Assembly (NCBI GenBank): GCA_951394405.1
Contig: OX596336.1
Span: forward strand, 4,402,001-4,466,000
Length of the DNA: 64,000 nt
Direction: 5' to 3'
Source: Coprinellus micaceus
Taxonomy: Eukaryota > Basidiomycota > Agaricomycetes > Agaricales > Psathyrellaceae
The number at the start of each line of letters is the position of its first letter. Positions within the stretch are counted from its first letter, which is position 1. The notes under the pieces were generated by a model. It was not told the origin of the DNA and made no database searches. It was given only the letters and a program-made list of their open reading frames with translations. The translations under genes were made by a program, and so were the position numbers. Positions 1-64,000 of this stretch are shown piece after piece.

Positions 1-1072
1 AGAAAGGCCAGGAATCTTTTCAGAAACTTGTCGATATCCTGACCAGCGACGACTTCAGCACAAAAGAAATCCGTGCCGCAAATTGGGACAGAATAAGCCG
101 ATCCCTAGCTGCATCAGAATTCGAAGATCCCGTGGACGGCTTCGAGTGGCTTGAGGATGGGACGTCTTGGCTGACAACTACGGTCCAGCTTGAAGTTCCT
201 TTCCATAGAACCTCCCTCAAACCTGGCGTGCACCATTACAACGTCCAGAACTTCCGTCATCGACCCCTTGTCCCTATCATTAAGGAACGACTTCGAGATA
301 TTACCTGAGGAGACTACTTCCATGTAGTCCCGTCAGACCTTCGATGGAATCCCAAAGCTGGAAGCAAAGAACACGGCGGTGCCGATGTTCGAGTCTATGG
401 TGAGCTATATAACTCCCCCGCCTTTCTCGACGCCTATAAGGAAGTACAGGTAAGTAGCTTGACCACATGTGGACGCGAAGCCGGACCGTGATCGTTTATT
501 TTGCAATTTAGAACCTGCCCCCAGAAGCGAAGGAGAGCTCCCTACCTCGCTATATCGTCGCCCTAATGTTCGCATCAGACGAAACTATGTTGGCTTCGTT
601 TGGGACGAGCAAGCTGTGGCCACTCTATATGATGTTTGGAAACGAATCCAAGCACCGGCGTGGCAAGTCCTCACTAAAACTCTTCAAGGAGGTCACCTAC
701 TTTCAGTCGGTCAGTCAATCAGTTGTCCACGGGTATTTAGGCTCTACCCCCCAGGTTCCAGTAGAGTTTCAAGATTGGTATCTGAGTCTCTCGGGCAAGA
801 ACAACATCGGTAACCCGTTATCAACGCACCTCAACCGAGAGCTATTCCACGCTCAGTGGAGAGTTCTACTCGATGACGACTTTCTCGAGGCATACGACGA
901 AGGGATAATTGTCGACTGCTTCGACGACGTTCGACGAAGATTTTACCCTCGCATTCTCACATACTCGGCAGATTACCCCGAAAGGTCAGTAGAGCCTCCA
1001 GCAAACCCACTCACGTTCACAATGCTCATCCGTCCCAGGGTAACAGTGGTAGGGATCAGGAATATGGGCGAC
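1..1072 (+). pseudogene. Plavaka-type transposase, 5' part (outer element), cut by window edge and retrotransposon
   Basis: Coding-like blocks are 3-449, 512-709, 755-984 and 1039-1072, separated by GT-AG introns. The translation carries segments I recognise from fungal Plavaka (CMC superfamily) transposases: FGTSKLWPLYMMFGN near 590-640, and RRFYPRILTYSADYPER near 940-984. The reading frame ends at 1072 in MGD and resumes exactly at 20125 as HPCPRC, restoring the family's Cys-rich CPRC motif. One in-frame TGA lies at 306-308 with no intron that would remove it. The N-terminal exons are outside the window. The enzyme would cut and paste its element in the nucleus, but this copy is dead from the nonsense codon and from the retrotransposon between its exons. 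The family call is from remembered motifs, not a search. Confidence 0.82.
1068..1072. repeat. 5-bp target duplication GCGAC of the chromovirus, left copy
   Basis: GCGAC directly precedes the LTR start TGTTACG at 1073. The same five bases follow the other LTR at 20120-20124. Five-bp duplications are normal for Ty3/gypsy integrases. Confidence 0.93.
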
Positions 1073-1207
1073 TGTTACGACCTCGATGAGGGAGTTGGAC
1101 AAGTGTCCGACAATTGGTCGACTCTGGGCAGGTCAATGGTCACTGATGTAATGATTACTTAACTTAGGTATCGAGTACGATGTTGACGATTGTTATATCT
1201 GATACTA
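1073..1207 (-). repeat. 3' LTR of the chromovirus, first piece
   Basis: These 135 bp match 19521-19655 of the intact LTR. The LTR is interrupted after GATACTA by the inner transposon, and its remaining 464 bp resume at 12961. Confidence 0.95.
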
Positions 1208-1486
1208 TGTCGGAAATCTGCCAGGTGCCTTACAAGACAATCTGCCTGATAAGATCACTGACATGCCGGATAAGCCGCCTTTTAAGTCTCCGCCGTTTCC
1301 AGTAAGGTGACGCCGCCTTGCGGAGCCTTATGGGGCCTGGCCAGAACCTTGTAAGTGCCTGGGTTACGCCGTTCAGGCCGAAATTGAACCGACAATACCG
1401 CCGTGTGATAAGATGGCGGTTTCAACAACGACGTTGCCTTCACATCTCTCCTCATTCCCTCATTCAATCGCTCGTAGGCTTGTGCT
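1208..1486 (+). repeat. Left terminal inverted repeat and subterminal repeat region of the inner transposon
   Basis: The 11-bp TIR is 1208-1218. The following 270 bp hold scattered copies of TGCCTGATAAG and ATGCCGGATAAGCCGCC, plus the palindromic-like GCCGCCTTGCGGAGCCTTA. The same short words recur at the right end, as expected for transposase-binding subterminal arrays. The transposase start codon follows at 1487. Confidence 0.8.
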
Positions 1487-4400
1487 ATGAGTGGGCGCCG
1501 TAGTAAGGGGGCCACCACACAGTGTAAACTATGCGAAGGCCACTTCCTGAACTCAGGATTTAGCAGGCATTATGCTAGTTGCCAGAAGAAGGTCGGGAAC
1601 TCGGTGAGAGGAGGCCCGTCCGCCCTTCTCACAGTGACCTCCGATGGTGACAACCCCCTCGTCTACCTACGTTTGCTGAATAATGAATATTTCTTTCTCA
1701 GGTGACGACTACGAGTACGACGATGCCATTATTGGTGTCAAGCGCCCAGTGACCCAGGTGCAGGCCGAAATAGACCCCGGGTATGTGTATGACCCCCTTG
1801 GTGAGCCTCCGCAAGTTTCAACGCGTGATTCCAGCTCAATTATTATACCTAGGGGTCTATTCGTCGCATGTAGCATCCCTCCCTCCCACTGGCACTTTCC
1901 ACAGTGACCGTGACACAAGCTCGCTCGACCCCTCCTTCCGTGCGGATTATTCAGTATCCACTCCCCAGACAGACAGCTCTGGCCACGTGTACGCACCTCA
2001 GACCTGGGAAGAAACAGCAGAGGAACAGCTCCATCGTGCGCCGCAGGTTGACGATATCAAGACCGTACCCCACCCTCTCAATGCCAGCCACAAGCGCACT
2101 CGATACTGCCCATACGAGGACTACACCACGCAGCTGCCCAAGCAGGGGCGTAAATGCGTCAAACGGGGAGCTGACCACGCGCCTTCGACCAGCGAGAGCA
2201 CCGTATCTACCGAAAAGGACGACTCTTATGGCCCCGACTTCCCGTGGACGCCATTCAACTCCCGCATTGACTTCGAGTTCGCCCAGCTCATGCAGTCCGC
2301 GAACCTCAATGAGTCGAAGATGAACGAATTTATCGCTATGGTCTACAAGATCGTTGCCGCACCTCAAGATTTCTCTCTTCTGGACGCTCGCCAGGTCAAG
2401 GAGACTTGGAGGTCGGCAACAGATCGATATGGCCAAGGTGTATGTCTTCTGTGATTATTAGCTTGTTGTATGTATCTAATATACTCGCTGTTGTTGTACT
2501 CTAGCTCCAGCGTGCCGACGTTCCGGCGATGTATAAAGGTGAACGTATTGTGTTTCCGCTGTGGCGTATTAAGGGCTGGGACTGGGTAAGAAGTCTGCTG
2601 CATGACCCGGATTTGAAGGGTGAATTTCGGTGGGATGCCGAGCAGCTTTTCCGACACAACGGCCAAGATTTCGAGCGTTTCATAAACGAGCCTTGGACGG
2701 CAAACCGCTGGTGGGAGATCCAGGTGAGTTCCTTGCCTATCCCCACGTATTGTAGGCTCAGACTGCCCCTTAGAGCTCGCTCCCGCAACGGGACGGCCAG
2801 CCTGCAGCTCCATTCTGCATTATCTTCTACGCCGACAAAACCAAGTTGTCTACAATGGGTACAAAGAAGGGGTATCCGGTGTATCTCCGGTGTGGCAATC
2901 TTCCCGCCCACATTCGCAACAGCGAAGGATTAGGTGGAGGGAGGATGGTTGGGTTGATTCCAATTGTATGTTCGGAGTTTTGCTTTTGGGGTACATACGG
3001 CAGATACATGCCTAATGGATGAAATTCTAGGTTCCCGAAGACAATGACAAGTCTGGAAAGAAGCCGTTCGTCGACTTCAAGCGAGTCGTGTGGCATGCGT
3101 GTATTGCCGAGATTCTCGAATCGCTCCGACAGTTCACCCAGTTTGGGTACCCATATATGTGCAGCGATGGGATTCAGCGCTGGCTCTACCCCATCATCCT
3201 AATTCTCTCGGGAGATTTCGAAGAACAGTGAGCTTCCTTTTCGATCGAGTGCCTTTGTTTATTCTTGTCCTTCGAACACTACTGACCGTGGTGGTGCAGG
3301 TGCGTGATGGCGGCGATTCGTGGCACAGGAAGTGGGTTTCCATGCCCCATTTGCCTCGCTTCTAACGAGGAAATGCCGGCTTTGGAAGGTGGCCTCGAAC
3401 TCCGTTCCACCGAAAAAATGAAGAGCATATACGAGACTGCCGAGGGAGAACCAACTGCGGCTGAGCGAGAGAAAGACTTAAAGGCTGTTGGCCTTCGGAG
3501 GGTTGAGGTAAGTCATCAATTGGTACTATCCATCCGTACAACAGCGAGATGGCTGAAGACACATTGCAGAATGCCTTTTGGTCGATCCCCTTCTCTGACC
3601 CCTACGCTATACTTTCCTGGGATCGTCTACATGCCTACCACAGTGGTTTATTCCGCAAGCATATTCTTAAAGAGTTCCTCCAGATCCTTGAGGATCCCGC
3701 AACTGGGAGCGGCACACAACGCCGAGCACTTAGCTCTCGTTTCGAGAGAAAGTAACCTTGCCTTCCACTTTGGCACCCATCCCACACTAACTTTTGTTCG
3801 TACTTATAGCCTGCAAGACATGCCTCGGTGGAGGGACCTTGCTCATTTCACTCACATATCAGAGTTCAATGAGTACTGTGATGGCCGAAAATATGAAGAC
3901 CTCTCGAAGCATCTCAGTCACTATGGAACGACCCCCTTGAAGGCCTATTAATTTAGTGTTCCAATGGGGCCTTAAGGGGGTCGTTCCATAGTGACTGAGA
4001 TGTCTCGAAGGTACGTGTCGTCAGATCATATTCCTGTTCTATCTCCATGCCTACCCTGCATTGATCACTTCACCGCTCAGATCATCATCTTTGCTTCACA
4101 CTGTGTCTTTCCGGAGAGCAACGAGCGAGCTTATCAATGGCTCGCTCTTGCACGCAGCTATCTGGAGCTCGACATGTGGTCGTCGCTGCAGAACCACACA
4201 ACTACAACGATTAGAATGGGACGGCAGGAGCTCAGACGATTCGACCACGAAACAAAGGTGCATTACACCCCAACGGTTATCCCCTTCCATTATAAATGGT
4301 GGCAGCTTTGCTGAGTTTGCTCACTTAAACAACACACTAGGTCTATACAGAGATTCACCCCACAAAGAAATGGAACTTCCCGAAAGCCCACTCACATGCG

Positions 4401-5497
4401 CACCTCTTCGATGACATCGAAAACAAGGGCTCAACGATCAACTTCAACACCAAGTACAGCGAGAAGAAGCACAAGAGCCAAAAGGAGAAATATGCCTTGA
4501 CGAACTTCAAGGATGTTGAGAAACAGGTTTTGTGTTCATGCCCTCCTTGCCGGGTCGAGAACTTGTTTACTTATTTATCTCTTCATTTACCAGATCGCGA
4601 GGATGACGCACGAAGAGCTGGCCGGCGTGATCATTCAGCAACGGATCAGGCAGCATGACTCGGAGGTGGAGCGGGAGTGGGAAGCGGGACTGAGCACAGA
4701 CCCAGACGTTGAGGAGGATCTAGCTGACACCCCCATGACCACTGCGCCCAACTCTCCCAACACTTGTTGGGTGACAGCTGGCTCGGGCTCACGCATGTCA
4801 CTTGCAGACGCTGCCCGGGGTATGCTTCCAGAGTATCTGGCGGCGTTTAACAATCTGGCGGCGAAGCTTACATGCAAAATGCGTGCTGACCGTTCGGTTC
4901 GAGGCCGTGCTTGGTCAGTTTCGGAGACCACAATGGTGCGCTGTAATGAATTCAGACCTATTGAAGTAGGACAGCTTACCATGGTCCTCCATCAACTTTT
5001 AGGTCATCAAGTATCATGTCGTCAAAGCGGTCTACACCTCCATCGAGGATTCCCAGATGACAACCGATTTTATTCACGCCAACCCCTCCTTCCACAGTCG
5101 CCCTCGGTATGATTGCGCACTATTCGACGCTGGGAACGGAGAGTACACAGTCGGCCGAGTTGTCTCCATTCTTGGAGTCCCCGACAATATGAACATTGAA
5201 CGCCAGTACGCCTTGATCATCCCTTTCGATCTCCCCATACAGCAGACACCTGACCAAGCGCCGAACCTTGCTCGAGGTGCCAACCTTCGGGTCAAGCATC
5301 TACGATCGAGGAAGGCGGAAAACTCAATTGTAGTCGCCATCGAGCACATTGTTCGTGGAGCCTTGATGATCCCAGATTGGGGGAGCCCATTCAAGGATCA
5401 GTATATCGTTATGGATGTTGTTGATGCCGACTTCTTTTTAAGAATGCGATTGCATGGTTTGGGCGATTTGTTGGTCTCTGATGGATCCTTGAAGTAG
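1487..5497 (+). CDS. Plavaka-type transposase of the inner element (interrupted by a MITE)
   Basis: This is a multi-exon gene. The N-terminus has a zinc-finger-like CKLCEGHFLNSGFSRHYASC. Further exons carry family segments: PWTPFNSRIDFEFAQLM (about 2250-2300), WWEIQ then KGYPVYLRCGN (2860-2900), GFPCPICLAS (3340-3363), CVFPESNERAYQW (about 4108-4143), KAHSHAHLFDDIENKG (about 4385-4430), and a C-terminal IVRGALMIPDWG...VDADFFLRM. These match the order seen in Plavaka transposases. A 93-bp insert at 3910-4002 follows EDLSK and introduces a stop at 3949-3951, so the full protein cannot be made from this copy. Outside the insert the exons appear open. Exon edges are my reading and some are approximate. 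Confidence 0.83.
3902..3909. repeat. 8-bp target duplication TCTCGAAG, left copy
   Basis: TCTCGAAG precedes the foldback insert and is repeated at 4003-4010 directly before the splice donor GTACGT. In the empty site the exon would end CTCTCGAAG followed by GTACGT. Confidence 0.9.
3910..4002. mobile_element. 93-bp foldback MITE in the inner transposase
   Basis: The first 29 bases (beginning CATCTCAGTCACTATGG) and the last 29 are exact inverse complements, leaving a 35-bp spacer that is itself partly paired (AAGGCC). It is flanked by the 8-bp direct repeat TCTCGAAG. Eight-bp duplications suggest mobilisation by a hAT or KDZ-type transposase. No coding capacity. I saw no second copy in the window. 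Confidence 0.92.
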
Positions 5498-8400
5498 CTA
5501 TGTATGTTTACCTGGTGTAATTTATTTACTATGCTCACAACTTTACTCCTGCTTAACCATTTGTCCCCGTGGTTAACCGTTGTCATGCGTTCCGGGTCGG
5601 TCTGAGCAAACCCTTCTAGAGTAGGTAAAATGAGTCGGGCTCGCTAACAATGGGCCTTCACGGATAAAAAATAAGGTAAAGCATACCTATTTGCTCTTAC
5701 TCAAACTCAGTGTGCACAGAAACGGCTGCATCCTCAACTCGCCCTTTCAATGATGGGCGCTAAATAGTCCCTATCAGTTGTTCAATTTCCAGGTCCCCTT
5801 CTAACCAAATTTGTGTGCGGACTGTATGGGAGTCAAGCTTTACTTATTATCTAAGAGTTTCAATACCTTTTGAGAGGAAGAAAACCCTCAATATTTCGTC
5901 ACACTCGTATATGTCCTGGCTCGGACGAGGGGACGCTCGCCACAAACACAAGGCCAAACAATGTCTGATCGCTGTCCGGGCCATCATCCATCATTTTAGG
6001 CTTAATCCTGGACCACATCCTCTTCCGATTGCATCCCACACACACTCTGGCCATATCCACCATGCTTGGATCTCCTCACAAGCTCCTCAACTCACTGAAG
6101 AGCTCACTTGTCTCTACTCTCCCTTCAGCCGATCCTGCGCATCGGCGCCCCCGCCCGATCGAACCACCGCAGAGCCCCCATTCCACGCAAACGCCATACT
6201 GACGCCTAGTATCCAGAGGGTCACCGCATGGTCTCGCCCGCTACCGTTTTAACAAGATCCGATGTCGATGATTCCCTCTCCCGGCTCGAGTGTTGGAGAT
6301 AAAGTTACGCTTCCCAATCGAATGTGAGCTCAGGTGCATTCCTTAATATCATCCCAGAGCGTAGGCTCAAGGTCTTCTTCCAGCTTCGTTAAGGAATACG
6401 CTGCCCAACCCCAACAACATCCTAAACTATCCGGTCGTCCGCCCCGTAGCTCAACCGCATCGACACTTCGTTCCATCCTCCCCAAGTTCTCCTCAGCGGC
6501 GTTCGTAACACCTCCTCATTCCACATGTGTTATTCGCCTCGCGGAAGCCGTCCCTCCCCTCGAGCTCCGCATGGATCGCAAGAGGAGCCTCTCGACTTAC
6601 AAGCCACACAGCCTGCGCTAGAGGGTACCACGCTCAGTTCAACGGAAGTGTAGGAATACCTCCCAACCAACATACCCAAAGATGGGCTTCCCTCCTCGTT
6701 TCACGACACCCATTTAGCCCCTCCCTGGCCAGCAGAGGCTTCATCGTGGCTTAGACGCCGTCGTCGACCGAAGGCCTGGGTCAAATTGGATTGACGATAT
6801 GCGGCATATCAACGTGAAGGTCGTACCTTCACCTTCAAATCAGGTCGTACGCGAACAAGCCACAGGACTCCGCTACACCCTCAGATACCATGGCCTCCTT
6901 CGCCACTCTCCAATCGATCCGCCGTCCACGTACTCCAGTATTCAAGGCTGCCGAGAGAACGATGCCAGCTCCGCAGGAAGCAATTCGACATACCGCACCC
7001 TCCCGTCCCCTTACCGTCTCCATACCTGTCCTCCACCAAATGAAGCATTTTCCTCTCCCTTGACATCCCCGTTTCCACCTCCAAAATCCCTGCACACACG
7101 TCCGATGTGGCTGTACATCGTTGACCCCGATCCCCCACCCCTGCAAATCGGGGGTCAGCTCTCGAAAATCGGCGATGGCTGATGGAGAGAGCACCATTGG
7201 CTTGAACAGGTGCCTCAGGGATGTGCAGGGATGATGCCGGGGTCGATAACAAGACGCGACCTTGGGGCTGTTCAGTCGCTGCTGTTGCCCTCCCATCTGT
7301 AACCGATGCCTCCCTGAAGCGTCGCAAAATATGGCCAACGCCACTCATGACCGCCCGCAGGACATCCAAAACACCACGCACAACCTCAAAGTAGCCCTCT
7401 CAACCAACTAAATGGCGGCGAGAATTAGATCTCCCACCCCCAGTTGTTCGCAAGCACCTGCCGCCGAGAGCTCATGCACCCGGATTCCGTGCCCACTTCC
7501 ATGTCCAACTCCACGCCCCACGCCTCCCTCCTCATCTCTCCAATCTCAACTCAACTCAACTCGAGACGTGTTCCCAACACGTCGGACCATGCGTACCCAA
7601 ATACTGTCCCTCGATGACGGTCTGCCCTCCCACGCGAGGTCACCAGAAGTTGCTCGGGCCAGGAAGCAAGACAAGGCCTGGTTCCATCCGACCCACGTAA
7701 CCATGCTCAGGCCCTCGAACCGAACCCGAAGCCGGGGCCGGGTGGTATCTGTCCGATGCGCGGTCGCATAGACGAGTCGAGGAAGGTCGACGACCAGCGC
7801 TCAGCGGGAACGGGCAAGGAGAAAGGTATAAATGTGAAGGCTGGTGCCTACTTTTCGCCATGAGTGTACGTGGCCGAAGTCTGGTACTCTGAGGAGGCCT
7901 GACGCGAGGAGGCCACCGAAGGCGCCAGATACACTGGGCGCGATCCCGAAGAAGATACCAACCCGCCAGTATGAGGTGCTGGAGCTGGACGCCTGGAGGA
8001 AGGTGGCAAGGGGACGAGGGCAAGGAAATCGAGGGCAGAGGTGCGGTGAGAAGGGATGGTAACATAGGAAGGATGTCTGACGAAGGAGAGCAGAGAATGG
8101 AGAAGAAGGTGATGGGAGGGGAGAGGGTATTGAATTGACGAGTGAGATGGGGGAGGGTAGCTTGCAAGGGGTGTGCATACCACATGTGTATGTGGGTGCA
8201 GGGACGGGGACCTTGGTTTGTGCCTGGGGCCTTGGAGAATGCAGGACGGCTTGGCGGATGGGCCTTTTGAAGAGGTCCGGAACAACGAGGAGGTGAGTGA
8301 GCAAGCACCACACTCAATAGTTGAAGGGACACTTACCTTACTCACAGCGCTGAATTCCCTCAAGGGTCGAAGGACTTGGGACCTTCGTGTATGACGTGAA

Positions 8401-9551
8401 TTACACGTCTAGCCACCTGGAGCGAGGGAGATGGAAGGCGAGACAGAGAAAGTGAAAGATGAAGGTACAGCAACAGCGGCGGCCAGTGCGCGGGAGAAGA
8501 GGGGAATGGGATTCACAGTTCGCCACCCCCCAGCTTCAACGAGACCTTGCATACAGCTCAAGCCCCAGCGACTCACATCTTTCCCCTCTCACAATCCGCC
8601 ATCTGCTCCCCGATCTTCCTCAGCCGTGCTCCGCTCAGTCCACCGCCATTTCATACACAACGAGCTAGACAACTGATCACCACTGGCCTCCATGACCCCC
8701 TCCCCTCCCCTCGACTCTCTATCTCACGACTGGCTTCTTATTTCGTTTTGCATCTGCCAGACGAGCGCTAGTGATCTTCCTTTCCGTTCACCGGAATTGA
8801 ATACACCCCTGTCCCATCCCGTGCATGTCACCCTGCATCGCAACACCAAGACACGATCCTGGAGGATGGACCATGACCTTCATCACTGGCCCTCTACCAG
8901 CTAGGGATCTGGTTTTCATGAACACAGTTTCTCCTTTCATATTGGTGCAGCCAGGGTGAGGACGCTCCCCTCTTTCCCGCACCTCTCGTTCAACATTTGA
9001 TGTTGAGCCTACCCTTATGATTCTTATGACAGATCCCTGTCCATTTGCGACGTAGTATATATAATGGACATTGTATTATTTCTTCGGTGTTGCCCGTGCT
9101 GTTGACGCAGCAACCACCTATCTTGGCGCACGCACTGTGCTCGCAGAACAGGCCTCAGGTTCGAGAATGGTGCCTAACTGCCTGAACGGAAAGGTGAGTA
9201 AACGTAGACCTCCTGTCAGGAATTGTGCACTGACATATGTTTCAGTACGATTAATGTCATGCACGATCTGTACCCTCCTATATGTGTAGGGTTTCGGCAT
9301 GTATACCCTGACAGCGACACCAAAAAAAGGATGTTTGGGGTGTATGCTATAGGGTCGAAGCAATCTCGTGGTGGGGCTGTGTTTCATTGATACACGACGC
9401 CTTTTTCTCCTGAAAGCCCAGCCTTAAACCTCATGTAAGGTGTCTGCGACCTAGACTCTAGGGCGCGTGTCTTCAACGTGGGGGCAAGTATAATACCTTC
9501 CTGCCCCTGTCAGTTCAAACATCCAACTCCTCTCCTCCATTGACTACCAGA
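5498..9551. other. Gene-poor interior of the inner transposon
   Basis: No recognisable gene in about 4 kb. Short open frames on both strands overlap and have low-complexity Ser/Pro/Arg-rich translations, as expected from long C/T-rich tracts (about 6000-7800 and 8520-8900) and a G/A-rich tract (7800-8480). A TATATATAA lies at 9056-9064. A CT-rich stretch just before 9552 looks like a fungal promoter for the accessory gene. The segment could be a decayed cargo gene or regulatory DNA; I cannot decide. Confidence 0.5.
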
Positions 9552-12084
9552 ATGAATCCAGGACCTCTTGTTCAAGCCGTCGCCATTCGTCCGGTTATCG
9601 GTACACGACCAGATGATATGCGTATCATTCAAGCTTCCACCACAACCACTGATTTAGAAGTTGCCCGAAAGGTGTGTTTCGGAACCATCTATCTCACACC
9701 GAACACACACTTTCCGAACCAGCGAACTAATTGTACATGCTCAGGGAGCCCACCTAGCAATCGCTCGCATCTCCTGTTTGGAGAACGAAGTTGACAAGAA
9801 GTCGAGGAAACTCTCACAGTTGGAACAGATCCTCATCTCCCAGGCTGCCGCAAGACGGGCGAGACGGAAGATTGCAGGGAAGACACCCGTCCCTGAAATT
9901 GGGTTGCCAATTCCTCGCCAGCTTCTCGTCGAGGGCGAAGCAATCCACCATAGCGCTCATCCAACCGCACGCGTCTACTTCACGTTCTTCTCAACGTATG
10001 ATAGCGATGGCATCTGGGAGGTTCCGGAAGTTGTGACCTTTAAGTACAACGACACCAAACAGCGATGGGATGAGGAGCACCCTGAAAACCGGCTGCTCGG
10101 TCGGGCAATGGAGCTGCTTAAGGCGACAGACCCCCTGGGTGAAGAATGGATACGGAGAAAAACACCCGCATTCAAGCAGGAGGTGCGTATTTACTCATGT
10201 AGCCCAGTGTTGGACAATGGATGCTCAATGGCTTTACCATCGGACAGTTCCAAACATCAATCACCGACGCCCGGTCTGAAACCATCAAGCGCATTCGTGA
10301 CAATGGGCCAGAGATTTTCGACAATGTCAAGGGCCCGATCGATGCAGCCTTTGCTCGATGTCGTCAACGTGGTGAAAAAACACTCACCTACAAACGTCCA
10401 AAGCAGGACCCGGTTCAGCTAGATTCATTTAGCAAGGATCTCTTCCTCCCTGAAAGTGCAGGGGCTCGAGGAGAGCTTCCTGGTCTTCTTGACCTGCTTG
10501 GTATCTCCCGGAATGAGTTGGGAGAGTGGGAGAGTGATCCTGTACGCTGCGCTTTGATGTATAGGAATTACAAGGTCGTTCCAGGTGAAGAGTTTGAGAG
10601 CGAGCTCTTATTCCGGGTACGTCAACCAGCAATCCCTTAGAATGAAAGAAATATCTAATACGGATGCCATCTAGATCTGCCGTGCCACCATCTATGGGCC
10701 CAATTCCATACGAAAGAAGACTGGTCTGGCTCTCAATGGCAAGAGCCCTCTTAAGGGGTTTCCCCTATGGGTTACCCCTGGTCTCATCGTGAACACACTA
10801 ACCATTGTACGCACATTTATGCTGATATGTTGGAATGGGAGAACTTGCTAACTTTGTCAATCTACAGGCTCGCCTTGCTCTTTCTCCCGATGATATCTTT
10901 TCTGGCAACGGAGTGGGCCCGACAACAAAGATTCAATATATCGATGACGCCGAGGACATGCTAGAAGGGTTAATGACAATCTGGGATACTCCTCGTGGCC
11001 GTGCCATACAGGAGGCATGGATGAAGAACGTATTCCCATCCCAGTTGAGTCAGCTGACACCTGCCCCCGCAAAACCTATTGCGGCCACCCGAAAGAAGCG
11101 AACGAAGGCTGCTGTGCAGCTTGCTGCTCACGCCCAGGAGGCTCAGTTGACACAAGGCGCCGCTGCTCAAGCACCTGCTCAGCATGTTCAGCAACACGAG
11201 TCATATCACGGTATGTTTTCCTCTTTTTGGGTACACTTCATGATTTTTAATCTATCGTCCTGTCAGTTCCGACCAATGGATTCGATATCACCACTCACCA
11301 TGCCCCTAACCACGATGACAACAAAGAGGAGGACGATTACGGTGACCTCGTTACTCAAACATTTCTTCACCGGGGTGAAACTAGTGATGAAGACGAGGGT
11401 GACGAGGACGACGAGTCCAATATTCTCACAGAGTTTAATGAATCCGCCGGGGAAGTTAGAGAAACTAGGGTACAGCCTCGACCCACACACCAGCCCACTT
11501 TCATTCAAAGCCGAGTTGAAGGAGCAATCGACTTTAATTTGGCCTCAACGTCAACGCCACCCCGGCAGCCACGCCAGATGACCCCTGCTGGTGTGGCACA
11601 GGCATCACGCACAGCATCTCCAGCCATCTCCATCGCTTCTTCCATTGACACTTCCCCACCACAACCCTCCCGCACTGTCGCCTTTCTCACTCGGTCTTCG
11701 TCCGGTCTGAGTCGACGAGTTCAAGGAACACAGCTCAGCTCGGATAATCCTGCCTCTGCCTCGTCGTCACCATCAGCAGGGCCCATCCCGGTAGAAGAGG
11801 TGCCTGTTGAAACACAGGCCACCCATGTTGCTGACGTTGCTGAGGCTTCAGCTGGCAAACGTCCAAAGCCAAAAAGAGTGTTGAGTAAGCATGAGAGGGA
11901 GGCCCAGGCATTGGCAAGTGGGGATGGTGTCGAGGTTCCACCAGCTCAGGGAGCACCACCTCGTCGGAGTGTACGCAAACCGGGAGCTTCTTCGAGCACC
12001 TCTCCCCAGGAGCCAGTAGCGAAGCCGAGTGGTGGAACGGCCACAGCGACTAGGAAGTCCAAACGGGGTCGCGGTGGCAAGTAG
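9552..12084 (+). CDS. Accessory protein of the inner Plavaka element, DUF6698-like
   Basis: Six exons (9552-9671, 9745-10182, 10203-10616, 10675-10806, 10868-11210, 11267-12084) give a 754-residue protein in one frame. The middle (about 330-510) follows the layout of the DUF6698-like protein at 25367-26986: a segment ending ELLFRICRATIYGPNSI, then IARLALSPDDIFS, then an acidic helix and a conserved end KNVFPSQ (the relative has RFSLTSASIFS and QEIFPS). The last 250 residues are acidic and Ser/Pro-rich, probably disordered, and end in a basic RKSKRGRGGK tail that could bind DNA. It lies about 4 kb downstream of the transposase in the same direction. The function is unknown; a helper in transposition is inference. 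The DUF6698 link is weak-to-moderate because only spacing and short blocks agree. Confidence 0.72.
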
Positions 12085-12296
12085 AATTTCTTTATGTCCC
12101 CCGCATTTACTCTATTTATCGCACACTGTCATTATTTATGGTCTTCGATACAACCTCATATCTATTTGTGCGCTCATTGCGACTCGTAGTCGGTGGCTCC
12201 ATTTTTGTGCTGCCTAGCCTGGGGCTTGGTCTGGGGTTTGTGCCCTCTTGCGCCTTATCAGGTCCTCCCAAACCATTATATTTAACCTAGTTTTCC
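12085..12296. other. 3' flank of the accessory gene
   Basis: AT-richer sequence after the stop codon. It presumably holds the 3' UTR and polyadenylation signals. No gene seen. Confidence 0.4.
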
Positions 12297-12590
12297 TCTA
12301 TGTATACGCCGCTGTGGCTAAGTGGAAAGTATGCCGAAGGTTTGTATGTATGCCCGTGCGCGAGAGTTCGAACCTGCTAGAAGTCACTTGTAACCGAATA
12401 ATGAAATAGCCTTGTAACGCCCTTGTAACTCCCTTGTAATAACACTTGTAACCCAATAGTCGTGTAGCACCCTTTGTAGTGACGCTTGTATATAACCGTT
12501 GTATTCTCTCCTCTCTAATCTGTACGATCTGTGTAACAACCGCCTGTAGCAAAAACCTAGTCATGTACAACAGTGTGCCTTGACTTCAAT
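12297..12590 (+). repeat. tRNA-like, SINE-like segment
   Basis: The sequence near 12312-12322 reads TGGCTAAGTGG, a good RNA polymerase III A box. At 12366-12376 GAGTTCGAACC resembles a B box. The spacing is about that of a tRNA, but stems do not fold well, so it is not a working tRNA gene. It is followed by a body with repeated CTTGTAAC words (about 12387-12455). This layout suggests a tRNA-derived SINE or its relic. No poly-A tail or target duplication was identified. Confidence 0.4.
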
Positions 12591-12639
12591 GAGATACTAA
12601 TACATTCGAATAGATACTAATACATTCGAATAGATACTA

Positions 12640-12958
12640 TAGATATCGGTCTAATGAAACCTAGCCGCTAACCATTAGCGGTGGCAATGTTTTCACCTCC
12701 CAGGTAACGGGCCTTATAGGGGCCCGGCATCTAATAACAATGCCTCTGCCTGATAAGCGTAGCTCGGTTCCCCCTCACGGGAGCCTGGGCCCCATGCCTT
12801 ATAGGGCTATGAGACTCCCGCCCTATAAGGGCTGCCCCGGCCTTAGCGGCATGGCCATGGCTTACTCGGCTTTCTTGTCTCTTATCAGGTGTCTGATAAG
12901 GCAACAGCCGCCTTGCGCGCCTTAGCGGCCTGATAAGGCGGTCCGGGGATTTCCGACA
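12640..12958 (+). repeat. Right subterminal repeats and terminal inverted repeat of the inner transposon
   Basis: The TIR is 12948-12958. Inside it lie multiple GCCTTATAGGG/CCCTATAAGGG and CTTATCAGG/CCTGATAAGG words in both orientations, the same vocabulary as the left end. Just before, at about 12594-12633, a 20-bp unit (AATAGATACTAATACATTCG type) is tandemly repeated. Confidence 0.8.
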
Positions 12959-12960
12959 TA

Positions 12961-13424
12961 CCAAGAACTATGTTGGCGATAGCTCGCTTGGACTTAGGCG
13001 TTGGTTGTTGTCTTATTGGCTTAATTGGCTTGCTCTTAGTTGTCTTTGGGTTTTGGCACAAGGCACTATTTGATAATGGGGAAAAAGTATAACAAGCTAA
13101 AGTACATGGGTCTAATCTATAGGGTTTATATACCCATGGATACTAGTCGCTATGAGTCAATATAACTAACAAGTCAATATAACTATGAGTCGATTACAGT
13201 CAAAGACAAGTCATACTTAGTCTAGGCAGACTAAGGATGAGTCGAATATGAGTCATAAATAAGATGACTCAATAATCGTCATAACGAGTCAACGAGAGTC
13301 AACTACTTTAACCAAAACAACAAATAATAATACAAAAGAGTTTGGCCAAAAGAAAAAGAATAAGTCCTAGACCGAAGATAAAAATATAGCGCATATTACA
13401 AAACATGTGGAGCAAAGCGTAACA
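12961..13424 (-). repeat. 3' LTR of the chromovirus, second piece
   Basis: These 464 bp correspond to 19656-20119 of the intact LTR with no difference that I could see. The piece ends CGTAACA at 13424, next to the polypurine tract. Confidence 0.95.
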
Positions 13425-13455
13425 TTACCCCCCTCACAAAATTTGAAACCCTGAT

Positions 13456-14364
13456 TCAAAAAGAACCAGAGGGGTACTCGGGTCCCCAGTTCCCGTCATC
13501 TCCCCATCCCGTCTCAAACTTCCACTCCGTGTCGATCTCGGCCTTCTCCTCCTCCTTCTTCTTGTTGTGGTTCCTGATGCGGTTGGAGCGGCGAAGCTTC
13601 TTGGGCTTCTGGGGGCAATCGAAAGGGTAATGTCCGGGCGCCGTCTTCTTGCAGTGAATGCAGGACCACTTGGTGTGGTCGACTTGCCAATGGCCCGGTT
13701 GCTTGCAGGACGTGCAGGTGGCCAACCTGCGCTTGGTCTTCTCCTCCTTCGTGAGGCTGTACATCTTCACCTGGCCGTAGGTGAGATTACGATAGTCGAA
13801 TTCCCGGAGGTAGAGGTGGGTGCGGCGGACGGCAGCGCGAACCTCGGCGATGTTGGTCTCGATGGAGTTGGCGGCTAACTTCTTCCTTGATTCGGCGCAC
13901 ATCAACTTCATCTCGATGAAGTTCATGAATTTGGTGGGGGGTGTTCTGGGGCATTCGATAGCGGCCTCCTTGATCTCCTTCAGCTCTTCCTCCCACCTCT
14001 CCGCTCCCTCGATCTCTTCCAGAACGTGCCCCCAATGGGCGTCGGGGTTGTTGAACTTCGCGGCTCCGAACAGGACCCCCGTTGGTCCCATTTGCTTGAT
14101 TACGTCCTTCACCGTCCTCATCTCCCTGATTTTAGCCTCGGTGATGTATATTTCGGCTGGGGTGAATGCCGTGCGGAGGTCACAAGTCTCGAAGTCGGCG
14201 GGGAAGGCGCGTTTGGGGAGCATGATGACATCGGGGGCAACGGCGTATCCGTAAGCGGGGACGGAAGCGGGCTTTTGCGGAAGGTTGGGGACGACGGTCC
14301 CGATGATGATATCGAAGTTCTGGGGGGCGGTTTCGTAGGCAGTGGTGGAGGCAGAGTCGAACAT
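13456..14364 (-). CDS. Third ORF of the chromovirus, in the env position, with zinc-knuckle-like motifs
   Basis: An intact 302-residue frame starts 81 bp past the pol stop, on the same strand, and ends just before the 3' LTR. It is not an envelope: I see no signal peptide or membrane span. Residues about 1-200 are mixed alpha-helical and charged. A Cys/His region follows, with CTSCKQPGHW and then CIHCKKTAPGHYP and a closing FDC, resembling one or two CCHC knuckles. A basic stretch (KPKKLRRSNRIRNHNKKK) and an acidic/aromatic tail follow. The layout recalls a second nucleocapsid-like, RNA-binding protein. Most chromoviruses have only gag and pol, so this is an unusual addition. The function is inferred only from the motifs. 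Confidence 0.82.
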   Translation of the reverse strand: MFDSASTTAYETAPQNFDIIIGTVVPNLPQKPASVPAYGYAVAPDVIMLPKRAFPADFETCDLRTAFTPAEIYITEAKIREMRTVKDVIKQMGPTGVLFGAAKFNNPDAHWGHVLEEIEGAERWEEELKEIKEAAIECPRTPPTKFMNFIEMKLMCAESRKKLAANSIETNIAEVRAAVRRTHLYLREFDYRNLTYGQVKMYSLTKEEKTKRRLATCTSCKQPGHWQVDHTKWSCIHCKKTAPGHYPFDCPQKPKKLRRSNRIRNHNKKKEEEKAEIDTEWKFETGWGDDGNWGPEYPSGSF

Positions 14365-14444
14365 TTTGAAAAAAGAAAAGAATTTGTGGAGGGGGATTGG
14401 CTTTGGGTGGAGGAGTGGGGTAGACAGGATGAACTGGCTGGAGT

Positions 14445-17400
14445 TTAGAGTGACAGACCGTTGTCCTCTTTATACTCATCCAGAATCTCTTGGCAGTTTC
14501 CTAGTTCGTCTTCTCTTAGCCACTTTGACTCATTCTCATCGTACCCGAGGTACTTGATGAGAAATTCTTTTTCTCCATTGCGTTTGACTCGGTGATTGAT
14601 GATTCCTTCCACCTCATACTCTTCTTCTCCATTGATAATGTCAGGTGGTGGCTGCGGATATGATGGGCCGTGGGTGTCGGTGGTCCTAAAAGGTGATAGA
14701 AGCGAGATATGGAAGACGTTATGAATCTTCCATTGACTAGGAAGTTCTAAACGGTATGCCCTAGGCCCTATGATCTCTATCACTTTGAATGGTCCCAAAT
14801 GTTTGGGTTGCATCTTCTTTGATCGGTAATGAAGCTTCAAGTTCTTTGCTTCAAGCCATACTTCGTCGTTGACTTTGAAGGGTTTCCACGTTCTGGATGT
14901 TTGTTCAATCATACGACTTCGTGCGAGTTCGTGAGCGGACAAGGCTTCATTTCTTGACTTCTGAAGGTCTTTGAACCGTTCTTCATTCGCAGGGAAGTTG
15001 GTTTTGTCAAATGCCCCTGGTAGGGCACGAGGTTGTGTACCCATGATCAGTTCGAACGGGGTGTGTGTTCTATCCGCATGTCTTCTAGAGTTGTGAACGA
15101 ACTGCAGTATTGGTAACGCTTGACTCCAAGTCGACGGGTTTGCTGAACAATAGATAGAAAGATATGCTTCTATCTCTTGGTTGACTCGTTCGGTACCTCC
15201 ATCTGTTTGCGGATGAAAGGCTGTTGATAGCGAGGAGTCTATTTTTAGTTTTTCTAGAAGGTCTCGGAAGGTTTTGGCGGCGAATTGAGGGCCTCGGTCG
15301 GAAATAAGTTTATCTGGTAGGCCGTAATCGGTAAAAACACGGCGGATAAACGCGTCAGCTGTTTGTTTTGCCGTAATTGTTTTGTTGCAGGGTTCTAAAA
15401 TTACCCCCTTTGTAAGCCCATGGTCTACCACGACCATGATTGAGTCATATCCCTTTGATGTCGGTAAGTCGGTGATAAAATCTATTGATAGCTGAGTAAA
15501 TGGGCAATTTGATTCTGGCCCCACAATAGGGAGTAAAGTTGGTTTTACTGGCTGTCGATTGATTTTGAACTGTTGGCATTCGGCGCATCCTTTGACGTAT
15601 GCTTTGATGAATTTCCTCATTCCTGGCCACCAATAATGTTCTCTGACGGCGTTGAATGTTCCCAATTCTCCAGGATGTCCGACCGTTGCTGTGTCGTGGT
15701 GTAGTTTTACTATTTTTCGTCTTAATTCTATGTCTTCAGGGACGTAGGCCTTCCCTTTGCGAAATAACATATGTTTATTGTCTTTGGTTTCAACGGTCCA
15801 ATCTTCTAGGTCATTCTGGAGGTCAGTGGGTCCTTCTTCCAGAATGAGTCTAAGAGCGTCCATTGCTTCTTGTTCCATTTTGTCAGAGTTGAGAATTTGT
15901 TCTTGGAGAGCGGTGTCAATCAAATTCACAAATAAGTTTTCTGGAAGCATGGTGACTTCTTTTGGGTCTTCATCGTCTTGACATAGATCCGGTCTTCTTG
16001 ATAGAGCTTCTGATTGGAACATCTTAGTCCCAGCTTGATGTTTCAATTCAAAGTCATATTTTGACAGCGTGAGACATGCCCTTGCTTGTCTAGGGCTAAG
16101 TCGTTGTGGGTTTCTCCAATAGGTAAGGTTTTGATGGTCGGAATATACCGTGGTTGTGAAAGGAGAACCTTGGATGAATGGTCGCCATTCTTCTAATGCT
16201 TGAATTATGGCAAGTAATTCTCTGTCGTATATTTCGTAGTTTCTTTGGGCGCTATCGAATGTTTTGGACATAAAACATATCGGGTGTCTTGCTCTGTTTT
16301 CGTCTAATTGAGTCAGGACGGCTCCTGAGGCGTGTTTAGAAGCGTCTGCTTCGATTTGGTAAGGTTTATCCGGATCTGGGAGGTGTAAAACAGGGTATGA
16401 CGTAAACTTCTCCTTTAATGTGTTGAAAGCTGTGTTGCATTCGTCAGACCAAACGAATGGAACGTCTTTTCCTTGTAGGGCGTGTAATGGTACTGCTATT
16501 TTTGAATAGTTTTTGATGAACCTTCGATAGAAGTTTCCAAAGCCTAGAAATGATCGTAGTTCTTTCAGTTTGGTGGGAACAGGCCATTCCGTTAGTCCTT
16601 TGATCTTGTCTGGATCCATGCGGATTTTCCCATGTCCAATAATAAATCCGAGAAAATCCGCTTCTTCTACTTCGAAAGCGCATTTGTCGATGTTGGCTGG
16701 TAGTCCTGCTTTCCTAAGTTTAGCCAGTGTGCGTTTGGCTTCTTTTCGGCATTGTTCCTTGGTTTCTCCTGCTCCTAATACGTCATCCATGTATACTTCT
16801 ACCCATGGTGCTTCTTCTAATTCTTCATGTGCGTGAACAATGTCCCTGACATTGTTAGTTCTCGTTAGTTCCATTTTTGGTGATTCTTCGATTTCGTCGT
16901 GTTCGTGAATGACGTCATCCATGAGTCGTTGGAAGGTAGGTGGTGAGTTCTTTAGGCCAAAGAACATGACTGTGGGTTCGAACAGTCCGCCTTGAGTCAT
17001 AAAAGCTGCCTTCCATTCGTCTCCTTTCTTGATTCGGACGTTGTTGTATCCCCATTTCAAATCAATCTTAAAAAAGTATTTCGCCTTCTGGAATCTTTTT
17101 AAAAGATCGTCTATTCTGGGGATGGGGTAGGCATCTGATATCGTGTGTTCGTTGAGGTATCGGTAGTCTTGACAAAGTCGAAGTTTTCCATTTTTCTTTT
17201 TCACAAAAAATACTGGTGACCCCATTGGGGATCGCGATGGTCTAATGCGTCCTAATTTTTGATTTTCCTTGAGGAAATCTTTAGCCTCCTTTTCCTGGTC
17301 CGGCGAGAGTATGTATGGTTTCATCCTTCTTGGGTCAAAGGTGTCTTTCACGTTGATCGCATGATCATACTTCGTGCTAGCTGGGAATTTATCAGCATTT

Positions 17401-18224
17401 TTCTTGCTAAACACATCGAAAAATTCATGGTACGCTTCCGGTAATTTGGCCTTGATTTCTGCTTCGGTTTTCTCTTCGATCTCATCGTCAAAATCGTCAA
17501 ACTCATCAAATTCGTCGGGAAGTTCAGAATATTTGGGGAGGATGAGTTTGCGTGATAGTGTGGTTCTCACAATATGAACGTGGGTATATTCTTCTTCTAC
17601 GTCTTCATCGTAGAAGTAGACTTCGATTTCTATTTCAGTGTCGGTGTCAACAATATTAATGCTAGTGTCGTTTTCGGTTTTTGGAATTTTGATTGGAATG
17701 GCATTAGTCTCGGTATCCCACCAAGTGAGAGTTCCGAGTTTCCAATCGATCATGGGGTTTTCGTCTTGAAGCCATGGGAAACCTAAAATTAGTGTCTGTT
17801 TTCCCAGGCCGCAAATTAAAAGTTGGTGTTTCTTTGTTTTCTTGTCGATCATGAGAGGTAGTCGTACATAATGGGTAATCGTTCCATATTTGTTGGGTGT
17901 TCCATCAACATTCTTTGCTTCGAGGGGATATCGAAGTTTAGTGATGGGCAATTGATTTCTTTGGGCAAATTTTTTGTCAATAAATTTTCCTCCTGCTCCA
18001 CAGTCAATAAAACCTTGAGTGGTGATAGTTCGGTCATCGTGGATAATCGTAATGGGAATGTGCATGCTTTGGTTTCTTATTTCGGCTATCAGCATGGATC
18101 GGATGCACAGCGATGGAGAGATAGTCGAGTTTTCCTCCTTCACTGAAAATCCTCCATCTTTCCAATGGAAAGTTCTTGGAATTTGGCGAAGATTTCCCTT
18201 TCTTCTTCTCCCGTGTATTGACAT
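14445..18224 (-). CDS. pol: Chromovirus Pol polyprotein (protease, RT, RNase H, integrase, chromodomain)
   Basis: The frame is 1,259 residues long from its first ATG and lies in the -1 frame relative to gag, overlapping it by 85 bp. Domains in order: aspartic protease with IDCGAGGKFID (near residue 75); reverse transcriptase with active site YMDD (plus-strand 16782-16793); RNase H with EADASKHASGAVL; integrase with an HHCC zinc region (HHDTATVGH ... CAECQQ), then D (SIDFITD), D (SDRGPQF) and E (TERVNQEIE); and a C-terminal chromodomain (YEVEGIINHRV ... FLIKYLGY ... SKWL). It replicates and integrates the element. The frame is open and all catalytic motifs are present, so this copy may be active. 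The 50 residues before YMDD hold an unusual internal duplication. Confidence 0.96.
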   Translation of the reverse strand: MSIHGRRRKGNLRQIPRTFHWKDGGFSVKEENSTISPSLCIRSMLIAEIRNQSMHIPITIIHDDRTITTQGFIDCGAGGKFIDKKFAQRNQLPITKLRYPLEAKNVDGTPNKYGTITHYVRLPLMIDKKTKKHQLLICGLGKQTLILGFPWLQDENPMIDWKLGTLTWWDTETNAIPIKIPKTENDTSINIVDTDTEIEIEVYFYDEDVEEEYTHVHIVRTTLSRKLILPKYSELPDEFDEFDDFDDEIEEKTEAEIKAKLPEAYHEFFDVFSKKNADKFPASTKYDHAINVKDTFDPRRMKPYILSPDQEKEAKDFLKENQKLGRIRPSRSPMGSPVFFVKKKNGKLRLCQDYRYLNEHTISDAYPIPRIDDLLKRFQKAKYFFKIDLKWGYNNVRIKKGDEWKAAFMTQGGLFEPTVMFFGLKNSPPTFQRLMDDVIHEHDEIEESPKMELTRTNNVRDIVHAHEELEEAPWVEVYMDDVLGAGETKEQCRKEAKRTLAKLRKAGLPANIDKCAFEVEEADFLGFIIGHGKIRMDPDKIKGLTEWPVPTKLKELRSFLGFGNFYRRFIKNYSKIAVPLHALQGKDVPFVWSDECNTAFNTLKEKFTSYPVLHLPDPDKPYQIEADASKHASGAVLTQLDENRARHPICFMSKTFDSAQRNYEIYDRELLAIIQALEEWRPFIQGSPFTTTVYSDHQNLTYWRNPQRLSPRQARACLTLSKYDFELKHQAGTKMFQSEALSRRPDLCQDDEDPKEVTMLPENLFVNLIDTALQEQILNSDKMEQEAMDALRLILEEGPTDLQNDLEDWTVETKDNKHMLFRKGKAYVPEDIELRRKIVKLHHDTATVGHPGELGTFNAVREHYWWPGMRKFIKAYVKGCAECQQFKINRQPVKPTLLPIVGPESNCPFTQLSIDFITDLPTSKGYDSIMVVVDHGLTKGVILEPCNKTITAKQTADAFIRRVFTDYGLPDKLISDRGPQFAAKTFRDLLEKLKIDSSLSTAFHPQTDGGTERVNQEIEAYLSIYCSANPSTWSQALPILQFVHNSRRHADRTHTPFELIMGTQPRALPGAFDKTNFPANEERFKDLQKSRNEALSAHELARSRMIEQTSRTWKPFKVNDEVWLEAKNLKLHYRSKKMQPKHLGPFKVIEIIGPRAYRLELPSQWKIHNVFHISLLSPFRTTDTHGPSYPQPPPDIINGEEEYEVEGIINHRVKRNGEKEFLIKYLGYDENESKWLREDELGNCQEILDEYKEDNGLSL

Positions 18225-19147
18225 AGAAGTGAGTGAATATTGACTGCTGCTTCCTGGATAGGAACTTTCTTAGTGGAAAGTGTGGCTACTTGTCGGTTGT
18301 TTTGATCGTTTGGAGGTGGCCGCTGTCTTGGTACATAGTTTCCTGATTGGGATCCGTACCGTGGTGGATATCCTTGATTTCTTCTTGGAGAACGACAGTC
18401 TCTTGCGAAGTGACCCTCCTTTCGGCAGTTGAAACATGCTTTCTTATTTAGGAGTTCCCTTCTTTCTTCCGTGGTAATCGCGTCGACATCCATGGCATTT
18501 GGATCTCTGGCGGCTTGTCTTCCCGGGTTTGGCCTGAATCCTTGCGATGCGAATGGTCTTGATAGTCCCATTCGTTGTTCCTTCTCTCTTCTCCATTTTC
18601 CATCAGAAAGGATGGCCTTTTCCACCCAATCCTCAAAAGTTTCGGGTTCATCCAAATAAGACTTCATTTTATCAACTATTGCCGGTTTGAGTACACCCTT
18701 GAGGTAGTCTAGTGCGACTCGGTCATTGTTGACAAGGGAGAAATTTGCTGTGGCAGCAATTTGTCTCCAATTGGTTATGAAGGTTTGGGCGCTCTCCTTG
18801 TCTTGCTTCTTGTTCTTCAAGTAGTACAGAGCATCATCTTGTACATACTTCTTCCTGAAGTTCTTCTCGAATTTGTCCCAAAAGTCTTTGTACTTGTCGG
18901 TTTTGTATTCTTCTGAATCCATGTATAGCTTCCTCCATACTTCGGCTTCTCCATCCGTGAGTTTGGATAACACAAAAATGACTTTCTTCCTATCTTTGTC
19001 CTTGTATTGTTCTTCGTAATAGTCGAAGAAAAGAGAAAGAGAGTCTTTGAATGTGAGAAAATCATTTCGATCTCCATTGTAGTTCTTGACGTTTACTTTG
19101 GCTTCGGAGTTAGTGCTGGTGACATTGATGGAAGTGGAGTCAACCAT
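18140..19147 (-). CDS. gag: Chromovirus Gag with CCHC zinc knuckle
   Basis: The 335-residue frame from its first ATG has a helical capsid-like region (YNGDRNDFLTFKDSLSLFF near residue 23 onward) and a canonical nucleocapsid knuckle CFNCRKEGHFARDC near residue 240. It packages the element's RNA in cytoplasmic particles. Coding-like sequence in the same frame continues upstream to about 19513, next to the LTR (NKLHYHVALINERNN, then a charged coiled-coil-like stretch), but without an ATG. The true start may therefore be a non-AUG codon. The pol frame starts within the 3' end and would need a -1 shift. Confidence 0.9.
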   Translation of the reverse strand: MVDSTSINVTSTNSEAKVNVKNYNGDRNDFLTFKDSLSLFFDYYEEQYKDKDRKKVIFVLSKLTDGEAEVWRKLYMDSEEYKTDKYKDFWDKFEKNFRKKYVQDDALYYLKNKKQDKESAQTFITNWRQIAATANFSLVNNDRVALDYLKGVLKPAIVDKMKSYLDEPETFEDWVEKAILSDGKWRREKEQRMGLSRPFASQGFRPNPGRQAARDPNAMDVDAITTEERRELLNKKACFNCRKEGHFARDCRSPRRNQGYPPRYGSQSGNYVPRQRPPPNDQNNRQVATLSTKKVPIQEAAVNIHSLLCQYTGEEEREIFAKFQELSIGKMEDFQ

Positions 19148-19508
19148 GTCAACGTCTTTGTCTTCAACTTCGATCTTAGGTGGGGATTCGGTTTCTTTTA
19201 CTTCCTTGATAGATTCTTGTCTTTGAATCTGCTGTGGTGGTTCGAATGACTTCTTTGATCCTCCTGGCGTATTAGTTCTGGATCCTTTCTTGGATGCTGG
19301 GCGGCTGTACGGCTTGGTTGCTCTTCCTTTTCCTTTGGAAGATGCTTGTTCTTCTAGAAGCTTTCTAGCGAGTTCTGCTTCGAATTCACGTTTGGCTTTA
19401 AGTTCCTTTTCTGCTTGTTCTCGATCTTCTTCGAGTTTCTGTGCTGCTTGTTCCGCTAATCTGGGCGAGCCGTTGTTGCGCTCGTTGATGAGGGCAACGT
19501 GATAGTGG

Positions 19509-19518
19509 AGCTTGTTAT
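19509..19518 (-). promoter_or_regulatory. Putative self-priming primer-binding site
   Basis: On the element's sense strand the LTR end CGTAACA is followed by GA and then ATAACAAGCT. The exact complement AGCTTGTTAT occurs in the LTR sense strand at 19793-19784, 34 bases after the start of a TATATAA box (19827-19821). That is where transcription would begin. This is the Tf1/sushi arrangement, in which the RNA 5' end primes reverse transcription. No tRNA-like TGG primer site was seen. Confidence 0.65.
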
Positions 19519-19520
19519 TC

Positions 19521-20119
19521 TGTTACGACCTCGATGAGGGAGTTGGACAAGTGTCCGACAATTGGTCGACTCTGGGCAGGTCAATGGTCACTGATGTAAT
19601 GATTACTTAACTTAGGTATCGAGTACGATGTTGACGATTGTTATATCTGATACTACCAAGAACTATGTTGGCGATAGCTCGCTTGGACTTAGGCGTTGGT
19701 TGTTGTCTTATTGGCTTAATTGGCTTGCTCTTAGTTGTCTTTGGGTTTTGGCACAAGGCACTATTTGATAATGGGGAAAAAGTATAACAAGCTAAAGTAC
19801 ATGGGTCTAATCTATAGGGTTTATATACCCATGGATACTAGTCGCTATGAGTCAATATAACTAACAAGTCAATATAACTATGAGTCGATTACAGTCAAAG
19901 ACAAGTCATACTTAGTCTAGGCAGACTAAGGATGAGTCGAATATGAGTCATAAATAAGATGACTCAATAATCGTCATAACGAGTCAACGAGAGTCAACTA
20001 CTTTAACCAAAACAACAAATAATAATACAAAAGAGTTTGGCCAAAAGAAAAAGAATAAGTCCTAGACCGAAGATAAAAATATAGCGCATATTACAAAACA
20101 TGTGGAGCAAAGCGTAACA
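19521..20119 (-). repeat. 5' LTR of the chromovirus, intact
   Basis: 599 bp, beginning TGTTACG and ending CGTAACA. On the sense strand it has a TATATAA box at 19827-19821. It is the undamaged reference showing the pre-insertion site of the inner transposon (GATACTACCAAG at 19649-19660). Confidence 0.95.
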
Positions 20120-20124
20120 GCGAC

Positions 20125-23100
20125 CACCCTTGCCCTCGGTGTCTGGTCGCTCTTTCCGACATTTCCAACATGGGGACCCCTGAGGACTTGGCGATGCAAG
20201 AAGAGCAGCGTCGCAAGGACGATGCCGAGCGCCAACAGAAGATAGCCTCTGCACGAAAAATCATCCACAAGCAAAACTACAGCGTCAACACGGACGAGGT
20301 CGAGAAGCTATTGAAGCCGACGTCCTTGGTACCCTCGATGGTGAGTACCCAATTGGTATCTGCCTTGCGCGGGGTCCGTATCAACCCCATAGCACAAGAC
20401 CCACTGACCACAATCTTGTCCGTGTATAATAGAATGCTTTCTCCGAGCGACTGTCACCCCGTGGCCTCGATGTCTACAGTCTAATTGCAGTTGATATCCT
20501 GCATGAGGTGGAAATCGGGGTATGGAAATCTTTGTTCATTCAACTCCTCAGAGTTTTGGAGGCGATCGACAAATCTTTTCTCAATGTTCTCAATGGAAGG
20601 TTCGTGATTTCGTATCTGTGTAGGAGTACCCCGAAATAGGCTTAATACCTCGAATTGTCAGGTTCCGCCAAATCCCCACCTTTGGTAGGGACACAATCCA
20701 GCGGTTCAGAAATAATGTCAGCGAGATGAAGCAACTTGCAGCTCAGGATTACGAAGACATCTTACAGGTGCGTGGCTCTGTTCCGATTGTATATCGTCTC
20801 GCGAGAGCTATCCTGACATCGCAACTTTGTTTTTGCCAACTCACGAGCAGTGCGCCATGGCAGCTTTTGAAGGACTGATACCAGGTGAACACGGCGGTCG
20901 GGTTCAAGATCTCCTCTTCATCTTTGCTCACTGGCACTCCTTGGCGAAATTGAGACTCCATACCGACGACACTTTATCGATACTCGATGAGTGGACAGTC
21001 AAGCTTGGTGCTGAGTCACGCCTTTTTGTTGCTCGGACTTGCGACGTTTACGAAACCCAAGAACTCAAGAGGGAATATCAATCTCGAAATCGGAACGAAG
21101 CTCGCAAAAAAGGGAAGGCGGTTGACCCCAAAACCGCGCCAGGCATGAACACCAAGGCAATGACTCCGGTCCCACCAACAACGAACGTCCAAACCGCGAC
21201 CTCCGAGGTCGGGATCCAAAACCCAAAATCAGGCACCAGCCAAGCCGCTCCATCCCGGGCCAAAGGAAGAAACACCAAAGCCAGTAATTCCCCCAAAAAG
21301 AAAAATACAAAGTCTAAGGCGCATACCAGTGCTGCAACTGCCCCAAGCCACATAGCTCAAGCCCCCAGTTCCGCCCCTGGGGCTCGGGCAGAAGCGGTTA
21401 CGGTGACGCCATCAACCTCTACAACCCACCTTTCGACGACTGGTGCGTCGCCTAGTGAAATTCAGACCGCCTTGGGTGAGCGTGGCCTTGACTTGCGAAA
21501 CATGGCCACTTATTGACGATCCCTTCCCCGCTGTATCCATTAGCTGATAGTTTCGGCACGCCGGAAGATGGTAAGTCACCGTCTCGAAGTCCCCCGCCAA
21601 CTTGATGTCCCATAGCTGATAGCTGTGTGTCCGTCATCGGGGCAGATACCCGTAGACTGAAGACCTGGAGCCTCAATACGTCTAAATTCCATGCTCTAGG
21701 GGATGTCTCCAACTACATCAGGAGGTTTGGAACGACGGATTCATACTCGACACAGTTGGTGAGATATCACCAAATCTCAGCTCAGCAGCACAGCTTTCTG
21801 ATGGGTCGCTCATTCCTTCTGGCAGTCCGAACGATTCCATCGCTTTCCCAAGGCACGTTACCGGCGAACCAACAAGAAGCAAACTTCATACCAAATTTCT
21901 CGCATACAAACACGTCAATCTCAGATTAAAAGGCTCAGAAAGCAGCTGTCTCCAGCCTCCAAAGAGGGCCCATCCGAATCCGAGCGGGACACCGCCTCGT
22001 ACTTCATTGGCAAATCTCAGAACAAGCCCATCTCCTTGTCGCATTTCTTGAGGGTAAATGCGAATGATCCTGCCCTAAGAGTGAGTTCCGCCTCTGTTGG
22101 GTCGCTCTCCACTCTTCCCCCCAAGGCTGTGTGTGGTCAATCTTCAGTGCAGCGCTCACCCACTCTCCTTGCAGGGTTTCTATCCAAAGCTGAGGCGCTA
22201 TCTTCTCCCTCAAATCATCGAACGGCTCCTGCAAGAGGCCAAACGATCCCCTGATGATTACAGGGCCGCTCTGCCTGTTCTGAAAGACCTCCATGCTACC
22301 GGTGCGTTCACTGCAGCACATTCCAATGCTACTTACATACATTCCGATCGTTTCTACCACCACAGCATCCTTCAAATCAATTACACAACCTACGATTGTC
22401 GAAGAGCACAAGACACCCTCAATCCGTATACCTCTCGGCGCAACGTGATGTGCCTTCGTCCCAAGCTCCCAGCGGACCCAAGTCCTTTAGGCCCTGAGGC
22501 TCAATCGGAAGAGCCTCAATCGGAGGAGCATCACGGTGGCCGCTTCGTATACGCTCGCGTCCTTGCTGTCATCCACGTGAACGTTACCTACATGGGCCCA
22601 GGAATGCTGGATCATCGCCCACGTAGATTCAATCTCCTCTGGGTGCGCTGGTATGAGGCCCTCGACAGCCAGTTCACAGAATCAACCCTATGGACATTGA
22701 AGCGGATGGAGCGTGTAGAACTAAGGCTCCTAAAGGATCCCGAGGCCTGTGACTTCATCGACCCGTCCGACGTCGTTCGAGCGGCCCATATCATTCCCAG
22801 ATTCTCGGAGAAGATGCGATACGATGAGACCACTCCGGCCAACAAAATCTATTCGAAATGTGCTAAGGAAGCAGATGATTGGAAGGAGTATTATATCAAC
22901 CCGTGAGTCTATTCGTGCCCTGAGATAGCCTCAAATCCTTTATTCATGAACCTAGATTCGTTGACCGCGATATGATGATGAGGTACCATTGGGGAATGGC
23001 GGTGGGACATGTACACACGGGTGGTCTTCATAAGCTCGGCGAGGATGGTGACCTACCTGGTGTGGGCGCGGCCATATCACTTCTACGAGTAGGCGCGACT

Positions 23101-23313
23101 GGTCCGAGAGCGATGGACATCGACTCACCTGGCGGTGACGATGTTGGGGGGGCACCTCCAGGCACTGGCACGGACTCTGAAGACTCCGCATACGATCGTC
23201 CGCGTGGCAGCGACGGTGGTTCTTTCCTTGAATACGCCATGTCAAACAATGAAGAAGTGCCTGACATCCAAGAGCCAGAGTCAAGTGACGAGGGTGACGA
23301 GATATATAAATAG
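20125..23313 (+). pseudogene. Plavaka-type transposase, 3' part (outer element)
   Basis: This continues the gene that stops at 1072. Clear exons are 20125-20340, 20433-20599, 20662-20767 and 20851 to about 21475, followed by several short ones to a stop at 23311-23313. Family segments include NAFSERLSPRG, AVDILHEVEIGVWKSLF, RFRQIPTFGRDTI, IFAHWHSLAKLRLHTD, KTWSLNTSKFHALGDV with RRFGTTDSYSTQ, RRFNLLWVRWYE, and DFIDPSDVVRAAHIIP. The last exon adds a long acidic tail. Exons here look undamaged, but the upstream part carries an in-frame TGA and the 19-kb insertion, so it is non-functional. Together with the gene at 25367 it forms a transposase plus DUF6698-like pair, as in the inner element. Confidence 0.85.
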
Positions 23314-25366
23314 TTCGATTGTCGATACGTTATACTCTACCGACCACTTCTTGCTTTTGTATTTCTTTCTTTGTTTCTTTGTTGCTTTATCCCTTTCTTT
23401 TTGCGGCAACCATCGTTACGCGTTACTACCGATCCCTTGCTTCGGAGCGTGTTTCGACAGAACTAGTGTTTATTTTCCGAGCGTCGCATCGCTTACTACA
23501 ACATCCAGTTCTGCCGAGTTCTTTGCGACGTACATCCCCCTCACCCACGCAATTCCCCGATGACTTTATCGTAGTTCACATCCTTAGAAAGCTCCGGATA
23601 GTATAACTAGCATACATTGACTCGGTGTCAGTATTGGACTGTGTCCCCTCCCAAGCCACCACGATGGATCGGCACTGCTCCTACGCTGTTGGCTATTTCT
23701 CGATGGGTGCGTAGTCTTCAACCAATTCTATATCAGCGAAGGCGACAAGAACTCTTAACAACGACCTTCCCCCTACAGGCCCAACCGAGCTTACGCAATG
23801 TCGGCATGTGGCACTCCTGGCGTTAACACCCACTGTGCTCCTCTGCGTGATCTTCAGGGATTGGGTTGATGAAATGGTCGGTGCATCATATGTGCACATC
23901 ATAGGAAGGTGACTGCCCGCTAACAACTGCTTGAAACCCTCCTCTCCGCTTCGCCTATGTCCCCGCGACCTTCCTCAAAAAGATTCATTCCCTGTTCCCA
24001 TTCGACGAACACTGGGTGCATCTCAACACGGAGTCGTGACCACTCATGGTTCTGGTCCACTCCAAATAGCCCTGCAGGTGGAACATTGTTGGTGGGATTT
24101 CGAGGATACGGGAGACCACAGCCATCCACTGAGCCACCTTCAAATCCCCGCCTCCTCTGAGGAGGCATGGCCCTATGCTATAGGTCTCCGCATGGTATGT
24201 CGCACTTCGGGTCCCCCTGGGGGCCATCCCCCTATTGCAGAGCTTTAGGATCTCGCTGACGTGTATTTCGTTCTCCTAATGATATAGGTCGAGCGTCAGC
24301 ACCTGCTTTCAAAGTGGCTTCACAACAGCTCCTCGATGAGGAAGGTCGGCATTCGGGTTCCATGTCTAGTACCGGAAACCGGACTTCCGCTCCAGCTATT
24401 CGGAACGCCGCCCAGTGATACTGCTGCTGTCAGAGGCTTGATGGAACTGCTATATGCCGGGCCCAGGGATGAGAATTCGATTCCACTATCATACCCCGCC
24501 CGTGGATCGTCCGCAGGTAAGTGTCAGCTCCAGTCGAATCTCTCCCAGTCCAATCGCTAGCGGACCCACTCTGACGTACTGCGGGATTCCTCCTCTTAAA
24601 TAGTTTGCCTGTGAGTTGATAGGACACTCGAACTGCCTCTCGTTTGCTAATCCTATACAGCTGGCTCGATAGAGCGTTTATCATCACACAAGGTGTGGAG
24701 GATGCCTTAGTCCTAAAACCTACCCTTCTTTGCCTACTTGGGGATGCCCCTGAATGCCTGCCTATGTCATCCCTCCAGGGGAGTCGCCGCGGCAGCGTCT
24801 CCTGCACCTTTCTCAACGACTCGCGATGCTTCTGCTTCGCCTAGCTTTACCCCCCTGAAGCCTGGTTTGATACAAGCGGTGCGATCTGTTTCATTCATCG
24901 AGAATTGCCCTTCATCACTCACTCGTCCTTCAGAAGTCATACAACCTGCATCGTGCTTCAAAAATGGTGCTTCGGCGGCTACGACTAGCAGCGAACCGCG
25001 AGAAGGCCACCACGGAACACAAATCCGGCTCGTAGGATTTAGCTTTGAACTAGTACACAACTACATAAGGCGTAGCATTATTTTCAATGGTGTGACTCTG
25101 TGAGCCTGGGACTAGGAAGAGACTCTGCCACCACGGCCGCTGAGATTATGGTGGCAGGGACTGCCGCATCACCGGGAGGGGTGCGGGATCTGATGCACAG
25201 GCTCCCATACGCGCTGATGGCTATTGCTCGTTGATCAAAGTGTTTGCCGGGACGGATACCCAACATAAGGACCATTTAAACCCCACCGAATTTCGGCAGT
25301 CTACACACTCCCCCAAACCTCCCTAATACGACACGGTTCACTTCATCGTCCAAAAGTTCCTTCCGA
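23314..25366. other. Interval between outer transposase and DUF6698-like gene
   Basis: No gene that I can support. T/C-rich sequence follows the transposase stop (23330-23410), probably the 3' UTR. Several short frames (23600-24840) could be relics but do not join into a recognisable protein. The last 100 bases before 25367 are CA/CT-rich, promoter-like. Confidence 0.4.
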
Positions 25367-26986
25367 ATGGCCTCCGCTACCGACAGTGCAGAAACGCCTT
25401 GCCCGCCGAGGTACGGAACCTCCGGCACCCAGCCCGGAGCGGAGGAGGGAGCGGGAGTCGGTCAGAAACATCCAAGTGCTTTGAACCTAGGCCCGAGGAA
25501 GCGTCTGTGAGTGTTGCCTGAGTTACGAGGTATGTAGAAATGAAGTTCATGACTTTTCACATTCTAGGAACCTTCACACCGACCCTCTTATTCATCATGG
25601 TCGCCACTTCGGGCGGTCAGTGTATGCATTCGCTAACGTCCACGCCTTACTACTGGCAGGGATCAATGCGGATGAGGACGTCCTTCCTGAGACCCAGCAG
25701 TAAACAATTAAGTCCCTTCACTAACGATTAGCCCGAACTGACACACGGACAGGGAGAGGCGTGAGTTGCGGATTTTTCATCAGCTTCTTCGCCTCGTCCC
25801 TCATCTCGAAGAGAGAATGATGGAATGTAGTGAAGAAGAGCTCATGTCTATCGCTACTATGGTACTCCTATTCTTTAACGCAGCTAGATTTCGAACGGCT
25901 CACCCGCTGACCGCATTCCATCATAGCTCCAGAAGGGTGCGGCAGGTGCTCGATCGGACGACACTAAAACCCTGAAAGGGGTGATTATCGATTGGTTGGT
26001 GGAACCTGGAGGAGCGCCCTTGGTTCCTCAACTATACAGAAATGTGAAGATCAATCGTGTAGAACGATGCAAGTATGACCCACTGTAAGTGGGGAGAGTT
26101 CGATATAGAGGTATTCTTTGTAGAGATAGAGTTGACATGAGCATTGTCTTCCAACAAATCGAGGTTTTAACCATGACCGAACCGGATTTCTTCTTTGCCC
26201 ACCCGACCTCGACTGGAACGACAAAAGGTTCGTGGTGTGCCGCCGAGACGCAACCTCTGCAAACTAACTTTTATTCAGTGTTAGGCAGCAGCTCAAGGAC
26301 AAGTCTATCACTGTCAGTGGATCCCACTGGCCGATATTTGTCTACCAAAATGAGAAGTACGATGCAGAACAGCCTTGGAAAGGGTTGTTCCGAGGCCGAC
26401 TGTTAGTCTTGGTGCGTACTTCTCTTCGTCTCATCCGCCCCAGTGGTTGAGTGATGTGAAATAGGGATTCAAACACACCTTCACCAGCCCAAGTTCTGTT
26501 GATGAAGACCCCAAAGCGACGCGTTCAGGCAATGCACGGATTCATGGAATGACGCAAGTTACTCATGCCTCCCTCGCATATGTGGCAACTCAGGTGCGTT
26601 CAACGCCTCCCTGACCAAGAGCATCGTTGAGAAACCCTCGCACAGGTTCGCTTTTCCCTCACATCGGCATCGATATTCTCCCGATCCGACAGGGAAACGG
26701 ACTCCGAGACCTTTTACACATCTGTTCTGGAGGTTCTTGAAGATCCTGAGGAGCAAGCTGAGGTCAAAGACCTCTTGAATTGGTGGAACCAGTGAGCTAC
26801 TATCAACACCTTTCCCTGACTATCATTGCAACTCAATCACCAAGGAAAATATTCCCATCCTTTTCCACGACACGTCGACTCGTGCCAACCAACAGCATTC
26901 TAGCGAAGTTGAAGGAGCGTCGAATCGCCATCAAGAAGACTGCCGTCGAAAATGCAAGCCAGCAACCTCTCCCGGCTCAAGCGTAG
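25367..26986 (+). pseudogene. DUF6698-like accessory protein of the outer Plavaka element, broken by an LTR-like insert
   Basis: Eight exons (25367-25506, 25568-25699, 25753-25861, 25927-26227, 26279-26411, 26465-26593, 26646-26791, 26845-26986). Skipping the 99-bp insert and one 5-bp duplication gives 375 codons with no stop. Segments typical of the Agaricomycete family I know as DUF6698 are present: LQKGAAGARSDDTKTLK, the block NVKINR ... GFLLCPPDLDW around the insert, HWPIFVYQ, PSSVDEDPKATRSGNARIHG and LLNWWNQ. With the insert, the frame meets a stop within a few codons unless the GTAAGT inside the insert is used for splicing. The function is unknown. Its position matches the accessory gene of the inner element. 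Confidence 0.78.
26058..26156 (+). mobile_element. Short LTR-like element, deleted copy (99 bp)
   Basis: It begins TGTAGAACGATGCAAG and ends GTCTTCCAACA (TG...CA ends) with a 5-bp duplication AATCG at 26053-26057 and 26157-26161. Its first 47 and last 51 bases match the two ends of the 383-bp copy at 32299-32681. The middle is missing, and the junction lies at the shared word GTTCGA. TG...CA ends and a 5-bp duplication point to a solo LTR. Confidence 0.88.
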
Positions 26987-29218
26987 CTTCCGGGGCCATT
27001 TCCCAGGTGCTTCGAGGGATAGTTTACTATGACTGTCGCTGTTCTGGCACCTCTTTAGCACTGTACGACATCCAAGCTTGTCTCTTACCCTTATAGAAAT
27101 GTGATTGACCATTGGCAACAATTCCTCAATATATGACATTAGTATCGTCCCTAAAATTGGACCCCTGAGCTGCGCAACGCATCGACCCAGCTCACGTCAC
27201 TACCGACATACAGTGATACACCCTAAATGGGCTTCCCTAGCGACCCGCTCAGAAGTTGACACAGTCAGCCATTCTGTCCTTCATTGACGACGAATGGCAC
27301 CGTCCAGGAGGAATTGGCCCGTTTGAAAAATTTGAGGTCGTTTAGAAGGTGCGCCGACAACAGATCAGGGTGCTACCATACCGCAACCTGGCGTTGATGA
27401 CCGATGCAGGTCTGCAAACTCACTGTTCGACGTGAATACTAACCCCTGCTACGGTGCTCAGCACCGAGCACAATTGGCCCACAGGCAATCTGAGCGTCGG
27501 TGCCTGAGTTCTTTAGGACCGTGAGAATTCTCAGCGCTCTGATATTCGCTGATATACCTTCGCCGAATTCTACGGCTTATCGGGGCTATCCGCGCTTAGA
27601 AGGTCTTCTTCTTCTGACCGAAGTTGGCCAGTACGGTTCCGCTGACATCTCACCCCCGTACGATAAGTTTGAGGAGTTTCTGGGCAAACAAGACAGGATG
27701 AGAGAGTGGACGGGGTGGTCTCATATCACGCAACATGTCCGACCTGCCCGTGTCCAGCAGCCCTGCCTCGGAAAGTAAGACTATCTGGTGTTTGCGAGCA
27801 GGGCCATTATGACAGGGATGAAATTCAGGCTCATAAAGATGTATGAGATTATACTTTATCAAAAATCGCAGACTGCCGCTGCCAGACCCCCATTGCCGGA
27901 TTGCTACATCTGGTACTTTGATTGGCCGAGTGGCCCAAGAAGGAGCTCGGTTACACACATTGCAGAGACACCCAGAACTACCCTCTCTTAGATGGACAGG
28001 TCAAACCCCCTGGAAACATTCCGTACATTTTATGCTCGACCACACTTTGTCCTACTCTATCATGACTTAGATGAGCTTGCCGTTTCGTCACAGAGCACCT
28101 GATGGTCAGTCAAGCGGGAAGCGGTGCGTCCTTGAAGCCGCTCTTACCCGAGGCGAATCTACCTTGGTGGTGGTGATGGTGGTGGGAGCCGGTAGGCCAG
28201 CGAGCACTTGCGAGACGCTGGCCGTAGGACAAGATAGAGTAGCAACAACATCCGCGTGAGAGCGCGATGTTTGCAGATGTTTTGTCCTCACGAGTCAACA
28301 CGCGATTTACTCGTTTGTTGACTTTTGCCTCCGGTCCCCCAAGTCGCGTGCATCCCCACACGTGCATATACTAATAGCTCGCTAGCTCACATAATCTCAG
28401 GTTTTTTGTCTCCCGCCCACCCGCAGCCGATTATTGTAATGTATGGGTCGGACCACGGATCCAGCGAAGCTGGGTGTTCGGAGTTGCTTTATTCGTTTCT
28501 CCTCCGTGTACCTGTCCTACGCGCTCAGGTCGTCAGCTTGTGAGTCTTTGATACGATCTTAGTCACTAGGCACGCCAGAACCTGACCTCAAGAACGCATT
28601 GCGCTGTCGCGATCGCGTTTAGGCGCCCAACCGAGCCTCGCGCTCCTGACGTGACCGTGAGATCCCAACTCACCGACTGGCTGGCAACCCGACGCCGCTG
28701 AAGCCGCCCCCCACCCTGCAAAACAAGGATTCAGCCTGAGTGTTGATCTAGTTTCTATCGGGTTCACATTTCTTGTCTCTCCGCGTAAACAAAACCGATC
28801 TGTTTGTTCTGGTGCTAGCGTCCCACTCTGACCTCTTACGCGGCTACGCCCACACCCCGTCGGTCTGCTAGCAAATTCAAAAGCCGCTAAAATACTCGGC
28901 CTACGCACTCCCCCGCAGCGGGAGGTGTTTGGACCGGGTGGTGGTATATACATCTGTATCTAGTGTTCCAACATTAGATTTTTAGACAGCCTGCTCAGAC
29001 GCGCGGCGATTACAACTGGGCGGCGTCCAGATACATCCCCAGGCCTCACCTATCCCCTTTGGCTATCCAAGGTAAGTGTAGTGGTCTGATTCGATAAATT
29101 CAATCTACAAATAATGAATTGGATTCATGTCTAAAAATCGCCGTAACTTGACCAGTGACTGGGACCCGTCAAAGCATCTGAGACCTGATGAGCCAATGCT
29201 TTTTAAACAACCATCTGG
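26987..29218. other. Interval without a supported gene
   Basis: A short frame at 27500-27778 (92 residues) has no recognisable motif and no obvious partner exons. At 28292-28322 AGTCAACA is inverted as TGTTGACT around a 15-bp loop. A 22-bp word at 28105-28126 recurs at 33430-33451. Nothing else stands out. Confidence 0.35.
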
Positions 29219-30612
29219 CTACAGCTTGCTCTTGGCCTGAACAGACCCCCGGATAGTCATGCACAACCAATCGTTGAGAGCCTTTTCTTCCCCTTTCGAC
29301 CAAGACTGGACTAATCTATTTTCAAAGCATTAGTTTTGAGTATTCGAAGCTCTGCAGACCACTTACTCTTCGACGAATGCCGGTGGCAAGCCAGCCGTGG
29401 CTAAAATCCGCCGGAGTATGTCATATACCTGCTTCGCTAGCCACATACAAGACAATACATATTCCCCGCTAACGGCATTCTTGAGTGAAGCACAGAATGC
29501 CTGTTCGGTGGTTGCTTCGAACTGAGCTCGGATGCGGGGGTCATTGATGCCCTTGGCCAGGCCGTTTCTGGCCAATATGGCGAGTGGGGTAGCGAGGAAC
29601 ACCCCCACCTGGCCCCCTCCGAGCGCTGCGCCCGTCAGAATGTTTGAGTTCGTACAATGCGCCACGGCGCGTTGGGCCTGATCCTGCATACGACTTTGTC
29701 GGTATTGATGGAAGTGAAGATGGGGGAGTAGGCCCTACCTGGTTGCCATATGCGTTCTGAAGGACGGCGATGGCGTATCCGAGAATGGGAGTGCGCTCAG
29801 CTCCGTTGGCGATCCAACCGTCCCTACGCCAAGCGCTGTCACTGGCACGGTCTAATTCAGCTGGGACCAACACACGGTTTGAAGAGGACTCACTACTGCT
29901 CGAAAACTAACTTTCCATCCTTCACCACGATGCATGCAGACAGGTCGATCTCGGCCTCCATGCAGCCGCCATTGGCGTAAAGCTCGCCTTTGAGCACCAA
30001 ACTCGACTCCCCATGTTCCAACGCGAAGTGACGGCCAGTGCTCTTGAAACCCGCCCCACCTGAGATAAATTTACCTTCCTTATTTCCGTAGTGAGTGTTC
30101 AGGTCAATCTCCGAGTAGAGCCACGATCCGTCGGCCACTCGACAGGAGCCGTGGAGCACAGAGCCGTCCCTTAGGCCCAGGTGAATCGCAGATAGGAGGA
30201 TTGATTCGTGACTACAGGCACAGTACGCTGCGTCAGTCTTTGGTCAAGATGGATGTAACACGGGAGATACTCACGGGGTCACCCCATGAACATGCCTATA
30301 GGGAGATTTCCCCATAGACGCGGCTGAGCTCCAGAGCCTGTCAACCTCCTTTGCCAAGACCCTCAGTTCCTCCGGCACCAGCCCTGCAACCACTTGAGCG
30401 GCACAGCCACTTTTCTGGAATTTCTCCCGGGACTCGCTTGCTCTCCACTGGGAGGTCTCTAGGAGGTTCTGTATGCCCTGTAGTGTTCTCTTCTGGATAT
30501 GGTCTATGGCTGTATCGACAATGTCCTGATTTCCTGGCTGTTTGTTCCCTTGGGACGTGCTCGCGCCCTTCCGCATACCTCCGACAGGTCCCTGACCACC
30601 AACCATGGTCAT
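29219..30612 (-). CDS. CVNH-domain protein with Gly-rich hydrophobic C-terminal region, copy B
   Basis: Five exons (30612-30275, 30211-29894, 29841-29739, 29683-29367, 29315-29219) give 390 residues. An N-terminal helical region (about 1-113) is followed by a cyanovirin-N homology domain (about 115-220: ESILLSAIHLGLRDGSVLHG, CRVADGSWLYSEIDLN, VVKDGKLVFE). CVNH domains are small beta-folds, several of which bind mannose-rich glycans. Next come GYAIAVLQNA, CTNSNILTGAALGGGQVGVFL and a helical region with NDPRIRAQFE. The last exon (EEKALNDW ... QAKSKL) is supported by its counterparts in the other copies. There is no N-terminal signal peptide. The gene forms a tandem pair with copy C, including similar upstream DNA. 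Role unknown. Confidence 0.8.
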
Positions 30613-31361
30613 GAAAGTAAGGATCTTGTGGGAGATGTAGAAGGTGAAAAGAGAGAGGTCAAGAGAGAGATGGCACGCACGGGCGCCGACTCGAACTTAT
30701 CATCTTGCGCCACAATAGGGGATGACATAAGGAATCCCACTCTCATCTACACGTAAACGGTGTATGGATCGATCCAGAAACTCCCATGAAGCGAATAAGC
30801 GCCCAGAAAAGATGGGCCCTCCAATGGTCTCTCGCCGGTGGTGCGCACGTCGTGCTTAATCCGAGTACGTGGGTGCCTGGGCCAGCTTGCTGGCCGGAAT
30901 GCCCGGAGACCATCAGCCTGGAGCTTGCCAGACCTGACGACCATACGTAGGTGCTGGCAGAGGGCGGGAGTGGTGTGCGTCAAAAACTCGCGCCCGAAAA
31001 CCACTCGAGAGGAGTAATAAAACCCTCCTCGATAAAGTGGGGATGGACGAAGGTACGCGTCCCTCATCAAACGCTCGAAAAAAGGATTGTGTTCGGTGTT
31101 GGGGCGCCGACCAAACACAACGGACTTCGCGCGCCGCTGACGCCGCCTCCAACGTCGGATTCACGCTGAACACGTCGCTGAAGTCAACACGAAGAGACTT
31201 GGCCAGGGGCACGGAACATTGCGGCACGCACCACATTATAAATACCATTACCGTATGTACAAGGCAATTCAATGTGCAAGACTACTACAAGTCCTCATTC
31301 CACGAGCCCCTGCGACCAACTCCGGGACCCGAGATACCCTCTCAAAGAGCGTCAAGATAGT
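30613..31361. other. Spacer between CVNH copies B and C
   Basis: The first 130 bp upstream of copy B (GAGATGTAGAAGGTG, AAGAGAGAGATGGCA) resemble the DNA upstream of copy C (33220-33310), so the promoters were duplicated with the genes. No gene seen in the rest. Confidence 0.5.
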
Positions 31362-33195
31362 TTATGCCTCCCTTCTCTTGTTCTGAGCAGCCAACAGGAT
31401 GGTCATATGCACCCAATCCTTGGGAGACATTTTGTTCCCTTTCCAGAACGATTGGATCGATCTGTTCTCAACGAATTAGTCTTTGAGGGGTCGAAGCTCT
31501 GTTGTGACTTACGTTCCGACGGACGCCATTGTCAAGCCCCTAGATGAGATCCATTGGATAGCATCAAATATCTCCTTCCCCAGCCATACTGCGCAACTCG
31601 AAAGAAATTCCCCAGCGATGCAGTTTCTGAGTGATTCGAATAACGCCCGTCCGATGGTTACATCTTCGAATTGAGCTCGCACTCGGGGATCTTCAATGTT
31701 CTTTGTGATGTGGCTTCTGGCCAACATGGCGAGTGGGGTGGAGATGCCCGTCGCCACAAAACCACCCAGCGCGCCCATCACCCAGACACCTGCGAGCGCC
31801 GAGGCCGTCACAATCGTAGAGCTCGTGCAACGTGCTGCGGCACGTCGAGCCTGGTCCTGCGTACGACAGCGTCAGTACACATGGGTGAAGATGTGGTAAG
31901 GAGAAAGCATACTTGATTGCCGTTCGCGCTATGAATAGCGGCAATGATGAATCCCGCGAGGGGAACGCTTTCGGCCACGTTTGTCAAACGACCGTCTCGA
32001 CCCCAAGTGCCGTTGCTACCAAGTGCGGCTCAGCGTCGGGCATAGCTCAGTCCGACCGTGACTCACCGCTGCTCGAAGACAAAGCTCCCATTTTTAACCA
32101 CGATGCATTCCAACAGGTCGATCTCAGCCTCGAACCATTCGCCGGAGGCATAGAGTTCACCTTTGAGCACTAAACTCGACTCCCCATGTTCCAACGTGAA
32201 GTTACGCCCAGCGTCCTTAAACCCAGTCCCACTTGGACTCAAGTTACCTCCCTTATTTTCATAGTGGGCGTTAAGGTCAAGCTCTGAGTAGAGCCACGTG
32301 TTGGAAGACAATGCTCATGTCAACTCTATCTCTACAAAGAATACCTCTATTTCGAACGTTTTACTTATCTTCTATTGTTCTACAGAGAACAACAAGCACC
32401 TTGTATTATTCCCATTATACTCGCACTTATTGTTCTCTTATCTCCACCTTATCTCCATTCACTGCTATTGTTCTCTACTTATGGAACGTCTATTGTTCTT
32501 TCTTATTGTTCCGCATATAGGTTATCTATTGTTCTCCACAGTATATAGTCCACACTGTAAGTGGGTGAGTCCCCATCGAACTCTCCCCACTTACAGGTGT
32601 GTACCTTGTATACCCTACTTACTTTCAATCTAACATCGAACTCTCCCCACTTACAGTGGGTCATACTTGCATCGTTCTACACCACGACCCATCTGCCTTC
32701 TGACAGAGACCGTGGAGCACGGAGCCGTCCCTGAGGTCGAGGTGAACCGCAGACAACAGAACAGACTCATGGCTAGAGGCGTGACACATGGCGTTAGTCT
32801 CAGGAAGGTGAATGCAAAAGAAGAGTTGCTCACGGGGGTGTCCCGGGGACATGGCTGTAAGGTGATCCTTCCATGGACGCAGCTCCTGGTAGAGTCGAGC
32901 CCATTGACAATTCGAAGATCTCTCTGGCCCCCTCAGCCAAGATCCTCAGAGCGTCTTCCAATCCCGCCGTCGAATCATCTCGAGCGCCGCACCTGCTCTT
33001 CCCGCATTTCTCCTGCAACTCGCTCGCTCGCGTCTGGAAGGTCTGCAGGGCACCCTCTACCCCCTGGAGCATTCCCTTCTGGATATGGCCAAAGGCCGTA
33101 ACGACCCGACTTCCTTGCTGAAAGTTGTTCTCTTGGAACATGCTCGCGCCCTTCCGCATACCTCCGACGAGACCCTGAACACCAAACATTGTCAT
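31362..33195 (-). pseudogene. CVNH-domain protein, copy C, broken by an LTR-like insert
   Basis: Exons are 33195-32834, 32772-32687 joined across the insert to 32298-32067, 32016-31913, 31856-31513 and 31461-31362, in the same pattern as copy B. The CVNH domain reads ESVLLSAVHLDLRDGSVLHG then CQKADGSW, where a 383-bp LTR-like element interrupts it, then LYSELDLNAHYENK. Downstream are GFIIAAIHS, STIVTASALAGVWVMGALGG, a DPRVRAQFE motif and a last exon SIQSFWKGNKMSPKDW. Everything outside the insert is open, so the loss is recent. Copy C is closest to copy B. Confidence 0.82.
32299..32681 (-). mobile_element. Short LTR-like element, long copy (383 bp)
   Basis: On the minus strand it runs from TGTAGAACG to CCAACA with a 5-bp duplication (CCACG on the plus strand, 32294-32298 and 32682-32686). 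Inside are a twice-repeated GTAAGTGGGGAGAGTTCGAT and about six AGAACAATA-type words. It has no coding capacity and looks like a solo LTR. A deleted relative lies at 26058-26156. Confidence 0.88.
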
Positions 33196-33544
33196 GAAAT
33201 GCAGGTCCTTGTAGGAGATGTAGAAGGTGGAAAGCGGTCAAGAGAGAGATGCCATACACGGGCACCAGCTCGAACTTCTTATCCTGCGGCACAGACGGGG
33301 ATGACAAAGGAACCCCACCTTCATTTACAGATACTTATACGTATCGATCCGAATATTGACGAAGGGAAGACTCTGAAGAGAGCATTGTAAGTAAAAGGAA
33401 GAACGCGATGGGTTCTTACTTGCTAGGGTGTCAGTCAAGCGGGAAGCGGTGGCAACGGAGAGCGGTGGCACCGCATGTCCTGACAACGACAGCTTGTAAC
33501 TCGGCAAGCGGAATGGCTTCCCCAGGGTTAGAACTGGGAGTCTA
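33196..33544. other. Upstream region of CVNH copy C
   Basis: Promoter-like DNA similar to that upstream of copy B, up to about 33320, then unremarkable sequence to the 877-bp element. AGTCTA at 33539-33544 is the left flanking repeat of that element. Confidence 0.4.
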
Positions 33545-34421
33545 TACGGTTGCCCGCTGGGGTCAGGTCTGCGTTTGGCTTCTCACAACGCCGTTGGCCG
33601 CGAAACACGTGGTCAATGTCTGATGGGCCTCTATTTAGGCCCGCGTGGGCATCGAGTGCAGCTGTGCGGTGTGTTCGGGGTCCTCCCATCGGTAGGTACC
33701 CCTCCTCGTCGTACCGGGATCACACGTCCACCATGGCCCATTTATTCATGCAAATTTCTTCTGCATTTGAGGTCTGGGGTTCTATCGTGAGTTGAAACCG
33801 CCCAGAATACGAAGGAAGTTCGTCATAGAACTGGGAGCGGGAATCCAATGGTTTTCCGACTGTTCCCAACTCCAAGTTAGAGAGGGTACGTTAGGCAGAG
33901 CCAGAGGAGGAGCGACGGGGGAGATGTAAACGAATCACACGTCCCAACCCTGAAAATGCCTTGGTGGGCATTTCAACAGATCGTCGCACTAAGACACCAT
34001 TCGAAGAAGACCCCTGCCTCGTCGGTCATCAAGCGCATCACCGTCACCGAGACCGTCAATCAGTTCCCTTGCGCCCTGAAATTTAAGCGGCCGGGCCAAA
34101 AGGGGTGTGGCGAAGCGCTATTAGCACTTTGGGCAGTACAAATCATGCACAAATTGAAGGCATATTCATGACTTCACGGCGACTCAATTCACCTATACTG
34201 ACGAGATATGTTGAACAACGTCAGTATCACGATGGGGAGAGGGCCTACGCCCCTACTCACTCAGGCTGCGAGGGAGGTGAGAGGACCCCGAACACACCAC
34301 CCTGCTTCTTCCGACGCCGGTATTGCCATCGGGTCCAGTCTACGACACATCGCCGGCCCAATCAACGGGCAACGGCGTTGTGAGAAGCCAAACGCAGACC
34401 TGACCCCAGCGGGCAACCGTA
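33545..34421. mobile_element. 877-bp non-autonomous DNA transposon with 52-bp perfect inverted ends
   Basis: The first 52 bases, starting TACGGTTGCCCGCTGG, are the exact inverse complement of the last 52 (34370-34421). AGTCTA occurs on both sides (33539-33544 and 34422-34427), a likely 6-bp target duplication. Inverted similarity continues more weakly inward; for example GTGTGTTCGGGGTCCTC near 33670 recurs inverted at 34281-34297. The interior has only short frames with no recognised product. I cannot assign a superfamily; a 6-bp duplication is unusual. Confidence 0.85.
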
Positions 34422-34871
34422 AGTCTACTATTTCACTGTGCTCTTGGATCGAGAGCCTGGCCGGGGTTAGTTCTTCAAGCGTCGCATCCTAGGCGAATCG
34501 AGTCCTCACTTCCGAAGACAGAATCAGTGAGGGATGCCACCTGACTCGGAATAAAGCCGGCTAATGTCGTGGCAGGGGCCGTGCGGCGAATTGAAGGGAC
34601 CTGGCGAGACTCAAAGGGCTGATGGGTAGAATATTTGGGCCCAGAGGCTCCAGCAGGCATGAGAGGGGACCAGCATGGGTCACCAGCCCTGGTTTCGAGC
34701 AGGTAAGCGCCCAGCTTAGTCAGCGTCACAGCCGCAGTTGTCGCGCGGTATGTTTACAGCACTGCCCTCGTCGACAGGGCTGCGGGCTTCGTGTTCCCCT
34801 TCAACTACACTCGACCACAACCCAGTCACCCTTGGGTTCTATTACACCAGTAGCGCCCGGGTGACTGAACC
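34422..34871. other. Upstream region of the NACHT gene
   Basis: No gene seen. The last 100 bases before 34872 are C/A-rich and contain ACAACCCAGTCACC, resembling a fungal promoter. Confidence 0.35.
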
Positions 34872-37118
34872 ATGGCCAACTCAACAATGTTTGCGAATGC
34901 TTCCGCATTCCACACCGAACAAGTTGTCCAAATCAATACGGAGAAATTTGATCAAAGGGATAACCGGATATACCAAGGTAGGCGCTACTCTTCAAAGAAT
35001 AATCAAGCTGGTCGTGACGCTCACCCTGTACTAAGGTGGTCACTCCAGCACCGTTCAGATCAATACCCAAGAGTACCACGTTCAAGGAACTAGACCTTCA
35101 ACTGGGCTGAAAGGTGAGGCGAGCCATGCCGGCGAGGATTTGTTTCTCAACGTTTCGTAGAACTCCATAGGAATATTGCAGTAGAGGCCTTGCACAACTC
35201 TGCCCAGCGCTGTGACGCCCCGAAATGTCATGAAGAAACAAGGAAGGCTGTCCAAGCGGACATCTTCAGCTGGGTAGCCGACGAGAAGGCTGACTCTGGT
35301 GATGGCCCAATGCAAGTCTTGTGGTTATCAGGGCCAGCGGGCTCGGGCAAGACGGCTATAATGGGAAGCGTGTGCGACAAGTTCAAGGGGATTGGTCGTT
35401 TAGCGGCTACCTTCTTCTTTTCGTCGTCTGAGAGGCAGTCGAAGCACCGTTTGGTGACCACCCTAGCGTATCAACTCCAGCAACACCCAAACTTGGAAAG
35501 TCGTATCTCATCCAGAATCGCGACTGCTATCGACAAGGACCCAGCCATCTTCGGCAAAAACCTGAAGGAGCAAATGGAAGTTCTCATTTTGGAACCCCTT
35601 CGGCGATCCCAAAACCCGACTACCACTGTGTCGATTCCACCCATAGTCATTGCAATAGATGGACTTGACGAGTGTGGGGGGAGCCAGCCCCATGATCCTC
35701 ACCGATCCAAGGAAGATGACCAAACTGAAATCCTCACCACTCTCCTACACGCAGCCAACGACCCCGCTTTCCCGTTTCGAATCATCATCGCCAGCCGCCC
35801 CGAACACCACATTCGATCATGCCTCGACGCTGCGGGTGACATCATCGAGATCTTCCTCGACAACAAGTACAAGCCCGACGGGGATATTGCGCTCTTTCTC
35901 AAATCCAAATTCGCGGAAATTAGGCGCCGATATAACCATCTACCTCCGACATGGCCTAGCGACAAAGACATCGCGAAACTCGTGGAGAACGCGTCGGGAC
36001 AGTTTATCTACGCCGCGACGATCATTCGCTTTCTCCACTCACCCCCAAAGCTTCCGCAGGATCAACTCAACATCGTCCTCGGCATCGGAAGTCCGGGTGG
36101 GACGAACCCCTTCGCATCTCTGGACGCCCTGTACACCTCCATTCTGATGTCGAGTCCAGATCCCGACGGGACTGTCCTTTGGCTCCAAGCCCATCAAGTC
36201 CTTCAAAGGGAGGTCCTCCCCCCGACCTCTGTTATCGTCCCGGCATGGTTTTTCGACAGATTTTTCGAGTCCACCGCAGGCCAAGCGCAAATGCTTCTCG
36301 GTATTCCATCGCTGGTTCATCTGGCCGACCGGAAATTCAACACCCCCAAGCCGTCCTCCGTTAGCGACGCGATCTATGCGTTTTACCACAAGTCTTTCCT
36401 CGATTTCTTGGAGGATCCCGACCGATGCAAGGCCGCATCGAACGTCGGAAGAACAAGAGCTAAGCAGTGGATATGCGAACGCATTGGCAAGGCTCTACTG
36501 TGTATGTGACTTGTCTTTTCTGCTGCACATCTGGTCCTGTACTGATTCTGATTTTCAGCGGGAGGCCCTGAAGTCTCTTTCTCACCGTCACTTCCAGAAA
36601 ACGAGCGGGAAGAGCTCACATCATATTTCAACGCCCATTTTGTTCATTTGTGGGACATGTTTGCATGCCACTCCTCGGGCAGCCGAGCGAACATTACAGT
36701 CTTCGGTACGACACTCCCCATAAAGCGACGAAGGCCCCAGCCACTCGTCTCCCCTGACACGTTGTCTAAGTGTGACCCAACTCTTTGGCTCAAACTTCGA
36801 GGACTAATGTCTGACCACTTGCGGAGGGACCTGTTTTTCATGGTTCACAACGACGTATGTGGCTGTCCCACAAGATTCTGGATTGTTTTGACCTCTGACC
36901 GTCACCTGTAGTGCCGAATGTATCGCCCGTGCACCTCGGCCTGTAAACGTTGGAGGAAGGCAATCTCACGACTACCAAACGAACTCTGGAACACTGACGA
37001 CTACTCTTTCTTGCTTGTGCTGGAGAGATTCTGCGTTGTTCGCCTTCCGTTTCGTACCTACTACTCGGCCTTCCCTATGACGAACGAATGGATCCTCGAC
37101 GTCGAATATTGGTCGTGA
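34872..37118 (+). CDS. NACHT-domain NTPase (fungal NLR-like), short form
   Basis: Five exons (34872-34977, 35036-35113, 35182-36501, 36559-36854, 36912-37118) give 668 residues. The NACHT domain starts near residue 62 with the usual basidiomycete lead-in CDAPKCHEETR. Walker A is LSGPAGSGKTA (near 111), Walker B VIAIDGLDECGG (near 217), and it continues through IIIASRPEHHIR to YHKSFLDFLEDPDRC (near 500). Such proteins are oligomerising ATP switches linked to recognition of non-self in fungi. I see no WD40, ankyrin or TPR repeats at the C-terminus, so this is the short class. The first 60 residues hold two copies of a VQINT motif, possibly an amyloid-type signalling segment. The 3' end is duplicated downstream in decayed form. 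Confidence 0.85.
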
Positions 37119-37460
37119 GAGGGGGTCGCATTGGGGCCTGGAGGAACGGTTCTCAAACGGGTTGACATTTCTTGACCTTGGGGGACGCGCTGCAGATGCG
37201 GGCACCTTCGGAAAGGGAACTACAATGTGGCCCGTGATTCCTCCTACTGCCACGTCGCCTCCTTCAAGCACTTCAATACCCGGCATCGCATCCTTTCCCC
37301 TTGTACCCTTGGCCGGCGCGCTCATTGCGAGAATGGGCCGGGCATTGGTTGGATTGAAGTGGCTCCAGGAGCAACAGGGTTCGAAGCAGGAGACGGAAGT
37401 GTTCGAGGGCAAGGACCTGTCCGAAGGAGATGTAGTGTCCACGTTAGCGACCACGGTACA
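37119..37460 (+). other. Short open frame between NACHT gene and its decayed duplicate
   Basis: The frame from 37162 reads MWPVIPPTATSPPSS from 37225 on, then a hydrophobic stretch FPLVPLAGALIARMG. It may be part of a rearranged gene, since a GTACAC donor-like site follows at about 37455 and an acceptor precedes the relic exon at 37501. No family recognised. Confidence 0.25.
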
Positions 37461-38515
37461 CCTCAGACCTCTTTATTCTTGCCCGATACTCCCAGTCCTA
37501 TTTCTTACCGATCTTTACGCTCAGTTGGTGGTCCTGAAGTTCCTGTTTCAGCTTCGTTTCCGGACAAATATCGGGAAGAACTTATGTACCTATGGGAAAT
37601 ATACGTCCGCCGTCCCTCTGCGGACCGAGGATACATGATTCGACGTTCGGGAAAGAAGATACAAATAGCGCACCAAATCTACCAAACAGTCTCAGCCAAT
37701 GGCTACACAACACTCCCTGGCTCCAGCCTCGAGGTGTTATGTGTAACCACCTTCGGAAGGAGCTGTTCGTCATTCGTCCATGTCACTGTTGGTTTAGCTC
37801 CCGTGAGACTCTAGCTGGCCAATGGAGCCTCGAATGAGAGAGATGAGTGCCGGGAGTGATAGCAGGTGATGGATGGGCGCCTCGATGGGCAGCTCATCCT
37901 CGGAGACATCTATTTGTACACGAGGTATGTAGACAAATACAAATTGTGCAGATGATTGTGAAATTAGATTTAGACCGAGAGTGGAAAGGGAAGCGGTGGG
38001 CGGGTAGCGCGGAAACCGCCTCGTCGTGACTGTTCGAGGAAGAGAGAGGTGAGTCTCAGCTTACCTGAGGAGGGGGATGATATCAGTGGGGCGTGCGTAG
38101 CACGTGCGGCCAGTCGCGTTCGCCTCGACGGGCAGAAACCTGGCTACTGGGTGAGCCGACGCGTTCGCCTCGATGGGCAGAAATGCGGCTCTGGGTGCTA
38201 GTCACTCCTCGGCTATTCGGGCTCCATTGAACTTATGAAATAATATTTAATTACGATATTGATCGCTGACTTCTGATACTACGCGCATAAGATCGTATGT
38301 ATCGTAGGTATCCGTGACTCGCCCGTGTGCCCCGGCGTGCGAGTTCTGGAGGACGGCGACTTCAGAGCTGTCAGAGATCGTCTGGAATACCGACGGCTAC
38401 AACTTGGTCTCCCTTGGTCTGGAAAGGTTTCGCCCGATTCGCTTTACAGACAGACGAACGGCTACTGCGCCCTGCCACTGGGAGACGATAACTGGACACG
38501 TGCCATGGCGTAAAT
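37461..38515 (+). pseudogene. Decayed duplicate of the 3' end of the NACHT gene
   Basis: Around 37501-37570, GGPEVPVSASFPDKYREEL matches exon 4 of the NACHT gene (GGPEVSFSPSLPENEREEL). A shifted frame near 37700-37790 reads WLQPRGVMCNHLRKELF against WLKLRGLMSDHLRRDLF. At 38314-38420, RPCAPACEFW and VWNTDGYN match RPCTSACKRW and LWNTDDYS of exon 5. The copy lacks the NACHT domain, has frame shifts and contains short local duplications (a CGCGTTCGCCTCGA unit at about 38105 and 38160). Not expected to encode a protein. Confidence 0.65.
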
Positions 38516-40003
38516 AAGGCTCAAATTTCTTCTGAGAGGTCTATGCTGATCCACACCATATCCTACCTTACTTCCTTGATATGACCGACGTGTCTCATCT
38601 CAAGCATCGCAGGTTATTTGAAAGGTGAAGTAATTATAACCGGCTGAAGAGCGGGAACTGCTGAATTTTAGGAGAATACTTTACGGTGCTGTTTCAAGGA
38701 GAGCGAGCGCCTCCAGGTCGCACAAAGTGAAGAGCCCTAGAAAGAAATCTTCTGATTCGGAGACTTCGATATCGCGAGGTTCTCCCCGGCCCCCACGATT
38801 GCCCGTGCGCATCTATCCGTTCGACGCGCAAGTTCAATGTTGACACACCCCACGATCATTGAAAGATGTAGATTCTAGCGTTGAGCTAAATACACGCATT
38901 CCGTTTTCTGTACTCCGCTCTTCGTGGGGGAAGTAATCGGAGGGGGAGTAGGTCCATTGACCTTGACGCCCAGGGCGTCTCCAGCTGCTTTCGCGTTAGC
39001 GCCGTAGGGTTCGGGGCCAGGAGAAGCCATGATTCAGCAGGCGATATGTCAGTGTGGGGTGGAGACGTAAACTCAACGTTCGATTTCCCCCGGACATAAC
39101 GGGGGGCGCTTATGCTCTTGCGATGATGATCTTCGCTGCCCTAATCTCGTAAAGGACCGTGTGCCCTGGGGTGCCGGCGTGAGTTGTGTACGACAGCGAT
39201 AAGCGTATTACCCACCTGGCAAAAAAAAGAATAGCAAGGAACACAATCCGTAGGAATACTCTTCCATTCGTGCTTATCGCCCTCAACGATACCTATACAC
39301 ACAAGCGGAACATAGGCACAGAATCGATCCGTGCTTCGGTGTGGGCACGGGCGCTAAAACGGCCGTGAGAGTCAGTTGTCACGTGCATCCAGCTCGTTGG
39401 CTCATGACACCCACCAGGGCCACCTTGGGCGACAGAAATCGAGGTCCGGCTGCGCTTCCCCTTGTTCTGTGACGCCAACGGATACACATGTCCGGCACCC
39501 CACCGGCAGCGTCCAGTCCAGCCAAGGATGAAGCGCAGACAACGAGGCCGCGGCGACCACATGCCGACTTGTCAAGATCCCTACCCGCTTACGGTCTGTT
39601 CGTGGGCGAGAACGCAGATTGAAAGTTGAAACCCCTACCTATCTCCTGACCAGTGCACCGAAGAGATTGAACTTCCTTTCATCTATCTTCTTTCCCTGTC
39701 ATCTGATACCCCCACCTGCGACCCGGCTTCCAGGCTTCGCGGGCTGTGTACACGGCGCCTACCAACGCAAGCATAGTGGTGGGACCTAGTGTGGGGATAC
39801 TGCTTGGATTCTCGGTTAGAGGGTTCCTGGGTGTGAACTTGGGCTCCTTTTAGCCGGGGGGCTTGGACAAGGATCAGTTGGGTGCGAAGTTCATTTAGCC
39901 CTCAATTGGTTCCCCATCCCTATTCACTCCCCTTTCCTTGGAACACCGATCCTGACTCTTACCTATCTTGCCCTTTCCCTCGTAACGTGTTCATGAGAGC
40001 GAC
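38516..40003. other. Long intergenic stretch
   Basis: No supported gene; only short frames without recognisable products. The final 300 bases lead into the signal-peptide gene and probably contain its promoter. Confidence 0.4.
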
Positions 40004-42294
40004 ATGCGAGCATTCTCGAAGACGTTGTTCGTCCTCGTTCTGGCGGTAATCCAAGGAGGGTCCGGGATCGCTGGAGTGGCGGCTCAGGTACGCTCAGGAT
40101 CCTCGCCCCCACACTGCCGGGATATATTCTTACGATATTTTGCGTTATTCTAGACACACATAAACATCGTATGTTGCCTGACGCGCTCGGTATAAACCTC
40201 GAGTGACAGTGCTGACTCGATTGCCTCATGTTCGTCTTCGTCGCTTGTAGGGTGGAGTTTGTACCTTGAGAGACCGGTTGAATGGGGGGAGCTGCGGGGG
40301 ATCGGCGTCGAAGCGAGGTGCGTGTTAGGGGCGCTCAGCGAGGTGTGGGGTATTGACAATCGATGCTCAAGCAGAGATTACGCTGTCGTCGAGTGAGGAC
40401 CTGCGGCGAAGAGATGGAGAGTTCACACCAAATCCGTCTCCATGTACATGGTCAGTCCCATTTGCAGTCAAGCTCCGAAGTAGTCGCTCATTGCTTGACG
40501 CTTATAGCAATACTCCTTTCTTTAACATCTGGAGTGCATGCGAGCTCTTCGAGCGTCGGTCGAACACCTTGCCACTGCTGAAGGATTGGAGAGCCAACTG
40601 TACGAGCGCGGTCGTCACGTTCAGGTTTGACATTGGAAGCAACCTGCTGGGGGATGTTCATATTCCAAAGTGGGCCCAAACCAAAGCCCCGGCAGACGAT
40701 ACCCTCTTCGACGTTGCTGGGATAGTCATAGGTGCGTACCCTCATACAGGCTGGTCGTTCGATCTGATGTTTATCACCTCACAGCGACGGGGACACGACC
40801 GTGGTCACCCCTCCAAATCATTGCGCCTCTCGTCTCAGCGCTCGTCACCCTCCTCTTCCTCAGCGTCGTCTACATCACCTGCGCCCGCCCAGGGTCCACA
40901 TTCACCCTCTTCCAACGTCCCCATAGACTGCACTTCCCGGGCTCGGCATCCCGCGTGCGAAGCGAGGAGCCCAAGAACGACTGGGTCATTGATAATGATA
41001 AAGAGCGCATGGACGAGATTACGCCTTTCCCTGCGACCTTTCAACGGGTTCGTGGCAACAGCTTCGACAGCCAGCAGAATGCGCCCCACCCGGTGGTCTT
41101 CAAACCCAATCGCCATATCCACCCACATGCCGTGCCTTTGCCGCTGGCGAACAGCGCTTCGGGGGGTGCGGAGGAAGGAGGAATGTCGGGAGAAGTGCAG
41201 TTGACGTCGAGGTGGTCGGATTCGGAGCACCAGGGGCCAACGACGACATCTAATAAGCCGAAGAAGGGGAGTATGTCGGTGGTGCCGAATGTGTTTAAGG
41301 GTATCCCCAACCCGTTCAAGGCGAAACCCGTGCGTGTTAAGGCTGTAGCGCCCAGGGCTGGGTTCCGGTTGGACGACTACGATGCGAGTACGGACTCGAT
41401 GTTCTCGACGCCCAAGAGGTTGACCCAGGATGAGGAGGAGGATAGGAGGAGTGTGGGGAGCTCGTTGATGAGGGATGTGGAGGAGGAGCAGCAGGAGAGG
41501 GCGACACTCATTTCGAGGGAGGAGAGGGCGCAGAATGAGGTATTCTTGATCTCGAAGGATGGGAAGGACTTTAGCATCTCGTCGAAGTCGGTGGTTGCCT
41601 CAACGAATGATGACGTTAACACGAGTATTGGCGTGGTCTCTCCCACCGCTTCGTCGTTGACCAATAGTTGGAGAGTTAGCGGGAGTACCCATGTGAGTGG
41701 AATCGTTTTGGAGTGTCTTGGCGGAAGGCTAATCCGACTTTGGAAATGCAGATACCGCCGGTACCCCAGCTGCCGCCACAGAAGCTGCCTCCCCCACCTA
41801 AAGCGCCACCGCCGCGAGTGAGGCCAGGAGTGTCGTACGACCAGTTCCCACTGGCCAACGTACCGGAAGACCCACCTCCAAATCGGGAGCGCTCTGGCTC
41901 CGGATCGTCGAGTTCGACCAGGACGTTACCTGTTCTGGTTAACCAGACGACTGGACAGGCAGCCCGTCCCAATCTCCTTCACGCCCCATTACGAACCGTC
42001 TACGAATCGGAGAGATATCCCTCGACCGACTCTTTACACCAGAGGTCGTTATCACAGACGGAGACGACCCCGGGTGTCCAAGCACCCATACAGCATCGGC
42101 GAGGACTGTCGGAGGACGACACAGCCTCGTTTTACCTTCAATCCCAGGATAGCCAGACGAACCTTCCTCGGGTAGAGTCCACGATGCAGCTTAGGACTGG
42201 CACAAAAGACAACCTGCACCTTCGAAGGTCTGATCCCTCGATGCTTTTCCCCGCACCGGTGCGCGCTGCTGGGTATTCAATTGGGTTACGATGA
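40004..42294 (+). CDS. Single-pass membrane protein with secreted-side Cys domain and long disordered cytosolic tail
   Basis: The first exon (40004-40087) encodes a clear signal peptide, MRAFSKTLFVLVLAVIQGG ending GVAAQ. Short exons follow (about 40154-40168 and 40249-40316), then exons from about 40374. The ectodomain includes CTWSVPF, then ACELFERRS, DWRANCTS and VHIPKWAQT, resembling a family of basidiomycete surface proteins with a C-terminal TM and tail. The TM segment is IIAPLVSALVTLLFLSVVYI (about 40826-40885). The tail has Ser/Asp/Glu-rich stretches and, after an intron near 41694-41728, a polyproline run (LPPPPKAPPPR) that could bind SH3 domains. The function is unknown; a cell-surface sensor or cell-wall-linked role is inference. 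The 5' exon joins are the least certain part. Confidence 0.65.
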
Positions 42295-42457
42295 CGGACG
42301 AATTCTGGCTAGAAGACGCTTACGACTTTGTACGATTTTTCTCGGATCTTGGACATTGGTTGCTGTAATTCGTGGGCCGTATTCCGTGTATTTCTACTCA
42401 TGTAGCCCGGCACACAAGCCCCCACAAATGCTTGGCCGAGCGGAAGAAGGATGTGGA

Positions 42458-42480
42458 AGGGGCTGGAAGTTTCCTTATTC
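42458..42480 (+). promoter_or_regulatory. Stress element plus heat-shock element upstream of the Hsp88 gene
   Basis: AGGGG (42458-42462) is a stress-response core. GGAAGTTTCC (42465-42474) fits the heat-shock factor pattern nGAAnnTTCn, with another TTC at 42478-42480. The pair lies about 110-130 bp before the start codon of the chaperone gene. Confidence 0.5.
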
Positions 42481-42588
42481 GGAGGCAGTGCCCAGCCACA
42501 ACCCTGATAAAGAGCCAAAAAGATTTTATTTTCGGGATTAGATTTTACAGGATCTCTTCGTCCCCATCTACCCTCATTCTCTACCACC

Positions 42589-45200
42589 ATGGCTGTCGTC
42601 GGAATTGACTTTGGTACCCTCCACAGCAAGGTGAGTGTCGTCGACGGCGACGGCGACGAGCACCCAGGACGCGTACACTGATGAGCCTTCGAATTGATTA
42701 GATTGGTGTCGCCAGGCATCGCGGTATCGATATTATCACCAATGAGGTCTCCAACCGCCAAACGCCGTACGTGGTCTCGACGACGTGTAGGACGATCTGG
42801 AGCACAGTGCTGAGTGGTTTTGGAACAGATCGCTCGTCGCTTTCGGCCCCAAGGTTCGCGCCATCGGCGAGGCTGCCAAGACCCAGGAAACCTCCAACTT
42901 CAAAAACACCGTTGGATCGCTGAAGCGCTGCATCGGTCGTACACTCAACGACAAGCAGATCCAGGACTTTGAGAAGACGTTTATCAACGCCAAGTTGGTC
43001 GATGTTGACGGAACCGTTGGTGTGGAGGTACGTGCATCGGACTCGGGACTGCTGTGAGCTTCTCGGGCGCTTGTGCTGACATCGCTGTAGGTCAACTACC
43101 TCGGAGAGCGGACATCGTTCTCGTATACCCAGCTCGTCGGCATGTACCTCGGAAAGCTGCGCGATATCGCCGCCAACGAGCTCAAGGTCGGCGTCAGCGA
43201 TGTCGTGATCGCCGTTCCCGGATGGTACACCGATATCCAGAGGCGAGCGGTGCTGGACGCTGCTGCCATTGCCAACCTCAACGTCCTCCGCCTCATTAAC
43301 GACACCACCGCCACTGCTCTCGGATACGGTATCACGAAGACTGACCTCCCCGAGCCTGAGGCCCCCCGGAACGTGGCTTTCGTTGATGTCGGCCACGGAA
43401 CCCTCTCCGTCTCCATCGTTGCCTTCGCCAAGGGCCAGTTGAACGTCCTCAGCACCGCCTACGAACAAAATCTCGGTGGCCGTGATATCGACAACGCCCT
43501 CGTCCAGCACTTTGCCAAGGAGTTCACCACCAAGTACAAGATCGATGTCTTGTCCAACCCCAAGGCCGTCTTCCGTCTTACCGCTGGTTGCGAGAAGCTC
43601 AAGAAGGTTCTTTCCGCCAACGCCGAGGCCGTTCTTAACGTCGAGTCCATCATGAACGATATCGACGCCAACTCCAAGCTCAACCGTGAGGAGCTCGAGG
43701 CTCTCATCAACCCTCTCCTCGGTGCCATCGATGCCCCCATCAAGGCCGCTCTTGCCGAAGCTAAGCTCGACCTCGAGCAGATCCACTCCATCGAACTCGT
43801 CGGTGGCTCGACCCGTGTCCCTGCCGTCAAGCAGAAGATCCAGGACGCCTTCGGCGGCAAGCCCCTCTCTTTCACCCTCAACCAGGACGAGGCCATCGCC
43901 CGCGGTGCCACCTTCGCTTGCGCTATGCTCTCCCCCGTCTTCCGTGTCCGCGAGTTCCACATTCACGACATCAACCACTACCCCATCCGCGTGTCCTGGG
44001 AGCCCATCCCCACCGACCCTGATGACGATACCGAGCTTCTCGTCTTCCCCCAGGGCAATTCCCTGCCATCGACCAAGGTCCTCTCCTTCTACCGCAAGGA
44101 GTCCTTCCAGGTCCAGGCTTCGTACGCTGAGCCCGAGAAGCTCCCTGGTTCGATCAACCCCTGGATCGCCAACTTCACCGCCAAGGAGGTTCCCATTCCC
44201 GCTTCCGGCGACAACGCTTGTGTCAAGGTCCGAACGAGGCTCAACCTCCACGGTATCATGTCTTTCGACTCGACCTACGTTGAGGAGGTCGAGGAGAAGG
44301 AGGAGCCCGCTCCCATGGATGTCGACGCTGCTGCTGCTGCCACCCCCGAGGGTACCCCCGCCGAGGCACCCCCTGCCACCAAGAAGAAGCGTGTGATCAA
44401 GAAGAAGGATATTTCCTTCGTCGCCACCAGCTCGTCACTTTCCACTGAATTCGTCGAGAAGTACAAGGAGTCTGAGGCTCAGATGCACTCCTCCGACAAG
44501 CTCGTCTTCGAGACTGAGGTACGTTTGACTTCCACTCTCCCTACCGTCGATAGATTCTAACTGATCGGTGCAGGAGCGCAAGAACGCTGTCGAGGAATAC
44601 GTCTACGACATGCGCAGCAAGGTCGAGGACCGCTACGCCTCCTACATCCAGTCCGAGGAGAAGTCTAAGCTCCTCGTCGCTCTGCAGGAAGCCGAGGACT
44701 GGCTATACTCCGAGGAGGGTGAGGACGCCACCAAGTCCGCGTATGTCGCCAAGCTCGATGGGCTCAAGGAGATCGGCGACAAGGTCGTGTTCCGTTACCG
44801 GGAAGTTGACGAGCGCACCAAGGCCATCTCCCAGCTCCGCGAGACGCTCAACAGCTACATGGCCCAGGCCACTTCCGGGGACGAAAAGTTCGCGCATATC
44901 GAGGAGAAGGACAAGCAGGCTGTTGTCGAGAAGGTTGCGACGCTGCAGAAGTGGCTCGAGGACCAGATCGTGAGGCAGAGCGAGAGGCCGAAGAATGTGG
45001 ACCCCGTTCTGACGTCGGCGGAGATTGGGAAGAAGAGGGATGAGATTATTTATTTCGCTATTCCCATTCTTACCAAGCCGAAGCCCAAGGCGCCGACCAC
45101 TACTGAGGCACCGAAGGAGGCTCCCAAGCCGGAGACCCAGACGCCTCCTCCTCCAGCCGCGGACGAGCCCAAGGAGCCTTCGGAGATGGACGTCGACTAG
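42589..45200 (+). CDS. hsp88: Hsp110-family chaperone/nucleotide-exchange factor (Hsp88, yeast Sse1 type)
   Basis: Five exons (42589-42630, 42702-42766, 42829-43027, 43091-44518, 44574-45200) give 786 residues. The N-terminal actin-like ATPase domain starts VVGIDFGTLHSK and includes DTTATALGYGI, FVDVGHGT, NLGGRDID and VGGSTRVPAV, with the Hsp110 signatures rather than classical Hsp70 ones. It has the long acidic insertion in the substrate domain (EEVEEKEEPAPMDVD near 570), an extended helical lid, and ends EMDVD. Hsp110s release ADP from cytosolic Hsp70 and hold unfolded clients. Codon use is strongly biased to C-ending codons, as in highly expressed fungal genes. A heat-shock element lies upstream. 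An equally long frame on the opposite strand is a shadow of this bias. Confidence 0.96.
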
Positions 45201-46326
45201 AGGGTTGATGTGGTTCGTTCGGTGCTGTCTGTATATTCCTCTCTTCTCTCCTCCCTTTGTCTCTCTCTCTTTTGATGACGACGACGACGGCTACTCCTCC
45301 CACTGTACTCTAGTCTTACAACATTACTGCGCATTTTGGAGACGGATAGGTAGACTCTCTTTCCCCCCTCTCGCTATCGCTACTAGAAGCATTCGTTTTT
45401 GGCATAAGTAAACGACAATATTTGTATCTCCTAGTGCATCGACTTTTACGATCTTTCTTGTACCTCCCTTCTTGAGGTCCCTCCACCCCCTGAGATCGTT
45501 CTCTGGGGCAGTTATTGCGCGATCTTGGCGATATGTCGCGAATGGCACATAAGATATTAAGAAGAGATGTCTGCGAGCGGTGGCGGGGGCTCGAACGCTC
45601 GCGCGGCGTTCGCCGACATTTCAAACTCCGTTTGTTGGCCGGATCTCGGAGCTCCAAGACAGCTTGACCTTCCTCTTGTTGACCACCATGCTCTTCCTGC
45701 TTCCTTGTCTGTTCGCCCGCGCATTCACCAGAATTCAGCCCTGTAACCGGATACTGCCTCTCACCACGGTTATTAGCCTACGATCGTAGACAGGGACTTG
45801 AGCTCGAGGAAAGTATTAGCCCCGCTGAACCAACGACCCTGGGGTCCACGTCCCCACCTCGGAACAGTGCTTCAGCAAATACAAGTCGGGCCATGAATAT
45901 TCTTCGTTCTTCCCTCCAGGATGGCGTTGCCCAGCGCTCGGATCTCAGGGCTCAGGGACTAATGGCGGTTCCCGACCTGGACATGCGAGCCATCCTCCGA
46001 GACGCCTTTCAAACGTGGACATATGTAATGATATTCCGGGAGGACCATAGAGGACCATTCACTGGGTTTGTCTGGGATGGCGGGGACCACTCTTCAATAT
46101 GCCTCCGTAGCTTCCCGCGTTCCTGGCTCGTGGTTTGTGGCGTCGGCTTTGAATACCCTCCGCGACCTTCAGGAGGTTCTGGTGCAACGACTTGCCTGCG
46201 TGAGGAATGCTGCAGAAGCATATAAACTCGCCGACAAATAGCCCAAAGGAATCCGCATCGTTTTCTGTTTCTTCCTCTCGTTCAATTCCCCTACTGCCCT
46301 CCTCTTGGCCCTGCCTCTTACACGCC
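45201..46326. other. Intergenic region between Hsp88 and CVNH copy A
   Basis: T/C-rich 3' UTR follows Hsp88. A short frame at 46077-46243 (MAGTTLQYASVASRV...) has no known relatives that I recognise. A CATATAAA box at 46219-46226 and a CT-rich stretch at 46262-46320 precede copy A. Confidence 0.45.
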
Positions 46327-47730
46327 ATGGATTGGGTCGAAAAGCAGCTCAACAACTTCGTTCAAGACAGGGCAAAAGAGCAGCTTCCCCCGCAGTTTCA
46401 TGACCAAATCCCGCAAAATCTCGGCCAGCAGGTCGCCGGGGAAGCAGTTAAGAATGTCATAGAAACGGGGCAAGCCATCGACAAATTCGTGAACTCGGCG
46501 TTGCCTGGGGCTGCCCCGAAGTCGAAGAGTCCGTATAAGCATGTTCCAGGAATGATTCCGTAAGTCCTTGATATTGTTGTCTGTATTTGCGGTGTGATTT
46601 TGACACTTTTTGCGTAGGCACGAGTCTATCCTTCTCTCGGCGATGCTGTTCGACTTGAAGGACTCCTCTACTCTCCAGGGCCTTTGCCAGAAGACGGATG
46701 GCAAGTGGGACTACGCTGAGATCGACTTGAACAATCACTACGCCAATAAACTAGGCAAATTCGATTCGGATAGCGCTGGATTCAAGCACAGCGGACGGAA
46801 TTTCGGGTTGGAATCAAACGAGTCGAGTGTTATTCTCAAGGGTGAGCTTGCGCAGCCTGAATCGAGGGGGTGGTGTGAAGCAGAGGTTGACCTGAGTATT
46901 TGTATCGTGGTGAAGAATGCGAAGTTTGCGTTCGAAAGGCAGTGAGTAACCTGACATCGGGATTGGGAATGCGTGCTGAACACGAATTATAGCGATGGAT
47001 TCTGGGATAGGGATGGGTTCCTTGCTCACCACTCAGAAGGCATTCCTGTCGTCGGCTATATCACCGCTGCGATTCAGAACATCACTGACAACGAGGTGAG
47101 GCGGTATGTTTCTTTCTCCACGCTGCTGTTGTAACGCACCATCGCATTTAGGACCATGCCCACAGGGCCTTAGCGCGCTGTACTAACTCGACCATCGTTA
47201 CCGTTGCCGCCATCGCTGGGGGCTTCGCTGGGCCACCCGGAGCAGCTCTTGCCGCGGGGCTCGCCACCCCCATCGCCATGATCGCTGAAAGTCATATCGT
47301 CCAAACCATCGATGACCCGAGGCTTCGAGACGAGTTCCAAGAAGCTACCGTCGGCCGGGCAATATGCGATTCCCTCGTGAACATGGTTGGAGGCGCTGCT
47401 GGGGGGTACGCATCACAGTACGTTGGGCAGTGGTTGTCCAAGTACGGAACCTCCCTTGTTGGGAAGGCAATTTCGAAGGGGGCATCGACCGCTGCGAGCA
47501 CGGGAGCGAAAGCCGGATCCAAAGCCGGGTATAACGCCCTCGATGCGGCCAGTGAGGCTATGGCGATTCAGTTGATTGGAAAGTGGGTGTTTATTCAAAC
47601 TTTGTGGTCTTAAAAAGAAGTCTGACGTCCTTGAAATAGGGTTGCGGAGGTTATGAAGGGGAACGATGGACCTATGAGGGAGTGGTCGAAGATTCAGGAG
47701 GCTGCTGAAGCGAAATACGGGAAGAAGTAG
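46327..47730 (+). CDS. CVNH-domain protein with Gly/Ala-rich hydrophobic segment, copy A
   Basis: Five exons (46327-46559, 46618-46941, 46993-47095, 47152-47582, 47640-47730) give 393 residues. Residues 1-78 are helical and charged, with no signal peptide. The CVNH domain (79-186) reads ESILLSAMLFDLKDSSTLQG, CQKTDGKWDYAEIDLN, VVKNAKFAFE. It is followed by GYITAAIQNI, then the hydrophobic TIVTVAAIAGGFAGPPGAAL with small-residue (Gly/Ala) spacing, a DPRLRDEFQEATVGRA motif, and a second Gly-rich stretch (VGGAAGGYASQYVG). The last exon, VAEVMKGNDGPMREW, is conserved in copy D. Gly-zipper-like segments often pack in membranes, so a lectin joined to a membrane-inserting part is possible but unproven. 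A TATA-like box lies about 100 bp upstream. Confidence 0.85.
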
Positions 47731-48005
47731 ATCGGTGGCCTTGCCTCTAATCCCAGATATCTCGCTGTTACCCAAGTTTTGCTTCATCCCTATCCGCGTA
47801 TCAATATGTCAGTCACGCGATATCCTTGGCTCGGAAGCAACCTCCCTTAGGGCAAGGCGTACAGGTGAACATGGTCTATCCGGGGCATTCTTTCAGTTCT
47901 TGCCTGCCATGCGCCCCCAATCAATCCCAGGGCGAGCCAAAGGAGGTACAAGCGGGGCACGTATATATCCTGTTCATCAAGTCATCGTGCGTCTGGGCCC
48001 CTATT
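47731..48005. other. Spacer between converging genes
   Basis: Copy A and the MYND gene converge here. Presumably holds both 3' UTRs; nothing else seen. Confidence 0.4.
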
Positions 48006-48802
48006 CTACATTCCCAAAAACGACAGTGGCAGGCACAGTACGCTACAAGCATGCCAGACCACCCTATACCTCTCACCCACTTCAGAGTCAGGGCGATACA
48101 CCATTTTCGCGCAGATACACACGCAGATTTTGTGAGCACTAAACGCTCCAGCCACAAGAAGCGTAGACTCGGGGTTGCGCCTGACGTCTTCGGCACATCT
48201 TGAAAGCTTGGCTCGAGTTCGGTCTCCAAGGACATCGTCGTACTGTTGAAAATAAGACGGAAGGGACATGGACTGATACTCCACGAACTTGGACGGTGAC
48301 CCCCCGCCCTTTGAGACCTGCCGATACAGACCACCTGTAAGGTCGAATGTGTGAACGTAGGTCTCCCCAATGGAGCCAGGATTCCGGGGAGAGTTTAGGT
48401 TATCACCCCTTTCGCGCCTTACTATGTCGGCAAGCGGTGGTAAGAACCGGTTTGCTAGGATCTCCAAGATCATCAATCTGTCCCGCTCCAGTCGCTCAGT
48501 CACACCGGCATTCGTCAATCTTTTGCCTAGGGGATACACATTAGTAGGAGCCAAGCATCGTAGTCGCAATGAACCCACGCCATCTCTCTGCTCCCCTGAT
48601 GCATTCCTCCCTGTGAAATGCTGCCCAGTCCTCTCGTTGGCATTGTTCGGAGCAGTAGAAAACCACACGGCAAATGCTACAGGTTTTCAACACGGCACAG
48701 TGGGGAGAGCCTTCGGATGGAAGTTGGTGCTGAACACGCGCCGTCAAATCCGCGTATCATCGTCAGCTCATGGAGTGTACTCACATTAAGATTGTAGCAC
48801 AT
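48006..48802 (-). CDS. MYND zinc-finger protein, shortened copy
   Basis: Three exons (48802-48785, 48729-48579, 48526-48006) give 229 residues. The MYND zinc finger is KTCSICRVVFYCSEQCQREDW with FHREEC. MYND fingers bind short peptides, and this fungal family usually has a long helical N-terminus. After it come RDRLMILEILANRF, PIHLF-like FVEYQSMSLPS and NPESTLLVAGAFSAHK, which match the paralog at 61164-63193 (RPNIVLVAGTFIDRR). The first intron sits at the same place in both, but here the roughly 440-residue N-terminal half is absent. The start codon at 48802 is the first available, so the gene may be a 5'-truncated pseudogene. It is divergent from CVNH copy D, about 100 bp apart. Confidence 0.6.
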
Positions 48803-48903
48803 CTGTAAAGAGAAGCAGTTTAAGCTCCGCTGTGATTGGCGCCCGAAGGCCACTGCTAACGAATCACGTTCCACGCAACTTGAGGTCCTTCCTCGCACTG
48901 GCA

Positions 48904-50319
48904 ATGGCCACGACTGATGCTCTCCCCTCCTTTACCACCCGATTCCAAGAAATTCAAGCCAAGTTCAACGCCATGGAAGAAGAGAATATGCGGATCCGGA
49001 AGGAACTAGAGCGGTTGACGGAGGACGTCGAGGACCTCAAGCGGGATAAGGGGTCTCTGAAGGAGGATATCGGACAGCTAGTAGAAAGGGAATTGGAGAG
49101 GGAGAGGAAGGAGAAGGAAGACACAAGGAGTCTGCTTAACGTGTCACAGGTCGGTGCATCCAAATCAACCCCGAACCTTCTAAGTTGCTCAATCGCAAAG
49201 GAGGGTCTTATGAGAGTGTCGGCCAACCTACCCGGTCTCGAGAATCCCACCCTGGAAGTGGATGGAGACGGGTTGAAGGCACAGGCCTCTATGTCTGGAG
49301 GAGATCCGTATGAAGTTCTCTGCGCCTTTCTCCGACTTTTCCTGACTGATACTCCGATGGCTCTAGTCATTCGGAACTCCTCTTCCAGTCAGCGATGATG
49401 TTCGGATTGAGCGATGCTTCTGTCCTCACCGGCCTCTGCCACAAGCACGATGGTTCTTGGCACATTTCCGAGGTTGACCTGGACCGATTCATTGCGAATA
49501 TGTGGGGAAGCTTCGTTGCTGGTGGTTCTGCCTTCACACGGAGTAGCAGGAACCTCCGATTGGAATTCCAGGACGAGATGAACGCACTCACACTCAGTGG
49601 GGAGTTAAGTGATGGGAAGGGCACCTGGAAAGCTTCGCAGATTGACCTCGCGGAGTACGTCGTAGTAAAGAATGGACGCCTCACTTTCGAGAAACGGCGA
49701 GTGCCTGAGGCAATCCGCAGTTTTGTTAGGTTTTCACTGACACAAAAACCCGTTTCACACTGGCAGGACCCAGCAGAGGAGCAACACGTGGCTGAGTGGC
49801 CCAATCCCTCTGTCAGCTCACGAAAGCCTCGTAGCTACTGCAATTGCCAAGCTGGAGTCTGACTGTGAATGGCGTTCTCTGCTAGCGCAGATTTCCGACC
49901 CTCATATCCTGCTCCAGTATGCCGAGGCCACGTTCGGAAGGCCACTCACCGAGATATTGGTGAGCATGCTCGGAGACGGGGACACGGGCAGTGTGGCGAG
50001 ACAACACGCCGGACACTGGTTCTCACGAAATGGGGATCTACTAGTTGGAACAATCATAACGAAGGCTGTAAATAATCCCTGCGGACAGGGCATCCTCAAT
50101 GGGGTATGGAGCTATGCTCCTTGGGTGGGCGCTCTGAAAGCGCTGCCAGAAAAGCCTTTGTCGACTGAAATCAGCAGGAAGTAAGTGCACTTTTCGTTGT
50201 GGGATTGAAGTTTGTGAACTGACCCAAATCATCGGCCTAGAGTTGCTGAGATTATGAAGGGAAACCAGACACACCTCAAAGAGTGGATACAGGTCCAAGA
50301 AGATGTCAATGCGAAGTGA
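48904..50319 (+). CDS. CVNH-domain protein with coiled-coil N-terminus, copy D
   Basis: Four exons (48904-49307, 49367-49700, 49774-50180, 50241-50319) give 407 residues. Unlike the other copies, residues about 8-80 form a strong coiled coil (MEEENMRIRKELERLTEDVE, then KKDKGSL-type charged heptads). The intron before the CVNH domain is at the same codon as in copies A-C. The CVNH domain (about 136-245) reads SELLFQSAMMFGLSDASVLTG, CHKHDGSWHISEVDLD, VVKNGRLTFE. The Gly-rich hydrophobic stretch of copy A is missing, but the following DPHILLQYAEATFGRP and the last exon VAEIMKGNQTHLKEW are kept. This divergence suggests a changed role, with the coiled coil giving oligomers. Confidence 0.8.
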
Positions 50320-50779
50320 GATCGGCCGGAGAGAACGCGATTGGGTTGGGGTTCAGGACTTAGAATTTGAACATTTGGGCTCCTTTACATTGTCAATGTA
50401 CGATCAATGTCATCGCTCTTACAATGCTCCAAACAGCACAGGAAACACCTCTGGAGTGGTCCGACTTCAATAAGACAGAAAACGTTCGGGCGAATCACAC
50501 GAGTTTTCAACGAGAAACCCAATACTATAATCCACGCAACCAGTGCTAGGGCTACAATACCAAGTAAAGAACAAACGAGTGGTGGGTACACAACACAATA
50601 AAACAGCGCTGTTATAAAAGGTAGACCTTCCCAGAAGAATGGAAAATAACCCCCTCCCAAAGCACATGAAAGAGAGCGGCCGAAGTCAAAAGAGCGAATA
50701 GACGAGAGAACGAGAGCACGAGCCAAGGAATGTGTGTGTTGAAGTCGAATCAAAGATGTCGGCGGCACGCAGTCGACGT
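50320..50779. other. Spacer between CVNH copy D and the AA9 gene
   Basis: AT-richer DNA where the two genes converge. No gene supported. Confidence 0.4.
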
Positions 50780-51731
50780 TCAGCCCCTCCAGACCTTGGG
50801 TCCGGGAACGGTGTAAGAGGTCAATCCGTTGTAGATGTTGGCAATGACACCCGGGTCTAAGAGATGAAGATGAGAGAGACCAGATATAAGAGGGAAATGG
50901 AAGAGACGAACCGTTGGCCTTGATGTAGCCGGGGATCGAGACCTTGGATGGGTTGCCGGTACCAGAGCCAGTGACCTTGATCTGAGCGCACGACACGAAG
51001 ATCTCGGGAACACCCGTGCCGAGGTGAAGAGCGATCTGCTCGATACGAGCGAGATACTCGCCTGGGGGAGTATTCTTCGGGATGGTGGTAGTGAACTCGC
51101 TCAGCTGGTATGACTTGAACTTGACGGGACTGAAGGACTCCACACCCCACTCAGCGATCTAAATGGAACGACACGTCAGTCGCAGCGTCGCCAATGAATG
51201 AATCTCAGGGACGCACCTTGAACCAACTCTTGCCGGAACCATCCCATGACGAGACCTTTCCTGGGGCCTTCCCAAGATAGATCGAGACGGGACCCTCGTG
51301 GTACATGGAGTTGCTCAGTTGGAAGCCCAGCTTTCCCCCGGCAGCAACGGTCATGACCTCGGTGGCAGGCGCAGTGTTGACGTTGCAAGTCGCGGCGGCG
51401 CTGGTGATATCGTGGAAGGGCTCGACGGTGGGGGGCTGTCGAACAGCCTTGGCCGACGTCTTATCTCCGGACAACAGAACCTTGAAGATGTCTGAGTGCG
51501 GGAAGAAGTGCACTATCAGCGAACTGAGCTCCGGAATAAGCGTGAGGCGGGAGTAGGCGGACGGTGGACGGTGGGTGGACGGTGGGAGGAAGAATGAGAC
51601 ACCTTGCGAAGCGCGGTAGAGACGGCGAAGGGGCGAAGACCACAGAGTGCAAAAGGGAAGAACAACTCACAGTGTGCTGAGGCGCTCTGCGCCAAGAAGA
51701 AGAGGCTCAAGACAAGGGCTGCGACCTTCAT
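50780..51731 (-). CDS. Secreted AA9-type lytic polysaccharide monooxygenase, no binding module
   Basis: Four exons (51731-51671, 51491-51217, 51158-50912, 50856-50780) give 219 residues. A signal peptide MKVAALVLSLFFLAQSASA is followed directly by His, which becomes the N-terminal copper ligand. The second copper His is in SNSMYHEGPVSIYLGKAP. The second-sphere ALH and the SCAQIKVTGSG signature are present, as are NTPPGEY and the late PSKVSIPGYIK. AA9 enzymes oxidatively cut cellulose or hemicellulose outside the cell. The motif that normally reads QFY before xxCAQ reads EIF here, so the axial Tyr is Phe and the nearby Gln is Glu. There is no CBM1 and no GPI signal. The intron within the codon after the first His is consistent with the frame. 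Confidence 0.9.
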
Positions 51732-52559
51732 GATGGCGGGGAGATGATACGGTGTCCGAAGACGAAAAGGAATGCAAGGGAAGGGAAGGGGAAATGAAGG
51801 AAAGGCTTTGCCGGTTCTGTCGCCCGCCGGTCAGGCTTTATACGAGCTATCCGCCTTCCGGCAAGAAAATTGGCGAAACCTGCGACTCCAAATTGGATCG
51901 GAAAATAGCAAAGTGATCATAGGGCCGGGGGGACAGTACTGAAGAGGGAATACGGAGGATCTCGACCGAGGTGGGGCAGTCACGAGCGCTTGTTCTCAAC
52001 CCATGTTGAGCATGGGGCGCGATCGACGCAGGCAGGACAATTCGTAACAGAGAGACGGGCGCACCACTTCAGGAATAAGCCTCCGTCTCGTACCCACGGC
52101 AACCGAAGAGGCGATACCAACTCAGTCGCGTGGAGAGGCCGGTCTGGGTAGGACTGTTCAATAGATCGGTTGGATTGGCCATTTGTCTTGCCGTTCAGGC
52201 CAGGCACCAGGCCCCCCGCATGGTTTTACAGAGAACGAAGTAAATATCGACCCAAGCCTGTCAGGGCGATGCAGTCAGACAGTTGCGCCTCGAGGCCGCC
52301 AGACCTGAGCTTGCACGCAGATTCTGTGGGTTTCTGGCACCCAAGGTATTCCGCGTACGAGCAAGCCTCCAGGAGTGGGGAAACCAAAGACATTTCTGAA
52401 TTTCGATCATTGGCTGCATAGCCAGCCCCAACTCTGAGGTCAGAGTGAAACTTCTACGCCACCCGTTTCAATAGCTGTTTTCCAAAATTTGTGGAATGCG
52501 GGCTCACCATGCTCCGAAACCAGTGCCCACAACTCAGCCGTCCGAGACATCCCACTTAG
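51732..52559. other. Upstream region of the AA9 gene
   Basis: GAAGGGAAGGGGAAATGAAGG-like purine runs close to the AA9 start are promoter-like. A frame at 52170-52421 has no recognised motif. CCCC/GGGG-rich motifs (such as GGGG at 51925-51932) could bind carbon-catabolite repressors, but I cannot claim a site. Confidence 0.35.
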
Positions 52560-53425
52560 GTCATCAAGCTGACCTTCGGGGTGAACAGCGGGGCAGCCCC
52601 CAAACCCCTATCTCCGTTAGCCATAGTACACGTCCCTGGATACAGCCCGAAGTACAGGGGAGGCATAGACGAGATTCGAGTCGAGTTCCCACCGACAATG
52701 GATGAGGAAGGGAGGAAGAGGTTGTTCAAATTCCGATCAGGTTGGGTGAGCTGACCCTAACCTTAACTTGCGACTCGGAAGGCGAAGGGCAGGTGCAGGT
52801 CTTGGAAGGGAGTTGAGCTTCTATGTGCCCTCTACCAGGTACGACTATCACAGTTGTTCTACAAATTCGCGACGAAATGTCTTTTTTGAGGACCGGAAGT
52901 CTGGAAATGACTCGCGCCCGCTCAAACGCTCACTCGGACCAGGCTTGTATTGAAGTTCGTAGATACTGCGATTAGTGAAAGTCAGATGAAAGCTCCTGGC
53001 AGGGGCGTGGTTCATACTAGTATTGTTGTGGGCAGATGAGAGCCCATTATAGTGACTTCTACGGCCAAGCGCCATGTATGGGCGCAGAAGTGATTGTAAT
53101 GTGCACTCATCCACCCATTCGACTACCTGTAACTAACCTAATCGCCTCACTGGCACACCGAATGGAGGATGCGTATCGTGACTATTTTAAACTATTTGGC
53201 CAGGTTCAGATGGCCGTCGTTCTCCCCGAGGTTTTATGTATTGCTTGGTGCTCCTTCGGGTATGGAGACGACAGGAATAAGGCACGAGACATCGAGATTC
53301 GGTCGAAGAATATCATCCGCGTGATCCATCTCTCTCGAGGAACGCTCCCTCTGGTGGGTCCCTGTACGATAGGCCCAGGACTCCGCCCGGTGGACGAACC
53401 ACCTCCGGTGTGCCAGGGCACTTAG
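52560..53425 (+). CDS. Tentative multi-exon gene of unknown function
   Basis: Blocks with plausible splice sites can be read in order: 52560-52745 (KLTFGVNSGAAPKP ... PPTMDEEGRKRLFKF), a short block near 52783-52839 (SWKGVELLCALYQ), a block from about 53036 (MRAHYSDFYGQAP) and a last block to a stop at 53423-53425. The first block begins after an acceptor, so a 5' exon would lie upstream but I could not find it with confidence. I recognise no domain, and it may be a relic. Confidence 0.28.
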
Positions 53426-54365
53426 GCGCCCAGCACAGCCAGCATAGATTAGATTAGATTATGATACTAGATGCCAGCAGTGTACGGGATCAATACCACA
53501 TCTTGTCCTCAACGTTATACCGAGGCACCTAGTGGCCAGCTCACCAGCCTCACCAGCGGGCCCGCCTAAGTAGGTCCACTCTGAACTACTCCACCGGGCG
53601 GTGGTGGTGCTCCAGGAAATAGAGCGCCCTCTGTGTCGAGCGGAGGTTACAGGGATGGGTACAGAGGACCTCCGAGAGACGGAAGATACATCCCCCCAGT
53701 CGAGGCCCTAAGGCAGTTGGAGAACGAATCAGCTGCTTCTCTTGGTTTGAATATTGGTTTTCCTGCCCTCCTACTCGCTAACTTTCCCGGGCCTGCTCAC
53801 TGGACTCCATCTGGAACGCAATCCTCCTACAAAAATATCCGGTCGTTGAAACCTGACCAGCGAACTCACGGTCGCAGCTCGTGGGCCCTTTCAACATACA
53901 CACCTCATGATTCGCCCCTCGATCTCTATGACAGACCAATCTCCCTAGTGCTTCACTTGGTTCAAAATACGTGCAAGGCCGACTCGACTTCATGGCCTTG
54001 AGAGTCTCCCCTTCTTCCATCTTTCTTCCGTTCTTTCCTGTACGACCCTCAAACGACTAGACCGCCCTCCCCGCTTCATCTTTTATGCCTATCTATCTGG
54101 CCTATCTCTCATATGTTGTACCCCATCAGTATTTGCGCCTATCTGTATCGATTTGATTCATGATGTGGCCTACTTACGACCCCTTGCTGATTGATTCTTG
54201 CTTTAGTCTTGTCTATGGATTTGGGTTTGGCGAGAGATGGAAGGCGTGCGGGAACCCAGGTAGAGTGTCACCCCTTCTCCTCACTCTACCCTGAATCTGA
54301 CTAGAAAACCTACGTAGGCACATAACGTTGGTGCTTTACTCAATCCCAAAGCCAAGCGGCTCCTT
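53426..54365. other. Intergenic, possible gene remnant
   Basis: An open frame through about 53590-54001 starts Gly/Pro/Arg-rich (GGYRDGYRGPPRDGRYIPP) and then turns uncharacteristic. It could be the end of a disordered protein, but no start or partner exon was found. The rest is T/C-rich. Confidence 0.3.
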
Positions 54366-56799
54366 TCAACGCAGCTGCCCAGCTGTCGATTGGACCTCTT
54401 CCCAGTATTTTCTCCCAATCCCTTTCGTCCCCGTTCCCATCTGCAAGGCTCGTGTTAACAAGCACATTGCCAATATGTAAGTAACAGCCCCGCATGGCCA
54501 CGCACCTTCGGGTTTGATGCTAGAGCTCTCATGCCTAGCCCTCTGTGACGGGACCCTCTCTTTCCCAGATCCTGCAGATGTCGGTTTCTCGATGAAGCTC
54601 AACCTCGAGGTGTTGCTGTCGGCGAAGCTGTAGCGGTATTGTGACGACTGAAAGTCTGCTAGGAGGAAAGGCTTCCACTTGGTGAGGATCTCCCCTGCTT
54701 GCTTACGGTACTCGCTAATGGGATTCCCTGGGATAGGTTTTCCTCGCTTGTTTCGGCCAACTGAGTCTAGCAGAGCTGGTACACCTAGCCACTGTACAGG
54801 CCAGTCAGCGAGAACACGATGGGACTGACGATTGACTTACGGTGAGGACACGAGTGTCTCGACCCTGTAGGTTGTACGACCCCATTCTTCTCATCAATTC
54901 CTTGATTTCCAAACGGCGCTGTCCAGTGAAGCTCTCGTTGGATATCAAAGGGGTGGCGACGTCCTTTCGCAGCCCTTCCTTCCAGCCAAGGACTACCGCG
55001 TAGAACATTGGGTCGAAGGGCGTCTCAAGGTGTTGTATTACCTCGTCGTTTTTCTGGGTTCCTAGCTCAAGGACTGCATTTCGCCATAGGTCCCGGTCGT
55101 CGTGCTTGATGTAGACCTCTTCAAGGTAGTCATGCGGCGGCTTCCTGGTTGGATCAGTCCGTCCAAGGATGACCCTGAGGAGGGGGAGAGGGCCCTTAGT
55201 ACCTTGCCTGTAGGGTTCTCGAAGAGTCAAAACTCGGAGACGGGAGAGAGGCGGCTTCTTCGCGGTGTTGAGGTCGGGAACAAGCATCTGGAGGTTCGTA
55301 GCGTCGAGGTACGCTATGTCCAGATGAGTCAAACAGGGACACTGGTACATCACCTGCTGGAATCGCTCCTTCTGAAGGTTGAGGTCGTAGTCCAGTTCGT
55401 TGTGCTCAACTGCGAGGCGCTCAAGGGAACACCCCGACCTTCGGATGAGGGATAAAATTCCGCCGTAAATGTCCACCCCGTACTTGTGGAACTTTCCCCA
55501 GTACACCTCCAATTCCTTTAGCGATGGGAGAGTCAGTGATTGACCAATATGGGCAACGATGTTCTCGCCAGGCATGGCATCACCGAAGCTGAGGCTGAGC
55601 TTTGTTAGGTGAGGAAGCGAAGCCGGCGTCGACGGCAAGGTATCAGCTTGGTTCGACGTATGCTTCAGGACTTGAAGACTTGCCCCACCGTCCAGGAGAT
55701 ACGGGTAGACTTCATTACTCTGCGTGGCACCACGGAATGTTTCTAGTTGCCCCCAAGGCAGGATAAGACGCGTGAATGTGCCGTGGAAAGAGATGTGCTC
55801 TGGACCTTGGAATGGGTTGAGCGAATCGTATACAACGTGTTTGAGCAGAGGTGCCTTCGACAGGTCAAGGGTCTCCAACCAGGTTGTATAACTTGTCGTA
55901 TTTGCAGTGTCGATCCCTCGCCTTTCGAACGAGAATTTGGAGAGTAGTGGGAACCCACCGTGCCGCGAGCGCCGTTCCAATAGGCTCAGAAGAGTCTCTT
56001 GGAACCGCCTCGTCCCCTGAAACTCCACCTCTCCCCATCGGTCGATATCCAAAGCAAGCATTTGAAGCCATGCCCGTGCCTGTTGTGCTCGAGGTTGTAG
56101 CTCAGATGCAACCACAGAATCGCTCCAGGAATGAAATGTGAAGGATATCGGGAGGGGTTTGGGGCGGCGGGCTCGGGTGAGGTATCGGGACAAAGTCCAC
56201 GTTGAGGGTGGTTGATTGGGAGAATTCTCTGGGGTTATGGGGATAGTGGTGTGGTCTATCATGGGGAGGTTGCACCATAAAACGGGACAATCGGTCGCAG
56301 CAGTGTTCCATGCTCTCGAGACGAGGCGAATGTCCTCGAGGACGAGAGACTGTCGGGTCTTTGGTTCTATCGTAAGGATCGCACTCTCGAAAACGCGGTG
56401 CCAGATTTCTGGGGGTACGATCCGGACTGGAGACAAAATGCGTTGGTAACGTAGTATTTTGTCGTGGTACTTTAGACCGGATTGGCGAAGAGGGTTGGTG
56501 GGTGGATATTCCACACCGGTAGCCTCACGGTATTTGACCTTGAGAGCCTGAATGACCGCATTAATCTCGGCTCGCTGGTCTTCGGTAGGCGCGATGTTGC
56601 AATCGAGCAGTGATTTTAATGCCCGGTCCTCCCTGCGAGATAGTAGTTGTAGCATCTGTATTCGATAGTAAGCTGCAGGTAGAGCAGAGGCATCATCGCA
56701 ATCAACGTACAATTGCAACACAAACGACGGACCGACGTCTGGCCACTCAAGTTCAATCGATGAAAGTACGGGGACTAAAGCAAGAGAGGCACGAGGCAT
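54366..56799 (-). CDS. F-box-like protein with leucine-rich C-terminal region
   Basis: Two exons (56799-54841 and 54791-54366) give 794 residues. A helical N-terminal part (ALKSLLDCNIAPTEDQRAEI near 60) precedes an F-box-like motif SPVRIVPPEIWHRVFESAI near residue 122. Then come WCNLPMI and a long region of irregular leucine-rich segments (LPHLTKLSLSFGD, LPSLKELEVYWG, CLTHLDIAYLDA). F-box proteins recruit substrates to SCF ubiquitin ligases, and this arrangement is heavily expanded in Agaricomycetes. The second exon (WLGVPALLDSVGRNKRGKP) is joined by a 49-bp intron in frame. Substrate unknown. Confidence 0.8.
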
Positions 56800-57299
56800 T
56801 CCTCACAGTTGCCTATCCTATCCGAGCGATCCCACCATCAAAATAAGTTGATGGCACGCGTCAGGATTTGGGCGCTTAATACGGGGCGGCCCTTGCCGTG
56901 GCCTCGGTCGGACTGTATCGATGGCTCAAATTCCCTGCGGGGATGGTGGGCTGGGCGAAGTAGCTTCGTTGTGAAGACTTATACAACACTCAATCTACCA
57001 AAAATTCAAGTTCTATCCCACCACCTTGGCCTGAAACAATCTGGGACGAATTGGTGAACACAGGGTTCGGGCGCAAGGGCGATCGACCGGCGGCCCTCGC
57101 ACCGGGCCCTTGGCGCCCCCCACAAGTCCGATGCTCTCGAATCCCCTGCACTGGCCTGCTGGTTCAAACGGGTTCATGCTGCCCTCGTTTGAGGGGCTTG
57201 CTTAGCTTTGTGAGTGGGGTCTTTATTTCGGTGGCCTAGTGAGACCTCGAATAGCCTCGAATAGTTATCAAGTGTCTAATTCCCGTGCCCGAGTGGTCA
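56800..57299. other. Spacer upstream of the F-box gene
   Basis: No gene seen. CTCGAATAG is repeated at 57246-57264. Confidence 0.4.
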
Positions 57300-58461
57300 T
57301 CAACGGTCCTTGGGGGTATAGGTATCTTCTAAGAGTTTCAGCGACGACGGCGTGAGGAACTTCGGCGTAGTCATGGCCATCCACGGCTGCTCGGTTTTGT
57401 CGATAGGATCATACTTCTTCAGAAGCTCACCCTCCTCCTGCACAACAGAGTCTCCTGGGTTCGGAGGCTTGAGGTATTTGAGTGCTCGCATGACCACCCG
57501 ACTGCGGCTTCCCTGTCGAATCGTTTCAAGGCGCACAAGCACTATCCCTAAGCTGAGTAATCAGTCATGGGCAGAAGCAAGACAAAACTGAGAGAGATCG
57601 CACCGGAGTAGAGCGCCTTTCCGTGGGTGAATCTGACGCCTTTTTGGTACTTGGTTGTGGCTTGCCATGTCATGAACCTGTACGGAATGATACCCTCTTC
57701 ATGCAGGAATATGAACGATTCGTTGGACTTGGATAGATCCAAGGCAAAAGGGTTCGTAATTCGCTCCACAATCTGTTCGGTTACGCGGAGTCCACTCGCC
57801 GGATGAGCAATTTTCAGACGATGTACCTGCGCTTCAGCCGTCTCCGTGACATGACCGCTTGCTTTCATGGCACTGTAGAGGGACTTGCGTCTGCGGGAGA
57901 TGATTGAAAGCAGTGATACACGCCAAGGCCTGAGGCCAGCATGATCGAACAAGTCGTGTCCTCGCGCGAAAAGGTCTGCCAAGTCAACAGAGGCCGTATC
58001 CTTGACGCTGTCCATTGGGAGCACGCGGAAGCGCAGATCGCCTGCAACAGGGTGAATGCTCGATCGATCATGAAAGTAAAATATCCCCTTCGAGTTGGGG
58101 GGGAAAGGAATACGCCGAACGCCTCCTCGAATGGCGGTTCCATGGTGCTTGTAGTATAAACCGCAACCCGGCTTTGAAAACCCTGTAAAGGAGACGTATT
58201 TGCGGGTGATGCCGGACAAGTCCACGATATCTTTCACTGAATATTTCGAGGGGTCAATACTGGAGATATTAAATGGAGTGGGGCCTGTTTTCTGTCATGG
58301 GTGCGTTGAGAAACGAGTGCTGTGGCCCGGATGTAAAACAATACCTTCGTTTGCACAAGGGCGTCCTTATCGGGAGTAGAAACGCTACTCAACCACCGTT
58401 GAGCGAATAGATGGTGCATCCCAAAGTTCTTTCGGGGAGGATGTATCGAAAGGAGAGACAA
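57300..58461 (-). CDS. Conserved-looking protein of unknown function with mitochondrial-type leader
   Basis: Three exons (58461-58345, 58291-57604, 57547-57300) give 350 residues with all joins in frame. The first 40 residues (PPRKNFGMHHLFAQRWLSSVS) are basic, Ser-rich and lack acidic residues, as in mitochondrial presequences. The body has GIFYFHDRSSIHPVAGDLRF, HDLFDHAGLRPWRVSLLSI and a C-terminal SRVVMRALKYLKPP. I know proteins of this outline in Agaricomycetes but not their function. No catalytic motif seen. Confidence 0.68.
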
Positions 58462-59674
58462 AGCAGACAGAGGGGGGCAGATCTGCAGACTCGCCGCCTA
58501 CAATTCGACACGTCCTAAGTCAGTGGTGTGCATTCCTCACAGCGGGAGGAGGCGTCACGTACAGGCGTGCTATGCGTCGCGACTCTCTGTGACGCCCTGC
58601 GCAGCATGTTGGAGGAGGTTTATGTCAGGAAAACGAGTGCCGCATAGGATAATAGTGGTTCAGGTTCAAGCCTCAGGCTTGAGGAACGCCGGCGGTTGAC
58701 ATGCTCAGATGTTCAGAACCCACGGTGCGTGTGCGCCATCAAACGCGATCTGTGGAACTTACAAACTCCGAGTCGCTCACAGGTCTTCGAATCCTAGTAT
58801 AACCTACCTCGTCCTCGTCTGAGACGACCCTGTACCCTACAGAGAGACCTCCCAGTCCAGCTGGCTCGTACGGACTATTATACGGGGGAGGCCCAAAAAC
58901 ACAGAAGATGAAAACTATGAGGCATGACAGAGAGCAGGCGGATACCGTGCGGCAAGAAAAAGAAAGAAGCTTGAAGGTCTGGAGTCTCCCTTCACGAAAT
59001 AATCCTCATCGCGAATATTGATGATGCCGTGTCCGCAGACGTTCGTAAACCAGTGAGCCTCGTTCAGAAGATGAAAAAACATTAAGTTGACACATACTTC
59101 GCCTTTAGATGGGACCTCATGCCCTTCCACTGGCATTCCACCCACGCAGGGGTCTTGGGGTTCGGGGTAGAATCCCCCCATCCCCGTTGCTTCTACATTG
59201 ATCCAGGGACTAAATGTTCCACCTAACATTTATTCAAGCCTCTCATTTGAAGCCACCCGAACCACTTCGAAACGGCTTGGGGTGTTGAATATGGGCGCTT
59301 AAAATATCAGTACATCGATTGGGCCGCTGGTCGGGCACTGCTAGCCGATTCTAGTAGCCCCCACTCGAATAAATAGGGCACTTGTCATCGACGGTAACAT
59401 TGAACTAGGGCTATACCCCAAGGAACCCCATCTCGAGCCCACGAGCGTGCGCCGAGGAACCATATGCCACCTGCAAGGGTCGAACACCCGCGCAGGCGCA
59501 GATTTCCTAAGCCTCGCTGAAGCCACGGCATTGCCCCTATTAGCTCTTGTCCTCTCCCTTCTTTGGAAGTTCTTCCAACGCCTTCGTCCTGGGATCGGCC
59601 TTCGCTCTGGTTGGAGTTACCTTGGCCACAGTGTGCATATCATCCCCTAGCTACATTCTCGCCCTCCTAATAGT
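58462..59674. other. Intergenic stretch
   Basis: A 104-residue minus-strand frame at 58915-59229 has no recognised motif. A tRNA-like patch on the minus strand near 59440-59520 has a T-loop GGGTGTTCGACCC but no consistent cloverleaf. Nothing else supported. Confidence 0.4.
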
Positions 59675-60574
59675 GTGCCATACCGGCCGCTCATCATGGG
59701 TTCAGAACACCAAGACATGGAAGCTTGGTCGGACACGATCGTGACCACTTGCGCGATCCACAAGCGCGACCACTCAAATGACCGCGACTACCTGCCCTAC
59801 CTTACCATTGGGGAAGATCACCTCGTCAAGTTCGGCGACCCTCAGACGCTCACGATCGAATGCGCCGTCCGAGAGTGCATATCGGCGCACGCGGCCACCT
59901 GCCCCCTAGGCAGCCCTCGCATACCCCGACTCCTGCTCAGGTTCCAACGCGAATCGACGATGTACTTGGTAATGGAGCGCGTCCCGCTTGCAGAAGATTT
60001 TGCACCCTCTTTCGAGGAGGCTGAGGCAATGCTCAGGTAGATCGAGGGGGTTTATCTCCCCCAGAGCTTCCCTGTCTGTCGCTTGGGGGGAGGCTGTATC
60101 CGGGATCGTTTTTTCAAGGACACCGAGGCGCCTTTTTCTTTCTTTTCCGTGGAAGCCCTTCAGCGCTATTTGGACAGGGCGCGCTCCTTGCTCAGTTTCT
60201 ATTCTCCGTTCTAATCTAAACGGGATCCTTCTCTGGCACAGGCTTTCAAACAGCTCTCGCTCGCAGGCCAGAGGCAAACGAAACCTATCAACATCCTCTC
60301 TGAACCACTCGTGCTCATGCACCCTGGCTTGAGAATTCCGCTTCGCATTGGTATTGACACCAGCGGGGCTATCGTTCTGCTGGACCTGAGTGACTTCAAC
60401 GTCCTGCCACAATCCTTCCTCAGGCTCAAGGGCAACGAAAACGCCTATTCGATGGCGAGGGTCAAGCTTGATTTATTGATGACAGCAGATCCGACGTTTG
60501 GTGCGTTCGCCTTTTACCTGATGCGCGGATCGACTGAGGTTTGCTACAGGTTTAGACGACGACTGCTATCCTAA
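59675..60574 (+). pseudogene. Broken kinase-like gene with two in-frame stops
   Basis: One reading frame runs from 59675 (or 59696) to 60574, interrupted only by TAG at 60038-60040 and TAA at 60212-60214. It resembles the fungal aminoglycoside-phosphotransferase-like/kinase-like family. LLLRFQRESTMYLVMERVPL matches the hinge, then AEAMLR-stop-IEGVYLP, GGGCIRDRFFKDTEAPF, SVEALQRYLDRARSLL, and AIVLLDLSDFNVLPQSF near the metal-binding region. Where active members have a D-x-x-x-x-N loop, this one reads HPGLRIPLRIGID, so the catalytic Asp and Asn also appear lost. The first stop sits where the family usually has Trp, suggesting TGG to TAG. Confidence 0.65.
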
Positions 60575-61163
60575 GAAACGGAAGGTTTCGAGGAAAAAAT
60601 CATCGCGATCTCGAGGCTAGCCTAATGAACAAGTTCCCCGCAATGTACAGCATTTGGCGACGAACCCGGGATTGAAATCGATGTGGTATGCCTTCAGAAG
60701 CCAAAAGTAACTTAGAACACCACTAATTTCCTTCCAAGTAGTACATGAGGGTTGATTTGACATATCGAGTAGCTCGTATCCAAGCGGGGTACCCAGTTCC
60801 ACTCAGCGTCCGCTTCATACCTCCCCAGCTCCCGGCGCCCCAGCTGTTTAATTCAAATTCGACATAACCCAAGTCCATCACCTCCCTCTCGTCGTATTTC
60901 AGACTTCGAAACATCATCCCAATATTACTGCCAGCCTTTGCACCCAGGTCCATCATCGTGTGTGGGTGTTCGTCTTCCTGCAGCACCCTCGGTCTTTGCC
61001 GACACGGCCCTTGGGGTGTCTACAGCCCAAGTCCCATGTCGGCAAAAAGCTGGGCGTCTGCTTCAGTCAGCGGTTCAGGTTCCGGAAGTGATTTCCTCCT
61101 ATACGAAGCGTTAGGTGATACTAGTCTCAGAGCGAAGATGGAGTCTTGTGGAAGGTGTCTAAC
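60575..61163 (-). other. Possible detached C-terminal end of the MYND protein
   Basis: On the minus strand, 61090-60723 reads EPLTEADAQLFADMGLGL, a TAG at 61022-61020, and, in the same frame, a further 98 residues ending TRYVKSTLMYYLEGN. It looks like coding sequence following the MYND gene, but joining it requires a frame change and reading past the TAG. It may be a decayed C-terminal exon. Confidence 0.3.
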
Positions 61164-63193
61164 TCACAGCGTGATACTGGACACGGTCTTGATGACTTTA
61201 TACTGTTCGCCGTCCGCAGAATATGGGGAGTATTGCAGTTGGGCGCATATGGTGGTGACAATTCGGCGATCGATGAACGTCCCCGCCACCAAGACGATAT
61301 TGGGACGGAGCCTCATCTCCCTCGCACATTGTCGAATCCTCGCTTGGGCGTGTGGTGTGACCATGTATGCAGAGAAGAAGTCAGATAGCGTCTCTTCCAC
61401 GATACTGACGAAATGGTTGGTGATTCGCAGAGTCACGCCAGTGAAGTCGAACAGGTGGATGGGGAGGTCGCCATCTCTGGTGTTTCTGAAGAAAGATGGT
61501 GCTTGTGCTCCCTCTCCGAGAAACCGACTCGCGACCAGTGCCAAAAACGCGGTCTTATCGCGCCTGCATCGTTCTGTAAAGCCGCTCTCTTTTAATTCAC
61601 GCCCTACGTTATACTTTGAGTAAGAAGTCCTGTGAGGGGCCAGCCAACGTGAACGTACACCGGTAAATTGCTTGCTGACATTCTTTGGAATGAAAGCTAA
61701 TCCAATCCTCCCGCTGGCAAGCCTCAGAGCAATATACAACCGAATGGCACCGGCCGCAGACCTTGAGGCTTGGGATGTTTTCAGGTCGTTGAATGGGGCT
61801 CGAATGCTGCCCCAGCGATTTTAGCCACGTATATCAACCAAGAGTAAACTTCCCTGGAACTCACCTTCATACTGCAACACAACCTCACGGGGATTACTTT
61901 CTTCTCCTCGAACGTCACCTCACAAAGGCCGAGAGCCAAGGAATAAGCGTCCTGTATATGTTTGGTGCGGGGTAACCCAGTAGGACTTTTGCCCAGTTCC
62001 CGAAACAGTGCTTCGTTCCATCCGCCCCTTTTCGCGGCAAGGAACATCTTGGAATCGATGAGCCAGAATAGCAGCTTCTCAGATAGTCCTTCAAGACTTT
62101 TGGGGGCTGATGGACTTGCATGAGGCAAGGATCGGAGGATGGCGGGTATAAGCCCGCCCTCGAGAACCTCTTCGATCATGCGGTCTTCCTTCCTTGATGG
62201 TTGGGAGTGGTGCACGGTCAAGCCCTCGAAGCACATTGTAATGTTAGACCAGACGTCGGGGTTCCTTGTACGGGTCTGAATTGCGCCATTCGCTACTTGG
62301 GACACAACGCGGGTCGCTTCAGAGGCGATGGTGCGTCTGAATTTCATTGAAGGAAAGGCTGTCGTAGTGAGAATGAGTTGGCTGAGCTCTTTCGCGGCGA
62401 TGTCGACGGTGTTGGCGTTCATGCTCTGGGGACGGATGCCTTGAATCCGGTGCAGGAATGACTTTGTTATCTCCGTCATCTTCGATGGACCTAGGGAGGC
62501 GAGTCGAAGAAAAATACTCGCACACCCTATTTCCGATAAGGCGCTGGCTGAGAACAAAGTGCAGATCGAGCACAATGCCCCTTGGTCTCGCAAGTAAGAT
62601 GGCTGTCCTGTGGCAGGGTTCCTGAGGCAGAGGAGGAGGATGACGCAGTCGATGGTGGAGGGGAGTGTGGTTATCTCACCCATGTACGCATTTTCGTCTG
62701 CGTGTTGGGCAGCAAACCGGATTATTTGGACGCAACTGTGCATGACCTTGTCCCAGGTCGGAAGCGACTGAGGAACGCGCTTGATGAAGAAAGTGGTCCA
62801 CGCGAGAATCTTGCCCCACCTCTCCAGAACGATCTCCATGCACTGGTTCACAAAGGCTGAGATTGGGGTGATGGGATGAGGGCGACCAGCTGGTAGCGGC
62901 ATCGCCACATTTAGACACTCCGTAACTATGGCCAGGTCGGATATGGATCGCATAGCGGCCATGGCACTTTGGTGGAAGACCATCAAGCCAAGATCGGCTT
63001 CGGGTAAGATGGGCTCGGTCTCGAAGCTGTCGAGTATGGTGCAGAGGATGTCTCTGTCCATAGTCTGTGCTAGATAGGTACCAGCCAATGAGCGATCCCT
63101 TGTTGAGAATAACTGGCTCGCTTTTTCGATGATCTGTAAAACCATGGCCACGGCCGGATCGGTTTCGTAAGGATTGGGCATCGCGAATGACAT
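61164..63193 (-). CDS. MYND zinc-finger protein with helical-repeat N-terminus
   Basis: Three exons (63193-61865, 61806-61661, 61629-61164) give 646 residues. Residues 1-440 are helical, with repeated hydrophobic patterns (SAMAAMRSISDLAIV, DCVILLLCLRNP, ILRSLPHASP), like armadillo-type scaffolds. Exon 2 completes the MYND finger: CGRCHSVVYCSEACQREDW with FHSKEC. The rest (HLFDFTGVTLRI, RPNIVLVAGTFIDRR) matches the shortened paralog at 48006-48802. The intron between the first cysteines and the finger is at the same place in both. MYND proteins of this kind are expanded in basidiomycetes, with roles mostly unknown. The model stops at TGA 61166-61164; a 3' extension is possible. Confidence 0.75.
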
Positions 63194-63581
63194 ACCTGCT
63201 CAAGATGGCGCTGGCGATTCGTCCCCGTCTGTGAGAACTCGAACCCGAAGGATTCGGGATTCTGTGTTCGTAGCATCGCTTGTCGGGGCTCGTATCGATT
63301 TCGAAGGTTGGGTGAGGATGAAGAAGGGTGACTCGAGGCAATCTCGGAGCCGAATCCGTCTTGGGGATCACGGGGTCAGGATCACAGGCTTTCCGAATTT
63401 TAGCGCCCGTGCGCTGTCGCCTACCAGTGGCCAACATAATCGAGCTGGCACACGAGTTCAAGACTTCAGCGCAGCGGAGAAAATACAGGGGTCCAGACTT
63501 TGCCCCGCATAATCAATAGTCGATCTGTTAGGTTGATGCTACAATTGAATTTTTCAAGCCGATACCTTACATCCCAATTTC
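63194..63581. other. Promoter-side spacer of the MYND gene
   Basis: No gene supported; presumably the MYND promoter and the 3' flank of the gene at the right edge. Confidence 0.35.
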
Positions 63582-64000
63582 CTATTTCGCCCCGAACCCC
63601 TGCAGCGCATCCCTGGCCACAACGCTCGGCAACGGCTTTCTATCAGGCAACACCATCTCCTCCCTCGCCGCCGCACTCATGATCACATCCTTAGTGTAGT
63701 AGTCCATCCACAGACCCCCATCCGTAACATGCGGGTTGACCATTAGGAACCGGAAGAAGTCGTCTGTGGAAGGGTACACAGAGGTTCCGAGGGGAGGGAG
63801 GATGTTTGGAGGGAGATTCTGGATCCCAAAGTGTACGATTTGGATCCAGAAGTATGTCATGGTGAAGTGGAATTTGCGGGCGTTGGTTTGGGAGGTGGCA
63901 TTGTTTGTGAGGTAGGATTGGATTCCGGAGAAGATGAGGTTCTTGCCTGTAGCGAGGAATTCGTCAGGTATGAAACATAGTTGAGGCACAAAGGATAACT
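63582..64000 (-). CDS. Protein of unknown function, cut by the right edge
   Basis: The frame is open from 64000 down to a stop at 63584-63582, about 138 residues, and clearly continues outside the window. It contains FHFTMTYFWIQIVHFGIQNL, FLMVNPHVTDGGLWMDYYT and a C-terminal PDRKPLPSVVARDALQGFGA. I have seen similar C-termini in unnamed Agaricomycete proteins but cannot give a function. No start codon in the window. Confidence 0.6.
   Translation of the reverse strand, partial: LSFVPQLCFIPDEFLATGKNLIFSGIQSYLTNNATSQTNARKFHFTMTYFWIQIVHFGIQNLPPNILPPLGTSVYPSTDDFFRFLMVNPHVTDGGLWMDYYTKDVIMSAAAREEMVLPDRKPLPSVVARDALQGFGAK

What the first reader, a model, noticed from the sequence alone, without database searches (positions are those of the whole stretch)
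1..26986. Four-level transposon nest with every junction readable
Outer Plavaka transposase (frame stops at 1072, resumes at 20125) contains a chromovirus (GCGAC duplication). Its 3' LTR contains an 11,751-bp Plavaka element (TA duplication), whose transposase contains a 93-bp MITE (TCTCGAAG duplication). Each empty site can be rebuilt by eye. The order of insertion follows from the nesting, and the two LTRs look identical, so the chromovirus, the inner transposon and perhaps the MITE are all recent.
Basis: seen in the sequence. Interest (0 to 1): 0.85.

Follow-up and report, generated by a model that had tools for sequence, protein, structure and literature searches.

The report
Mobile elements nested four deep
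In this fungal chromosome a transposon was split by a retrovirus-like element, which was split by a second transposon, which carries a tiny third one; the junctions check out, but such nests are ordinary in fungi.

Summary
The nest is real. The chromovirus (1073-20119, minus strand) is flanked by GCGAC; its 3' LTR is cut by an 11,751-bp element (1208-12958) flanked by TA, and both LTR pieces match the intact 599-bp LTR without a difference. A 93-bp hairpin MITE (3910-4002, flanked by TCTCGAAG) lies in that element's transposase. Relatives in the same genome show the empty sites of the chromovirus (four loci, one only weakly) and of the MITE (one locus). The inner element fits PlavakaA (2-bp duplication, TGT..ACA ends, PF18759).

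Corrections: the MITE may have ridden in with the inner element, so nesting orders only three of the four steps. Identical LTRs are the family norm: 15 other LTR pairs differ at 0-3 of about 600 bases, while 25 insertions differ from one another by at least 2.5%. Zero differences only bounds the age, below about 0.2-2.4 million years. The chromovirus lacks about 444 bp in gag. The outer end at 26986 was not supported.

Unexpected: this chromovirus family has a conserved third gene after pol (302 aa, two zinc knuckles), with only three unnamed matches in the protein database searched. Overall, a well-documented new member of a known kind.

The parts
1..1072 (+). Outer Plavaka element, upstream part of the transposase gene; continues upstream of the window
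   Evidence: PF18759 E 1.5e-12 on 512-1072; relatives at 65-74% DNA identity; the upstream 10 kb aligns to a relative in pieces from about 1.6 kb before the window
1068..1072 (.). Target site duplication GCGAC, left copy
   Evidence: single copy of the site in four relatives
1073..1207 (-). Chromovirus 3' LTR, outer piece (135 bp)
   Evidence: 100% to 19521-19655
1206..1207 (.). TA duplication of the inner element, left copy
1208..12958 (+). Inner PlavakaA element, 11,751 bp, ends TGTCGGAAATC / GATTTCCGACA
   Evidence: same two ends in the copy at C11:2134983-2145128; 2-bp TSD and TGT..ACA ends match the published PlavakaA definition
1774..5494 (+). Inner element transposase gene (several frames), interrupted by the MITE; gene limits are approximate
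   Evidence: PF18759 E 1.2e-7 on 2505-2930; reading frames conserved in the C11 copy
3902..3909 (.). MITE target site duplication TCTCGAAG, left copy
3910..4002 (+). 93-bp hairpin MITE; 24 identical copies in the genome, this one included
4003..4010 (.). MITE target site duplication, right copy, directly followed by a donor-like GTACGT
9658..12081 (+). Second gene of the inner element (several frames), no Pfam family over its cut-off; gene limits are approximate
   Evidence: conserved in the C11 copy at 41-80% protein identity by piece; Pfam scan
12959..12960 (.). TA duplication of the inner element, right copy
12959..13424 (-). Chromovirus 3' LTR, inner piece (466 bp including the second TA)
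   Evidence: 100% to 19654-20119
13456..14364 (-). Chromovirus third ORF, 302 aa, two zinc knuckles, between pol and the 3' LTR
14445..18269 (-). Chromovirus pol open frame: weak protease match, RT, RNase H, integrase, chromodomain
18140..19522 (-). Chromovirus gag open frame, with a gap of about 444 bp relative to two other copies near 19461
   Evidence: Ty3_capsid and zf-CCHC; gap
19521..20119 (-). Chromovirus 5' LTR, intact, 599 bp
20120..20124 (.). Target site duplication GCGAC, right copy
20125..21520 (+). Outer Plavaka element, downstream part; end not located
   Evidence: aligns across the join with four relatives, one weakly; relatives of 20120-21520

Best explanation
Successive cut-and-paste and copy-and-paste insertions. 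A Plavaka element (outer) was hit in its transposase by a chromovirus, whose integrase duplicated GCGAC (shown: duplication, matching LTR ends, empty sites in relatives). A PlavakaA element then inserted into the 3' LTR of that provirus, duplicating TA (shown: one LTR intact, the other split, no other difference). A 93-bp MITE, moved in trans by an unidentified transposase, inserted in the inner element's transposase, probably at an exon end, and brings in a stop (shown: duplication, empty site in the sister copy, stop inside the MITE; exon end inferred). That the MITE came last is inferred, as the simplest order, because it breaks the transposase that the inner element would have needed to jump by itself. 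The chromovirus is one insertion of a family in turnover: insertions are young, but the lineages are old and under strong selection (inferred from the survey).
For: Junctions and LTR identity; empty sites; 39 uninterrupted LTRs of other copies; same inner termini with GG/GG flanks at the C11 copy, so a 2-bp duplication without a strict TA target, as published for PlavakaA (passages of PMC12730594); 24 identical MITE copies among 28 within 3 mismatches, reversed-pattern control 0; of 20 copies whose flanks were read, 8 have 8-bp and 11 have 7-bp duplications, 1 has none; family turnover: 15 LTR pairs with 0-3 differences, against at least 2.5% between 25 insertions, and RT dN/dS 0.013 over 91 pairs.
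Against: No reads or second strain could be examined, so an assembly error at a repeat cannot be formally excluded. The outer element's ends were not found. No transposase source was found for the MITE. The only full-length sister of the inner element seen is 12-31% diverged by piece, so it cannot time the MITE.
Confidence: 0.95

Rival explanations
1. The MITE was already inside the inner Plavaka when that element jumped into the LTR; the jump used transposase from another copy.
For: Nesting does not order these two events; another copy of the element exists on C11 and lacks the MITE.
Against: The MITE breaks the transposase frame (stop at 3949-3951), so transposase would have to be supplied in trans. 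In a search with 3800-4110 only the window and the C11 copy matched the transposase flanks of the MITE (40 of 73 candidates scored), so no other MITE-bearing copy was seen.
Confidence: 0.3
2. The two LTRs are identical because gene conversion between them erased older differences, so the insertion is old.
For: Not tested directly; 15 of 15 other LTR pairs are also nearly identical, which repeated conversion would also give.
Against: The paired elements keep matching 5-bp duplications (14 of 14 loci read by eye), and the RT stretch has no stop in 14 of 14 copies; conversion would have to reach nearly every pair.
Confidence: 0.07
3. Assembly chimera: a collapsed or misjoined repeat produced one or more junctions.
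For: No reads are available here; the LTR and the MITE are multicopy.
Against: Each junction has its own exact target duplication, and relatives show matching empty sites; the nearest of the 39 other LTRs compared differs by 3.5%, so the window's LTR pieces were not borrowed from one of those.
Confidence: 0.03

Closest known systems
PlavakaA (Kojima 2025, PMC12730594, passages read)
   Same: 2-bp target duplication, TGT..ACA ends, Plavaka transposase domain PF18759
   Different: 11.75 kb with a second gene (9658-12081) of no recognised family; no phylogeny was run here
Fungal chromoviruses (Novikova et al. 2010, PMC2864245, section 5 and passages read)
   Same: LTRs with TG..CA, 5-bp duplication, gag with CCHC, pol with RT, RNase H, integrase and chromodomain; [quoted passage not shown]
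   Different: A conserved zinc-knuckle third gene after pol; whether it equals theirs was not testable; this copy has a gap in gag
Nested transposons of Laccaria bicolor (PMC3411680, passages read)
   Same: 382 nests or clusters are reported there, with LTR and TIR elements in them; that genome also has MITEs
   Different: Here all junctions of the three inner levels are exact; most nested or clustered elements there were incomplete
Hairpin MITEs with 7-8 bp duplications
   Same: Short, no coding sequence, terminal inverted repeats, many near-identical copies
   Different: Parent family not identified. By the passages of PMC12730594, 7 bp with CA..TG ends is reported for Kyakuja (which has no inverted repeats), 8 bp for Zisupton, and 8 or 7 bp for hAT; none of these was shown to be the parent

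Membership tests
PlavakaA (inner element) | Plavaka transposase domain | tested here: met
   PF18759, 31.8 bits against a cut-off of 26.3
PlavakaA (inner element) | 2-bp target duplication | tested here: met
   TA/TA here, GG/GG at the C11 copy
PlavakaA (inner element) | TGT..ACA termini | tested here: met
   both copies
PlavakaA (inner element) | Place in the PlavakaA branch of a transposase tree | not tested
   no reference set in hand
Plavaka (outer element) | Transposase domain | tested here: met
   PF18759, 47.8 bits
Plavaka (outer element) | Terminal repeats and target duplication | tested here: inconclusive
   no convincing pair found
Chromovirus | Chromodomain at the C-terminus of pol | tested here: met
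   PF00385 E 7e-12 at residues 1218-1268 of 1274
Chromovirus | RT and RNase H before integrase | tested here: met
Chromovirus | LTRs with TG..CA and a short target duplication | tested here: met
MITE | Short, inverted repeats, target duplication, high copy number, non-coding | tested here: met
hAT or KDZ (parent of the MITE) | A transposase gene between the same terminal repeats | tested here: inconclusive
   27 hAT dimerisation and 107 KDZ matches; compared by eye with the repeat ends, none was seen between matched ends

The most novel reading that the evidence does not exclude
The chromovirus family carries an undescribed accessory gene between pol and the 3' LTR: a protein with a mainly helical middle and two zinc knuckles, open in 40 of 42 matches of this genome and under selection in the 12 close copies tested, perhaps a second nucleocapsid-like nucleic-acid-binding protein. 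More distant versions (35-60% identical) exist in the same genome; that they too sit after pol was not tested.
Probability: 0.4. Interest if true: 0.5.

Novelty: new member of a known kind. Interest (0 to 1): 0.32.

Why it matters
A nest in which the layers can be checked against empty sites gives a clean case and a relative clock for three mobile-element families in one fungus. The wider survey matters more: the chromovirus insertions that keep both LTRs all look young, yet none of the 25 insertions compared has a close relative among the others, so their parents were probably lost or sit in other individuals (inference). Population sequencing could test this directly. The 24 identical MITE copies point to a recent burst, and the conserved third gene is a target for functional work.

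Tried and rejected
Outer element ends: an inverted-repeat search with 2- or 3-bp duplications gave only chance-level pairs. The two near-identical relatives on C13 and C5 stay alike beyond the stretches fetched, so they gave no boundary. MITE parent: longer elements with the same ends (251, 1288, 1438 bp) showed only short frames (up to 155 aa), which were not searched against any library; no hAT or KDZ gene was seen between matched ends. A MITE 'birth' at C12 (MITE and a longer relative at the same site with the same duplication) was considered and dropped: the locus is a tandem duplication that includes the flank, and unequal exchange explains it as well. Copying error as the main cause of the divergence between copies was rejected: dN/dS 0.013. 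Third ORF as a copy of gag: no support. Against solved structures its profile's best match was the zinc region of ribosomal protein eL43 (E 0.00035), with retroviral nucleocapsid only at E 0.12; this does not favour the nucleocapsid-like reading. Its predicted fold is weak (mean pLDDT 56) and gave no match at E 0.001. Third ORF in viral contigs: none. Papers: six searches ran; their listings showed no title on such a nest or on this third gene. I read passages of three papers (PMC12730594, PMC9674265, PMC3411680) and passages plus one section of a fourth (PMC2864245); most subscription papers are not held, so this is weak evidence of absence.
Full report
What was checked. Its Plavaka transposons, chromovirus and intron-like interruptions fit a fungus of the Agaricomycotina (inference).

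Chromovirus junctions. The right LTR is 19521-20119, 599 bp. The left LTR is in two pieces, 1073-1207 and 12959-13424, both identical to the right one. Joining the outer flanks over one GCGAC gives a stretch that aligns through the join with four of four relatives of the outer element: two identical loci on C13 and C5 at 68%, C12 at 66%, and C3 by a 55-base ungapped piece at 73% only. The 5-bp site reads GCGAC, GCGAC, GCGAT and GGGAC there.

Inner element. 1208-12958 starts TGTCGGAAATC and ends GATTTCCGACA, flanked by TA. A second copy at C11:2134983-2145128 ends at the same bases and is flanked by GG, so the duplication is 2 bp but not always TA. Kojima 2025 (PMC12730594, passages read) gives 2-bp duplications and TGT..ACA ends for PlavakaA. 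The two copies are 88% alike over the first 2.7 kb and 69-85% in the further matching pieces. Both hold a transposase gene and a second gene downstream. Four other places match only one end (46 or 81 bases) and were not studied further. No TET/JBP family was named by Pfam in the inner-element pieces scanned (nine, two). In all, 20 ORFs or ORF pieces were scanned out of a list of 122 ORFs of 80 aa or more.

MITE. 93 bp, folding into one hairpin, duplicating TCTCGAAG. The C11 copy has the site once, as TTTCGAAG, without the MITE. The second duplication is followed by GTACGT (GTATGT in the C11 copy), which looks like a 5' splice site (inference), so the MITE would sit at an exon end; the frame 3286-3951 stops inside it. 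In the genome 24 copies are identical, this one included, and 4 more differ by 1-2 bases. Of 20 copies with flanks read, 8 have 8-bp and 11 have 7-bp duplications, and 1 has none. The parent transposon was not found.

How recent. Zero differences in 599 bp gives a 95% upper bound of about 0.19 million years at 1.3e-8 per site and year (the rate used for Laccaria, PMC3411680, passage) and about 2.4 million years at 1.05e-9 (a rate recalled, from no call). Control: the LTR search scored 40 of 89 candidates. I fetched the 39 that are not the window's and used them with the window's right LTR. Of 15 LTR pairs, 10 have no difference, 4 have one and 1 has three (two pairs share a C12 LTR). After collapsing pairs, and the three identical C12 LTRs, 25 insertions remain; their 300 comparisons range from 2.5% to 9.2%, median 5.1%. 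So identical LTRs are the rule here, and none of these insertions is a close relative of another. Insertions of which only one LTR was compared cannot be dated this way. A 543-bp RT stretch from 14 elements, the window included (of 15, L104 gave no match and was dropped), has no stop, median dS 0.34, median dN 0.0047 and dN/dS 0.013 over 91 pairs. That fits old lineages kept active by selection, with each insertion young, and argues against error-prone copying as the main cause. It implies that the parents of these insertions are gone or are in other individuals (inference). The 40 LTRs were chosen by likeness to the window's, so more distant copies are not covered.

The copy itself. Against two other copies (L003, L007) the window's chromovirus lacks about 444 bp near 19461, in the N-terminal part of gag; that the frame is kept was checked against one of them, L003. 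No other pair in the survey has so short a spacing. Whether the loss came before or after insertion is unknown.

Third ORF. Between pol and the 3' LTR lies a 302-aa frame (13456-14364, minus) with a zinc knuckle. In this genome 42 matches were found, 40 without an internal stop; some are pieces of one frame. Across 12 close copies (66 pairs) median dN is 0.082, median dS 0.58, and the ratio of means 0.14. I aligned 18 of the 19 sequences read, leaving out L134, whose frame ends early and which has Q for one of the histidines; in the 18 the cysteines and histidines of two knuckles are invariant, and 14 of 18 match the Pfam zinc knuckle. Searched alone it had no match among 761 candidates from 5.8 billion proteins; as a profile it had three of 6512 candidates, all unnamed, and that database may hold few fungi. 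Its closest solved match is the zinc region of ribosomal protein eL43, not a nucleocapsid. It is not recognisably a copy of gag, and the fold model is weak. Novikova et al. 2010 (PMC2864245, section 5 read) mention additional ORFs of unknown function in some elements, so the kind may be known.

Verdict. Nests are common in such genomes (382 nests or clusters in Laccaria, PMC3411680 passages). The order of three steps is shown; the MITE's place is likely but not shown.

Noticed in passing
window 13456-14364 (-): Conserved third gene after pol in the chromovirus family, with two zinc knuckles and three unnamed database relatives.
   Followed up: yes
L004, L005, L012, L100 (C12:195700-214300): Tandem duplication of a chromovirus with its flank; a 93-bp MITE in one copy and a longer relative with the same end in the other sit at the same site with the same duplication GTTTTGGA.
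   Followed up: partly
L026/L027, L116-L119 (C13 near 0.9 Mb and C5 near 3.19 Mb): About 11 kb shared by two chromosomes at 99.3-100% identity around an outer-type Plavaka gene.
   Followed up: partly
C13:978970 and 1001262; C3:3980067 and 4002359: Two Plavaka-like matches with the same 22,292-bp spacing on two chromosomes, suggesting a large duplication.
   Followed up: no
window 9658-12081 (+): Second gene of the inner PlavakaA element, conserved in its sister copy, without a recognised family.
   Followed up: partly
L041 (251 bp), L043 (1288 bp), L054 (1438 bp): Longer elements with the MITE's ends; the two halves of the longest match the same part of L043 in opposite directions. Possible relatives or parents of the MITE.
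   Followed up: partly
whole genome G000: KDZ transposase matches are abundant (107 matches).
   Followed up: no
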